64,000 bases of DNA, from positions 806,001 to 870,000 of the forward strand of contig NZ_LT629793.1 in NCBI RefSeq assembly GCF_900105735.1, read 5' to 3'. The notes under the pieces are model-generated. The model made no database searches, was not told where the DNA came from, and saw only the letters and a list, made by a program, of their open reading frames with translations. The DNA is from Pseudomonas yamanorum (GTDB lineage: Bacteria > Pseudomonadota > Gammaproteobacteria > Pseudomonadales > Pseudomonadaceae). Every line of letters starts with the position of its first letter. Position 1 is the stretch's first letter. Both the position numbers and the translations under genes were made by a program. Positions 1 to 64,000 of this stretch are shown piece by piece.

Positions 1-26
1 ACGAAGAACTCGGAAAAAACCTGAAT

Positions 27-1004
27 CTATCGTGAAATTATTTCCTGGCTACCGTCCGGCAAGGTGCGCAAGGCCACCGGAAGAATGTGCGGCAAGGCCT
101 TGAGCAAGGCGTCGGTGTCGGTGGATTTGAACACACTGGTCAAGCGCAGGTTGCTCACCGCAGGCGTACTGACCCGCAACGGTTGCTCGCGGTAACGCGA
201 GACTTCCCGGGCGACTTCGCCGAGGGTAGCGTTGTTGAACACCAGCTTGCCGGTGCGCCAGGCCGTCAGTTCTTCTGGGTTGACGGCGTAGGCAGCCGCC
301 ACCTGGCCCCGGTCGTCCACATGGGTGCCCCGGCCGGCCGTGAGCATCACGACGGCATCGGATGTGCGTCCTTGTACCTTGACCGTACCGGCCTCGACCA
401 CCACGCGGGTCTGGTCGTCATCGCGACGCACGTCGAAACGTGTACCGGTGACCGTCACCTGCCCTGCCCCCGCCGACACCACAAAGGGCCGGCTGGTGTC
501 GTGTTCGACACTGAACATCGCCTCGCCCTGCTTGAGTTCGATGCCGCGCTGACCTTTTACGTAATGCACCGCCACCACGCTGCGGCTGTTCAAATCCATC
601 AGCGAACCGTCGGGCAGCGCCACCTGCCGGCGCTCCCCCAGCGCGGTGCTGAATTCGGCGTTGTACGTCGCCGGATGATCCAGGCCACTGAACAACCCAA
701 GGCCCAGGGCCACCGCCAGCACACTCGCCGCCACCCCATAGCGCAGCACTGGCCGGCGCTTCGCACGCGGTTCTGGGGCATCGCACAACGCCTGCAAGCG
801 TGCCTTTGGCACCAGGTCAGTGGCGCTCCACAAACCCTGCAGCACATCAAATTCGTACTGGTGCTCGGCATGCTCCGCACGCCAGGCATCAAAACGCTCG
901 CGTTCTTCGACGCTCAACGGGCTGTCCTGCACACGCACAAACCACTGCGCTGCCTCATCGCGGGCCGTCGCACTGCCGCAGGCACACTCACGGGTATCCA
1001 TCAT
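27..1004 (-). CDS. FecR-family anti-sigma factor / sigma regulator
   Basis: Inner-membrane regulator of the FecI-type sigma factor encoded just upstream; relays ligand occupancy of an outer-membrane TonB receptor. The cytoplasmic N-terminus has the DUF4880 pattern (AAQWFVRVQ..LSxEERxRFDAWR), followed by one hydrophobic segment (YGVAASVLAVALGLGLF) and a periplasmic FecR domain with TALGERRQVALPDGS and GEAMFSV motifs. An ATG at 1037 overlaps the sigma-factor stop (ATGA), but the ATG at 1004 has an AGGA six bases upstream and gives the more usual N-terminus, so I use 1004. Translational coupling to the sigma gene is likely either way. The cognate receptor would be expected immediately downstream, beyond the left edge of the window. 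Confidence 0.9.
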   Translation of the reverse strand: MMDTRECACGSATARDEAAQWFVRVQDSPLSVEERERFDAWRAEHAEHQYEFDVLQGLWSATDLVPKARLQALCDAPEPRAKRRPVLRYGVAASVLAVALGLGLFSGLDHPATYNAEFSTALGERRQVALPDGSLMDLNSRSVVAVHYVKGQRGIELKQGEAMFSVEHDTSRPFVVSAGAGQVTVTGTRFDVRRDDDQTRVVVEAGTVKVQGRTSDAVVMLTAGRGTHVDDRGQVAAAYAVNPEELTAWRTGKLVFNNATLGEVAREVSRYREQPLRVSTPAVSNLRLTSVFKSTDTDALLKALPHILPVALRTLPDGSQEIISR

Positions 1005-1033
1005 GGAAGATCCTGTTTCAAAGCGGGCATTGG

Positions 1034-1534
1034 TCATGGGGCCATAGCGTCCAGGCGGTCACGTAGATGCCGCAGGGTGCGGATCATATACTTTTCCACC
1101 ATGTTTTTAGACAGGCCCAGGCGCTCGGCGATTTCCTGCTGGGTCAGGCCTTCGATCTTTTGCCAGATGAAAATCTTGCGGCAATTAAGCGGCAACTCGG
1201 CCAAGGCTCGCTCGATGGAATCCGCCAGCTGGATCGCGTGCATGAAATGCTCCGGGTCGCCACTGTGGGGAGAACGCTGATCAAAGGCCTCCAGCGTCAT
1301 CGCCTCCCGACGGTCTTCGCGACGATAGGCGTCAACTGCGATATTGCGCGCCGTTTGATGCAGATAGGCACGAGGTTGCTCAACTGCGCTGGATTTTGAC
1401 TCAAGCACCCGCACAAAAGTGTCGTGGGCCAGGTCTTCGGCCTGCTGACGGTTTCTCAGGCGGCGCGTCCAGGTCCCGATCAACTCTTCATAGTGCTCGA
1501 AAAAGCCTGTTCTGCGGGGCGGCTGAGGAGTCAT
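1034..1534 (-). CDS. ECF sigma factor, FecI-like
   Basis: RNA polymerase ECF sigma factor of the iron-starvation (FecI) type, about 166 aa. Region 2 is visible as FEHYEELIGTWTRRLRNRQQAEDLAHDTFVRVLE and region 4 as LAELPLNCRKIFIWQKIEGLTQQEIAERLGLS, followed by a KYM..RHLRDRL helix. A longer reading frame opens at a TTG (1591), but the ATG at 1534 places the start at the usual position before region 2. The gene is followed with ATGA overlap by fecR, the normal order. It probably controls a TonB-dependent siderophore receptor gene outside the window; the receptor at 40.4-42.8 kb also carries an STN domain but is far away and on a different unit. Confidence 0.9.
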   Translation of the reverse strand: MTPQPPRRTGFFEHYEELIGTWTRRLRNRQQAEDLAHDTFVRVLESKSSAVEQPRAYLHQTARNIAVDAYRREDRREAMTLEAFDQRSPHSGDPEHFMHAIQLADSIERALAELPLNCRKIFIWQKIEGLTQQEIAERLGLSKNMVEKYMIRTLRHLRDRLDAMAP

Positions 1535-1680
1535 CTGGGTGCACTGGGGAGGCGGGGCGTGAATAGTAATGCTTCCTATTAAGTGGAGCAATTGCTTCCC
1601 GTCGTCCTCTTTCCTTGACCCTTGTGCAACCCGCCCAATCCCGGCAGCATTCGCCCGTGACTTTCACGGACGAGCACCTT

Positions 1681-2238
1681 ATGACCCTGCCCTTTTTCGC
1701 CCCCTTTCTCCTCACCACTGAACGCCTGGGCCTGCGTCCTCCCCATCAGGATGATTGGCGCGCGCTGTTTGCCATCTGGTCCGATCCCGAGGCCATGCGC
1801 TACTTTTCCTTTCCCACCATGACCCGCGCCGAGCAGGCCGTTGAACGCTTCGGCCAACTGATGGAAGCCTCGATTGCCGGTGAAGACCTGGTGTGCATGG
1901 TGGAGTTGCTGGCCACCGGCGAGGTGATCGGCAGTTGCGACCTGTTCAATGTGGATGAGCAATGCGGTCGTGCCGAAATCGGCTTTACCCTGAACCGCCA
2001 GCATTGGGGCAAGGGCTACATGAGCGAGGCGGCCCGCGCCGTGATCGACCACGGCTTCAACACCGTCGGGCTGCGCCGCCTTGAAGCCGATATCGACCCA
2101 CGCAACCTGGGCTCCGCAAGATTGCTCGAGCGCCTGGGTTTTGTGCGCGAAGGCCTGTTGCGCGAGCGCTGGGTGGTCGGCGATGAGATCTCGGACAGCG
2201 CGCTGTATGGCCTGCTCAAGCGTGACCGCCCTGCCTGA
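1681..2238 (+). CDS. GNAT-family N-acetyltransferase (RimJ/RimL type)
   Basis: Acetyl-CoA-dependent N-acetyltransferase, 185 aa, of the RimJ/RimL/Acetyltransf_3 group. Visible signatures are the N-terminal LTTERLGLRPPHQDDW strand-helix, EIGFTLNRQHWGKGYMSEAARAVIDHGF (acetyl-CoA-binding region) and LEADIDPRNLGSARLLERLGFVREGLLRERW, typical of the C-terminal half. The reading frame opens earlier at a TTG (1615); the ATG at 1681 immediately precedes the first conserved strand and is preferred, though its ribosome site is weak. The 3' end overlaps that of the convergent transporter gene by 23 bp. The substrate (ribosomal protein, antibiotic or small metabolite) cannot be read from sequence. Confidence 0.85.
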   Translation: MTLPFFAPFLLTTERLGLRPPHQDDWRALFAIWSDPEAMRYFSFPTMTRAEQAVERFGQLMEASIAGEDLVCMVELLATGEVIGSCDLFNVDEQCGRAEIGFTLNRQHWGKGYMSEAARAVIDHGFNTVGLRRLEADIDPRNLGSARLLERLGFVREGLLRERWVVGDEISDSALYGLLKRDRPA

Positions 2239-3100
2239 CCCACAACGGGCGTCCCTTCTTCATTCCCACGATCAAGGCCAACAGAATCAAGCCCATGGCC
2301 TGCCACTGCGAAACCCCGGGGCGCTCCCCCAGAATCAGCATCGAGCTGACGATCCCAAACACCGGGATCAGCAGTGACAGGGGTGCCACCCGGGAAACCG
2401 GGTACTCGCGCAACAGCAGGTTCCAGCCCCAATAGCAGAAGTGCGTCGCGCCATATACCTGAAACGCCAGCGAGAACAACGCCACGCCGTTCAACTGCCC
2501 CGGCAACGCGATAAAGGCTTGCGGGCCGTCCAGCAGCCACGTCAACAGCACCAGCGGCAACGGTGCAAACAGGCTGGCCCAGACCACGAAGGCAAAGATC
2601 TCCCGCACCCCGGAAACCTTGATGATGATATTGCCGATGCTCCAGGCCAACGCGCTGAACAGCACCAGGGCAAACCCCAGCATCGTCGCCGTCCCCTGCA
2701 CACCCAACAGCATGCCCACCAAGCCCATGGCCGCCAGCGCCACGCTGATCAATTGCGGCAGGGACAGGCTTTCACGAAACAGCAGCACGCCCCAGCCCAG
2801 GGTGAAAAATGCGCTGAACTGGATCAATAGCGACGCGCTGCCGGGGGGTACGCCCATGGCGATCCCGAGGTTGATCAAGGTCCACATCGCCACCCCGAAG
2901 ATCAAGCCGTAGGCCGCCAGCCACTTCACCGCCACCTGGGGGCGTTTTACCAGAAACACCCAGGGCAATGCCGCCAGGGTGAAACGCAGGGCCGTCAGCA
3001 ACAATGGGTTGATCTCGGCCAGGCCCAGCTTGGTGATGGGGAAGTTGAATCCCCACATGGCCGTCACCAGGACGGCCAATAACAGGTGTTTGTGCTTCAT
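2216..3100 (-). CDS. EamA/DMT-family transporter
   Basis: Ten-helix inner-membrane exporter of the drug/metabolite transporter superfamily, with two EamA repeats. The first repeat opens with VTAMWGFNFPITKLGL and the second with LVLFSALAWSIGNIIIK; the short positively charged tail ends GMKKGRPLWVRQ. Length (294 aa) fits the family. An upstream in-frame ATG (3115) would add five residues; 3100 matches the usual MKHKHLLLAVLVTAMWG type start. It is divergent from the AraC-type regulator at 3217, which is therefore its likely regulator, an arrangement resembling NimR/NimT-type exporter control. Substrate unknown; related proteins export amino acids or small metabolites. Confidence 0.88.
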   Translation of the reverse strand: MKHKHLLLAVLVTAMWGFNFPITKLGLAEINPLLLTALRFTLAALPWVFLVKRPQVAVKWLAAYGLIFGVAMWTLINLGIAMGVPPGSASLLIQFSAFFTLGWGVLLFRESLSLPQLISVALAAMGLVGMLLGVQGTATMLGFALVLFSALAWSIGNIIIKVSGVREIFAFVVWASLFAPLPLVLLTWLLDGPQAFIALPGQLNGVALFSLAFQVYGATHFCYWGWNLLLREYPVSRVAPLSLLIPVFGIVSSMLILGERPGVSQWQAMGLILLALIVGMKKGRPLWVRQGGHA

Positions 3101-3216
3101 GGTGACGGGGTCCATTTGCTGGTTGGCACGATAAGAGGCCGTGCATCCGGCAGATTTTTTCGCAAATCGTGATGGCCCGCCTGCGATTGTGGGTCAACAA
3201 AGGCTAGAATCAGGCC

Positions 3217-4023
3217 ATGCCCGATATTCATCCCTACGAAAACACCCCTCGCGACGTGGTCGTGACCGCTATCGACTATGCCGACGGCCAGCTGTTCCCT
3301 GACCACGCGCACCCGCGCGGCCAGTTTGCGTATGCCAGCCGGGGTGTCATCACGGTCTACACCGCTACCGGTAACTGGGTCGTGCCGCCCCGCCGCGCGA
3401 TCTGGGTGCCGCCGCATGTGTCCCACGCCATGCTGATGCGCGGGCCGGTGACGATGCTCAACACCTACATCCGCCCGCAGGCGGCGCGGCGGCTGGAGTT
3501 GCCGCAAGCGTGCCAGGTGTTGGACGTCTCGCCGCTGCTCGGGCAGTTACTGGAGAAGGCCGTGGAGGTGCCTGCGCGTTACGCGATGGGTGGCCGCGAT
3601 AGCTATTTGATGGGCTTGCTGCTGCACGAGATCGCCCAGATGCCGGTGCTGCCGCTCAGTGCACCGTTGCCTGTCGAGCCGCGCTTGGCGAAGGCTTGCG
3701 AAGAGTTTCTGGCTGGGCCTTCGTTGGAGGTCAGCATTGATGCCATGGCGCTCGGCGCGGGGATGAGCCGCCGGACGTTTACCCGGCAGTTTCGTCAGGC
3801 CACGGGTATCAGTTATCTGCAGTGGCGCCAGCAAGCCTGCCTGCTGGCGGGGATTGTGCGGCTGGGCAATGGGGAACCGGTGACCAGGGTGGCGCTGGAT
3901 TTGGGGTATAGCAGCCCGAGTGCGTTTGCGACGGTGTTCAAGCGTGTATTGGGTGAGGTGCCGAGTCGGTATTTCACCAGGGAGTTGCGGGGGGGTGGGT
4001 CGGGGTACATATCCGTTGTTTAG
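3217..4023 (+). CDS. AraC-family regulator with N-terminal cupin
   Basis: Transcription factor of 268 aa: an N-terminal cupin-like effector domain (FPDHAHPRGQFAYASRGVITVYT..GNWVVPPRRAIWVPPHVSHAM) and a C-terminal double HTH (LEVSIDAMALGAGMSRRTFTRQFRQATGISYLQWRQQACLL and VTRVALDLGYSSPSAFATVFKRVLGEVPSRYF). It resembles NimR/YeaM-like regulators and is divergent from the EamA exporter. The last residues GYISVV and the TAG stop are encoded by the left edge of long repeat A (from 4005), so the native C-terminus may have been altered when the repeat arrived; the tail is beyond the second HTH and probably dispensable. Confidence 0.88.
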   Translation: MPDIHPYENTPRDVVVTAIDYADGQLFPDHAHPRGQFAYASRGVITVYTATGNWVVPPRRAIWVPPHVSHAMLMRGPVTMLNTYIRPQAARRLELPQACQVLDVSPLLGQLLEKAVEVPARYAMGGRDSYLMGLLLHEIAQMPVLPLSAPLPVEPRLAKACEEFLAGPSLEVSIDAMALGAGMSRRTFTRQFRQATGISYLQWRQQACLLAGIVRLGNGEPVTRVALDLGYSSPSAFATVFKRVLGEVPSRYFTRELRGGGSGYISVV

Positions 4024-4054
4024 GTAACGGCCGCTTATGGTTCCGCTCTTACAG

Positions 4055-5520
4055 CCATCCCTTTCAAGGTCTGCGTTTAAAAGTCCGTTTAAGGCCATGT
4101 TTAAGTACGTTTATCCGACTTGGCCGCCTTAAGCACCCTAGCTGTTGAGACATGCGCCCGTGCTGCCTTACCTTCCAGCCACTCCTTGGGCTTGGCTACT
4201 TTGGGGCCACGAGGGCTTTTTGCTACGGACTTAGGTTTGATCATCCTTGCCAGGGCCAGCAATCGCTCTGCCAGCCCTTGCGGAGTCTTTTCAAGAGGGA
4301 AATTTTCCGCAGGCAATGCGATCTGCAAGCCTTGATAATCACTGCGAACATGCACCGCCAAATGGAAAATCGAAACCTGCCAACCCTCTGGCTGCGTTTC
4401 GCGGTGCGCCTGCTCAACGCTACGCTTGAGAACCGATAAAACGTTGTAAGCCAGGACCGCCGAGGCAAAGCCCAATAGCGCGGCTTTCGGGCTGCCAAGG
4501 CCTGTAATTTCACTGTCCAGTACCGACTCAAGGCGCTGAAACATTCCCTCGATACTCCAGCGATGACGGTATAAATCGGCTATCTGCCGGGCACCGATGG
4601 TGTCGGGCAAATTGCTCCAGAACCACATCACCAAATCACCTGAGTCATTCGCCGTTTGCAGGCTCAACTCAACACGTCGCCAGCGGCGGCCACCCTTCAC
4701 TTCGATGATTTGTTCGCGAACGGTTCCGCTATCGACCGTCCCTGAGTCTTGCCACTCACTTTCCTGGACCAGGCGTGGATGCTTACTGGGTTGGCGAACG
4801 ATGAACGAAGCCCCCGTGTCCTCGCAGGCTTGCAGGATGGGCAGCGTGCAATAGAGCCGGTCAGCCATCCACAACTGGCCCGCGCATGCGCGGGCCAGCA
4901 GCGGTAAAACACTGACTCGCTCACTGGCGTAGGCATCTTCCCACGGCTGAAGATCAACGACTAAATCCAGATCCGGATCGTAGGCAACTACTGAAAATCC
5001 TGGGCGCGCTGCGCCGCGCTCATTGCGCAGAGCGCCTAGACGTTTTTCAGTGGCCGGCAAGTGGTTGCCATCCACAATACGCAACTGCCAGCCGGGCAGG
5101 ATCGATGAATGGCCGAGCGTTTCGACGGTTGGTATCAAACGCTCGGCACTGCCCGAAATGAGGGCGCGAAGCAGCTCGGGTTCGGTTCGCTTGATCTTGT
5201 CATAGAGTGCCGAAACACTGACCGAAAGGCCCTCCATCTTGCGCGCCGCCGCGTGCAACGACGGCCTCAAGCCCAATGAAACAAGGGACATCAGCTCAAC
5301 AACGGTTGAAAACAAAAGCTCACGTGAGTACTGCCGTTGGCGGTGATCATCGAACACCTTGTCAACCCAAGCGGCATCTACTGCCTGCTCTAATATCAAC
5401 TTGGTCATGACGCTGGCCGGAGCCTGTTTTTCAAACCGTTCTAAAACCTTTTCCCACATAGTTTCGTCGTCCTGACTGGATTGGTTAGGGGATTTTAAAC
5501 CAAGACCTTGAAAGGGATGG
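4055..5520 (-). mobile_element. IS4-family insertion sequence (1466 bp)
   Basis: Complete insertion sequence with 18-bp perfect terminal inverted repeats (CCATCCCTTTCAAGGTCT at 4055-4072 and its complement ending at 5520) and a 9-bp target duplication CTCTTACAG at 4046-4054 and 5521-5529. One transposase gene fills the element. The target is the loop of the outer hairpin (CCGCT-CTTAC-AGCGG) of long palindrome A; the uninterrupted sequence is preserved in copies B and C, which confirms the boundaries exactly. Confidence 0.95.
4101..5459 (-). CDS. IS4-family DDE transposase
   Basis: Transposase of 452 aa. DDE residues can be placed: first D in IVDGNHL, second D in WMADRLYC, and the IS4-type YREK-like signature YRHRWSIEGMFQRLE supplying the catalytic Glu. 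The N-terminal region (FEKQAPASVMTKLILEQAVDAAWVDKVF) and LRPSLHAAARKM are typical of IS4-family members of this size. The frame opens further upstream in the flanking repeat, but the ATG at 5459 lies inside the element with an AGGA about 14 bases before it. No frameshift or internal stop, so the element may still be active. Confidence 0.93.
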   Translation of the reverse strand: MWEKVLERFEKQAPASVMTKLILEQAVDAAWVDKVFDDHRQRQYSRELLFSTVVELMSLVSLGLRPSLHAAARKMEGLSVSVSALYDKIKRTEPELLRALISGSAERLIPTVETLGHSSILPGWQLRIVDGNHLPATEKRLGALRNERGAARPGFSVVAYDPDLDLVVDLQPWEDAYASERVSVLPLLARACAGQLWMADRLYCTLPILQACEDTGASFIVRQPSKHPRLVQESEWQDSGTVDSGTVREQIIEVKGGRRWRRVELSLQTANDSGDLVMWFWSNLPDTIGARQIADLYRHRWSIEGMFQRLESVLDSEITGLGSPKAALLGFASAVLAYNVLSVLKRSVEQAHRETQPEGWQVSIFHLAVHVRSDYQGLQIALPAENFPLEKTPQGLAERLLALARMIKPKSVAKSPRGPKVAKPKEWLEGKAARAHVSTARVLKAAKSDKRT

Positions 5521-5835
5521 CTCTTACAGCGGCTCACTTTTGAACAGCGCAAAAGTAAGCAAAACGCTCTTGCCCCACCACTCGGCACCTCGCCTAGGCT
5601 CGGTGTGCCCTCACTCCGGCTTTGGACCGTGGGCCGCCGTCATGGGCCATCCTTGGCCCAGGACGGCTAACCTGGCGTCCTGCCAGGCTACCCACGCTCC
5701 AAAGCCTGCGTTCGGCCAGCGTGGTTTAACGGGGCGCCTAAGATCAAAAGCAGATCAAGAGCACAGCGGCCTACCGGCCGGCTTGAGTGTTAAAAGCCAG
5801 ATCAAAAGCTACAGCGAAAGCAGAGCTGCTTTTCT

Positions 5836-5920
5836 GTGGGAGCTGGCTTGCCTGCGATGCAGACACCTCGGTTTTTCAGATACACCGAGGCGATGCCATC
5901 GCAGGCAAGCCAGCTCCCAC
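5836..5920. repeat. REPIN at the centre of copy A
   Basis: Two inverted REP sequences (GTGGGAGCTGGCTTGCCTGCGATG and its complement) separated by a short region with a second small inverted repeat. It forms the apex of long palindrome A. Its flanks (CAGAGCTGCTTTTCT on the left, ATTTGACCGTGCCCAC on the right) are swapped relative to copies B and C. Confidence 0.92.
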
Positions 5921-6302
5921 ATTTGACCGTGCCCACTTTTGATTTGGCTTTTGCTTCACCACACTCAAGCCGGCCGGTAGGCCGCTGTGCTGTTGCTTTT
6001 GATCTTGATCTGACTGCCCCGATAAGCCCAAGGCCGAACGCAGGTATTGCGGAGCGGGTAAACCGGCAGGACGCCGGTTTACCCGCGCCGGGCCATGGAT
6101 GGCCCGTCGCGGCGGCCCGCGGAGCAGTGCCGGAGTGAGGGAACACCGAGCCTAAGCGAGGTGCCGACAGGCGGGCAGAGCCCTTTGCTTACTTTGGGCT
6201 GGGCCGGCATTCCGGCTTTTCCAAAAGTGAGCCGCTGTAAGAGCGGAACCATAAGTAGCCGTGACCGAAGAAGCGGATATGTACTCCCTCCCCAAAAAAA
6301 CC

Positions 6303-7658
6303 TCACACCAGCCGCTTAATCTGCTTATGCCGCCAAACCAACCGGTAATACGCCGTCTGCAACCCCAGCATCGCCAGATACGTCACCGGAAACGCCATCC
6401 ACACCCCTTCCAACCCAAACCGCGCATTCAGCAGATAAGCCACCGGCAACTCCACCCCCAACACGCAAACGATCGAAATCCCCACTGGCACCAGCACCAC
6501 GCCGCTGGCCCGCATGATCCCGCCCACCACCGCCTGGAAGCCAAACACCAAAATGCTCCAGAGCATGATATGCAGCAGGTGCTCAGCCTTGACCCGCGCA
6601 TCCACGTCGGTAATGAACAACCCCAACAACCAGTGCGACAACCCATACCCCAACACAATCAACCCACCCGTCAGGCACAGGTTGATCAAAATTCCCGTAC
6701 GCAGGATCGGCCCAATCCGCTCCAGCCGCCCTGCCCCGATCGCCTGCGCCCCCAGAATCGACGCGGTGATGGCAATCGACAACGCCGGAAACTGCACATA
6801 GTTGACGATCTGCGTTACCGCCCCATACGCCGCCGTCGCCTGGGAACCATGGCTGTTGACCAGCGCCAGAATCACCAGCTCCGACAACGACAACACCACC
6901 ATCTGCAACCCGGTCGGCAGACCAATACGCAGCACCTTGCCCAAAATCACCCGGTCCAGCCGCAACGCCGCCATCAACTCGCGATCCGGCGCCATCACGT
7001 GGTTTTTATGGCGCAGGCGCAGCACCAGAAACGTCATCGCCAGGGCGTTACCCACCAGCCCTGCCAGTACCGCGCTCTGAATGCCCATCGGCGGCAAACC
7101 CAGCCAGCCCTTGATCAGCGCCGGGGTCAGCACCAGGCCCACGGCGGTCGAGACCATCAGCGCCAGCAACGGCGACACCGTGTCACTCACGCCTCGCAGC
7201 AGTTGGGTGAACAGGATGAACACCAGCAACAGCGGCATGATCAGCATCATCATCTGCGCGTAACCCACCGCGTCATCCAGCACATCCACCGGTGTGCCCA
7301 GGGCCTGCATCGCCGGCCGTGCAAACACGCTGCCCAGCACCGCCGCGATCACCCCGATCAGGGCGCCGAGGGTCAGGGTGGCGCCGGTGATCGACTTGAC
7401 CATCGAGGTTTCCTGAGCGCCCCACGCCTGGCCAATCAGCACCGAAGCGCCCGCCCCCAGGCCGATCACCAGGGCGATAAAGAAAAACACGATGGGGAAC
7501 ATCCCCGACACCGCCGCCAACGCCTGGGTACCGAGCATCTGCCCGACGTAGATACCGTTCAGCGTGCCGGAAAAGCTCTGGAGGAAATTGGACAGCACCA
7601 TGGGTGCCAGAAAGATCAGGTAGATCTGCCACAACGGTCGTTGCTGGGTGACTTCCAT
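6303..7658 (-). CDS. MATE-family efflux transporter
   Basis: Inner-membrane multidrug/toxin extrusion (MATE, NorM/DinF-like) antiporter, 451 aa with about twelve hydrophobic segments in two six-helix halves. The first half starts WQIYLIFLAPMVLSNFLQSFSGTLNGIYVGQMLG and contains GLGAGASVLIGQAWGA; the second half starts LRIGLPTGLQMVVLSLSELVIL. Expected to exchange cationic drugs for Na+ or H+; substrate unknown. It is 22 bp downstream of the DUF2239 gene and may be at the end of that transcript. The 3' end abuts long palindrome A. Confidence 0.92.
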   Translation of the reverse strand: MEVTQQRPLWQIYLIFLAPMVLSNFLQSFSGTLNGIYVGQMLGTQALAAVSGMFPIVFFFIALVIGLGAGASVLIGQAWGAQETSMVKSITGATLTLGALIGVIAAVLGSVFARPAMQALGTPVDVLDDAVGYAQMMMLIMPLLLVFILFTQLLRGVSDTVSPLLALMVSTAVGLVLTPALIKGWLGLPPMGIQSAVLAGLVGNALAMTFLVLRLRHKNHVMAPDRELMAALRLDRVILGKVLRIGLPTGLQMVVLSLSELVILALVNSHGSQATAAYGAVTQIVNYVQFPALSIAITASILGAQAIGAGRLERIGPILRTGILINLCLTGGLIVLGYGLSHWLLGLFITDVDARVKAEHLLHIMLWSILVFGFQAVVGGIMRASGVVLVPVGISIVCVLGVELPVAYLLNARFGLEGVWMAFPVTYLAMLGLQTAYYRLVWRHKQIKRLV

Positions 7659-7680
7659 GAAGGTTCGGATCTCAATGCAA

Positions 7681-8244
7681 TTAGGCAGGGAAAGCGTTGC
7701 GTGATAACCAGGCCAGGTACAACTTCACATCCACTGGCCAGTGCGCAATCTTGTTGGAAAAGTCGGCGCCGTCCTGGGCAAACAACGCCCGCGAGGCTTC
7801 TTCGAAACCCGGCAGGTCGCCGCCGAGTGCGCTCATGAAACGATAGCTGGATTCCTTGGCCTGGCGTCGCTCATCGTGCTCGGCATGGGCGTTGCGTGCT
7901 TCATCCACCAGCCGGCGCAAGGCCGCCGAGGCGCCACCGCGTTGTTGCCCCAGCCACTCCCAATGCCGTGGCAGCAGGGTCACTTCACGGGCGACCACGC
8001 CCAGCTTCGGTCGGCCTACGGTAGGTGACGCAGGCACTTCGGCTTCGGTCACCGTGGCTGCCGGTTGCTGGGGCGCATAACCCGCGGGCCAGGGATAGTC
8101 GACTTGAACGCCGCTGGTGTCATCGAACACCAGCAAGCTGCCGGTCGACAGGTCGAGACTTTTCAGGTTTTTTGCGACGTCGGCATAAGAGCCGGCGGCC
8201 ACGCGTTGGTGGCCAAGGAAGGCGGTGCAGTGTGATGCGCTCAT
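7681..8244 (-). CDS. DUF2239 family protein
   Basis: Protein of 187 aa recognised as DUF2239: N-terminal CTAFLGHQRVAAGSYADVAKNLKSLD, then LLVFDDTSGVQVDYPW and a conserved centre GRPKLGVVAREVTLLPRHWEWLGQQRGGASAALRRLVDEAR, whose pattern recalls a ribbon-helix-helix-like or helical DNA/protein-binding segment. No signal peptide or membrane helix. Function unknown. Two direct CCGGGTAAAA repeats lie just upstream of the ATG on the coding strand (8248-8276), suggesting its own regulated promoter although amiB ends only 50 bp upstream. Length and composition fit neighbouring genes. Confidence 0.82.
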   Translation of the reverse strand: MSASHCTAFLGHQRVAAGSYADVAKNLKSLDLSTGSLLVFDDTSGVQVDYPWPAGYAPQQPAATVTEAEVPASPTVGRPKLGVVAREVTLLPRHWEWLGQQRGGASAALRRLVDEARNAHAEHDERRQAKESSYRFMSALGGDLPGFEEASRALFAQDGADFSNKIAHWPVDVKLYLAWLSRNAFPA

Positions 8245-8247
8245 GGT

Positions 8248-8276
8248 TTTTACCCGGAATATATTGTTTTACCCGG
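8248..8276 (-). promoter_or_regulatory. Direct repeats CCGGGTAAAA upstream of the DUF2239 gene
   Basis: Two exact copies of TTTTACCCGG (+ strand) at 8248-8257 and 8267-8276, 19 bp apart, separated by an AT-rich AATATATTG. They sit immediately 5' of the DUF2239 start. The spacing of about two helical turns suits a dimeric regulator or a repeated operator. The regulator is unknown. Confidence 0.4.
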
Positions 8277-8294
8277 GTCATATTAGCTTGAAAT

Positions 8295-9251
8295 TTATTT
8301 GTTGCAAGTCGCTTGTCGCGAAACCACCAAATGATTGCTGATGGCGGTCGCGTCCATGGCGCCCACGCCCGGATCACCCAACAGGCACTCGGCAATCGCC
8401 GGCTCAAGTTCCACCCGCAACCGGCGGCCCAAGGCGCGGGCACCAAACCGTACGTCATGGTCGCGGCACAGCCATGCCCGTGCCGATTCATCCAGCACCA
8501 GTGACCGCTGCTGCGTCGCCAGGCGTTGATTGAGTTTGCCGAGTTCCACCTCAAGCAGCGCTTCAAGCCACTGATGGTCGATGGGCTCGAACACCAGGAC
8601 ACGGTCGATACGATTGAGAAACTCCGGCTCAAAGTGACTGTGCAAGGCGTCCTCCAACACCGCCGCCTCCCCGCGCACCAACCAGCGCAACGGAGCAAAA
8701 CGCTGTCGATGGCGGCGCGCCTGTTGCGCGCCGATATTGCTGGTCATGAAGATCAGGCTATTGCGAAAGTCCAGCGTGCGAGCGCCACCCGCCAACGTCA
8801 GTTGGCCGTTTTCAAGGATGCCCAGCAGGCTGCGCACCACTTCCTGGCTGGCCTTTTCCAACTCGTCGAACAACACGATGCCGGGGCGACTGTAGCTGCC
8901 CTGGATCAGCTCGCTGTTGAACAGGCTGATGCCTTCCTTGCTGCCGACGTAACCCGGTGGTGCACCGGTCAGGGCGGCGGCGTAATGCTCCTGGGCCAGG
9001 GTGTGCATGTCGATACGGCAGAACCCGTCGGTGCGCCCGTGCAAGGCCAGGGCCAGCAGCCGGACAATTTCTGTCTTGCCGACCCCGGTCGGCCCCATGA
9101 ACAGGTTGACGCTCAACGGCCGCTCGCGCTCGCCGATATCGGCCTTGACCACCTTGAGCAAGCCTTCCACCTGGGCCAGGGCCGCGTCCTGGCCAACGAT
9201 GCGGCTGCGCAGCAAGGCCATGACCTGAGCCGGTTCAAAGGTAAACCGCAT
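8295..9251 (-). CDS. amiB: AAA+ ATPase, AmiB/ClpB-type, partner of the amidase
   Basis: Single AAA+ module of 318 aa resembling the second ATPase domain of ClpA/ClpB. Walker A is GPTGVGKT (about residues 53-60), Walker B IVLFDELEKA, sensor 1 FMTSN, the arginine-finger region FLNRIDRVLVFEPI and sensor 2 GARALGRRL. The pore loop GYVGSKEG is present. It lacks the Clp N-domain, first ATPase ring and middle coiled coil. Position 3 bp after amiE and the P. aeruginosa amiEBCRS precedent (AmiB, a chaperone-like ATPase) point to a dedicated unfoldase or assembly factor for the amidase. No amiC, amiR or amiS is present here. Confidence 0.8.
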   Translation of the reverse strand: MRFTFEPAQVMALLRSRIVGQDAALAQVEGLLKVVKADIGERERPLSVNLFMGPTGVGKTEIVRLLALALHGRTDGFCRIDMHTLAQEHYAAALTGAPPGYVGSKEGISLFNSELIQGSYSRPGIVLFDELEKASQEVVRSLLGILENGQLTLAGGARTLDFRNSLIFMTSNIGAQQARRHRQRFAPLRWLVRGEAAVLEDALHSHFEPEFLNRIDRVLVFEPIDHQWLEALLEVELGKLNQRLATQQRSLVLDESARAWLCRDHDVRFGARALGRRLRVELEPAIAECLLGDPGVGAMDATAISNHLVVSRQATCNK

Positions 9252-9254
9252 GCC

Positions 9255-10298
9255 TCAACCCGCCGTTTTTTCTTTACCGCCATGGGGCAACTGCCCCACC
9301 GGGCACTCGGCGACACCGACGGTGTTGCGGGTAAATGCCTCGACATTCTCCCGGGCTTTTTGCGCGTCCAGCACCCAGGTGCGATAGAACTCGAACGGAC
9401 AATCTGCCACGCCCTTGTCCCCGTCGCCCGAAGCATGCATGCCGGTGTAGCCACGGTGCAGCAGCTTGAACAGATGGTTCTGCGACTGATCATTGGCCCG
9501 CGCATCGCGGATCTGCGACACCGACAGCTGGGCGTACTGAATGCCCATTTCTTCCTCGCCGCACTCCCCCAGGGTACGACCATCGAAACCAATGATCGCC
9601 GAGTGCCCGAAGTACGAATACACCCCGTCGAACCCCGCCGCATTCGCCACCGCCACGTAGCAGTTATTGGCCCAGGCCATGCTCTTGGACATCTGCACCT
9701 GCTGCTCCTTGGCCGGGTACATATAGCCTTGGCAACGCACGATCAGCTCGGCGCCTTTCATCGCACAGTCGCGCCAGATTTCCGGATAATTGCCGTCGTC
9801 GCAGATGATCAGGCTGATCTTCATGCCCTTGGGCCCGTCGCACACGTAGGTGCGGTCGCCGGGATACCAGCCCTCGATCGGGCACCACGGAATGCACTTG
9901 CGGTAACGCTGGACGATCTCCCCCAGGTTATTGATCAGCACCAGCGTGTTGTACGGCGCCTTGTGGGGATGTTCTTCATGGCGCTCACCGGTCAGGGAAA
10001 ACACGCCCCAGGTATTGGCCTGGCGACAGGCCGCCGAGAAAATCGCCGTCTCTTCGCCGGGAATACTCGCGGCGGTGGCCATCATCTCGTCGTGGTCGTA
10101 CATGATCCCCATGGTGCTGTATTCGGGGAACACCACCAGGTCCATGCCGGGCAAACCCTGCTTCATGCCGACAATGATTTCGGCAATCTTCTTCGCGTTA
10201 TCGATGACCTCGGCCTTGCTGTGCAGGCGCGGCATCTTGTAGTTCACGACAGCAACGCCGACCGTGTCCGGGCTGCTGGATATGTCGCCATGGCGCAT
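9255..10298 (-). CDS. amiE: Aliphatic amidase
   Basis: Acylamide amidohydrolase of the nitrilase superfamily, hydrolysing short aliphatic amides (acetamide, propionamide) to the acid and ammonia in the cytoplasm. At 347 aa it aligns from residue 1 ([21 protein letters not shown]) with the P. aeruginosa enzyme. The catalytic triad falls at identical numbering: Glu59 (VVFPEY), Lys134 (RYRKCIP) and Cys166 (LIICDDGN). The start has a strong GAGGAG ribosome site. It is the third gene of an operon with formamidase and FmdB, so the unit covers formamide plus two- and three-carbon amides. Regulation in the reference system is by AmiR antitermination, but those genes are not nearby. Confidence 0.96.
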
Positions 10299-10313
10299 TG
10301 CAAATCTCCTCGG

Positions 10314-10661
10314 TCAGTGACTGATCATCCAGGGCCGTGGCCCGGTCTTGGTCTTGAGCCCCAGCGGGTTGGCCTTACTTGGCACCACCGGCTTGCGGGT
10401 GCCACAGCAACTGCAGCCCGCCGGGTGCTTACGCGCCTCCTGATACTCTCCGACGGTTTGCGGCGCATGGGCGCTGCGCTCGTTACCGGCAATCGCCTTG
10501 CGCTGGCTGGCCGACAGCGTGGTCAGCACCGGTGCCGACAGCAGCAACTGCCCGCCCGGGCCGTCGCAATATGGGCACTGGCTGGGTTCGTGACGCTGGG
10601 CCATGGGCCGCAGCATCGTGAAGGTGCCGCAGGACTCACAGGCATATTCATAGGTCGGCAT
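10314..10661 (-). CDS. fmdB: FmdB-family zinc-ribbon protein
   Basis: Small protein of 115 aa with the FmdB regulatory-protein pattern MPTYEYACESCG, then CPYCDG making a four-cysteine zinc ribbon. The C-terminal half is low in structure but contains a second cluster, CSCCG, which could bind metal. FmdB is historically linked to formamidase genes in Methylophilus; it is thought to be regulatory, but the mechanism is not established. It starts 2 bp after fmdA ends and is followed 15 bp later by amiE, so it is clearly in the operon. Confidence 0.88.
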   Translation of the reverse strand: MPTYEYACESCGTFTMLRPMAQRHEPSQCPYCDGPGGQLLLSAPVLTTLSASQRKAIAGNERSAHAPQTVGEYQEARKHPAGCSCCGTRKPVVPSKANPLGLKTKTGPRPWMISH

Positions 10662-10663
10662 GG

Positions 10664-11893
10664 CTACAGGTCCGGTGCGATGGGCAGGTCGATGCTGCCG
10701 TCGAGGAATTGGGTCGGGCCGTTGGCGTTGGGGTTGATGTCGAACTCGAAGATTTCAGTCGGCAGCCACAACGTCGCGCAGGCGTTAGGGATGTCCACCA
10801 CGCCGCTGATATGCCCCTGCACCGGCGCCGAGCCGAGCAACGCATAACCCTGGGCCGGCGAGTAGCCGAACTTGGTCAGGTAGTTGATCGCATTCAGGCA
10901 GGCCTGGCGGTAAGCGACATTGACGTCCAGGTAGTGCTGCTGCCCCTGTTCGTCGACGGAGATGCCTTCGAAGATCAGGTAGTTCTTGTAGTTCGGGGTG
11001 ATCGGGCTTGGCTTGAACACCGGGTTCTTGATCCCGTACTTGGCCATGCCGCCCTTGATCAGCTCGACCTTCATGTGCACCCAGCCGGCCATTTCGATGG
11101 CGCCGCAAAAAGTGATTTCGCCGTCGCCCTGGCTGAAGTGCAAGTCCCCCACCGACAGGCCGGCGCCGTTGACGTAGACCGGGAAATAGATCTTCGAGCC
11201 GCGGGACAGATCCTTGATATCGCAGTTGCCGCCATGCTCACGGGGCGGCACGGTGCGGGCACCGGTGGCGGCGGCGTCGTCACGGGCCGCGCCCTTGAGT
11301 TTGCCCATGTGTGCGGTGGCGGCCAGCGGGGCGTTGGCCAGGGGTGGGACGCGGGTTGGGTTGGTGTCGATCAGTTCCTGTTCGCGGCGGTTCCAGTCGG
11401 CGAGCATCACCGGGTCGGGCAAGCACCCGATCAGGCCCGGGTGGATCAGGCCGGCGAAGTTCACGCCCGGGATGTGCCGGGAGCTGGTGAACATGCCCTT
11501 GAAGTCCCAGATGGCTTTTTGCGCGCTGGGGAAGTGATCGGTGAGGAAGCCGCCGCCGTTCTGGCGCGAGAAGAAGCCGTTGAAGCCCCACTGGGAGTCG
11601 GCTTTGGCGCCGATGTCGAGCAGGTCGACCACGAGCAAGTCGCCGGGTTCGGCGCCGTGTACGCCCACCGGGCCGGAGAGGTAGTGCACGGTGGAGAGGT
11701 CGACGTCGCGCACGTCGCTGGCGTCGTCGTTGTTCTTGATAGCGCCGGCGGTCCAGTCGTAGGTCTCGAGGATGAAGTCATCGCCGGGTTTGACCCAGCA
11801 GGCCATCGGGATGTCCGGGTGCCAACGGTTGTGGATTTGCTCGTTTTCGGTGACGGGTTGGTTGAGGTCGACTTTGATCAGGGTGTCGGTCAT
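10664..11893 (-). CDS. fmdA: Formamidase
   Basis: Cytoplasmic formamidase (acetamidase/formamidase family), hydrolysing formamide to formate and ammonia. The 409-aa product has MTDTLIKVDLNQPVTENEQIHNRWHPDIPM at the N-terminus, an ETYDWTAGAIKNND segment, and the long conserved VHYLSGPVGVHGAEPGDLLVVDLLDIG and HPGLIGCLPDP blocks typical of the family. The reading frame extends further upstream, but the ATG at 11893 has a GGGAG site and matches the family N-terminus. First gene of the fmdA-fmdB-amiE-amiB unit. Formamide could come from histidine breakdown or from cyanide hydration; neither is shown here. Confidence 0.95.
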   Translation of the reverse strand: MTDTLIKVDLNQPVTENEQIHNRWHPDIPMACWVKPGDDFILETYDWTAGAIKNNDDASDVRDVDLSTVHYLSGPVGVHGAEPGDLLVVDLLDIGAKADSQWGFNGFFSRQNGGGFLTDHFPSAQKAIWDFKGMFTSSRHIPGVNFAGLIHPGLIGCLPDPVMLADWNRREQELIDTNPTRVPPLANAPLAATAHMGKLKGAARDDAAATGARTVPPREHGGNCDIKDLSRGSKIYFPVYVNGAGLSVGDLHFSQGDGEITFCGAIEMAGWVHMKVELIKGGMAKYGIKNPVFKPSPITPNYKNYLIFEGISVDEQGQQHYLDVNVAYRQACLNAINYLTKFGYSPAQGYALLGSAPVQGHISGVVDIPNACATLWLPTEIFEFDINPNANGPTQFLDGSIDLPIAPDL

Positions 11894-11995
11894 CGAGGTG
11901 CTCCCGGAGGTGGCTTGGCTGTCGGGGGCAGTCTCACGGGGATGGGGTTGGGCGGGGAATACGTTGGATGACGTATGCGGCTTTGGGGTGGGGGG

Positions 11996-12817
11996 CATAT
12001 CCGTTATTTAGGTAACGGCCGCCTATGGTTCCGCTCTTACAGCGGCTCACTTTTGAACAGCGCAAAAGTAAGCAAAACGCTCTTGCCCCACCACTCGGCA
12101 CCTCGCCTAGGCTCGGTGTGCCCTCACTCCGGCTTTGGACCGTGGGCCGCCGCGATGGGCCATCCTTGGCCCAGCGCGGCTAACCCGGCGTCCTGCCGGG
12201 TTACCCACGCTCCAAAGCCTGCGTTCGGCCAGCGTGGTTTAACGGGGCGCCTAAGATCAAAATCAGATCAAGAGCACAGCGGCCTCCCGGCCGGCTTGAG
12301 TGTGATGAAGCAAAAGCCAAATCAAAAGCTAAAGTGGGCACGGTCAAATGTGGGAGCTGGCTTGCCTGCGATGGCATCACCTCGGTGTATCTGAAGAACC
12401 GAGGTGTCTGCATCGCAGGCAAGCCAGCTCCCACAGAAAAGCAGCTCTGCTTTCGCTTTGGTCTTTGCTTTTGCTCTTCAACACTCAAGCCGGCCGGGAG
12501 GCCGCTGTGCTCTGCTTTTGATCTGCTTTTGATTTTGATCTGCGGGCCCCGTTAACCACGATGGCCGCAAGTAGGCACGGTGGAGCGGGTAAATCGGCAA
12601 GGATGCCGATTTAGCCGCGCCGGGCCATGGATGGCCCGTCGCGGCGACCCGCGGAATCGGGCCGGAGTGCGGGCATGCCGAGCCTAAGCGAGGCACCGAG
12701 TGGTGGGGCAAAGACCTTTTGGTTACTTTTGGCTGGGCCGGCATTCCGGGCGTTTGCCAAAAGTGACCCGCTGTAAGAGCGGAACCATAAGTCGCCGTTA
12801 CCTAAATAACGGATATG
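11996..12817. repeat. Long composite palindrome, copy B
   Basis: Uninterrupted 822-bp copy of the element described at 4005-6284, between the 5' side of the fmdA operon and the 3' end of an MFS gene. Outer ends are CATATCCGTTATTTAGG and CCTAAATAACGGATATG. The arm hairpin reads AACCCGGC-GTCCT-GCCGGGTT on the left and AATCGGC-AAGGAT-GCCGATT on the right: paired changes relative to copies A and C. The REPIN core lies at 12350-12434. The stretch 11894-11995 before it would hold the fmdA promoter; no clear promoter was seen there. Confidence 0.92.
12350..12434. repeat. REPIN at the centre of copy B
   Basis: Inverted pair of GTGGGAGCTGGCTTGCCTGCGATG-type REPs. Flanked on the left by GGGCACGGTCAAAT and on the right by AGAAAAGCAGCTCTGC, which is the opposite orientation to copy A and the same as copy C. 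Confidence 0.92.
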
Positions 12818-12841
12818 TACCCCGCTCCCGCTCCCCCCATC

Positions 12842-13972
12842 TCATGCTAAAACCCTGGCCCGCCAGCAAAACACCGCACTGACCGCAATCGCCGCCCCCG
12901 CCACACCAAACACCCAAGGCGCCGACGCCACCGGCAACAACAACCCCGCCAGCAAAGGCCCAAGCCCCGCGCCCACATCCCGCCACACCGCATTCGACGC
13001 CAACGCCGAAACCCGCATCGCCCCCGGATTACGCTCCGCCACCAACGTCGTCACCAGCGGCAACTGCAACGCCCGCAACACCAACACCGCCGCCGCACCG
13101 ACAATCACCCAGTGACTGCCAAACGCCCCCAACGCCAACGCACTGAGAAACGAAAACAGCAGCAACATCGAAGTAGCACCAAACTGCTGCGCCGCGCGTC
13201 CCCCTAACGGACTCAGAAGCAACTCCGAAACATATCGCAGCGCCATCAACCCACCGGCAATCAATACCGCATTCCCACCCAACAGCTTCTGCGCCTGAAT
13301 CGACAGACCAAAGATAAACAGCCCATCCAGCGCCACCCCTTCGATAAACGACCAGGTCGCCACACTGTCAGGCAACTTGAACCGCCGCCCCGGCGTGCCA
13401 TGCAAATTGTGACCCGCAGTCGGCAACCCCCGCGCCATCCACAACCCCACCAGGCAACACACCGCCAGAATCCAGAAGATCGGCCGCGGCCCCACCTGTA
13501 ACGTCAGCCACCCACCCAACGGCAAGGCCAGCATCGGCCCCAGGGCAATCAACGCCCGTGACCGCCCCGCCCGACGCGCTGCACCCAGCGGTTCAGAAGT
13601 GGCCAATACCTGAGTGGAAAGGTTCAACGCCGCAAAACACAGGCCCCAGATCAACCGCAGGCCAAGCAAGGCAGCAAACCCGGACAACATCGAGTTGCCG
13701 AGTGCACACACCGCCGCCGCGCCGGCGGCGATGGAGCACGTCAGCCGATCACCGTTGCGGGCGTAGAAATTCAGTACATGCTTGTAGCCGAAGATCCGCA
13801 CCAGGCGGTTGGCCGCCAGCAGCACCCCGGCCTGGGCCAAGGTGATTCCGAACGCCTGGGACTCCATCGGCAGTACCAGGTACAGCAACACGTCACTGGG
13901 CAGGCACAGGCCAAGGGTCAGCGCGGCACGGCGGGAGTGGGAATCAGCACTGCGTTGGGCCAGATCAGACAT
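12842..13972 (-). CDS. MFS transporter
   Basis: Major facilitator superfamily protein of 376 aa with roughly eleven to twelve hydrophobic segments. Family features: the PMESQAFGITLAQAGVLLAANRLVRIFG block in helices 1-2 and a central basic loop (LPTAGHNLHGTPGRRFKLPD) before the second half begins WSFIEGVALDGLFIFGL. The N-terminus (MSDLAQRSADSHSRRAAL) is cytoplasmic. Substrate not recognisable. It is a separate gene from the downstream-facing neighbour at 14048, with 75 bp between them and the same strand, so co-transcription is possible. Copy B of the long palindrome follows its 3' end after 24 bp. Confidence 0.85.
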   Translation of the reverse strand: MSDLAQRSADSHSRRAALTLGLCLPSDVLLYLVLPMESQAFGITLAQAGVLLAANRLVRIFGYKHVLNFYARNGDRLTCSIAAGAAAVCALGNSMLSGFAALLGLRLIWGLCFAALNLSTQVLATSEPLGAARRAGRSRALIALGPMLALPLGGWLTLQVGPRPIFWILAVCCLVGLWMARGLPTAGHNLHGTPGRRFKLPDSVATWSFIEGVALDGLFIFGLSIQAQKLLGGNAVLIAGGLMALRYVSELLLSPLGGRAAQQFGATSMLLLFSFLSALALGAFGSHWVIVGAAAVLVLRALQLPLVTTLVAERNPGAMRVSALASNAVWRDVGAGLGPLLAGLLLPVASAPWVFGVAGAAIAVSAVFCWRARVLA

Positions 13973-14047
13973 AAAGGCTGAAACATTCAGAATTATTTAG
14001 ACAGCCACGGTAGCCGTCTCCCTCAATGTTTTACAAGGCCCAAATAA

Positions 14048-15412
14048 TTAAACCTTGGCGCCGTCCTGCATCAGGCGCAACCCGCTGGCCACCGCGCCCA
14101 CCAAAGCAAACCCGCACCCCAGCCACAACGCGTACTGCGGGCCGCTGCTCAGGGACAAGTGGAAGCACAACGCCACCAATGAAGCGCCGAGTGTCTGCCC
14201 CATCAGCCGCGACGTGGCGACGATGCCGCTGGCACCGCCACTGCGGGCGATGGACGCGCTGGTCATGATCGCCTTGAGGTTGGGGGACTGGAAGAAACCG
14301 AACCCGGCGCCGCACAGGGCCATGCGCCAGCCGATGTCGAAGGTCGAAGCGTCGTTGCCCAGGGTTGCCAACGAGGCCATGCCCGCACTCAACATCACCA
14401 GGCCGATGCCACACAGCAACGCCAGGGAGATACGGTCCGCCAGGCGCCCGGCAATCAGCGCCATCACCGCCACCACCGCAGGCCACGGGGTCATCAGGAA
14501 ACCGGTAGCCACCTGGCTGTGACCCAGCACTGTTTGCAGCAGGAATGGCAGCGACACAAACGCCAGGCCCTGGGCGCTGAACGCGCAAATCGCGGTGAGG
14601 GCCGACAAGGTGAACAGCGGGCGCTTGAACAGGTCCACCGCCAGCATCGGCGCCGGGTGCCCGGCCTGACGGCGGATCAGCAACAGCCCGCACAGCAGCG
14701 CCACGGCGATCAGCCCCAGGGTCAACACCGCTTGCGCACCGTGCACCGCCGAGCCCAGCCCCAGCACCAGCAGGGCGAACAACCCGGCACAAAGAATCGC
14801 CGCGAGCCGGTCGAAGGCATGCCCGGTGATCGGGATCACCGGAATCGCCCGCACCCCGAGCCACAAGGCCAATGCCCCCAGGGGCAGGTTGATCAGGTAC
14901 AACCAGTGCCAGGTGGCCACCGACAGAATCGCCGAAGCCGCCGTGGGCCCCAGGGTAAAGGCCAGCCCCACCACCAGCGAGTTATACCCCAGCCCCCGGC
15001 CCAATATTTTTGCCGGGTAGATATGCCGCAACAGCGCAATGTTCACGCTCATGATCGCCGCCGCGCCCAGGCCCTGCACCACCCGGGCGGCGGTCAGCGT
15101 CGGCAGCGACCAGGCCAGCCCGCAGAACAGCGACGCCACTACAAACACCAGCAAGCCACCGAGGAACACCCGGCGGTGGCCGACCACGTCACTCAGGGAA
15201 GCAAAGGGCAGCACGGCGGCGATGGTCGCCAGTTGGTAGGCGTTGACCACCCAGATCACCGAAGCGGAGTCGGTACCAATGCCTTCGGCCAGTGTGGGCA
15301 ACGCGGTGTTGACGATGGCCGTGTCGAGGGTCGCCATGCCGATCCCCAGGGAAATGGCGACAACCGCCGCAAGACGTTTATCACTGGGCAACCCATCAGC
15401 TACTGAAGACAT
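14048..15412 (-). CDS. MFS drug-efflux transporter, DHA2 (EmrB/QacA-like)
   Basis: Drug:H+ antiporter-2 type transporter, 454 aa and about fourteen hydrophobic segments. Motifs: helix 1 motif LDTAIVNTALPTLAEG, motif A-like LSDVVGHRRVFLGG, and the motif C-like region YNSLVVGLAFTLGPTAASAI. The ATG at 15412 gives the normal MSSVADGLPSDKRLAAVVAISLGIGMATLDTAIVN start; a GTG 15 bases upstream is less likely. Likely exports hydrophobic drugs or metabolites; the substrate cannot be assigned and no membrane-fusion (EmrA) gene is adjacent. Confidence 0.88.
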   Translation of the reverse strand: MSSVADGLPSDKRLAAVVAISLGIGMATLDTAIVNTALPTLAEGIGTDSASVIWVVNAYQLATIAAVLPFASLSDVVGHRRVFLGGLLVFVVASLFCGLAWSLPTLTAARVVQGLGAAAIMSVNIALLRHIYPAKILGRGLGYNSLVVGLAFTLGPTAASAILSVATWHWLYLINLPLGALALWLGVRAIPVIPITGHAFDRLAAILCAGLFALLVLGLGSAVHGAQAVLTLGLIAVALLCGLLLIRRQAGHPAPMLAVDLFKRPLFTLSALTAICAFSAQGLAFVSLPFLLQTVLGHSQVATGFLMTPWPAVVAVMALIAGRLADRISLALLCGIGLVMLSAGMASLATLGNDASTFDIGWRMALCGAGFGFFQSPNLKAIMTSASIARSGGASGIVATSRLMGQTLGASLVALCFHLSLSSGPQYALWLGCGFALVGAVASGLRLMQDGAKV

Positions 15413-15436
15413 GGACAATCCGCACACGTGGCAAAG

Positions 15437-15470
15437 GCCTCTAGATTACGGGCAGCGGCCTTTTTTTTCA
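15437..15470. terminator. Possible terminator between the hydrolase fragment and the MFS gene
   Basis: AAGGCC and GGCCTT are separated by a 17-base loop and followed on the + strand by a run of T (GGCCTTTTTTTT). On the minus strand, where the flanking genes are read, the tail after the stem is only TTTGCC, so it would terminate poorly in that direction. Confidence 0.25.
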
Positions 15471-15504
15471 GCGGGCAAATGCGCGGCTGTCCAAATATTC
15501 ATGT

Positions 15505-16041
15505 TCAGGTGCGCCATTTGCCCATCCGGGCCATCTGCACCAGCACCTCGGCGAGGGCGGGCTGCGGCGGGCTGTTGACGGTGACCAGCGCCACGCAACG
15601 GCTTGGCCGCAAGGTGGCCGCTGCCGTGACGGCACGACCGCCGAGATCGAACCCACCCAGCACAGCCTCGGGAATGTGCAAGGCGTTCATCAGGTCCAGC
15701 ACATCCTGGCCGAGCACCACTTCCTGGGTGCTGGCAGGTGCAGCCTTGTCCAGTTGCGTGGTGCTGCCATGGCCTCGCAGGTACGGGATGACTACCCGAA
15801 AACCCTGGGACACCAGATGCGGCGCAACCTCGGCGAAACGCTCAAGGTCGCCGTCAGCACCATGCAGCAAAATGATCGGCCGGCCGTCTTCCGGGCCGGC
15901 TTCGTAGTAGCCGATATCCAGCAGGTCGGTGCTGACCTGGCGGATCGTCCAGGGCGCAGGCGCCGCCCATACCGGCAGTGACAGCGCGACTGAAGCAATG
16001 GCGCTGGAAATCAGAAAGCGACGGCGATTGAAAAAAGACAT
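15505..16041 (-). pseudogene. Truncated exported alpha/beta hydrolase
   Basis: The first part of an alpha/beta hydrolase: a Tat-like signal (FNRRRFLISSAIASVALSLPVWA), the oxyanion strand ILLHGADGD, strand/helix VVIPYLRGHG, and the nucleophile elbow GGFDLGG, where Asp replaces the usual Ser as in dehalogenase-type enzymes. Translation stops at 178 aa, shortly after VALVTVN, so the strand with the catalytic acid and the catalytic His is missing; full-length relatives are about 300 aa. The gene begins 3 bp after bufC ends and is therefore the last cistron of the bufferin operon. I read it as a decayed or deleted copy; a functional short protein is less likely. Confidence 0.6.
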
Positions 16042-16044
16042 GGG

Positions 16045-16821
16045 TTATAGCTCCAAAAAATTTGACACTGGAAGGTCGTCAACGACCCCCACAATCAACT
16101 CGCTGCCGATCCAGCCGGCCAGCCACTCACCGGCTTTTGCCACGCCCTCCTCTTCCCCCAGGCGCTCCACCAGAAACTCGCACAGCCCGGCAAAACTGCC
16201 GTCGCCTTGCAGGTGCACCAACGCCTGGAACTCCAAAGCCTCGACTTGCCGCAAGCGCGAGGTGAACTGCCGACGCCACACCAGCAATCCACCGGCCTCG
16301 GCCAGCATCACCGCCTCGGGCGCCGGGGTTTGCTGCCACAACGCCGACCAGATCGCCTCGGCGTTGGTGGTCAGCCCGTGGCAACGCAGCGACGGCGTGA
16401 GTTGCAGGCTCGCGGTGTCCCAATCCACCGCCGCGAGAGCGTCCATGGGCAACGGGCTGGCATCGGCGGCGACAAATGCCTCGTTGAGCGACGACTCGAT
16501 CCAGGCCAGTTCATGCACGTCGGGATTGTTGGGGAACAGTTCACCCAGGGTCAGGTGAAAGCCCTCGGGATAGATGTCCAGGGTCCAGGCATGGGGCGGA
16601 TACCGGTCGATATGGCTGACGCACGCGGCCAGAAACGCCTCATCCCCCAGCCAGCGCCGCAGGTTGGGAAACGCCTGCTCCAGGCAACCCACCAACTGCG
16701 CGCGGTAGTTGTTCTGGTAAACCGCCAGGCCTGCGGCCTTGTTACCCAACAACTGGGCCGACTCGTCCGAGGCACTCACCAGCCAGGTGTGAAACGCCTG
16801 CTGCCATTGGGCGAGATTCAT
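16045..16821 (-). CDS. bufC: BufC/HvfC-type partner protein (DUF2063)
   Basis: Partner protein of the MNIO enzyme BufB, 258 aa. The N-terminal DUF2063 domain is visible: FHTWLVSASDESAQLL, GLAVYQNNYRAQLVGCLEQAFPNLRRWLGDEAFLAACVSHIDRYPPHAWTLDIYPEGF. These proteins present the precursor peptide to the multinuclear iron oxidase in bufferin/oxazolin pathways (established for Caulobacter and Haemophilus relatives). The start codon overlaps the bufB stop (ATGA), implying translational coupling. The second half (LLVWRRQF..LEFQALVHLQGDGSFAGLCEFLVERLG) is the usual C-terminal winged-helix-like domain. Confidence 0.9.
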   Translation of the reverse strand: MNLAQWQQAFHTWLVSASDESAQLLGNKAAGLAVYQNNYRAQLVGCLEQAFPNLRRWLGDEAFLAACVSHIDRYPPHAWTLDIYPEGFHLTLGELFPNNPDVHELAWIESSLNEAFVAADASPLPMDALAAVDWDTASLQLTPSLRCHGLTTNAEAIWSALWQQTPAPEAVMLAEAGGLLVWRRQFTSRLRQVEALEFQALVHLQGDGSFAGLCEFLVERLGEEEGVAKAGEWLAGWIGSELIVGVVDDLPVSNFLEL

Positions 16822-17669
16822 GAGCGCACCTGCGCTCGCTTGTAGGCCTCGGAAGCCCCCAGCATGCGGGCGATGGACAGTTCCTCCAGCAGCTCTGCCA
16901 AGGGCGGAATCTCGTCATCGCGCTCGATCATCGTGGCGACCGGGCCGAGCAACGCAACGGCCTTGGCATACAAATCCCAGACACCGTCACATACCGGGCT
17001 GTCATGGCTGTCGATCAGCAAATCGCGGCCCTGGCTGTGGCCGGCCAGGTGAATCTGCCGCACCCGCTCGGCCGGAATCCCGTCGAAAAACGCCAGGGCG
17101 TCGAAGCCATGGTTGCTGGCGCTGACAAACACATTATTGACGTCCAGTAACAGCTCGCAGCCGGTGCGCCGGGACATGGCGGCGATGAATTCCCACTCGC
17201 TCATGGATGCGCCATCAAAGGCCAGGTAGCTGGACGGATTTTCAAACAGCATCGCGCGGCCCAGCACGTCCTGAGCCATGTCAATATTGGCGCAGACCCG
17301 GTCCAGTGCCTCATCGGTATAAGGCACTGGCAGCAAGTCATGGGAGTTGAAGCCTCCACTGCGGGACCAGCTCAGGTGGTCGGACACAAACAGCGGTTCG
17401 ATCTCGTCCACCAGCGACTTGAGGCGCTTCAGATAGTCGAGATCCAGCCCCTCGGCGGTGCCGATCGACATCGACACCCCATGCAGCGCCACCGGGTACC
17501 GCTCACGAATCTGGCGCAGGATATGCCGGGGCTGGCCGCCCGCGACCATGAAATTCTCGGAGATCACTTCAACGAAATCCACCGCCACCGGGGTCTCCAG
17601 GAACTCGCTGTAGTGCTCCTTGCGCAGCCCCAGGCCGTAGCCCGGAAAACGCGGATTGGGTGTCGGCAT
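16818..17669 (-). CDS. bufB: BufB-type multinuclear non-heme iron oxidase (MNIO, DUF692)
   Basis: Peptide-modifying enzyme of the DUF692/MNIO family, 283 aa, expected to convert precursor cysteines to thiooxazoles in copper-binding bufferins. TIM-barrel metal ligands are recognisable: GLRKEHYSEF, DFVEVISENFM, LHGVSMSIG, FVSDHLSWSR, ENPSSYLAF, LLDVNNVFVSA and IHLAGHSQG..LIDSHDSPV. The ATG at 17669 has GGAG upstream; a longer frame opens at 17729 inside a REP. The separation from bufA2 by a REP and a small hairpin suggests lower expression than the precursor. Probably cytoplasmic, acting before export. Confidence 0.93.
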   Translation of the reverse strand: MPTPNPRFPGYGLGLRKEHYSEFLETPVAVDFVEVISENFMVAGGQPRHILRQIRERYPVALHGVSMSIGTAEGLDLDYLKRLKSLVDEIEPLFVSDHLSWSRSGGFNSHDLLPVPYTDEALDRVCANIDMAQDVLGRAMLFENPSSYLAFDGASMSEWEFIAAMSRRTGCELLLDVNNVFVSASNHGFDALAFFDGIPAERVRQIHLAGHSQGRDLLIDSHDSPVCDGVWDLYAKAVALLGPVATMIERDDEIPPLAELLEELSIARMLGASEAYKRAQVRS

Positions 17670-17690
17670 CACATGGTCTCCGTTAAAAAA

Positions 17691-17716
17691 CTGTAGGAGC
17701 GAGCTTGCTCGCGAAA
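17691..17716. repeat. Single REP sequence between bufA2 and bufB
   Basis: CTGTAGGAGCGAGCTTGCTCGCGA: a lone REP with its internal palindrome GCGAGC-TT-GCTCGC. It is followed by an 11-bp tandem duplication (CGAGAACAACG twice, 17721-17742) and by a GGTGC-CAG-GCACC hairpin (about 17745-17758), all within the 109-bp gap after bufA2. Confidence 0.8.
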
Positions 17717-17778
17717 AACCCGAGAACAACGCGAGAACAACGCGAGGTGCCAGGCACCCCGCGCTATCGTTAACGGTC

Positions 17779-18051
17779 TTACTTCGGCTCAGTCGTGGTG
17801 CCGCCCAGCTTCAAGCATTCGGACGGAGTCTTGACGACAACGCCCTGGCCCTTGCAGCTGTTGAGGCCCTTGCAATCGTTCTTGGCCGTAGCGCACAGGC
17901 TTTCGCCCTTGCAGTTGTTCACGCCGTAGCAACGACCCGGCTGTTCCGGCTGGTCGGCGGCGCTGGCGGCAGCCGCGAAAGAGGCGGACGCCATGGCGAT
18001 CAGGGCGGCAGCAGTAGCAAGGCTCAAGCGGGATTTAATGGACGTGCTCAT
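17779..18051 (-). CDS. bufA2: Bufferin-type precursor, BufA2 class
   Basis: Exported cysteine-rich precursor of 90 aa. A long signal peptide (MSTSIKSRLSLATAAALIAMASASFA) precedes a core with six cysteines spaced as CYGVNNCKG, LCATAKNDCKG, LNSCKGQG and ECLKLGG, the NxCKG repeat pattern of BufA2-class metallophore precursors. It lies immediately upstream of bufB and bufC, and is the natural substrate of that pair. In the bufferin model the modified cysteines sequester copper in the periplasm. The second precursor, BufA1, is at the head of the operon. A REP and hairpin follow the stop. Confidence 0.88.
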   Translation of the reverse strand: MSTSIKSRLSLATAAALIAMASASFAAAASAADQPEQPGRCYGVNNCKGESLCATAKNDCKGLNSCKGQGVVVKTPSECLKLGGTTTEPK

Positions 18052-18075
18052 GGGTGTTACTCCTCGGGGTGGGGT

Positions 18076-18843
18076 TTATTTGATGACGGATGCAGCGTCT
18101 TCGATGACCTTCGCCACAGCCTCGGGCTGGGAGATGTACACCGAGTGGCTGGCCTTGATTTCAGTGACTTTTGAGCCGGCGCGCTTGTACATCCAGCGCT
18201 GCAGATCGGGGCTCAGGGCACGGTCTTCGGTGGACACCACGGCGTAGGTCGGTTTCTTGTGCCAGGCCGCGGCCCACACGGTGCCACCGAACAAAGCGGT
18301 GGTGGCCGGCACCTGGGAGGCGGCCATGAAGTCGGTGCGGTTGGTGGTCAGGTCGGCAGCAAAGTCGGCGTTGAACTTGGTGCGGTCAAAGAACAGATGC
18401 CCGTCGCGGGTCTGCATCACGTCATTGCTCGGCGCCGGCATCGAAGACAGCAGTTGGCTCATGTTTTCGCCGACTTCCGGTTGCAGGGCCGAGACATAGA
18501 CCATCGACTTGACCTTGTCGCGGTCACCGGCAATCGAGATCACCCCACCGCCGGAGCTGTGCCCCACCAGCACCACCGGGCCGACTTGCTGCTCCAGCAC
18601 TTCGCGGGCCTCGGCCACGTCGGCGGCGAGGCTTTCATGGCCCTGATGCACCACGGTGACCTTGTAGCCCTTGTGAATCAGGATGTCGTGCACCACTCGC
18701 CAGCCGGAGCCGTCGACAAAGGAACCGGGTACGATCACCACGCTTTTACCGGTGCCCGGCTGGGGCTTGGCTGCATCGGCGGCCGAGGCCACTAACGGTG
18801 CAGCGAGTGCCATGGCGATCGCCAGGGAAGAAAGAATACGCAT
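18076..18843 (-). CDS. Exported alpha/beta hydrolase
   Basis: Periplasmic alpha/beta hydrolase of 255 aa. A signal peptide (MRILSSLAIAMALAAPLVASA) precedes the fold, beginning KSVVIVPGSFVDGSGWRVVHDIL. The catalytic residues are all visible: Ser in VGHSSGGG, Asp in STEDRALS and His in ASHSVY. This is the EstC-like small hydrolase family often acting on esters. It starts at an ATG with a GGAG site (18843); four extra upstream codons are possible. It sits between doxX and bufA2 in a same-strand series with small gaps (45 and 24 bp), so it is in the bufferin operon, where such a gene is not part of the standard set. Confidence 0.88.
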   Translation of the reverse strand: MRILSSLAIAMALAAPLVASAADAAKPQPGTGKSVVIVPGSFVDGSGWRVVHDILIHKGYKVTVVHQGHESLAADVAEAREVLEQQVGPVVLVGHSSGGGVISIAGDRDKVKSMVYVSALQPEVGENMSQLLSSMPAPSNDVMQTRDGHLFFDRTKFNADFAADLTTNRTDFMAASQVPATTALFGGTVWAAAWHKKPTYAVVSTEDRALSPDLQRWMYKRAGSKVTEIKASHSVYISQPEAVAKVIEDAASVIK

Positions 18844-18888
18844 GCGACTCTCCACAGGCCTTGGGGCCTGATCATTGTTGTGAAAGGG

Positions 18889-19317
18889 TTAACGGCGTTG
18901 GCCGGACAACACGCGGTCCAGTGACCAGGCCCCGCCGCCATACGCCAGCAGCGGCAGCAACAGCCCGGCCCAGGTCAGGTGGGTCGGCCAGGCATCGGGG
19001 TACACGAACACCTCGATCACCAGGGTCATGCCCAACAGCGCGGCGGCCGCCGGGCGGGTCAGCAGGCCCAGCACCAGCAACAGCGGGAACAGATGCTCGG
19101 CGTAGGTCGCCAGGTGTGCCGCCCAGTCCGGCGGCACCAACGGCAAGGCGTATTCCGAGCGAAACAAGGTGTAGGTCGACGGCTTGAGTTGCAGAAAACC
19201 GGTTACCTTGGTGCGGCCCGAGAGGAAAAACACCGAAGCGATACCGACACGAGCCACCAGCAACAGCAGCGCCTCAGGCAGCACGCGCTTGAGCACCGCA
19301 GGGGCCAGGGCAATCAT
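18889..19317 (-). CDS. DoxX-family membrane protein
   Basis: Four-helix inner-membrane protein of 142 aa, DoxX family: [106 protein letters not shown]. The frame is open further upstream, but the ATG at 19317 overlaps the bufA1 stop (ATGA). DoxX proteins commonly accompany DUF2282/BufA1 precursors; a role in quinone- or thiol-linked redox chemistry is proposed for the family but unproven here. Confidence 0.88.
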
Positions 19318-19586
19318 GGTTGTTCCGTCAGGCTGCCGAAGCCTTTGGGGGTTTTGATCTGGGTGCACGTGCCTTTGTCCACCAGCACCCAGGCGTTGCC
19401 CTGGTAATCCGCCTTGGCGGTACCGGCGCAGGAAGTACCGGCACCGGCGGCGCAATCGTTGGCACCGGCGAGGGACACGCCGAAGCATTTTTCCTGAGGC
19501 TTGGCATCCTCGGCATGGGCGGTGGCGGCGAAGGCACCGAGGGACAGTGCGAGGGTGGCGGCAAGGGCCGCGTAGTGGCGCTTCAT
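19314..19586 (-). CDS. bufA1: Bufferin precursor, BufA1 class (DUF2282)
   Basis: Exported precursor of 90 aa with the DUF2282 signature. After the signal peptide ([25 protein letters not shown]) come [32 protein letters not shown] and [15 protein letters not shown]: four cysteines in the BufA1 spacing. The start has a perfect AGGAG site. It is the first gene of the operon bufA1-doxX-hydrolase-bufA2-bufB-bufC-hydrolase fragment. Known relatives are copper-induced and carry thiooxazoles made by BufB/BufC. Only one BufB/BufC pair is present, so either it modifies both precursors or one is unmodified. Confidence 0.92.
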
Positions 19587-20162
19587 GGTTGAATCTCCTG
19601 GCTTGACTGAATGTGGCCAGGGCGCTTGTGCGGTGCGTGACCACTTGCGCCATCTGGTAGACAGATTTAAAGCCAGGCGTGTATCCCGTCTGTGTCGCGT
19701 TTCCTCCTGCTAATCATGCCGCTGTATCAGATGGGTGCTGATACACAGTCTGATACACAGCCAAAAAAACCGCGCCAAACCACCGCCATTTTATTCGGCA
19801 TCCCGAACGACACAATTAGAAATATTCGCCTTTCCGAACACTCCCCTCTCACCGCCTCCGACGACCTTAAAAATCACCATAAATTTCATACGGTTGTTGT
19901 CATCTTTGTTACATGCCAACTGGCATACATTCTGCTACATCAGGTTTTCTAGTAATAAAATGTTTCTAAATTGAAACAGTCTCATCGCCTGAACCCCAAC
20001 GGCCCCGCGCCTTATAACAACGTCCATGCCCCAAAGGAGGGCGGCAACTCTCACCTTTTTGATCGACTTCAACTCTCCAAGCCTGCTGCCGCACGTAAGC
20101 ACCCAAAAGGGCGAATGGCCTGATCGCCAATAACAAGCCCGACTACAAAAAAGGACAAATTG
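19587..20162. promoter_or_regulatory. Divergent control region between bufA1 and the large regulator
   Basis: A 576-bp AT-richer intergenic stretch with several dyads: TGTATCAG-(7 nt)-CTGATACA near 19726-19748 followed by a second direct CTGATACACAG copy; ATGCCA-AC-TGGCAT at 19913-19926; and TGTTTC-TAAATT-GAAACA at 19961-19978. The left part must contain the bufferin promoter and the right part the promoter of the 20163 gene. No convincing -35/-10 pair was assigned. No RNA gene was recognised. Confidence 0.5.
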
Positions 20163-22988
20163 ATGAGTTCGAGCAAATACCCCGCAGTGTCCTTCACGGA
20201 CCTTGTCCCCCAGGCCCCGGACCACACCGAGAATGCTATCGGTTTTGGCCCCTTTCTCTTGTTGGCGCGCCAGCATGTATTGCTGCGCAACGGCGAGCCG
20301 GTGACCCTCGGCAGCCGCGCCTTGTACTTGCTGATCGCCCTCGCCAGCCGGGCTGGCGAGTTGCTGGAAAAGTCCGAACTGATCTCCTTCGCCTGGCCCA
20401 AGGTGGTGGTGGAGGAATGCAACCTGCGCGCTCAGATCGTTGCCCTGCGCCGGGCGTTGGGGGATGACGGCAACTTCAGCTACATCGTCACCGTGCCGGG
20501 CCGGGGTTACCGGTTTGTCGCGCCGGTGACAATGCAGGCGGTGAGTGACGGCGCAATGACCCAGGCCCTGCTGCCCGCCCCAACCGTGGAGGCACCGAAC
20601 CTGCAACCGCCGCCAGGCACGGTGATTGGCCGTGAACAGCTGATCCTGAGCCTCGCTGACCAGCTCCTGAGCCAGCGCTTCCTGACCATCACCGGCCCCG
20701 GCGGCATCGGCAAGACCACGGTCGCCCTGGCCGTGGCGCAACTGCTGCAGGGCCGCTTTCACCAGGGCATGTGCTTCGTCGACCTGGCCCCCGCCACCAG
20801 CGGCCAATGGGTGGCCGGCATGCTCGCCAACGCCCTGGGCATCCAGAGCGTGAGTGACGACCCCTTGCAAAGCGTGGCCTCGATGCTCGCCAACAGCCCG
20901 CTGCTGCTGGTGCTCGACAACTGCGAACACGTGCTGCAAGCCACCGCCGACGCCGTCGAAGTGCTGCTGCGCTGCGCGCCCCAGTGTTGCGTGCTGACCA
21001 CCAGCCGCGAGCCGCTGCGGGCCGAAGGCGAACGGGTGCACGACCTGGCACCGCTGCTGGTGCCGGACGAAGACTTAAGCTTGAGTGCCGAGCAAGCCAT
21101 GGCCTGGTCGGGCATCGCGTTGTTCATCGAACGGGTCAAGGCCCTCGATCCTGGCTTCGTGTTCAAGGACACTGACGTCGCCGCCGCCAGCGCCATCTGC
21201 CGCAAGCTCGACAGCAATGCCCTGGCCATCGAAATTGCCGCGGCGCGGGTGCGCACCTTCGGCATCCAGGACCTGGTGGGTTTGCTCGACGGCAGTTTCC
21301 GCCTGCAAATGACTGGCCGGCGCACCGCCCTCGCCCGCCATCGTTCACTGAGCGCGACCCTGGACTGGACCTACTCGATGCTCACCGGCGACGAACAGGC
21401 CATGTTGCGCCAACTGGCAGTGTTCACCGGTTCGTTCACCCTGGATGCAGTCAAAGCCATGACCGCCAGCAGCGCCCTCGATGCCCGCAACGCCCTGCCC
21501 CTGCTGGAAAGCCTGATGGACAAGTCGCTGCTGATCGCTGGTGAATCCCAGTTGCTCAAGCGCTACCGCCTGCTGGAAACCACCCGCGCCTACGCCCTGG
21601 AGAAACTCAACGAACACGGCGAAGCCGATGCTACCCGCCAGCGTCATGCACGGTATGCCCTCGAGGTTTTGCAGGAAGCCGGGCAGACCCTCGACAGTCT
21701 TTCCCCGGAGATTTGGGTCGGCCTCTACGGCCCGGAAATCAACACCATCCGCGCCGCACTGGAGTGGGCTTTTTCAGCCTCGGGCGACCTGCCCACCGGC
21801 ATCGAACTGACCCTCGGCGGCGTGCCGTTGTGGCTGCGCCTGTCGCTGGTCAGCGAGTGCCGTACCTGGGTCGACAAAGGCCTGGCCAGCGCCGACACCA
21901 CCCCGCTGCCGCTGCGCCAGCGCATGCTGTTGCAAACCGCCCTGGCCAGTGTGCTGATGCTCACCTACGGCACCGGCGGGCCGATGCGCGAAGCCTGGCG
22001 CCAGGTGCGTGAAGACGCCCGCGACCTGGGCGATGCCGAGCACAAACTGCGGGCGCTGTGGGGCCTGTGGAGTGACCGCTGCGGCTGCAACCAGTACGCC
22101 GAAGCGCTGGAACTGGCCGAGCGCTACATCAGCCTGAGCCACAGCGGCAACCAGCAACTGCTGGGTAAACGCATGCGTGCGGTGGCGTTGTTTCACATGG
22201 GCGACCTGGCCGGCGCCCGACAGAATATCGACGAGGCGCTGGGGTCACCGTCGGCTCCGCGTTCGCACATTATCGACGTGCATTTCGACCAGCGCATCGC
22301 CGCTCGCTGCCTCAAGGCGAAGGTGCAATTGCTGGAAGGCGATGTTGACCCGGCGCTACGCCTGATCGGCAGTTGCGTCGATGAAGCCATCACCCTCGAT
22401 CACCCCGCGACCCTCTGGTACACCCTGTGCCTGGGGGCGATTCCCCTGGCGCTGTTGGCGTCCAACCTGCCCAAGGTGCGTTATTACCTGGGCTTGCTGC
22501 AGGGCAGCACCACGCAACAAGACCTGCATATCTGGCGCCAGTTTCGGCTGTGTTTCGAGAGCATCCTGCTGATTCGCCAGGGCTCGCCTGAGGAAGGTGT
22601 GCCGCTGTTGGGTGAGGCGTTGCATCACTTGAGTGGGCAGGGAGACAGCCAGCTGTATAGCTTGCTGCGCTGTGAATACGCCTTGGGCCTGGCGCGACTG
22701 GGGCTGGAGAAGCTGGCGCTGGAGGTGTTGGAAGACACCTTGCAATTGGCGCTGGGGCGGCATGAGCATTGGTTCGTGCCGCAGATGTTGCGGATCAAGG
22801 CACAGCTTATTTTGCGCCAGGCCCAGTATGGGTCGGTGGACAAGGCCAAGGTGTTGCTGCGCCAGGCGTGGGTGGATGCGCAATTGGCCGGGGCGCACTT
22901 TTGGCGGGCGCAGATTGCCAGTGACCTGGCCAGGTTGCAGGAGCCGAAGATGCGGATTGCTTCGTTGCCCCGGTTTCAGCATCGGTAG
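20163..22988 (+). CDS. Large winged-helix regulator with NB-ARC-like ATPase and TPR-type C-terminus
   Basis: Cytoplasmic transcription factor of 941 aa. An OmpR/CadC-type winged helix at the N-terminus (FGPFLLLARQHVLLRNGEPVTLGSRALYLLIALASRAGELLEKSELISFAWP..VVEECNLRAQIVALRRALGDD..IVTVPGRGYRF) is followed by an NTPase with Walker A GPGGIGKTT, Walker B LLLVLDNCEHV and LTTSREPL sensor, then GLxLLDG..RHRSLSATLDWTYSML as in AfsR/SARP-like and STAND regulators, and a long helical repeat tail. ATG 20163 is preceded by AAGGA. It reads away from the bufferin operon across a dyad-rich region and is the best candidate regulator of it. The inducing signal is unknown. Confidence 0.87.
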   Translation: MSSSKYPAVSFTDLVPQAPDHTENAIGFGPFLLLARQHVLLRNGEPVTLGSRALYLLIALASRAGELLEKSELISFAWPKVVVEECNLRAQIVALRRALGDDGNFSYIVTVPGRGYRFVAPVTMQAVSDGAMTQALLPAPTVEAPNLQPPPGTVIGREQLILSLADQLLSQRFLTITGPGGIGKTTVALAVAQLLQGRFHQGMCFVDLAPATSGQWVAGMLANALGIQSVSDDPLQSVASMLANSPLLLVLDNCEHVLQATADAVEVLLRCAPQCCVLTTSREPLRAEGERVHDLAPLLVPDEDLSLSAEQAMAWSGIALFIERVKALDPGFVFKDTDVAAASAICRKLDSNALAIEIAAARVRTFGIQDLVGLLDGSFRLQMTGRRTALARHRSLSATLDWTYSMLTGDEQAMLRQLAVFTGSFTLDAVKAMTASSALDARNALPLLESLMDKSLLIAGESQLLKRYRLLETTRAYALEKLNEHGEADATRQRHARYALEVLQEAGQTLDSLSPEIWVGLYGPEINTIRAALEWAFSASGDLPTGIELTLGGVPLWLRLSLVSECRTWVDKGLASADTTPLPLRQRMLLQTALASVLMLTYGTGGPMREAWRQVREDARDLGDAEHKLRALWGLWSDRCGCNQYAEALELAERYISLSHSGNQQLLGKRMRAVALFHMGDLAGARQNIDEALGSPSAPRSHIIDVHFDQRIAARCLKAKVQLLEGDVDPALRLIGSCVDEAITLDHPATLWYTLCLGAIPLALLASNLPKVRYYLGLLQGSTTQQDLHIWRQFRLCFESILLIRQGSPEEGVPLLGEALHHLSGQGDSQLYSLLRCEYALGLARLGLEKLALEVLEDTLQLALGRHEHWFVPQMLRIKAQLILRQAQYGSVDKAKVLLRQAWVDAQLAGAHFWRAQIASDLARLQEPKMRIASLPRFQHR

Positions 22989-23444
22989 GTGATCGCTATT
23001 CGGTACGCACTTGCGTGTTCTCGGGTGTGGGCAATGTTATGGGGCAGGATTTCTGATCGGGTCGGGTCGGGTCGGGTACATATCCGTTTCTTCGGTAACG
23101 GCCGCTATTGGTTCCGCTCTTACAGCGGCTCACTTTTGAAAAGCGCAAAAGTAAGCAAAACGCTCTTGCCCCACCACTCGGCACCTCGCTTAGGCTCGGT
23201 GTGCCCTCACTCCGGCTTTGGACCGTGGGCCGCCGTCATGGGCCATCCCTGGCCCAGGACGGCTAACCTGGCGTCCTGCCAGGTTACCCACGCTCCAAAG
23301 CCTGCGTTCGGCCAGCGTGGTTTAACGGGGCGCCTAAGATCAAAATCAAAAGCAGATCAAAAGCAAGAGCACAGCGGCCTACCGGCCGGCTTGAGTGTTG
23401 AAGAGCAAAAGCAAAAGCCAAATCAAAAGCTGGCACGGTCAAAT

Positions 23445-23529
23445 GTGGGAGCTGGCTTGCCTGCGATGGCATCACCTGGGTCTGCCTGATACACCGAGGT
23501 GTCTGCATCGCAGGCAAGCCAGCTCCCAC
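23445..23529. repeat. REPIN at the centre of copy C
   Basis: Inverted REP pair of the GTGGGAGCTGGCTTGCCTGCGATG type, with GGCACGGTCAAAT on the left and AGAAAAGCAGAGCTGC on the right. Confidence 0.92.
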
Positions 23530-23620
23530 AGAAAAGCAGAGCTGCATCAGCTTCAGATTTGGCTTTCGCTCTGGATCTTGCCTTTGCTTTTAACACTCAA
23601 GCCGGCCGGGAGGCCGCTGT

Positions 23621-23662
23621 GCTTTTGCTTTTGCTTTTGCTTTTGCTTTTGCTTTTGCTTTT
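23621..23662. repeat. Hexanucleotide tandem repeat (GCTTTT)7
   Basis: Seven uninterrupted GCTTTT units inside copy C. The equivalent positions of copies A and B have one or two units mixed with GATCTT/GATCT, so this is a local expansion and a likely length-variable site. Confidence 0.9.
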
Positions 23663-23938
23663 GATCTTGATCTGACTGCCCCAATAAGCCCGAGGCCGAA
23701 CGCAGGCAGTGCGGAGCGGGTAAACCGGCAGGACGCCGGTTTAGCCGCGCCGGGCCATGGATGGCCCGTCGCGGCGGCCCGCGGAGCAATGCCGGAGTGA
23801 GGGAACACCGAGCCTAGGCGAGGTGCCGACAGGCGGGGCAGAGCCCTTTGCTTACTTTGGGGCTTTTCCAAAGTGAGCCGCTGTAAGAGCGGAACCATAG
23901 GTGGCCGTTACCTAAATAACGGATATGTACTCAACCCC

Positions 23939-24835
23939 CTAGCGAAACCGCGCAATCACTGCCTCCACCACCGGATTCGGCCGCTGGGTATTCCACGCGA
24001 CAGCCGTAGTCACCACATTGAGTTTCTGACTCAACGCCCGAAACACCACATTGGCCGGGGCCAGTTTTTTCAGCGAAGCCGGCACCAACGCAATCCCCTG
24101 CCCATAACTGACAAACGCGATCTGCGAAGCCACCGACCGCACCTCATGCAGCACCCGCGGAGAAAACCCGCTGGCACGGCAAGTAGCGATCAGATTGTCG
24201 AAATACACCGGACTGACGTTGCGCGAAAACATCACCAACGGCTCATTCGCCAGACTCGACAAACTGATGCGCGTGCGGCTCGCCAGCAGGTGATCCGCCG
24301 GCAACGCCACCACCAGCCGGTCCTCCGTCAATGGCAATGACTGCACCGAAGCCCCAAGGTCACCATCCAACCGGGCAAACGCCAGGTCGATATCCCCAGC
24401 CTCCAGCGCCGGCAACGCCTCGACGCTGTCGATTTCCCGCACCGACACCGTGAGCTGCGGATAATCAAGCTTCAGTTGCTCGATCAACCCCGGCAGCACA
24501 TCGAACATCGCCGTGGAGATCGCACCAATGGTCAACATCCCCGACTGCCCCGCCACCGCTTCCTCCACCGCGAGTTCCAGGCGCTCCAACTGCTCGGCGA
24601 ACTTGCGCACCGCCGGCAGGATCGCCGCGCCCACCGGGGTAAGTTTTGCGCCGCGTCGGGAGCGGTCGAACAGCTTGACCTTGAGCGCCTGCTCCAGCAC
24701 CTGGATCTGCTCGCTCAGCGGTGGCTGGGACATGCCAAGGCGCTTCGCCGCACGGCCGAAGTTCTGCTCCTCAGCCACCGCAAGGAACAACCAGAGGTGG
24801 CGAATCAGGCGAAAATTGATCATGGCTTTATCCAT
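23939..24835 (-). CDS. LysR-family transcriptional regulator
   Basis: LTTR of 298 aa. The N-terminal winged HTH reads LIRHLWLFLAVAEEQNFGRAAKRLGMSQPPLSEQIQVLEQALKVKLFDRSRRGAKLTPVG; the C-terminal periplasmic-binding-like effector domain follows (LTIGAISTAMFDVLPGLIEQLKLDYPQLTVSV..EIDLAFAR). It is divergent from the RraA-aminotransferase-MFS-RraA operon with a 92-bp gap, the classical arrangement for an LTTR controlling its neighbour; the inducer is probably the substrate of that pathway. The N-terminus has an alternative start at residue 5 (MINFRLIRHL). Confidence 0.9.
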   Translation of the reverse strand: MDKAMINFRLIRHLWLFLAVAEEQNFGRAAKRLGMSQPPLSEQIQVLEQALKVKLFDRSRRGAKLTPVGAAILPAVRKFAEQLERLELAVEEAVAGQSGMLTIGAISTAMFDVLPGLIEQLKLDYPQLTVSVREIDSVEALPALEAGDIDLAFARLDGDLGASVQSLPLTEDRLVVALPADHLLASRTRISLSSLANEPLVMFSRNVSPVYFDNLIATCRASGFSPRVLHEVRSVASQIAFVSYGQGIALVPASLKKLAPANVVFRALSQKLNVVTTAVAWNTQRPNPVVEAVIARFR

Positions 24836-24927
24836 AGGTTAAGCGTATGCAAGGCTTCTGTAGTTCGTAATATACCTATCATAGCCACTGACTGACACTG
24901 GCCGCCTCCGGCACCCGAGGCTTGCCC

Positions 24928-25584
24928 ATGACCCCTGACCGTTTGCTCGACCGCCTGGCCGCGCTGGACACCAACACCGTGTCCGACGCTCTCGACTTCC
25001 TCGGCCTGCCCGGCGCCACCGTGGGCCTGCGCCCGCTGTGGAACTGCCCGAAGATCGTTGGCCGCGCCAGTACCGTAATGCTCGGCCCCAAGTCCGACAT
25101 CGCTCCGACCGTGCACTTGATCACCCCGGTGATCGAACAGGTCGCGACAGACGACCGGGTGCTGGTGATTGCCGGCGGTATCGAGGGCATTTCCTGCTGG
25201 GGTGACATCATCGCCAACGCGGCGTCGCGCAAACACATACGTGGTACGGTGATTGATGGTTTCAGCCGCGATATCGACGGCAGCGAGGCCATCGGCTATC
25301 CGGTGTACGGACGCGGCGTGACCATGATCAGCGCGCGCAACCGCGTGGTGCAGGTCGACGCCGGCGTGACGCTCAACGTCGCTGGCGTGAGCGTCAGCGA
25401 GGACGACTACGTGATCGCCGATACCTGCGGCTCGGTGTTCGTGCCCCAGGCGGTGATCGAAAAGGTCCTGGACCTGGGCGAGCGCATCGCCCGCCGCCAG
25501 GACGGCATGGTGCAGGCGGTGCGCAGCGGGCGTTCGGTGGTCGAGGTGATGCACGACGCACAGTTTGAGGCGATCACCCGATGA
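24928..25584 (+). CDS. RraA-family aldolase/decarboxylase (HMG aldolase-like), copy 1
   Basis: Protein of 218 aa in the RraA/4-hydroxy-4-methyl-2-oxoglutarate aldolase family. Family blocks: LAALDTNTVSDALDFLGLPG, VIEQVATDDRVLVIAGG, CWGDIIANAASRKHIRGTVIDGFSRDID; the Arg-Asp pair used by the class II aldolase is retained in FSRD. Such enzymes split 4-substituted-4-hydroxy-2-oxoglutarates to pyruvate plus an oxo acid, or decarboxylate oxaloacetate, using Mg2+. The true RNase E inhibitor RraA is a different branch. First gene of a LysR-divergent operon; the stop overlaps the aminotransferase start (ATGA). Confidence 0.85.
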   Translation: MTPDRLLDRLAALDTNTVSDALDFLGLPGATVGLRPLWNCPKIVGRASTVMLGPKSDIAPTVHLITPVIEQVATDDRVLVIAGGIEGISCWGDIIANAASRKHIRGTVIDGFSRDIDGSEAIGYPVYGRGVTMISARNRVVQVDAGVTLNVAGVSVSEDDYVIADTCGSVFVPQAVIEKVLDLGERIARRQDGMVQAVRSGRSVVEVMHDAQFEAITR

Positions 25585-26810
25585 GCGCCGATATCCAGCG
25601 GCTGAACCCGCGCCTGGCCAGCGCACAACCGTCCGCCACCTATCGCATCATGGACCGCGTTGCCGAACGCCGAGCACAAGGCGCGCAGGTTATTTCGCTG
25701 TGTGCCGGCGAGCCGGATTTCGACACCCCGGTGCATATCCGCGAGGCTGCGATTCAGGCCATCGAAACCGGGCATACCCGCTACACCCAGGTGGCCGGTG
25801 CGCGGGCCCTGCGGGAGGCGGTGGCGGCGAAGTTCCGGCGCGAAAACGGCCTGGACGTGTCCTGGCAGGACACCCTTGTGTGCAACGGCGGCAAGCAGGT
25901 GATCTACAACGCCCTGGCGGCCACCCTCAATGAAGGCGACGAAGTGATCGTGCCCGCGCCGTACTGGGTCAGTTACCCGGAGATGGTGCAACTGTGCGGC
26001 GGCGAAGCGCGCATCGTCACTTGCGATGCCGACAGTGGGTTCAAGCTGACACCCGAGGCCCTGGCCGCTGCAATCACCCCGCAGACCCGCTGGCTGATCC
26101 TCAATTCACCGTCCAATCCCACTGGCGCGGTGTACAGCGAGGGCGAGCTACGGGCGCTGGCCGAAGTGCTGTTGGCCCACCCGCAGGTGCTGATCCTGGC
26201 CGACGACATCTACGAGCACCTGATCTTTGACGGCCAGGTGTTCCATACCCTGGCCCAGGTTGAGCCGCGTTTGGCACCACGCACATTGACCATGAACGGC
26301 GTGTCCAAGGCCTACGCCATGACCGGCTGGCGCATCGGTTTCGCCACCGGCCCACGTTGGTTGCTGGAGGCCATGGAAAAGCTGCAAGGCCAGCAAACCT
26401 CCGGCGCCTGCTCGGTCTCGCAACAAGCGGCACTTGCCGCGCTGGAAGGCCCCAAGGATTTTATCCGCAACAGTCACGTGGTGTTCCAGACGCGCCGGGA
26501 CTTGATGGTGAAGTTGCTGAATGACACGCCAGGCCTGACGTGCATCAGCCCCGCCGGTGCGTTTTATGCGTTCGCCTCCTGCGCGGCGCTGATCGGGCGT
26601 ACCTCGGCGGGCGGCCGGGTACTGCACAGCGATGAAGATGTCGCCCTGGCGCTGCTGGATGAGGCCAATGTGGCCGTGGTTCACGGCAGCGCCTTTGGCC
26701 TGGGACCGTACATTCGCATCGCCTATGCCCTGGATGATGCCTCGTTGCGCCAAGCGTGCGAGGCGATCCGCGGCTTCTGCAGTCGCCTGCTGGCCGAAGA
26801 AAAAAAGTGA
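25581..26810 (+). CDS. PLP-dependent aminotransferase (class I/II)
   Basis: Aspartate-aminotransferase-fold enzyme, 409 aa, cytoplasmic. Conserved features: AQPSATYRIMDRVAERRAQGAQVISLCAGEPDFDTP at the N-terminus, LVCNGGKQVIYNAL, the NSPSNPTGAVYS loop, DDIYEHLIFDG (Asp to the PLP pyridine N and Tyr), MNGVSKAYAMTGWRIGF with the PLP lysine in SKAYAMTGWR, and the C-terminal IRIAYALDD containing the carboxylate-binding Arg. Translationally coupled to the upstream RraA gene. Placement between two aldolase-like genes suggests it deaminates an amino acid to the 2-oxo acid that the aldolases then cleave. Confidence 0.9.
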   Translation: MSADIQRLNPRLASAQPSATYRIMDRVAERRAQGAQVISLCAGEPDFDTPVHIREAAIQAIETGHTRYTQVAGARALREAVAAKFRRENGLDVSWQDTLVCNGGKQVIYNALAATLNEGDEVIVPAPYWVSYPEMVQLCGGEARIVTCDADSGFKLTPEALAAAITPQTRWLILNSPSNPTGAVYSEGELRALAEVLLAHPQVLILADDIYEHLIFDGQVFHTLAQVEPRLAPRTLTMNGVSKAYAMTGWRIGFATGPRWLLEAMEKLQGQQTSGACSVSQQAALAALEGPKDFIRNSHVVFQTRRDLMVKLLNDTPGLTCISPAGAFYAFASCAALIGRTSAGGRVLHSDEDVALALLDEANVAVVHGSAFGLGPYIRIAYALDDASLRQACEAIRGFCSRLLAEEKK

Positions 26811-26844
26811 TGAGTTCCCATAGATAAATATCGCTAATGGTGGC

Positions 26845-26874
26845 GTTCGGCCCTTCTTAAGATTGGGGCCGAAC
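26845..26874 (+). promoter_or_regulatory. Intra-operon hairpin before the MFS gene
   Basis: Perfect 9-bp stem GTTCGGCCC / GGGCCGAAC with a 12-base loop, in the 97-bp gap between the aminotransferase and MFS genes. No T tract follows, so it is more likely an RNA-processing or stability element, or an operator, than a terminator. Confidence 0.5.
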
Positions 26875-26907
26875 AGGACAACACTCACAACAACAAGGTC
26901 CGCCCTC

Positions 26908-28245
26908 ATGTCGATGCCTGAAGTCATAAAACCCACTGTGCGCAGCCAATACCGCTGGGTGGTTGCGGCGCTGATTTTCCTGATCTACACCGTGGCCGCC
27001 GCCGACCGGGCCAACCTCGGTGTGGCGCTGCCGTTTATTCGCCAGGAATTTGAAATGAGCAATGCCCAGGCCGGCGGCCTGGTCAGCCTGTTCCTGCTGG
27101 CTTACGCCCTGGCACAACTGCCGTCGGGCTTTGCCTTCGGGCGCTTTGGCGTCAGCCGGATCCTGCCGGGGGCCATGGTGCTGACCTCCCTGTTGACCGG
27201 GCTGGTGGGCACCGCCAGCTCACTGCTGGCGCTGAAACTCTATCGCCTGGGCCTGGGCATCGCTGAAGGCCCGCTGCCCATCAGCATGACCACCACCATC
27301 AACAACTGGTTTCCGGCACGGGAAAAAGGCACGGCGTCGGGGATCTTCCTCTCAGCGGTGAAGTTCGGACCGGTGATCGTGCCGCCGCTGTGTGCCGTGA
27401 TCATTTCGGTGTGGGGCTGGCGCGAGATTTTCTACTTCTTTGCGATCCCGGGCATCGTGCTGGCGGTGGTCTGGTACTTCCTGGTCACCGACCATCCGTC
27501 CCGCAGCCGCTTCGTCAACCCGGCCGAACTTCAGTACATCGTCGAGGACACGGCAATCAGCCGGACCGCCCGCGTGCACAAGACACCGGCCTGGGTTGAG
27601 AAGCTCGACCGAGTCATCCGCACCCGCGATGAAAAACCCCTGGACACCAACCGTCAGGTGTTCAAGTCCTGGAACATCTGGGGTTGCGCCACCAGCTACT
27701 GCTTTCAGCTCGGTGTCTCCAGCGTGCTGCTGGCGTGGATTCCCACCTACCTGATGACCGTCAAGCAGTTCTCTATCATGAACATGGGCCTGGTCTCGGC
27801 AGCGCCCTGGGTGGGCGCGGTGCTGGGCAACCTGCTGGGTGGTTTCTGCTCGGACCGCCTGATGGGCGGGCGGCGCAAGCCGGGCATGCTCCTGTCGGCC
27901 GTCGGCACCTCATTGATGATGTACCTGCTGATCAATTCACCGGCCGAGCCCCTGCCCTACGGCTTGCTGCTGATGTTGACCGGCATGGTGCTGAGCCTCG
28001 GCTTCTCGTCCTACATGGTCTACCCGATGGGCCTGACCACCAAGAAGACCTTCCCGATCTCCAACGCCATCGTGAACATGATCGGCCAGTTGGGCGCCGC
28101 CGCCACGCCCTTCATCACCGGCCTGCTGCTGGACAACTACGGCTGGAACTACGTGTTCGCCTGGCTGGCGATCGGCTCGTTCATCAGCTTCATCATTTTG
28201 CTGACCATTGCCGAGCCCCGCCCGGCCTCCAGCCAACCGACCTGA
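26908..28245 (+). CDS. MFS transporter, anion:cation symporter type
   Basis: Inner-membrane transporter of 445 aa in the ACS (phthalate/glucarate/tartrate) branch of MFS. Twelve hydrophobic segments; N-terminal YRWVVAALIFLIYTVAAADRANLGVALPFIRQEF is the characteristic ACS helix 1 with the DRxN motif, and helix 2/3 shows LLAYALAQLPSGFAFGRFGVSR. Likely imports an organic anion or amino acid for the surrounding aldolase/aminotransferase genes. The ATG at 26908 is chosen over the earlier in-frame start because it begins just before helix 1 and follows an AAGG site. Confidence 0.9.
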   Translation: MSMPEVIKPTVRSQYRWVVAALIFLIYTVAAADRANLGVALPFIRQEFEMSNAQAGGLVSLFLLAYALAQLPSGFAFGRFGVSRILPGAMVLTSLLTGLVGTASSLLALKLYRLGLGIAEGPLPISMTTTINNWFPAREKGTASGIFLSAVKFGPVIVPPLCAVIISVWGWREIFYFFAIPGIVLAVVWYFLVTDHPSRSRFVNPAELQYIVEDTAISRTARVHKTPAWVEKLDRVIRTRDEKPLDTNRQVFKSWNIWGCATSYCFQLGVSSVLLAWIPTYLMTVKQFSIMNMGLVSAAPWVGAVLGNLLGGFCSDRLMGGRRKPGMLLSAVGTSLMMYLLINSPAEPLPYGLLLMLTGMVLSLGFSSYMVYPMGLTTKKTFPISNAIVNMIGQLGAAATPFITGLLLDNYGWNYVFAWLAIGSFISFIILLTIAEPRPASSQPT

Positions 28246-28270
28246 TTTGTCACCCCAAGAGGAGTTACCC

Positions 28271-28933
28271 ATGTCGCCCCAAGACCAAGAATTGGTTGCC
28301 CTGTTTGCAGGCCTGGACACCCCGGGCGTGTCCGACGCCCTGGACAAGCTCGGCCTGCCCGGCCAATGCCTGGGAATCATGCCCCTGGACAACTATCGCC
28401 AGGTGGTGGTCGGTCCGGCCTTCACCGTGCGCTACGTCAGCGCCAGCACCCCGCCGGGCACCGTAGGCGACTTTATCGACGACGTGGCCGAAGGCGATGT
28501 GGTGGTGATCGACAATGACGGACGCACCGACTGCACGGTGTGGGGTGACATCATGACCCAGTACGCCGGCAGCCAGCGGATCGCCGCGACGGTGATTGAT
28601 GGCGTGTGCCGCGACGTCAGCAAGGCCCTGGGCGACGGCTACCCGCTGTTCACCAAGGGCCGGTTCATGCGCACGGGCAAGGACCGGGTTGAAGTGGAAG
28701 CAGTAAACCAGCCGGTGTCCATCGGCCAGGCCCGGGTGTGCGCCCGGGACATCGTGGTCGCCGATGCCAATGGCGTGGTGATCGTGCCGCGTGAGCGGGC
28801 CCATGAAGTGGCGGCGTGTGCGCGCTCGATTGAAGCGGTGGAAGCACGTATCCGGGGATTGCTCGATGAAGGCAAATCATTGAGGGAAGCACGGGCAGTG
28901 CTGGGTTATCACACCCTGCAACGCAAGGGCTGA
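28271..28933 (+). CDS. RraA-family aldolase/decarboxylase, copy 2
   Basis: 220-aa paralogue of the protein at 24928. It keeps the same blocks: LFAGLDTPGVSDALDKLGLPG, VGDFIDDVAEGDVVVIDNDG, VWGDIMTQYAGSQRIAATVIDGVCRDVSKA, with the Arg-Asp pair in VCRDV and a C-terminal regulatory-looking tail EARIRGLLDEGKSLREARAVLGY. ATG 28271 has a GAGGAG site. Last gene of the operon. The two paralogues may act on successive or stereoisomeric substrates, or form mixed hexamers; sequence alone does not decide. Confidence 0.85.
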   Translation: MSPQDQELVALFAGLDTPGVSDALDKLGLPGQCLGIMPLDNYRQVVVGPAFTVRYVSASTPPGTVGDFIDDVAEGDVVVIDNDGRTDCTVWGDIMTQYAGSQRIAATVIDGVCRDVSKALGDGYPLFTKGRFMRTGKDRVEVEAVNQPVSIGQARVCARDIVVADANGVVIVPRERAHEVAACARSIEAVEARIRGLLDEGKSLREARAVLGYHTLQRKG

Positions 28934-29028
28934 CACGCACCGGGCCGCTCCGCTGATCCAGCAGATTTGCGCAGCGGCCCCTGCATTCCTCACACTACCC
29001 GCCCTCACCGCCTTTCCCGGAATTCGCC

Positions 29029-29586
29029 ATGTCCGACCTATTGCTCAAGCCTGCCCTGCCCGGCATTGCGCTGAGACGATGGCGTCTGCTGCACCGCGTC
29101 AAACAGGCTCACGCCGCCGAGTTGTTCCACGTCACCCAGTCGACCATTTCCCGCTGGGAAAGTGGTGTGCAGGCCATGGAGCCTGCAGCGCACCAACACC
29201 TTGAACAGTTGCTGGCCGCACGCCTGGAGGCCGCCGCCGATCAAGTCCTCGCCCGACTGGTCAAGGAAAGCCCGCGGCCCATGCACCTGGTGTGTGACCT
29301 GACCCATCGTTTGTTGGCTTGCTCGGCCTCCCGTGCTGCCGAGTTCAGCAGCCCGTTGACCGACCTGCTGGGGCATTCACTGTGGCGCTTCGTGACGCCG
29401 GAAATCCTGCGCATGGAATCCGCGCTGGATGACTCGGGCTGGCGCGACAGCCTCGCCCCGCCGGCCCTGGAGTTCATCACCGGCACCAACGATTCCACGG
29501 TTGTACCGATCCGCCAGAGCCTGTGCCGCTGGACCCGCATCCCGCTGAGCGATGGCACCGCCGCGCGCCTGGTCGAAACCCTCTAA
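29029..29586 (+). CDS. XRE-type transcriptional regulator with PAS-like C-terminus
   Basis: 185-aa DNA-binding protein. The N-terminal Cro/C1 HTH reads LRRWRLLHRVKQAHAAELFHVTQSTISRWESGVQAMEPAAHQHLEQLL. The remainder (VCDLTHRLLACSASRAAEF..LLGHSLWRFVTPEILRMESALDDSGW) resembles a PAS-like sensor segment. It is monocistronic with an 87-bp gap to the HD-domain gene, which contains a perfect CGCATA-TTT-TATGCG dyad. Ligand and targets unknown. Confidence 0.8.
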   Translation: MSDLLLKPALPGIALRRWRLLHRVKQAHAAELFHVTQSTISRWESGVQAMEPAAHQHLEQLLAARLEAAADQVLARLVKESPRPMHLVCDLTHRLLACSASRAAEFSSPLTDLLGHSLWRFVTPEILRMESALDDSGWRDSLAPPALEFITGTNDSTVVPIRQSLCRWTRIPLSDGTAARLVETL

Positions 29587-29594
29587 CCGCCCGG

Positions 29595-29609
29595 CGCATA
29601 TTTTATGCG
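29595..29609. promoter_or_regulatory. Palindrome CGCATA-TTT-TATGCG
   Basis: Perfect 15-bp dyad nine bases after the XRE gene stop and about 65 bp before the HD-domain gene. Its size and position suit an operator for the adjacent XRE-type regulator controlling the HD gene. Confidence 0.35.
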
Positions 29610-29673
29610 TGGACGCTTCGCACCACCGCGCCTAGTCTTTAATCCTTAACCGCGACCCTGCCGGGGCAGATTC

Positions 29674-30249
29674 ATGGACATCGAAAAACTCAAGGGCCGC
29701 CTCGACTTCCTGCGCGAAGCGGAAAAACTCAAGGACGTGCTCAGAAGCGCGCATACCTCTTCCGGTCGCACCGAGAGCACCGCGGAACACAGCTGGCGCC
29801 TGTGCCTGATGGCAATTACCTTCGGGGATGAACTGGCCGGCCTCGACCTGCTGAAAATCCTCAAGATGTGCGTAATCCACGACCTGGGAGAGGCCCTCCA
29901 CGGCGACATCCCGGCGGTCCAGCAAGCGCAGTTCCCCAACAAGAGCCAGCAAGAATACGACGACCTGTTGCTGTTGACCCGGGCACTGGATGAGCCGTTG
30001 CGGGCCGAGATTCTGGCCCTGTGGGACGACTACGAAAACGCCCGGTCCGCCGAGGCCAAGGCAGTCAAAGCCCTGGACAAGCTGGAGACCCTGCTGCAAC
30101 ACAACCAGGGCTTGAACCCGCCCGACTTCGACTACGCCTTCAATCTGGCCTATGGCAGGAAACACACCAGCGCCGAGCCGATTTTCCAGACACTGCGCGA
30201 GATCATCGACCAGGATACAGAAGCAAAAATCCAGACTCCCAACCGGTAG
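29674..30249 (+). CDS. HD-domain hydrolase (YfbR-like)
   Basis: 191-aa metal-dependent phosphohydrolase of the HD_3/YfbR group, which includes 5'-deoxynucleotidases. Metal ligands can be seen in ESTAEHSWRLCLMA (first His) and MCVIHDLGEALHGDIPA (HD pair, then Glu), with a later Asp in KALDKLETLLQHNQG. The N-terminal helix FLREAEKLKDVLRSAHTSSGRTEST is conserved in the family. Substrate (dNMP or another nucleotide) not provable from sequence. Convergent with gspD, the ends being about 7 bp apart. Confidence 0.85.
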   Translation: MDIEKLKGRLDFLREAEKLKDVLRSAHTSSGRTESTAEHSWRLCLMAITFGDELAGLDLLKILKMCVIHDLGEALHGDIPAVQQAQFPNKSQQEYDDLLLLTRALDEPLRAEILALWDDYENARSAEAKAVKALDKLETLLQHNQGLNPPDFDYAFNLAYGRKHTSAEPIFQTLREIIDQDTEAKIQTPNR

Positions 30250-30255
30250 CGCGAA

Positions 30256-32469
30256 CTAGTTCGCCGGGCGCAACAGCTGCATCTGCTGGCGATAGTCATC
30301 CGTCACCTGCCGCGCCTGGCCGCTGCTGGTAATCACCCGGGGGGTGATCAGCACGATCAGTTCGGTGCGATCCTTGGACTTGCTGGTGTTGCCAAACAAC
30401 CAGCGCAGCCCGGGGATTTTCCCCAGGTACGGCACCGCACTGACGCTCTCGGCGTTGTCCTGCTTGATCAGCCCGCCGAGCAGCACGGTCTGGCCGCTTT
30501 GCACCGCCACCTGGGTGGACACCGAACGTGTGGAGATGCGCGGGTTGTTGGGCGTGTCACTGCTGTTGGTGGTTTGGTTCTCGGCGTCGCTGACCTGTTG
30601 CTGGATGTCCATGTACACCAGGCCGCCCGGGTTGATGCGCGGCACCACGTCGAGGATCACCCCGGTCTGCACGTATTCGACGCTGCTCAAGGTGCTGTCG
30701 GCGTTGCCGGTGTTGACCGTGGTCTGACTGATGGGGATGTTGTCACCCACCTGGATCTGCGCCGGCTGGTTGTTCATCACCACCAGCGACGGCGCCGACA
30801 GCACCTGGGTGCGGCCGTTGGTTTCCAGGGCGTGCAAGGCCACTTGCAGGTTGGAGCTGACGAAGGAATAGAACAGCGAATCCGCGCCCAATCCCGCACC
30901 GCCACCACCCAGGGCGCCCTGGCTGCCTGGGGTATTGGCCACCGTGGTGCTGGTGGAATTGCCCGCCAGGCGGCCCAGGTACCATTGCACCCCGAGGTCC
31001 AGTTCGCCGGTGAGTTTGACTTCGAGAATGCGCGTCTCGATCTGCACCTGCAGCGGCGGGTTGTCGAGGCGTTTGATCGCCGATTCGATCTCCTTCCACT
31101 GTACCGGGCGGGTGCGTACCAGCAACTGGTTACTGCTTTTTTGCGCGGTGATCCGGGTGCCGGCGTCGAGGCTTTTGCCGGTCGTGCCTTCGGCAACGCC
31201 TTGCTCCGTGTTTTCACTGTCTTCGCTGGCGGCCGGGGCCTGGTCTTCGTCGTCGCTGACGGGCGGGTTATTGCCGCTGTTGTTCAGGCCACCCGAGGTG
31301 CCGCCGCTGGTGTTGAGTGAGGACAAGGTCGCCGTGCGCAGACCCGGCGCCACCTTGGCCAGCGTATCGTCCTTGATCGCGCCGGTGCCGTAGATCTGCC
31401 GCAGGTATTTGGCGAGGTCCGTGGCCTTCATGTTGCGCACGTCGTAGACGTACATCTGCGGCTCGTTGCCGCCACCTTCGTCGATGGTGTGAATCCAGTC
31501 GCCGACTTCGCTGAGGTACTGCGGCTGGGACGAGATCGCCACCACCGAATTGGTCCGCTCAATGGGCAGGAAGCGCACCATGCCCGCCAAAGGCATGCCG
31601 CTGTCGGGGCCGAACATCTTTTGCAGCTCGGGCATCAACTCCGCGACAGAAGCCCGTTGCAAACCGAATACGCCCACCGACATGCCCTTGAGCCAGTCGA
31701 CATCAAAGGTGTCGATGGTGTCCTGATAGTTGGCCAGCTCATCCGGCGTACCGGCCAGGCTCAGCACGTTACGCGCCGGGTCCACCAGCAGGAACGCATT
31801 TTCCCGGGCGAACGGCTTGAGCAGTTTCTGCATTTCCGTGGCCGAGATGTAGCGCAACGGAAACAGCCGCGCCGAGAGCCCGCTGGAGGGTTGCGACACG
31901 CTCATTTCCGGCACCAGCTTGCCCGCCACCGCCTGGTTGGCGGGCAGGATCACGTAGCGCTGGCCCTGGCGGAGCATCGCGTTGTCGGTCCAGGACAACA
32001 GGGTCTCGAGGATCGACAGCGCCTGTTTCTTGTTCACCGGCTTTGAGGTGGAAAAGCTTACGTTGCCTTTCACGCCCTGGGCGATGCTGTAGTTCTCGTG
32101 CAACAGGTCGCCCATGACGCTGTTGATCACCGCTTCAATCGGCTGGTCGGCGAAGTTGAACACGATGTCGCCACTGGCTTCATCCTTGACCGCCGGCGCC
32201 GGTGCGGGCTGGCGCACGAACTGCTGGTTACCGCGAATCAACTGGCGCTGGGGCGGCGTGGACGTCTGGGGTTGGCGACTGTCGACCGCAGACGACTCGC
32301 TGGCCGGGTCCACGGGCGGACGTTGCGAACCGGTGCCCTGCATCGCCTCGTGAAGCAAGGCATCGTCCGGGTCGAGGTGATCGGGGAATGACCCACAGCC
32401 GCCCAAGGCGACGGCGGTGGCCAGGCAAAACACGGTGGTGCGCAAGGCGCGAGGGGAAGTATCGATCAA
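30256..32469 (-). CDS. gspD: Type II secretion secretin GspD (predicted lipoprotein)
   Basis: Outer-membrane secretin of 737 aa and the last gene of the T2SS operon. It has a lipoprotein signal, with lipobox LGGC at residues 22-25, rather than an ordinary signal peptide, like the self-piloting HxcQ liposecretin. N0 domain (IVFNFADQPIEAVINSVMGDLL), N1-N3 domains (LSLAGTPDELANYQDTIDTFDV..), a Ser/Asn/Gly-rich loop (about residues 380-410), then the secretin core (VQIETRILEVKLTGELDLGVQW..LSAPSLVVMNNQPAQIQVGDNIP..VPYLGKIPGLRWLFGNTS). No pilotin gene is in the cluster, which fits the lipid anchor. Start overlaps the upstream gene (ATGA). Confidence 0.95.
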   Translation of the reverse strand: MIDTSPRALRTTVFCLATAVALGGCGSFPDHLDPDDALLHEAMQGTGSQRPPVDPASESSAVDSRQPQTSTPPQRQLIRGNQQFVRQPAPAPAVKDEASGDIVFNFADQPIEAVINSVMGDLLHENYSIAQGVKGNVSFSTSKPVNKKQALSILETLLSWTDNAMLRQGQRYVILPANQAVAGKLVPEMSVSQPSSGLSARLFPLRYISATEMQKLLKPFARENAFLLVDPARNVLSLAGTPDELANYQDTIDTFDVDWLKGMSVGVFGLQRASVAELMPELQKMFGPDSGMPLAGMVRFLPIERTNSVVAISSQPQYLSEVGDWIHTIDEGGGNEPQMYVYDVRNMKATDLAKYLRQIYGTGAIKDDTLAKVAPGLRTATLSSLNTSGGTSGGLNNSGNNPPVSDDEDQAPAASEDSENTEQGVAEGTTGKSLDAGTRITAQKSSNQLLVRTRPVQWKEIESAIKRLDNPPLQVQIETRILEVKLTGELDLGVQWYLGRLAGNSTSTTVANTPGSQGALGGGGAGLGADSLFYSFVSSNLQVALHALETNGRTQVLSAPSLVVMNNQPAQIQVGDNIPISQTTVNTGNADSTLSSVEYVQTGVILDVVPRINPGGLVYMDIQQQVSDAENQTTNSSDTPNNPRISTRSVSTQVAVQSGQTVLLGGLIKQDNAESVSAVPYLGKIPGLRWLFGNTSKSKDRTELIVLITPRVITSSGQARQVTDDYRQQMQLLRPAN

Positions 32470-32990
32470 GGGGCGGGCTCGTGAGGAAGGGAAATCGGGG
32501 GTGTGGTGGACGGCGGCGGCAAACGCGGAACGCTGAGGCTCAGGGTTTGCGTGCGGCCCTCCAGTACAAAACGGGCGTGCAGCGGTGTCAGGTGTTCCAG
32601 GCGCCAGCCGTTGGGCAGGGTCTGGCCCTGGTGGACCTTGAGCGGCGGACCGTCCGCGGGCTTGAGCAACGCGACGCGCAGGTCGCCGTCGAGCAGCACG
32701 CCGGTCAGCTTCAGGCTCGACAGGCTGGAGATCTCGGCCTGACCCACGGCGGCATCGGGGCTGCGGTCGGGGCTGAACAGCGGCGCCTGCCAGGTGCCGG
32801 CGAGGCTTTCCAGGGTCGCACTCGGCGCCACGTGAACCTTGGCCGAAGCATTGGCGCGCGCGGCGGAGGCAGGCTCATCCAGCCACTGCGGCGCATCGCC
32901 GATGCTGCTCAAGATGCCCACCATCAGCAGGCCCAGCAGCCCGGCCACACCGAGCAATCCCCACTCGAGGGGGCGCAATGAATTGATCAT
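32466..32990 (-). CDS. T2SS inner-membrane protein, GspC/GspN-like
   Basis: 174-aa bitopic protein: one N-terminal transmembrane helix (WGLLGVAGLLGLLMVGILSSI), a linker, and a small domain with the GspC homology-region pattern (LFSPDRSP..SLSSLKLTGVLLDGDLRVALLKPADGPPLKVHQGQTLPNGWRLEHLTPLHARFVLEGRTQTLSL). This domain normally contacts the secretin N0 domain, matching its position next to gspD. No PDZ or coiled-coil extension is present, so it is a minimal GspC; annotation as GspN is the alternative. ATGA overlaps on both sides. Confidence 0.8.
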   Translation of the reverse strand: MINSLRPLEWGLLGVAGLLGLLMVGILSSIGDAPQWLDEPASAARANASAKVHVAPSATLESLAGTWQAPLFSPDRSPDAAVGQAEISSLSSLKLTGVLLDGDLRVALLKPADGPPLKVHQGQTLPNGWRLEHLTPLHARFVLEGRTQTLSLSVPRLPPPSTTPPISLPHEPAP

Positions 32991-33598
32991 CGGCGGGCCT
33001 GCGTGGCGGCTGCTGGTTGCAGATAACCGCGCACCAACAGGTGCACCACCAGCTTTCCGGCACCGCCGCTGGCGGGGGCATTCGGACCGCGACGGACGCT
33101 CATTTCATCCACGAACAGGAACGGTCGCTGGTACTCCAGCTCATGCAGGATCGCAGTCAGGGGTTCGATGGCGCAGTTGAGGGTCAGGCTGACTTTGACC
33201 TGGCGATAGGGCTCGGTGTCGTCCTGCTCCGGGGTGATGGGCATGCGCTGGGTCAGGCTGCAGCCGCCACCGAGGCCGGCGCGGCTGTTGATCAGGTCGG
33301 CGATGCGCTGCATCAGGTCCGCCGCCACGGCGCTGGGGTCATCTCCCGGCAACAGGCTGGTGCTGCTGGCCGGGTCCTGGCGGGCTTGCTCCAGTTGCTC
33401 ACGCAGAGCGGCGCCCTGGTGCAGCAGGCCCGCATAGCGTTGCTGTTGTTCGCGCAGCTGTTCGGCCTGCTCGCTCATGGCGCGCAATGGCCCGGCGAAC
33501 CAGCTGTCGATCAGCAGCCAGTAACCGCCGCCCAGCACCAGCGCCAGGACCAGCAAGGCGGCGCCGCGACGTTCACGGGGTGTCAGTGGTCGGCGCAT
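32987..33598 (-). CDS. gspM: T2SS assembly platform protein GspM
   Basis: 203-aa bitopic inner-membrane protein. The N-terminal cytoplasmic stub (MRRPLTPRERRG) is followed by a transmembrane helix (AALLVLALVLGGGYWLLI), a coiled coil (MSEQAEQLREQQQRYAGLLHQGAALREQLEQARQ) and a ferredoxin-like periplasmic domain of the GspM_II/PilO kind. The ATG at 33598 is chosen because it gives a short cytoplasmic tail; it lies 26 bp inside gspL. It pairs with GspL in the platform around GspF. Confidence 0.88.
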   Translation of the reverse strand: MRRPLTPRERRGAALLVLALVLGGGYWLLIDSWFAGPLRAMSEQAEQLREQQQRYAGLLHQGAALREQLEQARQDPASSTSLLPGDDPSAVAADLMQRIADLINSRAGLGGGCSLTQRMPITPEQDDTEPYRQVKVSLTLNCAIEPLTAILHELEYQRPFLFVDEMSVRRGPNAPASGGAGKLVVHLLVRGYLQPAAATQARR

Positions 33599-34613
33599 CG
33601 GCGGCCTCCTGGTGCAAGTGGGCGCGCAAGGAAAACTGATCCTTGCCGGTTTGCACATCGGGTTGGATCACCCCTTCGAACTGGGGGTTTTCCAGGCTGT
33701 GGCAGGCCTTGATCCGGGTGATCAGGGCACTCGCCTTGGCGCTCTGCCCGGAGAAGGACACGTCGGCGCCGTCGTTGACCTCCAACTGGTCGATCCAGGT
33801 GTCGGCGGGCAGGCAGGCGGTCAGTTCGTTGAGCAGCGCCGCCAACGGCGGTTGTGCCGACTTGCGGCGAATCAGGTACTGCGCAGCGCCACGGGTATTG
33901 AGCAATTGCTGGCGCAGGCTCTGGACCTCGGCAACCTGGGCTTTTTGCTGCTGCACCTGCTCACGCATGACGTCGAGCACCCGCTGGCGGTCGTTGAGCC
34001 ACAGCAGCATCGCGGCAATCAGCAAGGCACCGCACAGCCAGGGCAGGCTGCGTTGCAAACCCTTCCCCGCCGGGCGTTGGCGTGGACGCAACGGCGCCGG
34101 CAGCAAATCGATGCCCATAGGACCATCTACATCCACCGCGTGGGGTTGCAAACCGAGGGCAGCGCAGTCCACCAGGATTTGATCCAGTCGCTCCCGCAGA
34201 ATGGCCACCAGGGTCACTTGCACATGCGTGGCGGTGCGCCGCTCCTGACGGGCCACGAAGTACAACTGTTCAGCCTCGAACGGGGTAAAGCGGTCCAGTT
34301 CATAACCCACCACCGTCGACAGGTTGCGCGCGGCCGCCAAAGGCAGTGGCAGGGTTTGCAGCAGCACCGCCGAGGGCGCGAGCACCAGCACCTGGCGCAC
34401 TTCGCCGGCAGGTTTTGCCACCGGCTCGGTCAACGGCCAGTGGTAGCGGTGCTCGGGGATGTCACGGACCGACAGCCACGCCGGCAGGCAGCCACGCAGC
34501 TCCTTGAGCCACAGGCGCCAGCCCACTTGCAGCAGGCTGCCGCGCCAGCGCCGGGTGAGCGGTTCGGCCAGCTGTTGAAGGCGCGCCACTGACGCCGAAA
34601 GGTATGGATTCAT
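33573..34613 (-). CDS. gspL: T2SS assembly platform protein GspL
   Basis: 346-aa bitopic protein that anchors the GspE ATPase. The cytoplasmic half (PAGEVRQVLVLAPSAVLLQTLPLPLAAARNLSTVVGYELDRFTPFEAEQLYF) is the PilM/GspL-like domain, then a transmembrane helix (PWLCGALLIAAMLLWLN), a coiled coil (QQQKAQVAEVQSLRQQLL) and a PilN-like periplasmic domain (WIDQLEVNDGADVSFSGQSAKASALI). ATG 34613 overlaps the gspK stop (ATGA); an upstream TTG is not needed. Confidence 0.9.
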   Translation of the reverse strand: MNPYLSASVARLQQLAEPLTRRWRGSLLQVGWRLWLKELRGCLPAWLSVRDIPEHRYHWPLTEPVAKPAGEVRQVLVLAPSAVLLQTLPLPLAAARNLSTVVGYELDRFTPFEAEQLYFVARQERRTATHVQVTLVAILRERLDQILVDCAALGLQPHAVDVDGPMGIDLLPAPLRPRQRPAGKGLQRSLPWLCGALLIAAMLLWLNDRQRVLDVMREQVQQQKAQVAEVQSLRQQLLNTRGAAQYLIRRKSAQPPLAALLNELTACLPADTWIDQLEVNDGADVSFSGQSAKASALITRIKACHSLENPQFEGVIQPDVQTGKDQFSLRAHLHQEAADAPTTDTP

Positions 34614-35332
34614 TCTTGCCAACGCAGCACCCGATAAGGTTGTGCGCTTCCCTCCGATGGGCTCAATAAAACCGTGGTTCGTAACCGGGCGTGGTAACCG
34701 CCGGGGCGTTGTGCGCGGCTGTCGATCACCAGCACGTCACCGGGGTCGGCCCCTACCGCGCTCTGCCGGGGCAGGTTCAAAGCGTGGCGCATCAAGGGGC
34801 TGGCGAAGGCGGGATCAGGCCGGTCCAGGCCACTCCACAAACTGATTTCCGGGGCCATCCGGCTGTACAGCGCCTGGGTCATGCCGGGCAATTGCCGCAC
34901 TTCCTCCACCACGCGGAACGGCGCCAGGCCTGCGTTGCGCCGCACTTCCAGGTCCCTGGCGAGCCGGCTGGCCTGGGCCTGGGTGGCGCCGCAGGCCAGG
35001 GCCAGGCGGGCAAAGTCGGCCGTCTCGGCGCTGTTCAAATACAGTTTGCCGCGCTCGCTGTGCAGGCTTACGTGGAGCTGTGCGTCATCAAATACCAGCG
35101 GCATTTCGCGGCCGTCGGCGATCCATTGCTTGCGTTGCAGCGGGTCGGCCAGGGCCTGCATGGCCAACGCCACACCCGCCTCCGCCGCCAGCAACGCCTG
35201 GGTATGCTGGCGATGCCACAGGGCCTGGCGACTTTCCAGCTGTACCCACCCGGCCAGGCCGCCCAGCAGCAGGCTGAGCAACGCCAGCACCCACAGCACC
35301 AGCAGCAGCGCAACGCCGCGCTGACGCCTCAT
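34610..35332 (-). CDS. gspK: T2SS minor pseudopilin GspK
   Basis: 240-aa tip pseudopilin. The N-terminus MRRQRGVALLLVLWVLALLSLLLGG carries the prepilin peptidase site after Gly6, and, as expected for GspK, no Glu at position 5 of the mature helix. The large globular part contains the SAM-like helical insert (RKQWIADG..LNSAETADFARLALACGATQAQASRLARDLEVRRN). The start overlaps gspJ's stop (ATGA), which fixes it at 35332. It caps the pseudopilus with GspI and GspJ. Confidence 0.9.
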   Translation of the reverse strand: MRRQRGVALLLVLWVLALLSLLLGGLAGWVQLESRQALWHRQHTQALLAAEAGVALAMQALADPLQRKQWIADGREMPLVFDDAQLHVSLHSERGKLYLNSAETADFARLALACGATQAQASRLARDLEVRRNAGLAPFRVVEEVRQLPGMTQALYSRMAPEISLWSGLDRPDPAFASPLMRHALNLPRQSAVGADPGDVLVIDSRAQRPGGYHARLRTTVLLSPSEGSAQPYRVLRWQE

Positions 35333-35946
35333 TCGCCTGACTCTCCGCCGGAGAGGTTCAGCCGCAGGGCAACCACTTGGGTGACCCACGGCACCGGTCC
35401 GTTGACCTGTGCTGCAATGCGTACGGCATAAGGCAGGCGTTTGGTCCACGGCCAGTTACTGATCCAGCCGGTGGCCTGGCCCTTGGGCGACAGGCCGCGA
35501 TAGCTGAATTGCAGGTCGTCGACGTTCTTCAACAACACCTGCGGCTCGCTGCGGGTGGCCGGCACGCTGGCTTGGGCGCCGGACTCAAACCGGGCGAACG
35601 CCACTTGCAACTCGCCCTCGCTCAACTGCAAGGTGAAACGCTGGATGCCGCCACCGAGCACGCCCGGCAAGGTCGCGACGAATTGCAGGCGCTGGGGAGC
35701 GCCGACAAAAAAACCGTTGGTCTGGCTGTCGTCCTCGGTCACGTCCAGGGGCAGCGCCTCGCTGATGGACGTGCGCAGGAACTGTTGCGCGGCGCGACTT
35801 TCATCCAGGCTGACGGTGTAGCGCTGCGCTTTGAGTACTGCACGATTGGCTCCCAGGAGCGCGCCGCCCACCAGGGCCAACAACACGCCCAGCAGGCTGA
35901 GCACGATCATGATTTCGAGCAACGTGAAGCCCCGCTGCTGCTTCAC
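35329..35946 (-). CDS. gspJ: T2SS minor pseudopilin GspJ
   Basis: 205-aa pseudopilin with the class III signal MKQQRG-FTLLEIMIVLSLLGVLLALVGGALLG, Glu5 present. The C-terminal beta domain includes VDDLQFSYRGLSP and WPWTKRLPYAVRIAAQV, typical of GspJ. Overlaps gspI and gspK by ATGA. Forms the tip complex with GspI and GspK. Processing needs a prepilin peptidase, which is not in the cluster, so the housekeeping PilD is presumably used. Confidence 0.9.
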   Translation of the reverse strand: MKQQRGFTLLEIMIVLSLLGVLLALVGGALLGANRAVLKAQRYTVSLDESRAAQQFLRTSISEALPLDVTEDDSQTNGFFVGAPQRLQFVATLPGVLGGGIQRFTLQLSEGELQVAFARFESGAQASVPATRSEPQVLLKNVDDLQFSYRGLSPKGQATGWISNWPWTKRLPYAVRIAAQVNGPVPWVTQVVALRLNLSGGESGE

Positions 35947-36311
35947 TGGAGGCTCCCGTCGCGGCTGGCGCGCAGTTTCAAGGTACTGAAACTTGCGTGG
36001 CGCGGGCCTTCGCTGACGCTGAGATCGAGGCGAAACAAATGTGGCTGACCGATGCGGGTGGGCTGCTGGGCGACGCGCAGTTGCCAGGCAATGCCGTCGA
36101 GCTCGCCCTGGCGCACGCCACTGGCCAGGAGCCCCGACGCTTCCTGATCCATCACGCTCAAGGCGGTATGGGTCAGGCGGTCGCTGTGGGCCACCTGCAA
36201 CAACGAGCGCGCGCTTTGGCCGAACGCGACCAGCAACACCGTGCTGCAGATCGCCATAAGGGTCAGCGCTGCGAGCATCTCCAGCAAGGTGAAGCCCGAC
36301 TGACGCTTCAT
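35943..36311 (-). CDS. gspI: T2SS minor pseudopilin GspI
   Basis: 122-aa pseudopilin: MKRQSG-FTLLEMLAALTLMAICSTVLLVAFGQSARS with Glu5, followed by a small globular domain (GIAWQLRVAQQPTRIGQPHLFRLDLSVSEG). The length and order place it as GspI, the nucleator of the tip. ATGA overlap with both neighbours. Confidence 0.88.
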   Translation of the reverse strand: MKRQSGFTLLEMLAALTLMAICSTVLLVAFGQSARSLLQVAHSDRLTHTALSVMDQEASGLLASGVRQGELDGIAWQLRVAQQPTRIGQPHLFRLDLSVSEGPRHASFSTLKLRASRDGSLQ

Positions 36312-36739
36312 GGCAATGCCTTGGACTGCACGCTGCCGGTCAGCCAGCCGACGTCGATGCGCCAGCGCCGCGTGCCATTGGCCAACAACAGGTTGCCGCC
36401 GGTGGAGCTGCCGTCGGGGTAAAACTCCACCGCAGCGCCGGCGTGTTCGGCGGTGTGCAGGGTGACTTGCAGGTCGGCCGGCCAGTGCTTGATGGGTTGC
36501 CCCGGTGCCTGAAAGCTCAGCCGGTCCAAGTCGAAAACGGTCTTCGCCGACGTGCCGCTGACAATCGCCCGCGCCCGGGTGCTGCGCAGGGCATCCACCA
36601 TCTGCCCGACCACCTGGCGCTCCTTGGCAACCCGCAGGCCTTGTTGCAGGCCAAATCCCACCAACCCGGCCGCGATGCTGATCAACACGATCACCACCAG
36701 CATCTCCAGCAGGGTAAAGCCGCGTTGGAGGGCCGGCAT
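36308..36739 (-). CDS. gspH: T2SS minor pseudopilin GspH
   Basis: 143-aa pseudopilin with MPALQRG-FTLLEMLVVIVLISIAAGLVGFGLQQG and a GspH-type beta-sandwich (RVAKERQVVGQMVDALRSTRARAIVSGTSAKTVFDLD..IEFYPDGSSTGG-like EFYPDGSSTGGNLLL). The start codon shares one base with the gspG stop (TAATG). It links the tip complex to the major pseudopilin. Confidence 0.9.
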   Translation of the reverse strand: MPALQRGFTLLEMLVVIVLISIAAGLVGFGLQQGLRVAKERQVVGQMVDALRSTRARAIVSGTSAKTVFDLDRLSFQAPGQPIKHWPADLQVTLHTAEHAGAAVEFYPDGSSTGGNLLLANGTRRWRIDVGWLTGSVQSKALP

Positions 36740-37188
36740 TATTCCCAGTTGCCCAGGTCGGCGCTGTAGCCTTCGCCGCCGGGCTGGCCGTCCTGACCGT
36801 AGAAGATCAGGTCGAAGGCGCCATGTTCACCCGGGAAGCGATAGCCGAAGGCATGGCCGAACGGGTCCTTGAGGTCTGAGGGCTTGGCGTACGGCCCGGC
36901 CCAGCCGGCAGTGTTGCCGGGCTTGTCGACCAATTGCTGGAGGGTTTTGGGGGGCGAACCGACGTCCAGGCCGTAGCTCTCGATCTTCATGCTCAGGCTG
37001 GCCAGTTGCGCCTTGCCTGCGCCGTATTTGCCCTTGTCGACGTTGCCACCTACCTGGCGCACTACGATGGTGGCGACGATGCCCAGCAACACGATCACCG
37101 CGAGCATTTCCAGCAAGGTGAAACCGCCTTGGCGGCGGGCGGGTTTGAAACGGGTATGGCGCATCGGCTTGCTTCCTCGGATTTTCAT
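36739..37188 (-). CDS. gspG: T2SS major pseudopilin GspG
   Basis: 149-aa major pseudopilin. Prepilin site RRQGG-FTLLEMLAVIVLLGIVATIVVRQVGGNVDKGKYGAGKAQLASL, then the family's calcium-loop region (GPYAKPSDLKDPFGHAFGYRFPGEHGAFDLIFYGQDGQPGGEG). The ATG at 37188 overlaps the gspF stop (ATGA); an alternative ATG at 37164 has a GAGGAAG site and would shorten the leader. The leader is long in either case. Polymerises into the pseudopilus. Confidence 0.93.
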   Translation of the reverse strand: MKIRGSKPMRHTRFKPARRQGGFTLLEMLAVIVLLGIVATIVVRQVGGNVDKGKYGAGKAQLASLSMKIESYGLDVGSPPKTLQQLVDKPGNTAGWAGPYAKPSDLKDPFGHAFGYRFPGEHGAFDLIFYGQDGQPGGEGYSADLGNWE

Positions 37189-38387
37189 ATGTTGCTGGTC
37201 AGGCTCATCAGCGGCAGCATGATCGCCAGCATGATCACCGCCACCAGTACCGCCATGACCACGGTCAGGGACGGCACCAGGGCGGCGAGCAGGCGGTCGA
37301 TGCCGCGCTTGGCTTCGACGTCGAACACGTCGGCGACCTTGAGCAGCATGCTGTCCAGTTCACCGGCCTGTTCGCCGACTTCAATCATTTGCAGGGCCAG
37401 GTCCGGCAGCAGCGGTTGGCTGCCAAACGCACTGGCCAGGGTGCCGCCGCCTTTCACCGACTCGGCGGCCTGGGCCACTTGTGCCTGCAAGGCACGGTTG
37501 GTGCAGACCTGGCGGGCGATCACCAGCGCTTGCAGCAGCGCCACGCCGTTGCTCAGCAAGGTGCCAAGGGTGCGGGCCAGGCGTGCGGCTTCGACCCGCT
37601 GCAACAGCGGGCCGATAACGCGGATACCCAGCACGCGACGGTCGTACTGCTTGCGGTGTCGTGGGTTGCGCAGGCCTGCCGCCAGGGCCCAGACCGTCAC
37701 GATCAACCCGGCGAGCACCACCAGGCCATAGGCGCCGAGGAACTGGCCAAGGCCCAGAATCACTTCGGTGATCAGCGGGATCGGCACACCCAGATCTTTG
37801 AAGATCGGCACGAACTGCGGCACCACATAAGCCAGCAACAGCGCCAGGGAGCCGAGCACGCCCACCACCAGGAAGGCGGGATAGATCAACGCGTTGATCA
37901 CCTCGCCTCTTAACAACTGGCTGCGTTCCAGGTAGTCGCTGAGTTGGCGCAGGGTGTTCTCCAGCGCGCCGCCCGCCTCACCGGCACGGACCATGCTCAG
38001 GTACAGCGGCGAAAACTGGCTGCCCTCCTCTTCCAGCGCTGCCGACAATGGCTTGCCCGCTTTGACGTGCTCGCGAATACGCTCGATCAGCGCACGGGTC
38101 TGCGGTTGTCCGGGTTGCTTGAGCAGGATGCCCAAGGAGCGTTCCAGCGGTTGGCCGGCTCCCAGCAGCGTGGCCAGTTGCTGGGTAAAGCTGACCAGCG
38201 CCGCGCCATTCAACTGGCCGCGCCCGAGAGCATTGCGCAACCCTTGGGCACCGGCGGCATCGATGTGCAACAGCAGCAGGCCACGCTTGTGCAGCGCGGC
38301 GACGGCGGCGGCCTGGTCCCTGGCTTCGAGGGTGCCGTTCTGCACGACGCCCTGGCTGTCCAGGGCGCGGTATTTGAACAGGCTCAC
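37185..38387 (-). CDS. gspF: T2SS inner-membrane platform protein GspF
   Basis: 400-aa polytopic protein with two T2SSF domains: SFTQQLATLLGAGQPLERSLGILLKQ in the first and RTLGTLLSNGVALLQALVIARQVCTNRALQ in the second, each followed by LxxMVRAGEAGGALE / LPDLALQMIEVGEQAGELD. Three transmembrane stretches. It couples GspE ATP hydrolysis to pseudopilus assembly. ATGA overlaps with gspE and gspG. Confidence 0.94.
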   Translation of the reverse strand: MSLFKYRALDSQGVVQNGTLEARDQAAAVAALHKRGLLLLHIDAAGAQGLRNALGRGQLNGAALVSFTQQLATLLGAGQPLERSLGILLKQPGQPQTRALIERIREHVKAGKPLSAALEEEGSQFSPLYLSMVRAGEAGGALENTLRQLSDYLERSQLLRGEVINALIYPAFLVVGVLGSLALLLAYVVPQFVPIFKDLGVPIPLITEVILGLGQFLGAYGLVVLAGLIVTVWALAAGLRNPRHRKQYDRRVLGIRVIGPLLQRVEAARLARTLGTLLSNGVALLQALVIARQVCTNRALQAQVAQAAESVKGGGTLASAFGSQPLLPDLALQMIEVGEQAGELDSMLLKVADVFDVEAKRGIDRLLAALVPSLTVVMAVLVAVIMLAIMLPLMSLTSNI

Positions 38388-40129
38388 GCGCCCTCTCCAC
38401 GGGTGACGCGCAGCACTTCTTCAAGGGACGTGACACCCGCCACCGCCTGGCGCAGGCCTTCTTCATGCAGGGTGCGCAGGCCACCACGGCGAGCGGCCTG
38501 TTCGAGGGTCGCGGCGTCGGCCTGGCGCATCAACAAGCTGCGCAGTTCGTCATTCATCACCAGCAATTCGGTGATTGCACTGCGGCCGTGGTAACCGCCG
38601 CCGGGGGCGTTGGCGCGAGGACGGTAAAGCAGGATCGGGCGCTGGTCGGTGAAGCGGTCGAGGTCGTGTTCCTCGATCAACTCCGGTGGGGCTTCGAACG
38701 CCTCACGGGTCGCCGGGTCGAGGCGGCGCACCAGGCGCTGGGCGAGGATGCCATTGACGGTCGAGGCGATCAGGTAGCTCTCCACCCCCATGTCCAGCAG
38801 GCGCGTGATACTCGCTGCGGCACTGTTGGTGTGCAGGGTCGAGAGCACCAGGTGGCCGGTCAGGGAGGACTGGATGGCGATGCGGCAGGTTTCGAGGTCG
38901 CGGATTTCACCGATCATGATCACGTCCGGGTCCTGGCGCACGATGGAGCGCAGCGCGCCGGCGAAGTCCAGCCCGATGGCCGGTTTGACCTGGATCTGGT
39001 TGATGCCTTCCAGTTGGTATTCCACCGGGTCTTCGACGGTGATGATCTTGCGCTCGGCGGTATTGAGCCGCGAAAGCGCGGTATAGAGCGTGGTGGTTTT
39101 ACCCGACCCGGTGGGCCCGGTGACCAGCAGGATGCCGTGGGGTCGCTCGAGCACTTCAAGAAAGGTTTCCAGGCGCTGGCCATCAAAACCCAGGCTCTGG
39201 AAATCGAACTGCACGGTCTGGCGGTCCAGCAGGCGCATCACCACCGACTCACCAAAACTGGTGGGCACCGTGGACACCCGCAGGTCCAGTTCCTTGCCCT
39301 GAATGCGCAACATGATCCGACCGTCCTGCGGCAGGCGGCGCTCGGCAATGTCGAGGCGCGCCATGATCTTGACCCGGGAAATCACCGCCGCCGAAGAACT
39401 CGACGGCGGCGCTTCGGCTTCATGCAGCACACCGTCGATGCGGTAGCGCACCTTGAGCTGGTTTTCGAAGGGTTCGATATGGATGTCCGAAGCGCGGTGC
39501 TCCACGGCCCGTTGCAGGATCAGGTTGACCAGGCGAATCACCGGCGCCTCGGAGGCCATGTCCTTGAGGTGTTCGATGTCTTCCAGGGCGCCGCCTTGTT
39601 CATCGAGGTTTTCGATCAGGGTGCCCATGGCCGAACGGCCCTGGCCGTAGTAGCGCTCGATCAGGGTTTCGACTTCATTGCGCGGCCCGACCGCCAGCCA
39701 CACCGGCACGCCGCACGCATACGCCAGGGCCTGGAACGGATACAGCAGCGCCGGGTTGGCCGCCAACACTCGCAGCCCGCCGTGGCTCCAGCCCACCGGC
39801 ACCACCTGGTAATGGCGCATGAAGCGTTCGGTCAGCACCGGCAGTGGGTCGAGCACGGGCGGTGCGGCGTCCGCCAGCAGCAACGGTGCGCCGAGCAAAT
39901 CGGCCCAGGCCCGCGCCAGTTCCACTTCGGAAACCAGCCCCAGGCGCGTCAGCAGGCCGAGCAATCCGTTGTCGTCGGACTCCAGGGACAACCGCCGGGC
40001 GCGTTCCAGGTCGACGGTTTTCAAACCCGCCTGTTGCATCAGCCACGCGCACACCTGTTCGGTATCCGGAATCTGCATTCGGCATGCATCGATGGGCGTT
40101 GACGGTATCGGTTGAGACATCTGCACCAT
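38384..40129 (-). CDS. gspE: T2SS cytoplasmic ATPase GspE
   Basis: Hexameric secretion ATPase of about 581 aa and the first gene of the operon. N1E/N2E domains precede VIRLVNLILQRAVEHRASDIHIEPFENQLKVRYRIDG, Walker A GPTGSGKT near residue 337, Asp box TVEDPVEYQLEGINQIQV, Walker B DPDVIMIGEIRD, His box STLHTNSA. Unusually, the tetracysteine zinc motif found between the His box and the C-terminus of most GspE proteins is absent: LVRRLDPATREAFEAPPELIEE has no cysteines. The start is uncertain between ATGs at 40129 and 40120; neither has a clear ribosome site. Confidence 0.92.
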   Translation of the reverse strand: MVQMSQPIPSTPIDACRMQIPDTEQVCAWLMQQAGLKTVDLERARRLSLESDDNGLLGLLTRLGLVSEVELARAWADLLGAPLLLADAAPPVLDPLPVLTERFMRHYQVVPVGWSHGGLRVLAANPALLYPFQALAYACGVPVWLAVGPRNEVETLIERYYGQGRSAMGTLIENLDEQGGALEDIEHLKDMASEAPVIRLVNLILQRAVEHRASDIHIEPFENQLKVRYRIDGVLHEAEAPPSSSSAAVISRVKIMARLDIAERRLPQDGRIMLRIQGKELDLRVSTVPTSFGESVVMRLLDRQTVQFDFQSLGFDGQRLETFLEVLERPHGILLVTGPTGSGKTTTLYTALSRLNTAERKIITVEDPVEYQLEGINQIQVKPAIGLDFAGALRSIVRQDPDVIMIGEIRDLETCRIAIQSSLTGHLVLSTLHTNSAAASITRLLDMGVESYLIASTVNGILAQRLVRRLDPATREAFEAPPELIEEHDLDRFTDQRPILLYRPRANAPGGGYHGRSAITELLVMNDELRSLLMRQADAATLEQAARRGGLRTLHEEGLRQAVAGVTSLEEVLRVTRGEGA

Positions 40130-40448
40130 TCTGGACAACTAGTTTAAGAGGCTGTTTCAAGGGTGCAGAAACAACAACTAGTCCCAGCGGTGCCTTGAAC
40201 AAGATCAAGACCCTGCACACAAGCGATGTGCAGGACAACCGTAGCAAATCATGGCCTTTTAGAACTACTGACCAAGGCCATTAGTTCGCCATAATTCATA
40301 AAATCTTGTTAAACACATCGACTAAAATATTTACACTTAGTTCACGATCGCAAATAGCCAGCCCTTTGTAACATCACTAATCATTGAACTTTCCGTCGTT
40401 TAATTTTGAACTACGCAAGAGTGCCACTTCCCTGTGGCGCGATGGCGG
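40130..40448. promoter_or_regulatory. AT-rich spacer upstream of gspE
   Basis: About 310 bp between the 3' end of the TonB receptor gene and gspE, both on the minus strand. It is markedly richer in A+T than the genes and must hold the T2SS operon promoter. A GCCACTTCCCTGTGGC hairpin (40423-40438) just downstream of the receptor stop may be its terminator, although it lacks a T tract. A pair of ACTAGT sites flanks the first 50 bp. No ORF or RNA gene was recognised. Confidence 0.45.
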
Positions 40449-42839
40449 CTAGAAGTCGACGGTCGCCGACAGCAGATACGTGCGCGGCGTCGACAAGGTC
40501 AACCCCGGCTCGCTGTCATCCGAGGCACCGGCCGAACTCCAGTAGCGCCGGTTGGCCACGTTCTCGACATTGGCCCGCAGGGTGATGTGCTTGTCGTCGA
40601 CCTTGAAGGCGTAGCGTGCGCCAACATCAAGACGGGTCCAGGCGTCGATTTCCTTGACGTTGGACTGGTCCAGGTACTGCGAGCTGGAATAGATCCCGCG
40701 GCTGGTCAGGGTCAGGCCTTCAACGGTGGGCACATCCCACTCGGCGCCGAGGTTGACGTTGTACTTGGGCGTGGCCGGCGCGCGGTTGCCGTCGAAGGTG
40801 CCGTTGGTGGTGTTGGTCAACTCGCTGTCGATGTACATCACCCCGCCCAGCATTCGGAAGCCCTTGAGCGGTTCGCCGAACACGCTGAGTTCGACGCCGT
40901 CGTTCTGGCGCTTGCCGTTGGGGCCGAAGACCCGCGTGGTGGCGTTGGTCTCGTAGGCTGGCTGCTTGATCCGGAACACCGCAGCCGTGACCGCGAACGC
41001 CCCCGCGTCGTACTTGGCACCGACTTCAACCTGGCGGCTGATGAAGGGCGGGAAGATTTCATCCTCGTTGATCGAGGTCGACGGCGCGATCTTGCCTTGG
41101 CTCAGGCCTTCCATGTAGTTGGCGTACAGCGAGAGCTTGTCGGTGGCCTTGAACAGGATGCCGCCCGACGGTGAGACTTTTTCCTCGTCGTAGGCGGTGT
41201 CGCCTTTGACGTTATCGGTCCAGTCGTCCACCTTGACCCGCTGCCAGCGTGCGCCGAGGGTCAGCAGCAGCCGGTCATCGAAGAAGCCCAGGGTGTCGGA
41301 CAACGCCACGCCGCTGAAGCGGTTTTCGGTGTAGACCTTCGAGTCAAATCGCGTTGGCCGGCTTGGCGTAGGTGTTTCCACCGGGTTGTAGAGATTGCTC
41401 GGGGCTGCGGCATAGCGCGCGCCACCGTTTTCGAAGTCCATGTAGAAGTAGCTGGCTGCCAGGTTGACTTCATGGCTCACCGGGCCGGTATGGAACCAGT
41501 TGCGCACGCCCGCCGTGGCGGTGCGCACGTTTTCGTCGCGGGTGAAGTCGCGGGGCTGCACGCTGAAGTCACCGGCATTGTTGGTCACTGACACGGCATG
41601 GCGCAGGAAGTCGTGGTTACTTTTACGCGCGCCGACGCCGCCATAGAGCATCACGTTGTCACTGAGATCGAACTCTCCGTTCACCGTGCCGAAGGTGTCA
41701 TTGGTGCTCGCTTTGCTCCAGGGTTGCGCGTAGTTGTGGCGCACGTCGTTGGCACTCGGCACCTTGGCATTGGGACCAACTTGCACGCGCTCTTGCGGGG
41801 CGTCGGTGTCGCGCTCGGTGCGGCCGATGTCGGTGGAGAGGCGCAGGCGTTCACCGCGAAAATCCAGGCCCAGCACGGCCATTTCGCGGTCGACATTCTG
41901 GTCGTCCCAGGCAGTGTCGCCGGACTGCTTCACGCCGTTGAAACGCAGGCCGAATTTATTGTCTTCACCAAAACGCCGGCCTATATCCACCGCTCCGCCC
42001 GCCTGGCTGTCGGAGGCCCAACTGCCGGTAAACGAGGTGATGGGAGTGTCGGTAGCACGTTTGGGCACCACGTTGATCCCGCCGCCGACGCTGCCCCGCG
42101 GCGAGATGCCGTTGATCAATTGGCTGGGGCCTTTGATGATGTCGACGCGCTCGGCCATCTCCATGTCGATGGTGTAGGTCGGCAGCACGCCGTAGAGACC
42201 GTTGTAGGCGACATCACTGTTAAACAGGCTGAAGCCGCGAATGGTGAATTGCTCATAGCGCCCGCCCGCCGGGTTGGTGGCGCGCACCGAGGGGTCGCTG
42301 GCGATCAGGTCGCCGAGGGTGCGCGCCTGCTGGTTCTTGACCGCCTCGCTGGTGTAGGTGGTCATGCTGAACGGGGTTTCCATGAAATCCCGTGAGCCCA
42401 GCAGGCCCTGGGAGCCACGGCGTGCCACCTGGCCACCGGCGAAGGACTCGCTGCCGGCATCGCCGACGGTGCCAAGAATCGAGGTGGGCGCCAATTGCAG
42501 GCTGCCGCCTTCCGGAATCGGGGTCAGCATGTAGGCCTGCTCACCCATGGGTTGAAGTTGCAGGCCCGAGCCTTGCAGCAAGCGGGCAAACCCTTCTTCG
42601 ACGCCGTATTCGCCGGACAACCCGCTGCTGTTACGGCCGCTGACCAGCGCCGGGTCTACCGAGAGGTTGACCCCGGCCAGGCCGGCGAAACGGGTCAGCG
42701 CGGCGCTCAGGCTGCCGGCCGGCACTTGGTAGCTGCGCCGGGACGCGCCGTCTTCGGCGTAGCTGATGGGGACGAACAACGGGCTGGCACTCAGGCTCAG
42801 CATCAGGCTGAAATTCAGCAGCGGGCGGATTGCGGGCAT
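40449..42839 (-). CDS. TonB-dependent siderophore receptor with STN signalling domain
   Basis: Outer-membrane receptor of 796 aa, FpvA/FhuE-like. Signal peptide MPAIRPLLNFSLMLSLSASPLFVPISYA; STN domain (YQVPAGSLSAALTRFAGLAGVNLSVDPALVSGRNSSGLSGEYGVEEGFARLLQGSGLQL); plug (RDFMETPFSMTTYTSEAVKNQQARTLGDLIASDPSVR..GFSLFNSDVAYNGLYGVLP..MERVDIIKGPSQLINGISPRGSVGG-like); 22-strand barrel ending LRANVENVANRRYWSS..PRTYLLSATVDF, with the C-terminal Phe. An STN domain normally goes with a FecI/FecR pair, but none adjoins. It lies 87 bp downstream of a MarR gene on the same strand, next to a catechol-degradation cluster. Confidence 0.93.
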   Translation of the reverse strand: MPAIRPLLNFSLMLSLSASPLFVPISYAEDGASRRSYQVPAGSLSAALTRFAGLAGVNLSVDPALVSGRNSSGLSGEYGVEEGFARLLQGSGLQLQPMGEQAYMLTPIPEGGSLQLAPTSILGTVGDAGSESFAGGQVARRGSQGLLGSRDFMETPFSMTTYTSEAVKNQQARTLGDLIASDPSVRATNPAGGRYEQFTIRGFSLFNSDVAYNGLYGVLPTYTIDMEMAERVDIIKGPSQLINGISPRGSVGGGINVVPKRATDTPITSFTGSWASDSQAGGAVDIGRRFGEDNKFGLRFNGVKQSGDTAWDDQNVDREMAVLGLDFRGERLRLSTDIGRTERDTDAPQERVQVGPNAKVPSANDVRHNYAQPWSKASTNDTFGTVNGEFDLSDNVMLYGGVGARKSNHDFLRHAVSVTNNAGDFSVQPRDFTRDENVRTATAGVRNWFHTGPVSHEVNLAASYFYMDFENGGARYAAAPSNLYNPVETPTPSRPTRFDSKVYTENRFSGVALSDTLGFFDDRLLLTLGARWQRVKVDDWTDNVKGDTAYDEEKVSPSGGILFKATDKLSLYANYMEGLSQGKIAPSTSINEDEIFPPFISRQVEVGAKYDAGAFAVTAAVFRIKQPAYETNATTRVFGPNGKRQNDGVELSVFGEPLKGFRMLGGVMYIDSELTNTTNGTFDGNRAPATPKYNVNLGAEWDVPTVEGLTLTSRGIYSSSQYLDQSNVKEIDAWTRLDVGARYAFKVDDKHITLRANVENVANRRYWSSAGASDDSEPGLTLSTPRTYLLSATVDF

Positions 42840-42926
42840 TGGCAGAAGCTCTCGATTTTGTTCACTTACCTGGAATGACCAGCCACGTGAAAAAAAGGGA
42901 CAGGCTTCAGCCAATTTTTTTGAATA

Positions 42927-43349
42927 TTACGGTTTGATGCCTTTCAGCTTTTGGAGCAACTCCATCAATTGCTCCAGGGATTCCTCGCCGAACTGCTCCT
43001 GAATCTTCTGATAGTTGCTTTCCATCCCGGCGCTCATGTCGACGAAACACTGCTGGCCCTGTTCGGTCAGGGCGACGAACACCCGGCGCTGGTCTTCGGC
43101 GGATTTGCGCCGGCGCACGATGCCGTCACGCTCCAGCCGGCCCAGTACGCCGGTCATGCTCGGCTTGAGGATGCACGCGAGGTGCGCCAATTGGTGACTT
43201 TCGAGTTCACCCTGCTGACGCAGGATGCGGATCACCCGCCATTGCTGTTCGGTCAGGTCATGTTCATTGAGCAGTGGCCGGAAGAACGCCATGGTCGCTT
43301 CGCGGGCCTGGAGCAAGGTGAGCGTAAGGGACGGTCTAGGGGTGGGCAT
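42927..43349 (-). CDS. MarR-family regulator, HpaR-like (first copy)
   Basis: 140-aa winged-helix repressor: LTLTLLQAREATMAFFRPLLNEHDLTEQQWRVIRILRQQGELESHQLAHLACILKPSMTGVLGRLERDGIVRRRKSAEDQRRVFVALTEQG. Very similar to the second copy at 53459 and to HpaR, repressor of homoprotocatechuate degradation. It is divergent from the OprD porin gene and precedes the TonB receptor gene, so it may control either. A perfect TAACATGTTA palindrome lies in the shared intergenic region (43486-43495). Confidence 0.85.
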   Translation of the reverse strand: MPTPRPSLTLTLLQAREATMAFFRPLLNEHDLTEQQWRVIRILRQQGELESHQLAHLACILKPSMTGVLGRLERDGIVRRRKSAEDQRRVFVALTEQGQQCFVDMSAGMESNYQKIQEQFGEESLEQLMELLQKLKGIKP

Positions 43350-43561
43350 GGTTCACGCGCATTAAAGGTCGAAGCGTCGAAGCTTAGAGTCGGTGTCCGG
43401 TGCATGCAACCCGAGGCAGGGAACAAATCATTAATTTAGAAACGATTTTTAAAAAACCTGCCAATCCCGCTATTCAGACTATAGATAACATGTTAACAAT
43501 ATGCCGCCCCTGACCTAGCAGAGGGCGCATACCAACAAAAACAACAAAAGGAACGCCCCTC
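43350..43561. promoter_or_regulatory. Divergent control region, HpaR-like gene / OprD porin
   Basis: 212 bp with an AT-rich centre. It includes AAATC..GATTT around 43427-43450 and the perfect palindrome TAACATGTTA at 43486-43495, part of GATAACATGTTAACAAT. Similar GTTAAC-type sequences precede hpaA/hpaG1 and the second hpaR gene, so this is a candidate operator for HpaR-type repressors. Confidence 0.4.
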
Positions 43562-44818
43562 ATGCATTCGTGCCTCTTTCGCACGGCGGCAAGCGCTGGC
43601 CTGTGCGCCGCGTTTACCCCTCTGGTCGCCCACGCCGATTTCATCCAGGACAGCAAAGCCAGCCTGGACCTGCGCAATTTCTACATGAACCGCGACTTTC
43701 GCCAGACCAACGCGCCGCAGAACAAAGCGGACGAATGGGCGCAAGGTTTTGTGCTGCGCCTGGAATCGGGCTACACCGAAGGGGTGGTCGGTTTTGGCGT
43801 GGATGCCTTGGGTGAAATGGGCTTGAAACTCGATTCCAGCCGCGACCGCCGTGGCACCGGGTTATTGCCGTTTGGCGCCAGCGGCGAGCCGGCCGATAGC
43901 TACAGCGAACTGGGCCTGACCGCCAAGCTGCGCCTGTCGAAAACCGTGCTCAAGCTCGGCACCCTGCAACCGGTTTTACCGGTGGCCGCCTACAACGACA
44001 CCCGGCTGCTGCCGTCGACCTACAACGGTGAACTGGTGACCTCCCAGGACATCGACGGCCTGACGTTGAACGTCGGCCGCCTGGAAAAGCAGAACCTGCG
44101 GGACTCCTCCAACAACGAATCCATGAGCTACGGCGGCGTCACCAGCAGCCACCTGGACCTGGCCGGCGGCACCTACGCAATCAATCCGCACTTGGCGGCG
44201 ACTTATTACTACGCGCAAATGCAGGACATCTACCGCCAGAATTTCATCGGCCTGGTGCATGACCTGCCGCTGGCCCAAGGCGTGAACCTGCGCACCGACC
44301 TGCGCTACTTCGACACCCGCGAGCAAGGCAGCGCGCGGTTGCGCAGCCCTACCCGCGTGGACGGCGGCCGGATCGACAACCGCTTTTTCAACGGCATGTT
44401 CAGCCTGTCGGTGGGCGCGCACAAATTCGGCCTGGGCTTTCAGAGCCTTTCCGGTGACGGCGACTTTGCCTTCCCGGGGCAGGACCCGTACTCGGTCAAC
44501 CTGGTGACCATCAATATCTTCACCAAGGCCAACACCGACGCGTGGCAGGCGCGCTACGACTACAACTTCGCCGCCCTCGGCCTGCCCGGCCTGACCTTCA
44601 TGACCCGCTACGTCGACGGCAGCCACGCGCAAACCGCCACGGTGCGCAACGGCCGGGAATGGGAGCGCGACACCGACCTGGTCTACACCGTGCAGAGCGG
44701 CCCGCTGAAGAACGTCAACGTGCGGCTGCGCAACGCCACCCTGCGCTCAAGCAACGGCCTGACCAGCGACATCGACGAAAGCCGGGTAATCATCGGCTAC
44801 ACCGTGGCCCTGTGGTAA
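43562..44818 (+). CDS. OprD-family outer-membrane porin
   Basis: 418-aa 18-stranded substrate-specific porin. A signal peptide (MHSCLFRTAASAGLCAAFTPLVAHA) precedes DFIQDSKASLDLRNFYMNRDFRQ, the diagnostic OprD N-terminal strand; later ADEWAQGFVLRLESGYTEGVVGFGVDALG, and the C-terminal ESRVIIGYTVALW. ATG 43562 has AAGGA upstream. Adjacent to hpaA and the hpa operon, so it probably admits 4-hydroxyphenylacetate or related aromatic acids. Confidence 0.9.
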   Translation: MHSCLFRTAASAGLCAAFTPLVAHADFIQDSKASLDLRNFYMNRDFRQTNAPQNKADEWAQGFVLRLESGYTEGVVGFGVDALGEMGLKLDSSRDRRGTGLLPFGASGEPADSYSELGLTAKLRLSKTVLKLGTLQPVLPVAAYNDTRLLPSTYNGELVTSQDIDGLTLNVGRLEKQNLRDSSNNESMSYGGVTSSHLDLAGGTYAINPHLAATYYYAQMQDIYRQNFIGLVHDLPLAQGVNLRTDLRYFDTREQGSARLRSPTRVDGGRIDNRFFNGMFSLSVGAHKFGLGFQSLSGDGDFAFPGQDPYSVNLVTINIFTKANTDAWQARYDYNFAALGLPGLTFMTRYVDGSHAQTATVRNGREWERDTDLVYTVQSGPLKNVNVRLRNATLRSSNGLTSDIDESRVIIGYTVALW

Positions 44819-44829
44819 CGCCGGGCGCC

Positions 44830-45732
44830 TCAACGCAACCCCGATTGACGCTGGCGGTATTCCCCCGGCGTCATTTGCGCGTAGCGCTGGAAGAACCGGC
44901 TGAAATACGCCGGGTCCTTGAACCCCAGCTGGTAGCAGATTTCATTCGCCGAGTTGCCGGTGAACAGCAACAGGCGCCGGGCTTCCTGCATCAGCCGTTC
45001 GAGGATCAGGCGTTTCGATGGCAGGTCGGCGATCCGTCGACACACCTCGTTGAGCCGCGCTTCAGTGACGCCGATACCGTCGGCATAACGCGACAGCGGC
45101 CAGTGTTGCAGGTAGTGGTCTTCGATCAGTTCGTTGAAGCGGTGGAAGATCCGCAGGTCTTCGTGGCGTGCAGGCCGGGCTTCCAGGGAATTGGCGCAGA
45201 GCCGCAGCAGGCTGATCATGATCAGCCGCGTCAGGCTGTCCAGCGCCGAACTGCGCCCGCTGGCCTGGGCGTTGATCTCGCTGCACAGCTCATCAAACAG
45301 GAATTCCAGGCGGCGCACTTCGGGCTGAAACTCCGGCGCCAGCCGCGCCAACGCCACACAGGCCGCCGGCAATTGCGCGCCGGGGGCCAGGCTCGGGTCG
45401 GCGTCAATCAAGGCCCACACCAGTTGCTGGCGCACGGTCAGCACATGGCCGTCGGCGTCGGCTTCGGTGACGAAGGAATGCGCCACCGTCGGCGGCGTGA
45501 GGAAAAACATCGGCCCGGATTCGAGGTACTGCTGGTCGTCCAGATAGACCCGCACCGCGCCAGTCTTGACGTAATGCACCTGGAAAAACCGGTCGTGACG
45601 ATGCACCGGCATGTTCCGCCCAAAAAATCCCGCCAGGTTGCCGAGCCGGTCGTAGTGCACCTCGGCATCGCTGTAACGCTGGTCGTAGACCTGCCCGATG
45701 TTGATGTTGGGGATCGGCTGACGATCGCTCAT
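44830..45732 (-). CDS. hpaA: HpaA, AraC-family activator of 4-hydroxyphenylacetate catabolism
   Basis: 300-aa AraC/XylS regulator. N-terminal cupin effector domain (IPNINIGQVYDQRYSDAEVHYDRLGNLAGFFGRNMPVHRHDRFFQVHYVKTGAVRVYLDDQQY) and a C-terminal double HTH (LNEVCRRIADLPSKRLILERLMQEARRLLLFTGNSANEICYQLGFKDPAYFSRFFQRYAQMTPGEYR). The opening MSDRQPIPNINIGQVYDQRY is characteristic of HpaA, which responds to 4-HPA. It is divergent from hpaG1 across 143 bp containing repeated GTTAAC motifs. An in-frame start 45 bases further upstream is less likely. Confidence 0.92.
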   Translation of the reverse strand: MSDRQPIPNINIGQVYDQRYSDAEVHYDRLGNLAGFFGRNMPVHRHDRFFQVHYVKTGAVRVYLDDQQYLESGPMFFLTPPTVAHSFVTEADADGHVLTVRQQLVWALIDADPSLAPGAQLPAACVALARLAPEFQPEVRRLEFLFDELCSEINAQASGRSSALDSLTRLIMISLLRLCANSLEARPARHEDLRIFHRFNELIEDHYLQHWPLSRYADGIGVTEARLNEVCRRIADLPSKRLILERLMQEARRLLLFTGNSANEICYQLGFKDPAYFSRFFQRYAQMTPGEYRQRQSGLR

Positions 45733-45875
45733 CACTGCATTCTCTTTGTTGTTTTGAGTGCCCTGAAATATTGCCACGCTTGACGATAGTTAACATCTTA
45801 ATTATAACGTTAATAGGTTAACGAATATCCCACGGAGCAGGCCCGAATCTGCCCCGCCACTGCCAGGAGAAAAGC
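45733..45875. promoter_or_regulatory. hpaA-hpaG1 divergent operator region
   Basis: 143 bp containing three related AT-rich motifs in tandem: GTTAACAT at 45789-45796, TAACGTTA (a perfect palindrome) at 45805-45812, and GGTTAACG at 45817-45824. These resemble sites before the two HpaR-type genes. A CAGGAGA ribosome site for hpaG1 lies just before 45876. Confidence 0.5.
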
Positions 45876-46541
45876 ATGAGCCGTGCCCTGCATGATGTTG
45901 CGAACGGCACCCTGTTCGGCGTTGCGCTGAACTACCAGGGGTTGCTGAACCAACGTCTCGCCGAATTCGAACAAGCGCCTTACCAGAAACCGCCGGTGAA
46001 GCCGGTGCTGTTCATCAAGACGCCCAACACCCGCAACGGCCACGACGGCGTGGTGCTGCACCCTCAAGGTGAACGCCTGCAACCGGGCCCGGCACTCGGC
46101 GTGGTGATTGGCAAGACCGCCAGCCGTGTCAGCGTCGAAAACGCCCTGGAGCATGTGGCCGGCTACACCATCATCAACGAGTTCAGCCTGCCGGAAGACA
46201 GCTACTACCGCCCTGCGGTGAAAGCCAAATGCCGGGACGGTTTCTGCGCATTGGGCCCGGAACTGGTGGCCCGCGACCAGGTTGCCAACCCGCACCAACT
46301 GAGCGTGAAGCTGTTCGTCAACGGTGAACTGCGCCAGCAAAACTCCACCGCCAACTTCGTGCGCAGCCTCCCGCAGTTGATCGCCGAGATCAGCGAGTTC
46401 ATGACCCTGCACGAGGGCGATGTGCTGATCACCGGCACTCCCGAAGGCCGTGTGGATGTGCAACCCGGCGACACGGTTGAAGTCGAGATCAGCGGCCTGG
46501 GCCGCCTGGTCAACCACATCAAGGCAGAGGAGCTGTCATGA
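45876..46541 (+). CDS. hpaG1: HpaG1: homoprotocatechuate pathway isomerase/decarboxylase, N-terminal-half subunit
   Basis: 221-aa fumarylacetoacetate-hydrolase-fold protein acting with HpaG2 on 5-oxo-pent-3-ene-1,2,5-tricarboxylate (decarboxylation) and on the subsequent isomerisation. Motifs: VLFIKTPNTRNGHDGVV, GVVIGKTASRVS, GYTIINEFSLPEDSYYRPAVKAKCRDGFCALGP, VLITGTPEGRVDVQPGD, covering the metal-binding glutamates and aspartate of the family. In enteric bacteria HpaG is one fused protein; in Pseudomonas it is two genes, as here. Overlaps hpaG2 by ATGA. Confidence 0.92.
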   Translation: MSRALHDVANGTLFGVALNYQGLLNQRLAEFEQAPYQKPPVKPVLFIKTPNTRNGHDGVVLHPQGERLQPGPALGVVIGKTASRVSVENALEHVAGYTIINEFSLPEDSYYRPAVKAKCRDGFCALGPELVARDQVANPHQLSVKLFVNGELRQQNSTANFVRSLPQLIAEISEFMTLHEGDVLITGTPEGRVDVQPGDTVEVEISGLGRLVNHIKAEELS

Positions 46542-47308
46542 AACACGCGCGTATTCGCTTTGAAGGTGAAGTTCATTCGGTACAGGTCGACGCTGAGAAC
46601 GCCGTACGCCTGGCCGACGGTCGCCTGCTGGCTGAAGACCAGGTCGAATGGCTGCCACCAGCCACCGGCAGCATGTTCGCCCTGGGCCTGAACTACGCCG
46701 ACCACGCCGCCGAACTGGCCTTCAAACCGCCGACCGAACCGCTGGCGTTCATCAAGTCCCCCGGCACCTACACCGGCCACAACCAGGTGACCTGGCGCCC
46801 GGACAACGTCGCCTACATGCACTACGAGTGCGAGCTGGTGGCGGTCATCGGCAAACCGGCGCGCAACGTCAAGCGCGAGAACGCCCTGGAGTATCTGGCC
46901 GGCTACACGGTGTGCAACGACTACGCGATCCGCGACTACCTGGAAAACTACTACCGCCCCAACCTGCGGGTGAAAAACCGCGACGCCACCACGCCGGTGG
47001 GCCCATGGATAGTCGACGTCGCCGACGTGCCAGACCCAAGCAACCTGAAGCTGCGCACCTGGATCAACGGTGAACTGCGCCAGGAAGGCAGCACCAAGGA
47101 CATGATTTTCGACATCCCGTATTTGATCGAATACCTGTCCAGCTTCATGACCCTGCAGCCCGGCGACATGATCGCCACCGGCACGCCGGAAGGCCTGGCC
47201 GATGTGGTGCCGGGAGATGAAGTGATCGTGGAAGTGGAAGGCGTCGGCCGCCTGGTTAACCGAATTGTCAGCGAGGCGGAATTCTTCTCCGTCCGGAAAG
47301 AGGCTTGA
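46538..47308 (+). CDS. hpaG2: HpaG2: homoprotocatechuate pathway isomerase/decarboxylase, C-terminal-half subunit
   Basis: 256-aa paralogue of HpaG1: FALGLNYADHAAELAFKPPTEPLAFIKSPGTYTGHNQVTWRPDNVAYMHYECELVAVIGKPARNVKRENALEYLAGYTVCNDYAIRDYLENYYRPNLRVKNRDATTPVGPWI..IATGTPEGLADVVPGDEV. The E-x-E metal site appears in HYECELVAVIG. It yields 2-oxohept-3-enedioate precursors for HpaH. Starts inside the hpaG1 stop and its own stop overlaps the possible TTG of hpaE. Confidence 0.92.
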   Translation: MKHARIRFEGEVHSVQVDAENAVRLADGRLLAEDQVEWLPPATGSMFALGLNYADHAAELAFKPPTEPLAFIKSPGTYTGHNQVTWRPDNVAYMHYECELVAVIGKPARNVKRENALEYLAGYTVCNDYAIRDYLENYYRPNLRVKNRDATTPVGPWIVDVADVPDPSNLKLRTWINGELRQEGSTKDMIFDIPYLIEYLSSFMTLQPGDMIATGTPEGLADVVPGDEVIVEVEGVGRLVNRIVSEAEFFSVRKEA

Positions 47309-47313
47309 GCAAC

Positions 47314-48774
<1,461 letters not shown>

Positions 48775-48783
48775 GCGATCCCT

Positions 48784-48888
48784 GTAGGAGCTGTCGAGCT
48801 CCAGCGAGGCTGCGATGCAGGCGCTACGGTCTGCCAGATACAGCGCGGTGATCCCATCGCTGCCTCGCTGGGGCTCGACAGCTCCCAC
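48784..48888. repeat. REPIN between hpaE and hpaD
   Basis: Inverted pair of REPs of a variant class (GTAGGAGCTGTCGAGCTCCAGCGAGGCTGCGATG against CATCGCTGCCTCGCTGGGGCTCGACAGCTCCCAC), about 105 bp. The class differs from the GGCTTGCCTGCGATG type in the long palindromes. Confidence 0.9.
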
Positions 48889-48944
48889 ATTTGATCTTTG
48901 ACAACACGCTTCCAAGACAAAAACAATTATTCAGGAGAATGATC

Positions 48945-49802
48945 ATGGGCGAAGTGGTTCTGGCAGCGAAGATCTGCCACGTCCCCTCGATGTACCTGTC
49001 GGAACTGCCCGGCAAGCACCACGGTTGCCGCGAAGCAGCCATCGCCGGGCACAAGGAAATCGGGCGGCGCGCCCGTGAGCTGGGGGCCGACACCGCCGTG
49101 GTGTTCGACGTGCACTGGCTGGTCAACAGCGGCTATCACGTCAACTGTGGCGAGCACTTCAAGGGCATCTACACCAGCAACGAGCTGCCGCACTTCATCA
49201 AGAACATGGAGTACGAGTACCCGGGCTGCCCGGAGCTGGGCGAGTTGATCGCCGCCGAGGCCAACCTGGCCGGCGTGCGCACCATGGCCCACAACATCCC
49301 GAGCCTGGAGCTGGAATACGGCACCCTGGTGCCGATGCGCTACATGCACATGGGCGTGCCGGACGAGCAGAAGTTCGACGTGATCTCCATCGCCGCCTGG
49401 TGCGCCTGGCACCGCCTGGAAGACAGCTTCGCGTTTGGCGCCGCCGTGCGCCGGGCCATCGAGAAAAGCGACCGCAAGGTCCTCGTGCTGGCCTCGGGCT
49501 CCCTCTCCCACCGTTTCTCCGACGACCGCGAAGCCGAAGCCAATATCCACAACTGGACCCGTGAATTCGACAAACAGATGGACCTGCACGTGGTGGAAAT
49601 GTGGAAGCAGGGCCGCTTCAAGGAGTTCTGCGCAATGCTTCCGGACTACGCCGAGCACTGCTTCGGCGAAGGCAAGATGCACGACACCGCAATGCTTCTG
49701 GGACTGCTGGGCGGGCCGGACTACAACCAGCCGGCCGAGATCATCACCCAGCCATTCGGCAGCTCGGGTACCGGCCAGATCAATGCCATTTTCCCTTTAT
49801 GA
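48945..49802 (+). CDS. hpaD: HpaD: 3,4-dihydroxyphenylacetate 2,3-dioxygenase
   Basis: Extradiol ring-cleavage dioxygenase of the LigB (type II) family, 285 aa. GEVVLAAKICHVPSMYLSELPGKHHGCREAAIAGHKEIGRRARELGADTAVVFDVHWLVNSGYHVNCG contains the metal-binding histidines (CHVPSM and DVHW); the Glu ligand region is in ASGSLSHRFSDDREAEANIHNW and downstream. Cleaves homoprotocatechuate to 5-carboxymethyl-2-hydroxymuconate semialdehyde with Fe(II) or Mn(II). The start at 48945 is set by AGGAG at 48933-48937 with a 7-base spacer; an ATG at 48939 is too close. REPINs lie on both sides of the gene. Confidence 0.95.
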   Translation: MGEVVLAAKICHVPSMYLSELPGKHHGCREAAIAGHKEIGRRARELGADTAVVFDVHWLVNSGYHVNCGEHFKGIYTSNELPHFIKNMEYEYPGCPELGELIAAEANLAGVRTMAHNIPSLELEYGTLVPMRYMHMGVPDEQKFDVISIAAWCAWHRLEDSFAFGAAVRRAIEKSDRKVLVLASGSLSHRFSDDREAEANIHNWTREFDKQMDLHVVEMWKQGRFKEFCAMLPDYAEHCFGEGKMHDTAMLLGLLGGPDYNQPAEIITQPFGSSGTGQINAIFPL

Positions 49803-49821
49803 GCCTTGGTGAAGATCACCT

Positions 49822-49906
49822 GTAGGCGCTGGCTTGCCTGCGATGCAGGCACCTCGGTGTATCTGTCTCACCGAGTTGATGCCATCGCAGGCAAGCCAGC
49901 TCCCAC
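49822..49906. repeat. REPIN between hpaD and hpaF
   Basis: GTAGGCGCTGGCTTGCCTGCGATG paired with CATCGCAGGCAAGCCAGCTCCCAC. Same class as the REPIN cores of the three long palindromes, here alone and without arms. Confidence 0.92.
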
Positions 49907-49946
49907 AAGGAATTCGCTGCACCTCACCCTAAGAGGAGATACACAC

Positions 49947-50339
49947 ATGCCGCACTTCATTGCCGAATACACCGACAACCTCGAACAGCAAGCCAACCTG
50001 CCCGCTTTGTTCGAGCAGGTTCACGCCGTGCTGGGCGACAGCGGCGTGTTTCCCCTGGGGGGCATTCGCAGTCGCGGGGTGCGCCTGGACACCTGGCGCA
50101 TGGCCGACGGCAAGCATGACTACGCCTTCGTCCACATGACCCTCAAGGTCGGCCACGGGCGCGACCTGGAAACCCGCAAGACGATCGCCGAAGCCCTGTT
50201 CAAGGTCATCACCGAACACTTCGCCGAGCTGCAATCCCAACGGCTGCTGGCGTTGTCGTTCGAGATGATCGAGCTGCACCCCGAGCTGAATTTCAAGCAG
50301 AACAACGTGCACGCATTCCTGAAGAACCAGGCGGGCTGA
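49947..50339 (+). CDS. hpaF: HpaF: 5-carboxymethyl-2-hydroxymuconate delta-isomerase
   Basis: 130-aa isomerase of the tautomerase-like CHMI family: the mature N-terminal proline (MPHFIAEYTDNLEQQANLPALFEQVHAVLGDSGVFPLGGIRSRGVRL), then HDYAFVHMTLKVGHGRDLETRKTIAEALFKVITEHFAELQSQRLLALSFEMIELHPELNFKQNN. ATG 49947 follows an AAGAGGAG site. Converts 5-carboxymethyl-2-hydroxymuconate to its oxo tautomer before decarboxylation by HpaG1/G2. Confidence 0.94.
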   Translation: MPHFIAEYTDNLEQQANLPALFEQVHAVLGDSGVFPLGGIRSRGVRLDTWRMADGKHDYAFVHMTLKVGHGRDLETRKTIAEALFKVITEHFAELQSQRLLALSFEMIELHPELNFKQNNVHAFLKNQAG

Positions 50340-50389
50340 CCACAGCCCACCTTTCCGCCCATGGCACTCAAACAAAAAAGAACAACATC

Positions 50390-51694
50390 ATGAGCACAGC
50401 CAATACCGCCGACAGCACCACCCTGATCGAACATCAGCGCACCCACAGCATCGTCACCTGGCGACTGATGCCGTTGCTGCTGATCTGCTACCTGTTTGCC
50501 CACCTGGACCGGATCAACATCGGCTTCGCCAAGATGCAGATGAGTACCGACCTGCACTTCAGCGACACGGTGTACGGCCTCGGTGCCGGCCTGTTTTTCA
50601 TCGCCTACGCGCTGTTCGGCGTGCCGAGCAACATGGCCCTGGACCGGGTCGGGCCACGGCGCTGGATCGCCTGCCTGATGGTGGTGTGGGGCGTGCTGTC
50701 CACCAGCATGCTGTGGATCGAAAGCTCCACCGGTTTCTACGTGTTGCGCTTTTTGCTGGGGGTCGCGGAAGCCGGCTTCTTCCCGGGGATCCTGGTGTTT
50801 CTCAACCGCTGGTACCCGGCCCGGCGCCGGGCGCAAGTCACTGCACTGTTTGCGATTGCCGTGCCCATGGCCGGTGTGGTCGGCGGGCCGTTGTCCGGTG
50901 CGATCCTGGAGCATTTCCATGATTTCGGCGGACTGCGTGGCTGGCAGTGGATGTTCCTGATCGAAGGCGCCCCGGTGGTGCTGCTCGGTCTGGTGGTTCT
51001 GAAATACCTGCCGGACAGCTTCGAAACCGTGAAGTGGCTGGAACCGGCGCAAAAGCAACAGCTGCGCGAGCAACTGAGCAGTGAAGAACAGCGCAAATCC
51101 ATTACCTCCTTTGGCGGCATCGTGCGTGACCCGCAGGTGTGGCTGCTGGTGGCGGTGTACTTCGCGGTGATGCTGGCGGTGAACACCCTGGCGTTCTGGA
51201 TGCCCACCCTGATCCACGGCGCCGGCATCGGCCGCGACAGCCAGGTGGGCCTGCTGAGCGCCGTGCCGTACCTGGCCGGGTGCTTCTTCATGATCGGCTG
51301 CGGACGCTCATCCGACCGCAACCGCGAGCGCCGCTGGCACCTGTGCGTGCCGTTGTTGATGTCGGCCATCGGCATCGCAGTGGCCGGGCTCTCGCCCACC
51401 AATCCGACCCTGGTGCTGGGCGGTCTGATCCTGGCCGGCATGGGCGCCAGCGCTGCGCTGCCGATGTTCTGGCAACTGCCGCCGGCGTTCCTGTCCAACA
51501 GCACCCAGGCGGCCGGCATCGCGCTGATCAGCTCGTTCGGCAGTATCGCCTCGTTCCTCGCGCCGTACCTGATCGGTTGGATGCGCGACACCACCCAAAG
51601 CGCGAGCCTGGCCCTGTATGTGCTGGCGCTGCTCATCGCCCTCGGCGGCCTGCTGGTGCTGCGCACCCACGCTGCCATCGTCAATCCCCAGTAG
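50390..51694 (+). CDS. hpaX: HpaX: 4-hydroxyphenylacetate permease (MFS)
   Basis: 434-aa MFS transporter of the ACS family. [77 protein letters not shown] is the typical ACS N-terminal segment with the LDRxNIGFA motif. Twelve hydrophobic stretches with a central loop ([24 protein letters not shown]). The name rests on its place between hpaF and hpaH. Imports 4-HPA or a related aromatic acid across the inner membrane. Confidence 0.9.
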
Positions 51695-51704
51695 AGAGTT
51701 TGTC

Positions 51705-52508
51705 ATGCTTGATCAAGCCCACATCCAGCAAGCCGCCGCCCGCCTCGACCAGGCTGAGCGTTCCCGTGAACAGGTGCGCCAGTTTTCCCTGGAACACCCG
51801 AACATCACGATTGACGATGCCTATGCCATCCAGCGCGCCTGGGTGGCCCAGAAAATCAAGGACGGGCGCAAGCTGGTCGGGCACAAGATCGGCCTCACCT
51901 CCCGGGCGATGCAGGTGTCGTCGAACATCACCGAGCCGGATTACGGCGCCCTGCTCGATGACATGTTCTTCGAAGAAGGCACCGACATCCCGTTCGAGCG
52001 CTTCATCGTGCCAAGGGTGGAAGTGGAGCTGGCGTTCATCCTCGGCAAGCCGCTCAAGGGGCCGAACTGCACGATCTTCGACGTGTTGGACGCCACTGAA
52101 TGGGTGATCCCGGCCCTGGAAATCATCGACGCGCGTATCCAACAGATCGATCCGCACACCAACGCCACGCGCAAGGTGTTCGACACCATTTCCGACAACG
52201 CCGCCAATGCCGGCGTGGTGATGGGCGGCCGCGCCGTACGCCCCACCGAGATCGACCTGCGCAAGGTGCCGGCGGTGTTGTACCGCAACGGGGTGATCGA
52301 GGAGTCCGGGGTGTCGGCTGCCGTGCTCAACCACCCGGCCAAGGGCGTGGCGTGGCTGGCGAACAAACTGGCGCCGTACGACGTCACCTTGCAACCCGGC
52401 CAGATCATCCTCGGCGGCTCGTTTACCCGCCCGGTAGCGGCGAATCCAGGCGATACCTTCCATGTCGACTACGACATGCTCGGTTCCATCTCCTGCCGCT
52501 TTGTCTGA
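51705..52508 (+). CDS. hpaH: HpaH: 2-oxo-hept-3-ene-1,7-dioate hydratase
   Basis: 267-aa hydratase of the FAH superfamily: [98 protein letters not shown] with the metal-binding E-x-E, and [37 protein letters not shown]. Starts at 51705 after AGAGAG. Adds water to give 4-hydroxy-2-oxoheptanedioate for HpaI. Confidence 0.95.
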
Positions 52509-52526
52509 ATACTGGAGGACCGTTTC

Positions 52527-53327
52527 ATGGACATGCCCATCAACCGCTTCAAGCAGCGCCTGCAACGTGGCGAAACCCAGATCGGCCTGTGGCTCGGTTT
52601 GGCCGACGCTTATTGCGCCGAACTGGCGGCGAATGCCGGGTTCGACTGGCTGCTGATCGACGGCGAGCACGCACCCAATGACCTGCGCGGCATGCTCGGC
52701 CAGTTGCAGGCTGTCGCGGCTTATGACAGCCAACCGGTTATTCGCCCAGTGATCGGCGATACGGCGTTGATCAAGCAGGTGCTGGATATCGGCGTGCAGA
52801 CGCTGTTGGTGCCGATGGTGGAGACGGCTGAACAGGCTCAGCAGTTAGTGCGGGCCGTGCGTTATCCGCCCTTTGGCGTACGGGGCGTTGGCAGTGCGCT
52901 GGCACGGGCTTCGCGCTGGAACAGCATTCCGGGTTATCTGGATGAAGCGGATGCGCAGATGTGCCTGCTGGTGCAGATCGAGAACCGTGAAGGCCTGGAC
53001 AACCTGGACGCGATTGCGGCGGTTGAAGGGGTGGACGGGGTGTTTATCGGGCCGGCGGATTTGAGTGCGGCCATGGGGCATCGGGGCAATCCCGGGCATC
53101 CCGAGGTGCAGGCGGCGATTGAAGATGCGATTGGGCGGATTCAGAAAGCTGGCAAGGCGGCGGGCATCTTGAGCGCGGATGAGAAATTGGCGCGGCGGTA
53201 TATCGAGTTGGGGGCGGCGTTTGTGGCGGTGGGGGTGGATACGACGGTGTTGATGCGCGGGTTGCAGGGGTTGGCGGCCAAGTTCAAAGACACCGCAGCA
53301 CTGGACATTACCGGCGGCGTGTACTGA
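52527..53327 (+). CDS. hpaI: HpaI: 4-hydroxy-2-oxoheptanedioate aldolase
   Basis: 266-aa class II pyruvate aldolase (HpcH/HpaI family): [132 protein letters not shown] with the metal ligands Glu and Asp. Products are pyruvate and succinate semialdehyde. Good GGAGGA site. Last hpa operon gene, followed by a REPIN. Confidence 0.95.
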
Positions 53328-53354
53328 CTCTCTGAAACCACAAAGATCCAAAAT

Positions 53355-53440
53355 GTGGGAGCGGGCTTGCTCGCGAATGCGGTGTATCAGTTCCAGATTT
53401 GTTGGCTGACCCACCCATTCGCGAGCAAGCCCGCTCCCAC
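53355..53440. repeat. REPIN between hpaI and hpaR
   Basis: GTGGGAGCGGGCTTGCTCGCGAATG paired with CATTCGCGAGCAAGCCCGCTCCCAC, lying between two convergent gene ends. A third REP sequence class in this window. Confidence 0.92.
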
Positions 53441-53458
53441 ATTTGGATCGGCGGTGTG

Positions 53459-53881
53459 TCAGCGTTTGATGGTTTTCAACTCATCCAGCAACCCCAGCAA
53501 CACCTGCAACTTCTCCTCCCCAAACTGCTCTTGCAAGCGCCGGTAGTTCTCTTCCATACACTGGCTCATCGACTCGAAACTGGCCTTGCCCTTCTCCGCC
53601 AGCGTCACCAGCACCCGCCGCTGATCCTGCTCGGCCTTGCGTCGGTGCACCATCCCCGCCGCCTCCATGCGCACCAGCACGCCGGTCATGCTCGGTTTGA
53701 GAATGCACGCCAGTTCGGCCAACTGGTAAATCTCCAATTCGTCATGCTGGCTGAGAATTCGAATAACCCGCCATTGCTGTTCGGTCAGCCCATGCTCATT
53801 CAGCGACGGCCGAAAAAAACTCATGGCCGCTTCGCGGGCCTGCAACAGGGTCAAGGTCAGGGATTGTCTGGGTTTCAACAT
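53459..53881 (-). CDS. hpaR: HpaR: MarR-family repressor of homoprotocatechuate degradation (second copy)
   Basis: 140-aa winged-helix protein: MLKPRQSLTLTLLQAREAAMSFFRPSLNEHGLTEQQWRVIRILSQHDELEIYQLAELACILKPSMTGVLVRMEAAGMVHRRKAEQDQRRVLVTLAEKG. Similar over its whole length to the protein at 42927. It is convergent with hpaI and closes the hpa cluster. Upstream, GTTAA-TGTT-TTAAC at 53906-53919 is a probable autoregulatory site. Confidence 0.9.
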   Translation of the reverse strand: MLKPRQSLTLTLLQAREAAMSFFRPSLNEHGLTEQQWRVIRILSQHDELEIYQLAELACILKPSMTGVLVRMEAAGMVHRRKAEQDQRRVLVTLAEKGKASFESMSQCMEENYRRLQEQFGEEKLQVLLGLLDELKTIKR

Positions 53882-53905
53882 AGGCTCAGGGTCACGATAG
53901 ATTTA

Positions 53906-53919
53906 GTTAATGTTTTAAC
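53906..53919. promoter_or_regulatory. Inverted repeat GTTAA-TGTT-TTAAC upstream of hpaR
   Basis: Perfect 5-bp arms with a 4-base spacer, 25 bp upstream of the hpaR ATG. It resembles the GTTAAC-type motifs before the hpa operon and the first HpaR-like gene. Confidence 0.45.
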
Positions 53920-54076
53920 GAAACTCTAACACTCTACTCCCCGCCGCACGCTATAACTTCTGAAGCCGGCGAAGGCTCTGGCGCGCAGGATCAAAACCGG
54001 CGGCACACAGAATCAAGACATCCAGCGCGCCAACGGCCTTAATACACTCATTAGCTCTTCACTGTCAGGCAGCGCA

Positions 54077-55375
54077 ATGATCAATATCGAAACGCCGACC
54101 TATTACACGGCGACCAAGAAATACAACCTCAGCTTCCCCACTCTGGAACAGGACGTGGAAGCCGACGTGGTGATCATCGGTGGCGGCTTTTCCGGGATCA
54201 ACACGGCCCTGGAACTGGCCGAGAAAGGCATCACCAACATCGTCGTGCTGGAAGCGCGTTACCTGGGTTTTGGCGGCACCGGGCGCAACGGTGGGCAGAT
54301 CATGGCCGGTATCGGCCACGATCTGGAGAAGATCAAGAAGGACGTGGGTGAAGACGGCCTGCGCCAGATCTTCGAGATCAGCGACCTGGGCGCCGACATC
54401 ATCAAGAATCGCATCGCCAAGTACGACATCGATGCCGATTTCTGCCACGGCTACGGCTACATGGGCTTCAACGCCCGCCAGGAAAAGACCCTGCGCGCCT
54501 GGGAAAAAGACTTCAAGTCCATAAACACCCAACATGAGATCCGCTTCCTTGGCGGTTCCGACGTGAAGCAGATCATCGGCTCCGACGCCTACAGCAGCGC
54601 CCTGCTGCACATGGGCGGCGGGCATGTGCACTCGTTGAACCTGCTGCTGGGCGAGGCCAAGGCCCTGGCCGGCCACGGCGTGCAGATTTTCGAGAACAGC
54701 CCGGCGCTGGAAGTCAGCTACGGCGAACGCATCACCGTGCGCACCGGTCGCGGTTCGGTCAAGGCCAGCAAGCTGCTGTGGGCCTGCGACAGTTTCCTCA
54801 ACAAGCTGGAACCGGAACTGCACCGCTCGACCATCAACACCTACGCGTTTCAGATGATGACCGAGCCGTTGCCGGAAGAGCTGATCAACCGCATCAGCCC
54901 GATTCGCGGGGCCTACAGCGACATTCGCCCGGTGATCGACTACTACCGCGTCACCCACGAAAACCGCCTGCTGTTCGGCGCCGCCACACCGTTGGTGGAG
55001 CACATTCCCGGCGACTTGAAAGCCTGGAACCGCAACCTGATGCTGAAGATCTTCCCGTACCTCAAGGACGTGAAGATCGACCTGGCCTGGGGCGGCCCGA
55101 TGGCCTGCAGCCCGAACCTGTTCCCGCAAATCGGCACCCTGCCCGGGCGCAGCAACGCGTTCTATGTGCAGGGTTATTCGGGCTTCGGCGTGACGCCGAG
55201 CCACATCATCTGCAAGGTGCTGGCCGAAGGCATGAGCGAAGGCTCGGCGCGGTATGACCTGGTCAGCTCGATCCACCGCCCGACCATCATCGGCAAGGAC
55301 GCGATCCGCCCACTGCTGCTCACCGCCGGCAAGTCCTGGCACCAGCTCTCCGGTTATTGGAACGGCCGCCGCTAA
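54077..55375 (+). CDS. FAD-dependent oxidoreductase, PuuB/amine-oxidase-like
   Basis: 432-aa DAO-family flavoprotein resembling gamma-glutamylputrescine oxidase. FAD-binding motif DVVIIGGGFSGINTALELAEKG..IVVLEARYLGFGGTGRNGGQI near residues 29-75, then YSSALLHMGGGHVHSLNLLLGEAKALAGHGVQIFENSPA and the C-terminal GGPMACSPNLFPQIGTLPGRSNAFYVQGYSGFGVTPSHIICKVLAEGM. Likely oxidises a primary or secondary amine to an imine or aldehyde with H2O2 production; the substrate is unknown. Its neighbours are a cupin, LuxR, MoaF-like and SDR genes. Confidence 0.87.
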   Translation: MINIETPTYYTATKKYNLSFPTLEQDVEADVVIIGGGFSGINTALELAEKGITNIVVLEARYLGFGGTGRNGGQIMAGIGHDLEKIKKDVGEDGLRQIFEISDLGADIIKNRIAKYDIDADFCHGYGYMGFNARQEKTLRAWEKDFKSINTQHEIRFLGGSDVKQIIGSDAYSSALLHMGGGHVHSLNLLLGEAKALAGHGVQIFENSPALEVSYGERITVRTGRGSVKASKLLWACDSFLNKLEPELHRSTINTYAFQMMTEPLPEELINRISPIRGAYSDIRPVIDYYRVTHENRLLFGAATPLVEHIPGDLKAWNRNLMLKIFPYLKDVKIDLAWGGPMACSPNLFPQIGTLPGRSNAFYVQGYSGFGVTPSHIICKVLAEGMSEGSARYDLVSSIHRPTIIGKDAIRPLLLTAGKSWHQLSGYWNGRR

Positions 55376-55394
55376 AACCCCACACCTGACACCT

Positions 55395-55414
55395 GTAGGA
55401 GCGAGCTTGCTCGC
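55395..55414. repeat. Single REP sequence
   Basis: GTAGGAGCGAGCTTGCTCGC between the flavoprotein and cupin genes; a lone half of a REPIN, identical over 20 bases to the one at 17691-17716. Confidence 0.8.
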
Positions 55415-55496
55415 AAAAAACCCAAAGGCGCCGCGTTCATCCAGGACGCCAGCGCCCCCATTCCCCTCCTATTTTTCATCATCAGGAGCAACTGCT

Positions 55497-55862
55497 ATGA
55501 CCCTCGTTACCCTCAAGAAAGACATCCAGCTATCCGAACTCGACGCCTGGGGCACCGTCGCCGACCTCGGTTCGACCATCCTCGAAGGCGAAGTCCGGGC
55601 CTTCGGCAAAATGACCTTTGGTGCCCCCACCGACCCGGTCAGCAGCGCCTATTTCGGCACCACCCAGGGCAAGTTCCGCATGGTCTACCCGTTTGCCGAA
55701 CAAGCCACCGTGGTCACCGGCGAAGTGGTACTCACTGACGAATCCACCGGCCAGAGCACCCGCTACCAGGCCGGCGACAGCTGGTTCGTGACCAAGGGCA
55801 CCCCGGTGCTGTGGGAAGTGGTCAGCGAAAGTTTCGTCAAACACTACTTCGCCGTGGTGTGA
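55497..55862 (+). CDS. Small cupin protein (DUF861-type)
   Basis: 121-aa single-domain cupin: FGAPTDPVSSAYFGTTQGKFRMVYPFAEQATVVTGEVVLTDESTGQSTRYQAGDSWFVTKGTPVLWEVVSESFVKHYFAVV. The YxFAEQ..GEVVLTDE..YxAGDSWFVxKGTxVLWEV pattern is DUF861/EutQ-like. AGGAG precedes the ATG at 55497. Cupins of this type often accompany amine or ureide catabolic enzymes. No catalytic histidine set is obvious, so a binding or regulatory role is possible. Confidence 0.83.
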   Translation: MTLVTLKKDIQLSELDAWGTVADLGSTILEGEVRAFGKMTFGAPTDPVSSAYFGTTQGKFRMVYPFAEQATVVTGEVVLTDESTGQSTRYQAGDSWFVTKGTPVLWEVVSESFVKHYFAVV

Positions 55863-55913
55863 TGGCCCCGGCTGCCGGCCCCCGTCGGTAGCCTTTTGGC
55901 GCAGGTGCCCCCC

Positions 55914-56573
55914 ATGCACGCTCTCCCCGCCCACGAAGTCGCCGGCCAGTGCCTGCAGGCTTTCACCCGCTTGATTCCGGTCAGCCAGGCCGCGTTCTAT
56001 TGCGTCGACCGCCAGCTGCAAGCCCGGGATTTCCAGTTGCACGGCATGAGCGGCGAAATGCACCGCGACTACCTCGACAACTATCGCCAATTCGACCCGT
56101 TGCAACCGCGCAACTGCCTGTCCAGTGGCCTGGCAGTGGTGCCGCTGGGCTTTGCCATGGCCCGCCAGCCGGCGCGGGATACCCGGCGCTATGGGGATTT
56201 TCTGCGGCGCTATGGCGTGGTGGATGTGGTGGAGATCCTCGCCCAGCGTGACGGCCAACCCCAGGCGGCGATTTCGTTGTTGCGCACCGCCGATCAAGGC
56301 GCCTTTACCGGCGAGCAACTGGCTCAGTTGAACGCCCTGCAAACCTTGTTGCAGCTGGCCGTGGCCAATATGCAGCCCGCTGAAGATGCATTGGCCAACC
56401 TCACGCCCAAGGAGCGCCAGATCGCCCTGTTGTTGCGCCAGGGCGCCAGCAACAAACAGTTGGCCCGAGAGCTGGACGTCGGCCTGCCCACCATCAAGAC
56501 CCACCTGATCAACCTGTTTCGCAAGACCGGCGTCAGCAGCCGCACCGAGCTGGTGGGCAGCCTGTTTCTGTAG
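55914..56573 (+). CDS. LuxR-family transcriptional regulator
   Basis: 219-aa regulator with an N-terminal GAF-like sensor region (FTRLIPVSQAAFYCVDRQLQARDFQLHGMSGEMHRDYLDNYRQFDPLQPRN) and a C-terminal LuxR HTH (LANLTPKERQIALLLRQGASNKQLARELDVGLPTIKTHLINLFRKTGVSSRTELVGSLF). No autoinducer-binding signature was seen. ATG 55914 is preferred to the earlier TTG. Same strand as all its neighbours and probably controls the MoaF/SDR genes. Confidence 0.85.
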   Translation: MHALPAHEVAGQCLQAFTRLIPVSQAAFYCVDRQLQARDFQLHGMSGEMHRDYLDNYRQFDPLQPRNCLSSGLAVVPLGFAMARQPARDTRRYGDFLRRYGVVDVVEILAQRDGQPQAAISLLRTADQGAFTGEQLAQLNALQTLLQLAVANMQPAEDALANLTPKERQIALLLRQGASNKQLARELDVGLPTIKTHLINLFRKTGVSSRTELVGSLFL

Positions 56574-56659
56574 CCTGCCTCAACCATCCGGTTGATACCC
56601 GGGCCTGCTCCCGGGAGTGATGATCCGAGGTGTTCACCCACCCAACCGGAGCATCGCAA

Positions 56660-57481
56660 ATGACCACCCCTTCTGACTGGATCACCGTGGGCGCCCTGGC
56701 CGACGGCTTCGCCCCCGAGGCGTTCATCCTGCCGAACCTGGCGGACCTGAGCGGCAAGACCTTCACGCTGTACTTCGCCAATGGCTGGCAGATCGAGCAT
56801 CGCTTCGAACGCGATAGCCTGTCCTGGGTCGCCGCCGACGGTCACTCCAGCGGCAGCGCAACCTACCGCGCGACCTCGGTGCGACCCGGCTTGTACCTGG
56901 TGGATTTCATCAAGCGCGAAGGTGCCCAAGCCTGGTCGGTCAGCCTGGTGCTCGACAGCGCCAGCGCCTCGTTCACCGCCGTACTCGGGCGCATGCCCAC
57001 CCAGGAACAAACCCGCGAAGGCCTCTACAGCCGAGCCCTGGCCGGCAAACCGCTGACTTCAGTGGAGGTGGAATTCCTCCACGGCAGTCTCGACCGCCCC
57101 TGGCAAGCCGGCCAGTGCCCCCACGCGCCCACCACCGAACTGACCGGCCTGCGCAACCAGTACCGCTACAGCCCGAGCGAGGTCTACGAGCACATCTACC
57201 TCAACCACCAGTTCTACGCCTGGCAATGCCTCAAGGGTGTCGAGCAAGGCCTTTGCGACACCGACCGCTGCGATTACTACAAGATCGCCGACCAGCTGTA
57301 CCTGTTCGTCTGGCGCGAAAAAATCATCCCCACCCTCGGCCTGGTGCTGATCGACCTGCAACAGCATCGCAGCGACGGCAAGATCTTCGGCTATGCCGAC
57401 GCCTCCTTCGATGAGCTGTCGAACTTCCCTATCAGCTCCTACTGCCAGGTGCTCAATCGCACGGAGCATCCCGATGACTGA
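56660..57481 (+). CDS. MoaF-like protein
   Basis: 273-aa protein with the two-part MoaF architecture: an N-terminal lipocalin-like domain (LADLSGKTFTLYFANGWQIEHRFERDSLSWVAADGHSSGSATYRATSVRPGLYLVDFIKREGAQAWSVSLVLD) and a C-terminal domain (SEVYEHIYLNHQFYAWQCLKGVEQGLCDTDRCDYYKIADQLYLFVWREKIIPTLGLVLIDLQQHRSDGKIFGY). MoaF belongs to the monoamine regulon of Klebsiella, but its biochemistry is unclear. ATG 56660 has GGAG upstream. Two small hairpins, one CCCGGG-CCTGCT-CCCGGG (56598-56615), lie in the gap after the LuxR gene. Overlaps the next SDR by 8 bp. Confidence 0.8.
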   Translation: MTTPSDWITVGALADGFAPEAFILPNLADLSGKTFTLYFANGWQIEHRFERDSLSWVAADGHSSGSATYRATSVRPGLYLVDFIKREGAQAWSVSLVLDSASASFTAVLGRMPTQEQTREGLYSRALAGKPLTSVEVEFLHGSLDRPWQAGQCPHAPTTELTGLRNQYRYSPSEVYEHIYLNHQFYAWQCLKGVEQGLCDTDRCDYYKIADQLYLFVWREKIIPTLGLVLIDLQQHRSDGKIFGYADASFDELSNFPISSYCQVLNRTEHPDD

Positions 57482-58274
57482 GCCGCGCACGATTGTGATC
57501 ACCGGGGCCGGCACGGGCATCGGTGCCGCGTGCGCCCGGCTGTACGCCGCCGAGGGTGCGCATGTGGTGCTGATCGGCCGTCGTCGCGAGCCGCTGGAGC
57601 AGGTCGCGCGGGAAACCGGCGGGGTGGTGCTGGTGGGTGATGCAGCCTGCCCGCAGACCTGGGACGGTTTTATCGCGCAGATTCGCCAGCGCTATGGGCG
57701 TCTTGATGTGCTGCTGGCCTGTGCGGGCGGCCACGGCCTGGGCAGCGCCACCGATACTAGCCCGCAGACCTGGGAAGCAGCGCTGCGCAGCAACCTCGAC
57801 AGCGCGTTCTACAGCGCGCGTGCGTGCCTGCCGCTGCTGCTGGAAAGTGCCGGCAACATCGTGTTGATGGGTTCGATTGCCTCACTGGCTGCCGGGCCCG
57901 AGGTGTGCGGCTACACCACGGCCAAACATGCGTTGCTTGGACTCAACCGTTCGCTGGCCCGGGATTACGGCCCGCGCGGGGTGCGGGTGAACGCGGTGTG
58001 CCCGGGCTGGGTGCGCACGCCGATGGCGGATGAAGAAATGCAGCCGTTGATGGATTTTCACGGTGAGACGCTGCAACACGCCTATGACCGTGTGTGCGCC
58101 GATGTGCCGTTGCGCCGGCCCGCCAGTGCTGAAGAAATCGCCAGGGTGTGCCGCTTCCTGGCCTCCAGTGAAGCATCGATCATTACCGGGGCCACGCTGG
58201 TGGCGGACGGGGGGTCGAGCATCGTCGATGTGCCGACGTTGGCCTATGCGCATCTGGAGCAACGTGATGAATGA
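57474..58274 (+). CDS. SDR-family oxidoreductase, copy 1
   Basis: 266-aa classical short-chain dehydrogenase/reductase. Rossmann motif TGAGTGIGAACARLYAAEG, then LLACAGG, NIVLMGSIASLAAGPEVCGYTTAKHALLG with Ser-Tyr-Lys catalytic residues, and VNAVCPGWVRTPM. NAD or NADP use undetermined; R in IGRRRE after strand 2 favours NADP. Starts within the 3' end of the moaF-like gene, so translational coupling is likely. Product unknown; it could reduce or oxidise an alcohol/aldehyde in the amine pathway. Confidence 0.88.
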   Translation: MTEPRTIVITGAGTGIGAACARLYAAEGAHVVLIGRRREPLEQVARETGGVVLVGDAACPQTWDGFIAQIRQRYGRLDVLLACAGGHGLGSATDTSPQTWEAALRSNLDSAFYSARACLPLLLESAGNIVLMGSIASLAAGPEVCGYTTAKHALLGLNRSLARDYGPRGVRVNAVCPGWVRTPMADEEMQPLMDFHGETLQHAYDRVCADVPLRRPASAEEIARVCRFLASSEASIITGATLVADGGSSIVDVPTLAYAHLEQRDE

Positions 58275-59028
58275 AGACCTGGACTTCACTGGCCGCAACG
58301 TATTGGTCACAGGTGGCGCCCAGGGCATTGGCCGGGCCATCGTCGAAGCCTTCGCCCTGCGGGGTGCGCGGGTGATGATCGCCGATCTGCAACTGGCCCA
58401 CACACTCGCGCTGGAGCTGTGCGGGCGCGGCGCCCAGGTGGAAGCGGTGACTGTGGATCTGGCGGATGCGGCTGCGGTTTTCGCGCTGATTGCAGGGGTG
58501 GAACAAGGTTGGGGGCGGCTGGATATTCTGGTGCATAACGCCGGGTATTTTCCGCTGACGCCCTTTGCCGAAATCACTCCGGCGATGCTCGACCGCACCT
58601 TCGCGGTCAATCTCTCGGCGTTGTTCTGGCTGACCCAGGCGGCGTTGCCGATGTTCCGTCGCCAGGGTCGGGGCTGCGTGCTGGTCACATCTTCAGTCAC
58701 TGGGCCGAGGGTGGCATTTCCGGGCCTGAGTCACTATGCGGCGTCGAAGGCCGGGGTTAACGGTTTCATTCGCAATGCCGCGCTGGAGCTGGCCGGCTTG
58801 AATGTGCGAGTCAACGGTGTGGAGCCCGGCATGATCGCCACCCCGGCCATGGGCAACCTGGGGGATGACCAGATGAACGCACAAATCGCCAGCCGGGTGC
58901 CGCTGGGACGGTTGGGTGCGCCAGCGGATATTGCCGGGGCGATGCTCTTTCTGGCATCGGACCTGGCGGGTTACATCACCGGGCAAACGCTGGTGGTGGA
59001 CGGCGGCTCGACCTTGCCGGAGGTTTAA
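58267..59028 (+). CDS. SDR-family oxidoreductase, copy 2
   Basis: 253-aa classical SDR: FTGRNVLVTGGAQGIGRAIVEAFALRGARVMIADLQ (acidic Asp after strand 2, favouring NAD), LVHNAGYFP, VLVTSSVTGPRVAFPGLSHYAASKAGVNGF (Ser, Tyr, Lys triad) and RVNGVEPGMIATPAM. Overlaps the preceding SDR by 8 bp. Last gene of the amine-like cluster. It is only modestly similar to copy 1, so not a recent duplicate. Confidence 0.88.
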   Translation: MNEDLDFTGRNVLVTGGAQGIGRAIVEAFALRGARVMIADLQLAHTLALELCGRGAQVEAVTVDLADAAAVFALIAGVEQGWGRLDILVHNAGYFPLTPFAEITPAMLDRTFAVNLSALFWLTQAALPMFRRQGRGCVLVTSSVTGPRVAFPGLSHYAASKAGVNGFIRNAALELAGLNVRVNGVEPGMIATPAMGNLGDDQMNAQIASRVPLGRLGAPADIAGAMLFLASDLAGYITGQTLVVDGGSTLPEV

Positions 59029-59109
59029 CGAAACGTCCTACCGAACGGCCGGATAACCTCTACTCCCCCGCCTTGAGAACCGCTGCAAAGTCCCTCGCCT
59101 GATCACACA

Positions 59110-62100
59110 GTGCGAGGGAACGCCGATGTCTTTTCCGATGAATGCCCTGCCCGATGGGGCTGCCTCTTGATTCCCGCGATAGGCTTTCTGGTCGTGGCGG
59201 CGATGGACCCGACGACGCGCGACGTCGATGGGGTTCTCAACGACTTCACACATTGCCTGAACACCTACGACGCCTGGGCCGAGAGCTTCTGGAGCTTCTC
59301 GGCGCTGGATGTCGAGCAGGTGTTCAAGGTGGGGGATGAAGTTGCGCTGGTTGCGCCCATCACCCGTTCTCTTTATCCCAGCAGCACCGTCGCGACCTGC
59401 AAAGCCAACGCGTCGTTGAAGCTGGTGCATATGTTCCAGAGCGCGCGGTTCGTGCCCATCGGTAATACGCCGGTGATGCTGCAGGAAGTCGCGCAAGACG
59501 GTGGCGCCCTCGGCGACCCCATCCATAAAACCATCGGCCCCAGCGGCATTCTCGAAGTCACCGAGTGCACCGTCGACCGGCAGTACCGGGTCAGCTTTTA
59601 CCCCAACGTTTCCAGGGACCACGTCAAGGCGCTGTATGCCTCCTATCAGTCCGAGATCAGCTCGCTGGAAGGCCGCTTGCGTGGCGAGTGGACGAGCACG
59701 TTCAGGCCGATATGGGAGAGCTATTCCAAGGCCGGCTTTGTCGATCGTTACACCTCGCTGCAACTGGCGTACGCGCAAGGATTTGGCAACGTGCTTTACG
59801 GTCTGTGGGACGGTATTGCGCAACTGTACCAGTGGCTGGCAGATATCAGGCCCAACAGCGAAAAATTGCTGCAGTACCTCTCCCAGGCTGAGCTTGAAGC
59901 GCTGCTGAAGCTCAGTAATGAGGCGATTGCCAAAGGGTTGTTGATTCTCAGCGACGAGCCGCTGCTGTTCATCTACCTGTCCGCGATGGTCAGTTGGATG
60001 CGTATGCTGCCGCCGCACTACATGGTTGAGTTGCTGGGGGAAATCACCACCGAGGTGTTGCTCAACCTGCTGTTGCTGTGGGCTACCGGTGGCATGGGTG
60101 TGGCGGTGCGCTTGGGTGCGCAGGTGCTGGGCAAGGTCAAGTCCGGGCAGGCACGGGAGTGGTTGGAGCAGATTGCCAAGCTGGGTGGTACGGCCCCGTT
60201 GGATGGGCATGCGGAGGTGCTTAAGCCGTTATCGCTTCAGAGTCATGCCGTGCCGGTGAAGGCGGCGGCGGTGCCGTTGAAGGTTGGTCCAGATCAGGTT
60301 TCGAATCCGGCGCCGATGGTGCGGGAGCCGACGGCTCGCACGACGCTGGTGAAGCAGGAGCCTGTGGATGATTCCCCGGCTTCGGCGAAAAACCCCAATG
60401 GGGATGCTTCGGCCTGTTCTGCTAGCACCTGTACCAATGGCTGCCCGGTGTCGATGGTTACCGGTGAGGAACTGCTGACCCTCACTGACGGCTCGTTGGA
60501 GGGTGTGCTGCCATTTGCCTGGACGCGGTTGTATCGCAGCAGTGCCGTGGAGTTGGATTGCGGGTTGGGGTTTGGCTGGAGTCATTCGTTGGCTCAGCGG
60601 TTGGTGGTGAGCGGCGAATCGGTGGTGTGGACCGATCACGAAAACCGCAGCACCACGTTTCCCCTGCCCTCTGCTGCACGGCCAGCCATCACCAATAGCC
60701 TGGCGGAAGCGGCGATTTATCTGGGCTCGTTGCCCGATGAACTGGTGCTGGCTCAGGCGTCGCTTTTCTACCATTTCCGCAACGGTGTGCTGACGTCGAT
60801 CAGCGACGCGTATGACAACCGGCTGCGCATTTCCCGAGACTATTCCGGACGAATTCAGCGGATCGATAACCATGTCGGCCAAGGATTGCTGCTGCGGTAT
60901 GACCGTGGACACATCGTTGCGGTCGACTATCAGGTGCAGCGGGAAATCGGCTGGGTTACCGAGCAGAACGTTGTTGCCTACAAGTACGACGATGCGTGGC
61001 GGTTGATCGAAGCAACCAACGCGGTAGGCGAAAGCGAGCGTTATCGATACGACGATCAGCAGGTAATCCTGGAGCGGGAACTGGCCGGTGGGGCGAGTTT
61101 CTTTTGGGAGTGGGAACGGTCTGGCAAGGCTGCAAGGTGTGTCCGCCACTGGGCCAGCTTTTCGCAGATGGACACGCGGTATGTGTGGGACGACAACGGC
61201 ACTGTCACCGTACACAACGCCGATGGAAGCCAGGAAGTCTACGTTCACGACCAGCGCGCACGGTTGGTGCAGCGGATCGATCCGGACGGCGCGCAGCACT
61301 TCAAATCCTACGATGAAAAAGGCCGGCTGACGGTCGAGCAGGACCCGCTGGGGGCGGTGACGGCGTATCAGTACGACGAAGCCGGTCGGTTGATTGCGCT
61401 GTTTCCCGGTGACGATGCACCCACGTCCTACGAGCATGACAACGGGTTCGTACGGGTTGTACGCCGTGGTGACGCGGTGTGGAAATACCAGCGTAACGAT
61501 CAAGGCGATATCACCCGCAAGACTGATCCGGATGGTAACTACACCGAATACACCTACACCCAACACGGAAAGCTTACCGGGGTCTGGTATCCGGACAACA
61601 GCAGTCAGCGGCTGATCTGGAACGAAAGTGGCCAGCTCACCGAAGAGAAGCTGGCGAATGGCGGAGTGCGGCGTTATCGCTATGACGACCTGGGGCGGCA
61701 GGTGGCTTGCGAGGATGAGCATGGCGCGCTGACTCAGTATCAGTGGGACGCCGTAGGTCGCTTGCTGAAGGTAATTCAACCGGGCGGCGCCACTCGCGAA
61801 TTCAGCTACAACCCGTACGGAAAAATCACTGCAGAGCGCGACGAGCTGGGTCGGGTTACGCGCTATGAGTATGCCGACGGTCTGCACCTCATCAGCCGTC
61901 GGATTAATCCGGACGGCACGCAGCTCAAATACCGCTACGACAATGCCCGGTTGTTACTGACCGAAATCGAAAACGAGGTCGGCGAAACCTATCGGCTTGA
62001 GTACCACGCCAACGGCCTGATCCAACAGGAAACCAGCTTTGATGGGCGCCGTACTGCCTATGTCTACGACCTCGCCGGGCATCTGCTGGAAAAGACCGAG

Positions 62101-63867
62101 TACGGCGACGATGGCAGTCAGCTGGTTACCGGTTATGCGCGCGATGCGGCCGGGCGCCTCGTAAGAAAAACCCTGCCTGACGGCAGCAGCGTCAATTACA
62201 CCTACGACCGCCTCGGCAACCTCCTCAGCGTCGACGACGGCCACTGGCCGCTGCACTACGAATACGACCTGCAAAACCGCCTCACTGCCGAGCACCAGGG
62301 CTGGGGCACCTTGCGCTATGGCTACGACGAATGCGGCCAACTCAACTACCTGCGCCTGCCCGACAACAACCGCCTGGCCTTCCACCACGACAAAGGTGGC
62401 GACCTCGGCACCGTCGAACTCAACGGCAACCTGCTCACCTCGCACCTGTTCAAATCCGGCCGCGAGCACCAACGCCAGCAAGGCCAACTCCTCAGCCACT
62501 ACCGCTACGACGACCAGGGCCGCCTGCACGCCCACGCCATCACCCAACAGGAACAACGCCACCAGCGCCGCCAGTACGACTACGACAAACGCGGCAACCT
62601 CACCCGCATCCTCGACACCCGCAAAGGCCAGCACGACTACCACTATGACCCACTCGACCGCCTGACCCGCGCCAACCACTCGCACGACGTGCAGGAACGC
62701 TTCGTCCACGACCCAGCGGGCAACCTGCTGATGCAAGACCGCGTCGGGCCAAGCGTCGTCAAAGGCAACCGGCTGTTGATGCAAGGCGACCGTCATTACG
62801 ACTACGACGCCTTCGGCAACCTCCTGCGCGAACGCCGGGGCCGCGCTCAACAACTGGTCACCGAATACCGCTACGACTGCCAGCACCGGCTGATTGCCGT
62901 CACCCAACCCGACGGCACCCAAGCCAGCTACCGCTACGATCCTTTTGATCGGCGCGTCGCAAAAGTCGTGAACGGTCAAACTACCGAATTCTTCTGGCAA
63001 GGCGACGCACTGATCGCCGAACACAACGCCGATCACCACCAAAGCTATATCTACGAACTCAACAGCTTCCGCCCGTTAGCGCTGCTCAAAGGCTACGGCC
63101 CGGAAGACGTAAAACCCTTCCACTACCAACTCGACCACCTCGGTACCCCGCAGGAACTCACCGCGCCCGACGGCGAAATCGTTTGGTCCGCCCATTACCG
63201 CGCCTACGGCCAAATCGCGAAGCTGGACGTCAACACCCTCACCAACCCGCTGCGCTTCCAGGGCCAATACTTCGACCCGGAAAGCGGGCTGCACTACAAC
63301 CGCCATCGCTACTACAATCCGGACATTGGCCGCTACCTGACGCCCGATCCCGTGAAGCTGGCGGGTGGGCTAAACGGATACCAGTACGTGCCCAGCCCGA
63401 CGGGGTGGGTAGATCCGTTGGGGTTGAGCTGTAAAGCTACAGCCTGCCCAGGCCAAATAGTCGCCGATGGGCCTTATAGCGAAATTGTTCCTGGTGGAGG
63501 TTTAGCTGCTCACGAAGCTGCCGGAGGACATTTGATGCAAAAGCACATTGGTAGAACTGACCAACAACTGGCAACACGTCTTAAAAATGAGCCTCATGTG
63601 CCTACGGCATCTACCTTCCCTGATCGCGCGACAGCCGAGTCAGCCATATCAAGCGTGATAGCAGGCAACGAAACCAAAATAAATTCGTTCGTTAAAGGAA
63701 AGGACAAAAAAATTGTTATTACTCAAAAGTCTCCTCAACCAGTTGGAACCAGCCTGAAGCGAGGTGCAAAAACAACCGTCCCCGGACGGGAGATCTACCT
63801 GATTTTGTACAAAGATAAAAGCATGCCCGATGGCTATAGAATTCAGACCGGATATCCGAATCCATGA
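59110..63867 (+). CDS. Rhs-family polymorphic toxin with RNase A-like tip
   Basis: Large toxin of up to 1585 aa. An N-terminal Pseudomonas-type Rhs segment (IPAIGFLVVAAMDPTTRDVDGVLNDF) and a hydrophobic stretch near residues 280-350 precede the Rhs core, which opens CPVSMVTGEELLTL (about residue 446), runs through many YD repeats and closes with NPLRFQGQYFDPESGLHYNRHRYYNPDIGRYLTPDP..WVDPLGL (residue 1439). The tip (1440-1585) has HEAAGGHLMQKHIG..LATRLKNEP..ASTFPDRATAESAI..VGTSLKRG..YRIQTGYP, the RNase A-like toxin pattern. GTG 59110 has no ribosome site; a well-placed site serves ATG 59126 in another frame (see findings). No VgrG or EagR gene adjoins. Confidence 0.88.
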   Translation: MRGNADVFSDECPARWGCLLIPAIGFLVVAAMDPTTRDVDGVLNDFTHCLNTYDAWAESFWSFSALDVEQVFKVGDEVALVAPITRSLYPSSTVATCKANASLKLVHMFQSARFVPIGNTPVMLQEVAQDGGALGDPIHKTIGPSGILEVTECTVDRQYRVSFYPNVSRDHVKALYASYQSEISSLEGRLRGEWTSTFRPIWESYSKAGFVDRYTSLQLAYAQGFGNVLYGLWDGIAQLYQWLADIRPNSEKLLQYLSQAELEALLKLSNEAIAKGLLILSDEPLLFIYLSAMVSWMRMLPPHYMVELLGEITTEVLLNLLLLWATGGMGVAVRLGAQVLGKVKSGQAREWLEQIAKLGGTAPLDGHAEVLKPLSLQSHAVPVKAAAVPLKVGPDQVSNPAPMVREPTARTTLVKQEPVDDSPASAKNPNGDASACSASTCTNGCPVSMVTGEELLTLTDGSLEGVLPFAWTRLYRSSAVELDCGLGFGWSHSLAQRLVVSGESVVWTDHENRSTTFPLPSAARPAITNSLAEAAIYLGSLPDELVLAQASLFYHFRNGVLTSISDAYDNRLRISRDYSGRIQRIDNHVGQGLLLRYDRGHIVAVDYQVQREIGWVTEQNVVAYKYDDAWRLIEATNAVGESERYRYDDQQVILERELAGGASFFWEWERSGKAARCVRHWASFSQMDTRYVWDDNGTVTVHNADGSQEVYVHDQRARLVQRIDPDGAQHFKSYDEKGRLTVEQDPLGAVTAYQYDEAGRLIALFPGDDAPTSYEHDNGFVRVVRRGDAVWKYQRNDQGDITRKTDPDGNYTEYTYTQHGKLTGVWYPDNSSQRLIWNESGQLTEEKLANGGVRRYRYDDLGRQVACEDEHGALTQYQWDAVGRLLKVIQPGGATREFSYNPYGKITAERDELGRVTRYEYADGLHLISRRINPDGTQLKYRYDNARLLLTEIENEVGETYRLEYHANGLIQQETSFDGRRTAYVYDLAGHLLEKTEYGDDGSQLVTGYARDAAGRLVRKTLPDGSSVNYTYDRLGNLLSVDDGHWPLHYEYDLQNRLTAEHQGWGTLRYGYDECGQLNYLRLPDNNRLAFHHDKGGDLGTVELNGNLLTSHLFKSGREHQRQQGQLLSHYRYDDQGRLHAHAITQQEQRHQRRQYDYDKRGNLTRILDTRKGQHDYHYDPLDRLTRANHSHDVQERFVHDPAGNLLMQDRVGPSVVKGNRLLMQGDRHYDYDAFGNLLRERRGRAQQLVTEYRYDCQHRLIAVTQPDGTQASYRYDPFDRRVAKVVNGQTTEFFWQGDALIAEHNADHHQSYIYELNSFRPLALLKGYGPEDVKPFHYQLDHLGTPQELTAPDGEIVWSAHYRAYGQIAKLDVNTLTNPLRFQGQYFDPESGLHYNRHRYYNPDIGRYLTPDPVKLAGGLNGYQYVPSPTGWVDPLGLSCKATACPGQIVADGPYSEIVPGGGLAAHEAAGGHLMQKHIGRTDQQLATRLKNEPHVPTASTFPDRATAESAISSVIAGNETKINSFVKGKDKKIVITQKSPQPVGTSLKRGAKTTVPGREIYLILYKDKSMPDGYRIQTGYPNP

Positions 63868-64000
63868 ATAAAGATTATTCACAGCTGCAGCAACTTCTCG
63901 CGGGTTACTTCAATCAGGATTGGGTTGATGAGTTTGATAGTGCGGACGATGTGATCCTAAGCTTTATAACTGAATCCTCAACAGAGACCTTTAAAACCGC
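63864..64000 (+). CDS. CdiI-type immunity protein (partial, runs off window)
   Basis: Only the first 45 codons are in the window: MNKDYSQLQQLLAGYFNQ, then DWVDEFDSADDVILSFI. The pattern matches contact-dependent inhibition immunity proteins that pair with RNase-type tips. The ATG overlaps the Rhs stop (ATGA). Base composition is noticeably richer in A+T than the Rhs core and like the toxin tip, suggesting both were acquired together as a cassette. It should bind and neutralise the tip in the cytoplasm. Confidence 0.75.
   Translation, partial: MNKDYSQLQQLLAGYFNQDWVDEFDSADDVILSFITESSTETFKT

Follow-up and report, generated by a model that had tools for sequence, protein, structure and literature searches.

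REPIN-centred palindromes of Pseudomonas yamanorum lie in a two-sided composition footprint and may be natural fragile sites

Palindromic units of the window and their genomic family

The window, which is the whole stretch of 64,000 nucleotides analysed here from the soil bacterium Pseudomonas yamanorum, was found to contain three long intergenic palindromic units, copies A, B and C (Table 1). Each unit was found to contain two inverted arms of ~350 bp with the ends G.GKRYATATCCGTT and a REPIN at the apex. The central hairpin, which we take to be a REPIN by its motif, consisted of two inverted REP-type repeats present in many copies. A sequence-only reading of the window had proposed this recurring architecture, and it proved real, as the ends, the arms and the REPIN centre were all present in A, B and C. 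The ATATCC of copy A begins at position 4009, and the IS inside this copy was found to be flanked by a 9-bp target duplication, CTCTTACAG (4046-4054 and 5521-5529). By rough gene calls, copies A and C were found between convergent genes and copy B between tandem genes, as had been claimed for two of the three. The view that no credible protein is encoded was also borne out, since four open reading frames in or mostly in the units were found without a Pfam match (E 0.01).

Table 1. Coordinates of the units, their parts and their flanking footprints in the window
Feature	Position	Strand	Remarks
Copy A	4005..6284	+	L048; left arm 4005-4054, resumes at 5530; right arm to 6284
IS inside copy A	4055..5520	-	DDE_Tnp_1 transposase
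REPIN core, copy A	5837..5919	.	flipped relative to B and C
TwoAYGGAY hairpin pair, left arm A	5611..5713	-	outward strand, 44.4 bits
TwoAYGGAY-like hairpin pair, right arm A	6056..6118	+	37.5 bits, under cut-off 43
Copy B	11996..12817	+	no insert; also inversion breakpoint versus sister genome G316
TwoAYGGAY hairpin pair, left arm B	12124..12226	-	45.6 bits
REPIN core, copy B	12349..12434	.
TwoAYGGAY hairpin pair, right arm B	12587..12650	+	46.6 bits; loops CAAGGATG, CATGGATG
Copy C	23076..23930	+	no insert; convergent genes on either side
TwoAYGGAY hairpin pair, left arm C	23207..23309	-	45.4 bits
REPIN core, copy C	23444..23529	.
TwoAYGGAY hairpin pair, right arm C	23718..23780	+	45.8 bits
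Composition footprint left of A	3500..4004	+	top strand G/T-rich; approximate bounds
Composition footprint right of A	6285..7300	-	bottom strand G/T-rich; approximate bounds
Composition footprint left of B	11200..11995	+	approximate bounds
Composition footprint right of B	12818..13600	-	approximate bounds; gene third-position skew 0.78
Composition footprint left of C	22400..23075	+	approximate bounds
Composition footprint right of C	23931..24800	-	approximate bounds; gene third-position skew 0.51

The three units are members of a family of ~72 arm-bearing loci in the 7.09 Mb chromosome. The REPIN core was present in 67 of the 72 loci (one of these cores being only 29 nt) and was found, by inspection, to be flipped relative to the arms in four. 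A genome search with an 831-bp query gave 605 candidates, and all 40 of those that were scored matched the query with 82-100% identity, the majority over the greater part of it. The end motif, with up to 3 mismatches, occurred 138 times in the genome versus 0 for a reversed-pattern control. Recurrence on this scale greatly exceeds chance. The inverted blocks inside one unit (I6, I8, I12, I18 and I24, among the matches listed, 25 of 33 pairs) were 81-89% complementary over 71-147 bp in copies B and C, and no inverted pair within copy A was found among the matches listed (25 of 33). Folding of 44 units on both strands indicated long inverted repeats able to fold, and terminal inverted repeats like those of MITEs were present at the units. 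A REPIN alone is insufficient to describe the whole unit, as the ~350-bp arms carry their own conserved ends; the earlier view that the element is more than a REPIN was upheld, and the whole behaves as a unit. The refutation proposed with that view, arms that occur independently and are never co-inherited with the REPIN core, did not hold: arms and core were co-inherited here, although single arms were found in other species. Absent from the sequence-only reading are the composition footprint of the flanks, the arm polarity by replichore and the breakpoint of an inversion.

Composition footprint of the flanks

The 67 measured units were found to be flanked on both sides by a composition scar of ~1 kb, with the unit at its centre. 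The strand that enters the unit in the 5′ to 3′ direction was C-poor and rich in G and T regardless of the direction of the neighbouring gene. Over the 134 flanks of these units, the outward (C-G)/(C+G) was 0.54 at 0-30 bp, followed by 0.25 at 200-300 bp, 0.19 at 400-600 bp, 0.07 at 800-1000 bp and ~0 past 1.3 kb. Over 78 nt, the (C-G) per base was 0.25 and 0.22 in the flanks versus 0.014 and 0.002 in the controls (203 each), and 98-99% of the outward flanks contained more C than G. The three strongest convergent-skew peaks of the window were the three units themselves. A few flanks were found without skew at 100-500 bp (L047 left, -0.07; L055 left, 0.04; L077 right, 0.00; L084 right, 0.01). 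The strength was alike beside gene tails (88) and gene heads (46), and this speaks against the transcription of neighbouring genes as a cause.

A shorter footprint was found in other species (0.24 at 0-100 bp, 0.11 at 100-400 bp and 0.00 at 400-800 bp, with some loci counted twice). In L035, a single-arm copy in another species, it was found on the side of the outer end, so the ends rather than the palindrome could be its source. REPIN-only sites contained a weak footprint (0.12 at 100-200 bp). RecBCD resection is expected to extend to Chi, several kb off, and no dependence of the footprint on Chi was found in a test with two Chi octamers.

Alleles with and without the unit were compared across species at three loci. 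In the last 600 nt of cobQ, the third-position skew was 0.64, 0.60 and 0.59 in three unit-bearing alleles (the contig of one, L135, ends 49 bp into the unit), and the other 79 alleles had a mean of 0.04 (sd 0.13), the highest value (0.54) belonging to an allele with a partial unit. Skew was also found in cobQ alleles without a detectable arm (L157, 0.44; L145, 0.30; L137, 0.28), so that ghosts or another cause exist. The gene to the right of B showed 0.46-0.81 in 6 arm-bearing alleles and 0.10-0.35 in 24 without an arm, and the gene to the right of C showed 0.46-0.51 in 3 arm-bearing alleles and at most 0.26 in 27 without an arm; neither pair of ranges overlapped, with third positions at B and C taken in the frame of the reference gene and indels uncorrected. 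G048 and G059 were skewed at B (0.46 and 0.52), where unit remnants were kept, and had low skew at C (0.26 and 0.21), where no arm was found. Unit-bearing alleles, which at each locus come mostly from one clade, were skewed at all three loci, third codon positions included, and most unit-free alleles were unskewed. As judged from these allele sequences, the footprint accompanies the presence of the unit at the three loci.

On the inward strand, C>T plus C>G made up 22 of 24 changes at cobQ (<1 kb), 6 of 6 at C and 13 of 26 at B, where 7 of 16 stem changes fitted C>T or C>G after the addition of G150. At 1000-1500 of cobQ, 6 of 7 stem changes were still of these kinds, as were 8 of 11 changes within 0-600 in L136, a unit-free cobQ control; the spectrum is therefore less special than the composition. 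We know of no standard bacterial explanation for C>G, and REV1 is not known from bacteria.

Stability of the units and hairpins of the arms

In the sister genome G316 (~95% identical), 46 of the 51 units were found to match P. yamanorum neighbourhoods on at least one side. A TwoAYGGAY partner in G316 was missing for 26 P. yamanorum units, of which 24 sites were located by tag; at the 22 sites that were measured, the footprint persisted on average, so losses are likely. The corresponding G316 sites contained degenerate or missing units, and some remnants carried another REPIN type. For the units of P. yamanorum, five further loci being peculiar to G316, no recent insertion polymorphism was encountered between the two species, in which positions were stable and ghost footprints present. 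By this comparison the family appears to be an old one that is not actively moving, and it seems largely vertically inherited. An inversion between the two genomes was found to have its breakpoints at copy B and at a unit at 5.96 Mb. The polarity of the arms followed the replichore in 59 of 67 units (p=1e-10). Only 2 of the 72 loci fell within 2.4-4.6 Mb, so units were depleted around the origin. The genome skew switches sign at 3.40-3.55 Mb, and near 7.07 Mb there is a dif-like site. Convergent genes flanked 28 of the 65 units with two called neighbours (L043 left out) versus 7 of 92 control gene pairs.

Each arm was found to contain two hairpins with GGA loops, matched on the outward strand by the Rfam family TwoAYGGAY (RF01731). 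The genome contained 130 matches, 122 of them above the cut-off, and 0 of 14 control genomes contained any; in the window, 5 of 6 arms exceeded the gathering cut-off. The loop of hairpin 2 contained conserved A-N-GGA-Y with a free N (T, A, G or C) and GGA in 125 of 126 rows, the remaining row being gapped. In hairpin 1, the shorter AGGAC without N was commonest (69 of 127 rows) and GGA was missing in 3 rows. Paired hairpins with A-N-GGA loops are characteristic of CsrA/Rsm-binding RNAs, and hairpin 2 agrees with this pattern. Changes in the small-hairpin stems were two-sided in 224 cells versus one-sided in 20 (10 of them at one mispaired column), as expected from hairpin-templated copying. 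Both hairpins were present in the minimum-energy folds of the copy B arms (z -5.4 and -7.9), and the genome encodes three CsrA paralogues. No sigma-70-like promoter was found in copy B.

The suggestion that the element is a structured RNA stood in part: the Rfam matches and the conserved GGA loops favour it, and the lack of a promoter-like site in B and the stem changes, which equally resemble DNA hairpin templating, do not. The hairpin pairs on the outward strands may, as a separate function, also bind Rsm/CsrA in read-through RNA, and the arms, as multi-copy decoys, would then titrate RsmA/RsmE in read-through or outward transcripts. Such a role, compatible with the other readings, is rather doubtful. 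The specificity of the RF01731 matches, the hairpin 2 loop with its pairwise varying stems, the copy B folds, the three paralogues and the CsrA binding predicted for TwoAYGGAY by Gardner and Eldai (PMC4333381) point to it. Against it stand the promoter result in B, the loops of hairpin 1 and the few G-U intermediates among two-sided stem changes that DNA hairpin copying would equally give; moreover, sense wobbles were not in excess over antisense (7 vs 15), the GGA count in the outward arms was barely over shuffles (7.2 vs 6.3), and the footprint would be left unexplained.

Candidate sources of the footprint and known systems

The reading we favour, by which the long imperfect palindromes of this old, mostly vertical family behave as natural fragile sites, appears to us about as likely as not. 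The palindrome would extrude or fold at some rate and would be cut (an SbcCD-type hairpin nuclease being the obvious candidate) or nicked at its ends. Resection of the 5′ strands would then leave 3′-ended flanks exposed, which would gather cytosine damage until the sister chromosome served as repair template. Occasionally another copy would serve instead and give an inversion, and mis-repair would remove arms. SbcD is encoded in the genome (TIGR00619, 168 bits), a common gene that was also matched in 13 of 14 controls. Breakage or opening of the chromosome at the units is what we infer from these sequence patterns.

If replication or repair synthesis converged on the unit (by fork stalling, restart or convergent repair forks) and double-strand breaks were infrequent, the G/T-rich strand would simply be the leading strand of short forks that move inward. 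This is unlikely: the sign of the footprint is that of a leading strand, the replichore polarity hints at a role of replication for the unit, and convergent synthesis is called the accurate outcome of break repair (PMC4752480), but a stalled fork is one-sided whereas the footprint is nearly symmetrical after allowing for the genome-wide strand skew, and convergent repair synthesis presupposes a two-ended break. It is quite improbable that transcription is the source, either through RNA polymerase entering from both sides and stalling with the non-template strand exposed, or through selection of the C-rich, G-poor outward flanks as Rho entry sites with the unit as an insulator. The frequent convergent settings and the prevalence of C over G in the outward flanks agree with it, but the footprint was about as strong at gene heads, where transcription leaves the unit, and it extended ~1 kb into genes, also at third codon positions in the loci compared, which is farther than a terminator signal should reach and too synonymous for one. 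A bidirectional transcription barrier, also suggested earlier, would suit outward flanks that are C-rich and G-poor like Rho sites, but with its reach of ~1 kb into the adjacent genes this composition is better taken as mutational.

A non-autonomous mobile unit had also been suggested, and as present activity this was not supported. An active element that a RAYT or some other transposase moves, and that acquires its polarity by entering one strand of the replication fork, would fit the inverted ends, the many copies, the REPIN centre, the 59 of 67 polarity and a single Y1 transposase match in the genome (PF01797, 28.6 bits, cut-off 23); the cobQ-cobU site is occupied in this clade, and no arm was found in 78 of 80 other loci fetched. 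It has little probability, since most units keep their places between the two species (46 of 51), those missing from G316 look lost rather than newly gained in P. yamanorum, no target duplication was noticed on inspection of the ends, no autonomous parent with these ends was encountered, and the unit was nearly missing from plasmids (2 of 72,556 records) as well as from phages (2 of 50,697). Least probable is a target preference, by which the units or their ancestors settled at already skewed flanks: in a comparison made from the P. yamanorum side, the G/T-rich gene end at L084 was also found in the sister genome, where a REPIN alone occupies the site, but most unit-free outgroup alleles of the same genes were unskewed and G316 retains ghosts of lost units, of which L084 may be one. 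Compared with a fragile palindrome, mobility, a transcription barrier and a structured RNA are weaker readings or only partial ones.

The fragile-site reading can be widened, a little more tentatively, to the statement that bacterial chromosomes hold natural fragile-site families. Here ~70 REPIN-centred palindromes per genome would break or open often enough to leave a strand-specific cytosine-loss scar ~1 kb into the flanking coding sequence on both sides, would bias ~100 neighbouring genes and serve as inversion crossing points between replichores, and would keep one orientation to replication. Long palindromes are generally regarded as too unstable to last in bacterial chromosomes. About 70 persisting palindromes with a mutational footprint would allow a history of breakage and repair to be read from sequence, so that natural fragile sites of bacteria could be recognized without other data, and an intergenic repeat would, if this is true, steer the evolution of its neighbouring genes. 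No description of such a footprint was found in the literature searched, subscription papers being outside its scope.

Two separate literatures, on REPINs and on the TwoAYGGAY/CsrA motif, meet in this one element. The units share a REPIN-like apex hairpin and an intergenic position with REPIN/RAYT systems (Bertels and Rainey 2011; Nunvar 2010; REP elements in Loper 2012), and are depleted near the origin, where the REPs described in Loper 2012 are typically absent. They differ in the ~350-bp arms with their own ends and hairpins, in the exchangeable central REPIN types and in the footprint, which is only weak at REPIN-only sites. By description, the P. fluorescens repeats R200 (320 bp) and R178 (101 bp) of Silby 2009 fit one arm and one core in size and genus, and for its larger repeat families that study reports a convergent-gene bias like that of the units; the Silby 2009 table gives no inverted-repeat structure for R200, and the description mentions neither polarity nor footprint. 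TwoAYGGAY (RF01731), whose gathering score the arm hairpins exceed on the outward strand, is described as a candidate RNA of human gut, gammaproteobacteria and Clostridiales with predicted CsrA binding in Clostridia; unlike the motif as published, it occurs here twice, back to back, inside a dispersed palindrome.

The 246-bp interrupted palindrome in E. coli lacZ that is cleaved by SbcCD (Leach group, PMC4752480) is likewise a long chromosomal inverted repeat and shares with the units a predicted two-ended break and rearrangement; it is engineered, whereas the units are natural, old and ~70 per genome, with breakage inferred. At human meiotic hotspots (PMC7615360), the breaks are programmed and eukaryotic, the enzymes are not common to bacteria and C>G is ascribed to REV1. 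Strand-asymmetric C>N and A>N changes are described there over 2 kb of flank; to one side of the break they fall on the forward strand and to the other on the reverse strand, and the strand exposed to the left of the break is the forward one. The footprint of the units resembles this pattern and has the sign and scale reported for such break hotspots.

Family size, unit architecture and hairpins

The three palindromic units claimed for the window by the sequence-only reading (copies A, B and C) were found to be real and present as described. The Pseudomonas yamanorum genome (G000) is a single contig of 7,087,425 bases, in which the window lies at G000:C1:806001-870000. A copy B query of 831 bases was matched at 40/40 scored places (of 605 candidates) with 82-100% identity, in most cases across the greater part of the query, and the unit end motifs were found 138 times in the genome against 0 for reversed controls. 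The Rfam family RF01731 (TwoAYGGAY), a hairpin pair in the arms, gave 130 matches, 122 of them above the cut-off, and none in 14 control genomes. It was matched in at least 59 of 144 relatives with the best 18 candidates scored per genome, and copy B was matched in 9/9 chosen genomes of other species.

Arms and core were mapped in each of 72 fetched loci, the core being recognised by what we take to be the REPIN motif. The core was present in 67 loci, in one of these as just 29 nt, and was flipped by inspection relative to the arms in four. The unit ends were found to read G-N-G-[TG]-[AG]-[CT]-ATATCCGTT...GGTAACGGC. The length of 66 units was 730-860 bp in 44, more than 1.5 kb in 19 and shorter in three. 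In eight interrupted units inspected besides copy A, the insert contained one long ORF, with a few recurring lengths and a few recurring sites, and the scanned ORFs of copy A and two other units contained DDE_Tnp_1, IS110-type and integrase-core (IS481-like, weak) domains. The units serve as landing pads on which several types of IS are found, at sites that recur. An ORF preceding copy A was found to have its stop codon within the end of the unit, which thus supplies the stop of the gene.

Coordinates of inserts, unit-associated features and skew peaks
Feature	Sequence	Position
IS-type insert in copy A	window	4055-5520
IS-type insert	L057 (unit locus)	3080-4191
IS-type insert	L075 (unit locus)	3749-5053
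ORF with stop codon in copy A	window	3217-4023
Overlap of this ORF with the end of copy A	window	4005-4023
REPIN without arms	window	53354-53440
Skew peak without arm or REPIN	L351 (518-kb sample)	~18620
Skew peak without arm or REPIN	L354 (518-kb sample)	~11850

The hairpin pair reads outward from the unit centre. In distinct alignment rows drawn from G000, the sister genome G316 and other species, loop 2 (126 rows) contained ATGGAT in 82, AAGGAT in 21, AGGGAT in 15, AGGGAC in five and ACGGAT, A-GGAC and a gap in one each, the GGA being invariant and the preceding base free. Loop 1 (127 rows) most commonly contained AGGAC (69), the others being mostly A-N-GGA-T, and GGA was missing in three rows. 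Paired cells were 991/992 in hairpin 1 and 1479/1624 in hairpin 2, where the deficit was mostly in one C-T column. Two-sided stem changes occupied 224 cells vs 20 for one-sided changes, these counts being of sequences, many of them related, and not of events. The CsrA consensus is CANGGAYG, and TwoAYGGAY is predicted to bind CsrA in PMC4333381. The fit to this predicted binding is good for loop 2 and partial for loop 1, and G000 encodes three CsrA paralogues. A promoter search in copy B found none. The L-to-R strand folded more stably in 41/44 units as RNA and 34/44 as DNA; the difference was only 1-2% and nothing was built on it. Rfam micro-RNA matches scored under their cut-offs and were set aside as hairpin coincidences.

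Unit polarity and the composition of the flanks

Polarity was scored in the 67 units with two termini, leaving out L042, L051, L087, L090 and L112, each without one recognised terminus. It was + in 23/26 units below 3.6 Mb and - in 36/41 above, so that 59/67 were replichore-consistent (p=1e-10), or 58/66 without L043, in which two places are merged. By gene context the agreement was 23/28 for convergent, 17/18 and 13/14 for tandem and 5/6 for divergent neighbours, and polarity did not track gene direction (11/32 tandem). The GC skew of G000 switches between 3.40 and 3.55 Mb, and a dif-like site (≤3 mismatches to what we take to be the dif motif; 400 kb examined) was found near 7.07 Mb; both rule against coordinate 0 as the origin. 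Presumed DnaA/DnaN query fragments found no match in the first 20 kb. The origin is taken to lie near 3.5 Mb, by GC skew and the dif-like site, in which case the R arm would be first met by the fork in those 59 units. The units were depleted in 2.4-4.6 Mb (2/72, p=2e-9), and 28/65 units with both neighbours called lay between convergent genes vs 7/92 control pairs, the gene calls being rough.

Outward from either unit end, C exceeded G and A exceeded T, with a peak at the end and a return to background by ~1.3 kb (134 flanks). In the first 60 nt, C exceeded G in 134/134 flanks. Over 78 nt, (C-G) per base was 0.25 in gene-tail and 0.22 in gene-head flanks, the two kinds having like footprint values, and in controls it was 0.014 at gene 3′ ends and 0.002 in mid-gene (203 each). 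With the units removed, copies A, B and C were the top three convergent-skew peaks of the window. The fourth, half as strong, fell at a REPIN without arms; it may mark what is left of a former unit, or REPINs may have a weak effect of their own. At 21 REPINs away from arms in 518 kb of G000, the skew fell from 0.12 (100-200 bp) to 0.05 (400-600 bp). Two peaks of this sample had neither arm nor REPIN and are candidate ghosts, or have another cause. Inward Chi-like motifs were enriched near units because of the G/T bias, and footprint length showed no dependence on the two octamers tried, which we presume to represent Chi.

Units and footprint in the sister genome and in other species

The age and REARRANGEMENT of the units were assessed against the complete relative G316, whose flanks are ~95% identical to those of G000 (90-98%). 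It contained 88 RF01731 matches at 51 loci, of which 46 had the neighbourhood of G000 units (43 on both sides, L288 on one side, and the junctions L289 and L309) and five matched none. L309 unites both left flanks and L289 both right flanks of copy B and the 5.963 Mb unit, so these two units are inversion breakpoints between the genomes. Synteny implied a second inversion, around 6.24 Mb and 0.47-0.75 Mb of G000.

Twenty-six G000 units were without an RF01731 partner in G316, and the sites of 24 were located (the tags of L043 and L053 had no match, and that of L059 matched over 47 nt only). The 13 sites read contained mostly end remnants, inner-arm remnants or a whole or partial REPIN; L098 contained other DNA. 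In the remnants L326, L334 and L345, a different REPIN type lay between inner arm sequences, and the central REPIN seems exchangeable. At the 22 partnerless sites measured (without L051 and L087), the mean footprint was kept at 100-300 bp (0.23 vs 0.24) and was weaker beside the site (0.33 vs 0.40), as expected after unit loss. Plasmid- or phage-borne mobility was rejected, units being near zero in plasmids and phages; the phage match adjoins a transposase whose domains are integrase-core and HTH_21.

The link of footprint to unit was checked across species at three loci only. Third-position skew over the last 600 nt of cobQ was 0.64 in G000, 0.60 in G316 and 0.59 in L135, whose contig stops 49 bp inside the unit. 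The 79 other cobQ loci, all titled Pseudomonas except one Paucimonas MAG, had a mean of 0.04 (sd 0.13); the highest was L141 (0.54), bearing a partial unit, followed by L157 (0.44) with no detectable unit. At the cobQ-cobU junction (L136-L145), REPINs were seen in several other Pseudomonas, and unit end fragments in L138 and L141. The gene right of copy B had a skew of 0.46-0.81 in six alleles with upstream arms vs 0.10-0.35 in 24 without, and the gene right of copy C 0.46-0.51 in three alleles with an arm vs ≤0.26 in 27 without. Genomes G048 and G059 contained remnants and skew at B, and no arm and no marked skew at C.

At cobQ, six near outgroups were used to read the changes on the stem branch of the unit-bearing clade, and 22/24 of those within 1 kb were C>T or C>G as written for the inward strand, as were 6/7 at 1000-1500, which speaks against a sharp limit. 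The outgroups tested singly gave mixed spectra, though 8/11 changes fitted in L136 (0-600). The corresponding counts were 6/6 at C and 13/26 at B, or 7/16 at B once G150 was added.

Origin of the footprint

On both sides, a break at the unit would expose the 3′ end of the C-poor strand. That head and tail flanks are alike speaks against gene transcription as the cause, and the near symmetry of the footprint speaks against a fork stall. On strand sense, these two arguments and the parallels below, the best reading is that the unit would be recurrently broken or opened, the exposed 3′ strands of the flanks would gather cytosine damage, and repair from the sister would follow. End-specific nicking may instead be the source; it predicts the same footprint, and perhaps better explains the single-arm copies in other species (L035 read; skew measured). 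The proposed breakage or opening has parallels in known systems. A long palindrome is cut by SbcCD in E. coli, according to PMC4752480, and SbcD is encoded in G000. Human meiotic breaks, according to PMC7615360, are surrounded by a like asymmetry of C>N and A>N changes, strand-opposed and extending over 2 kb.
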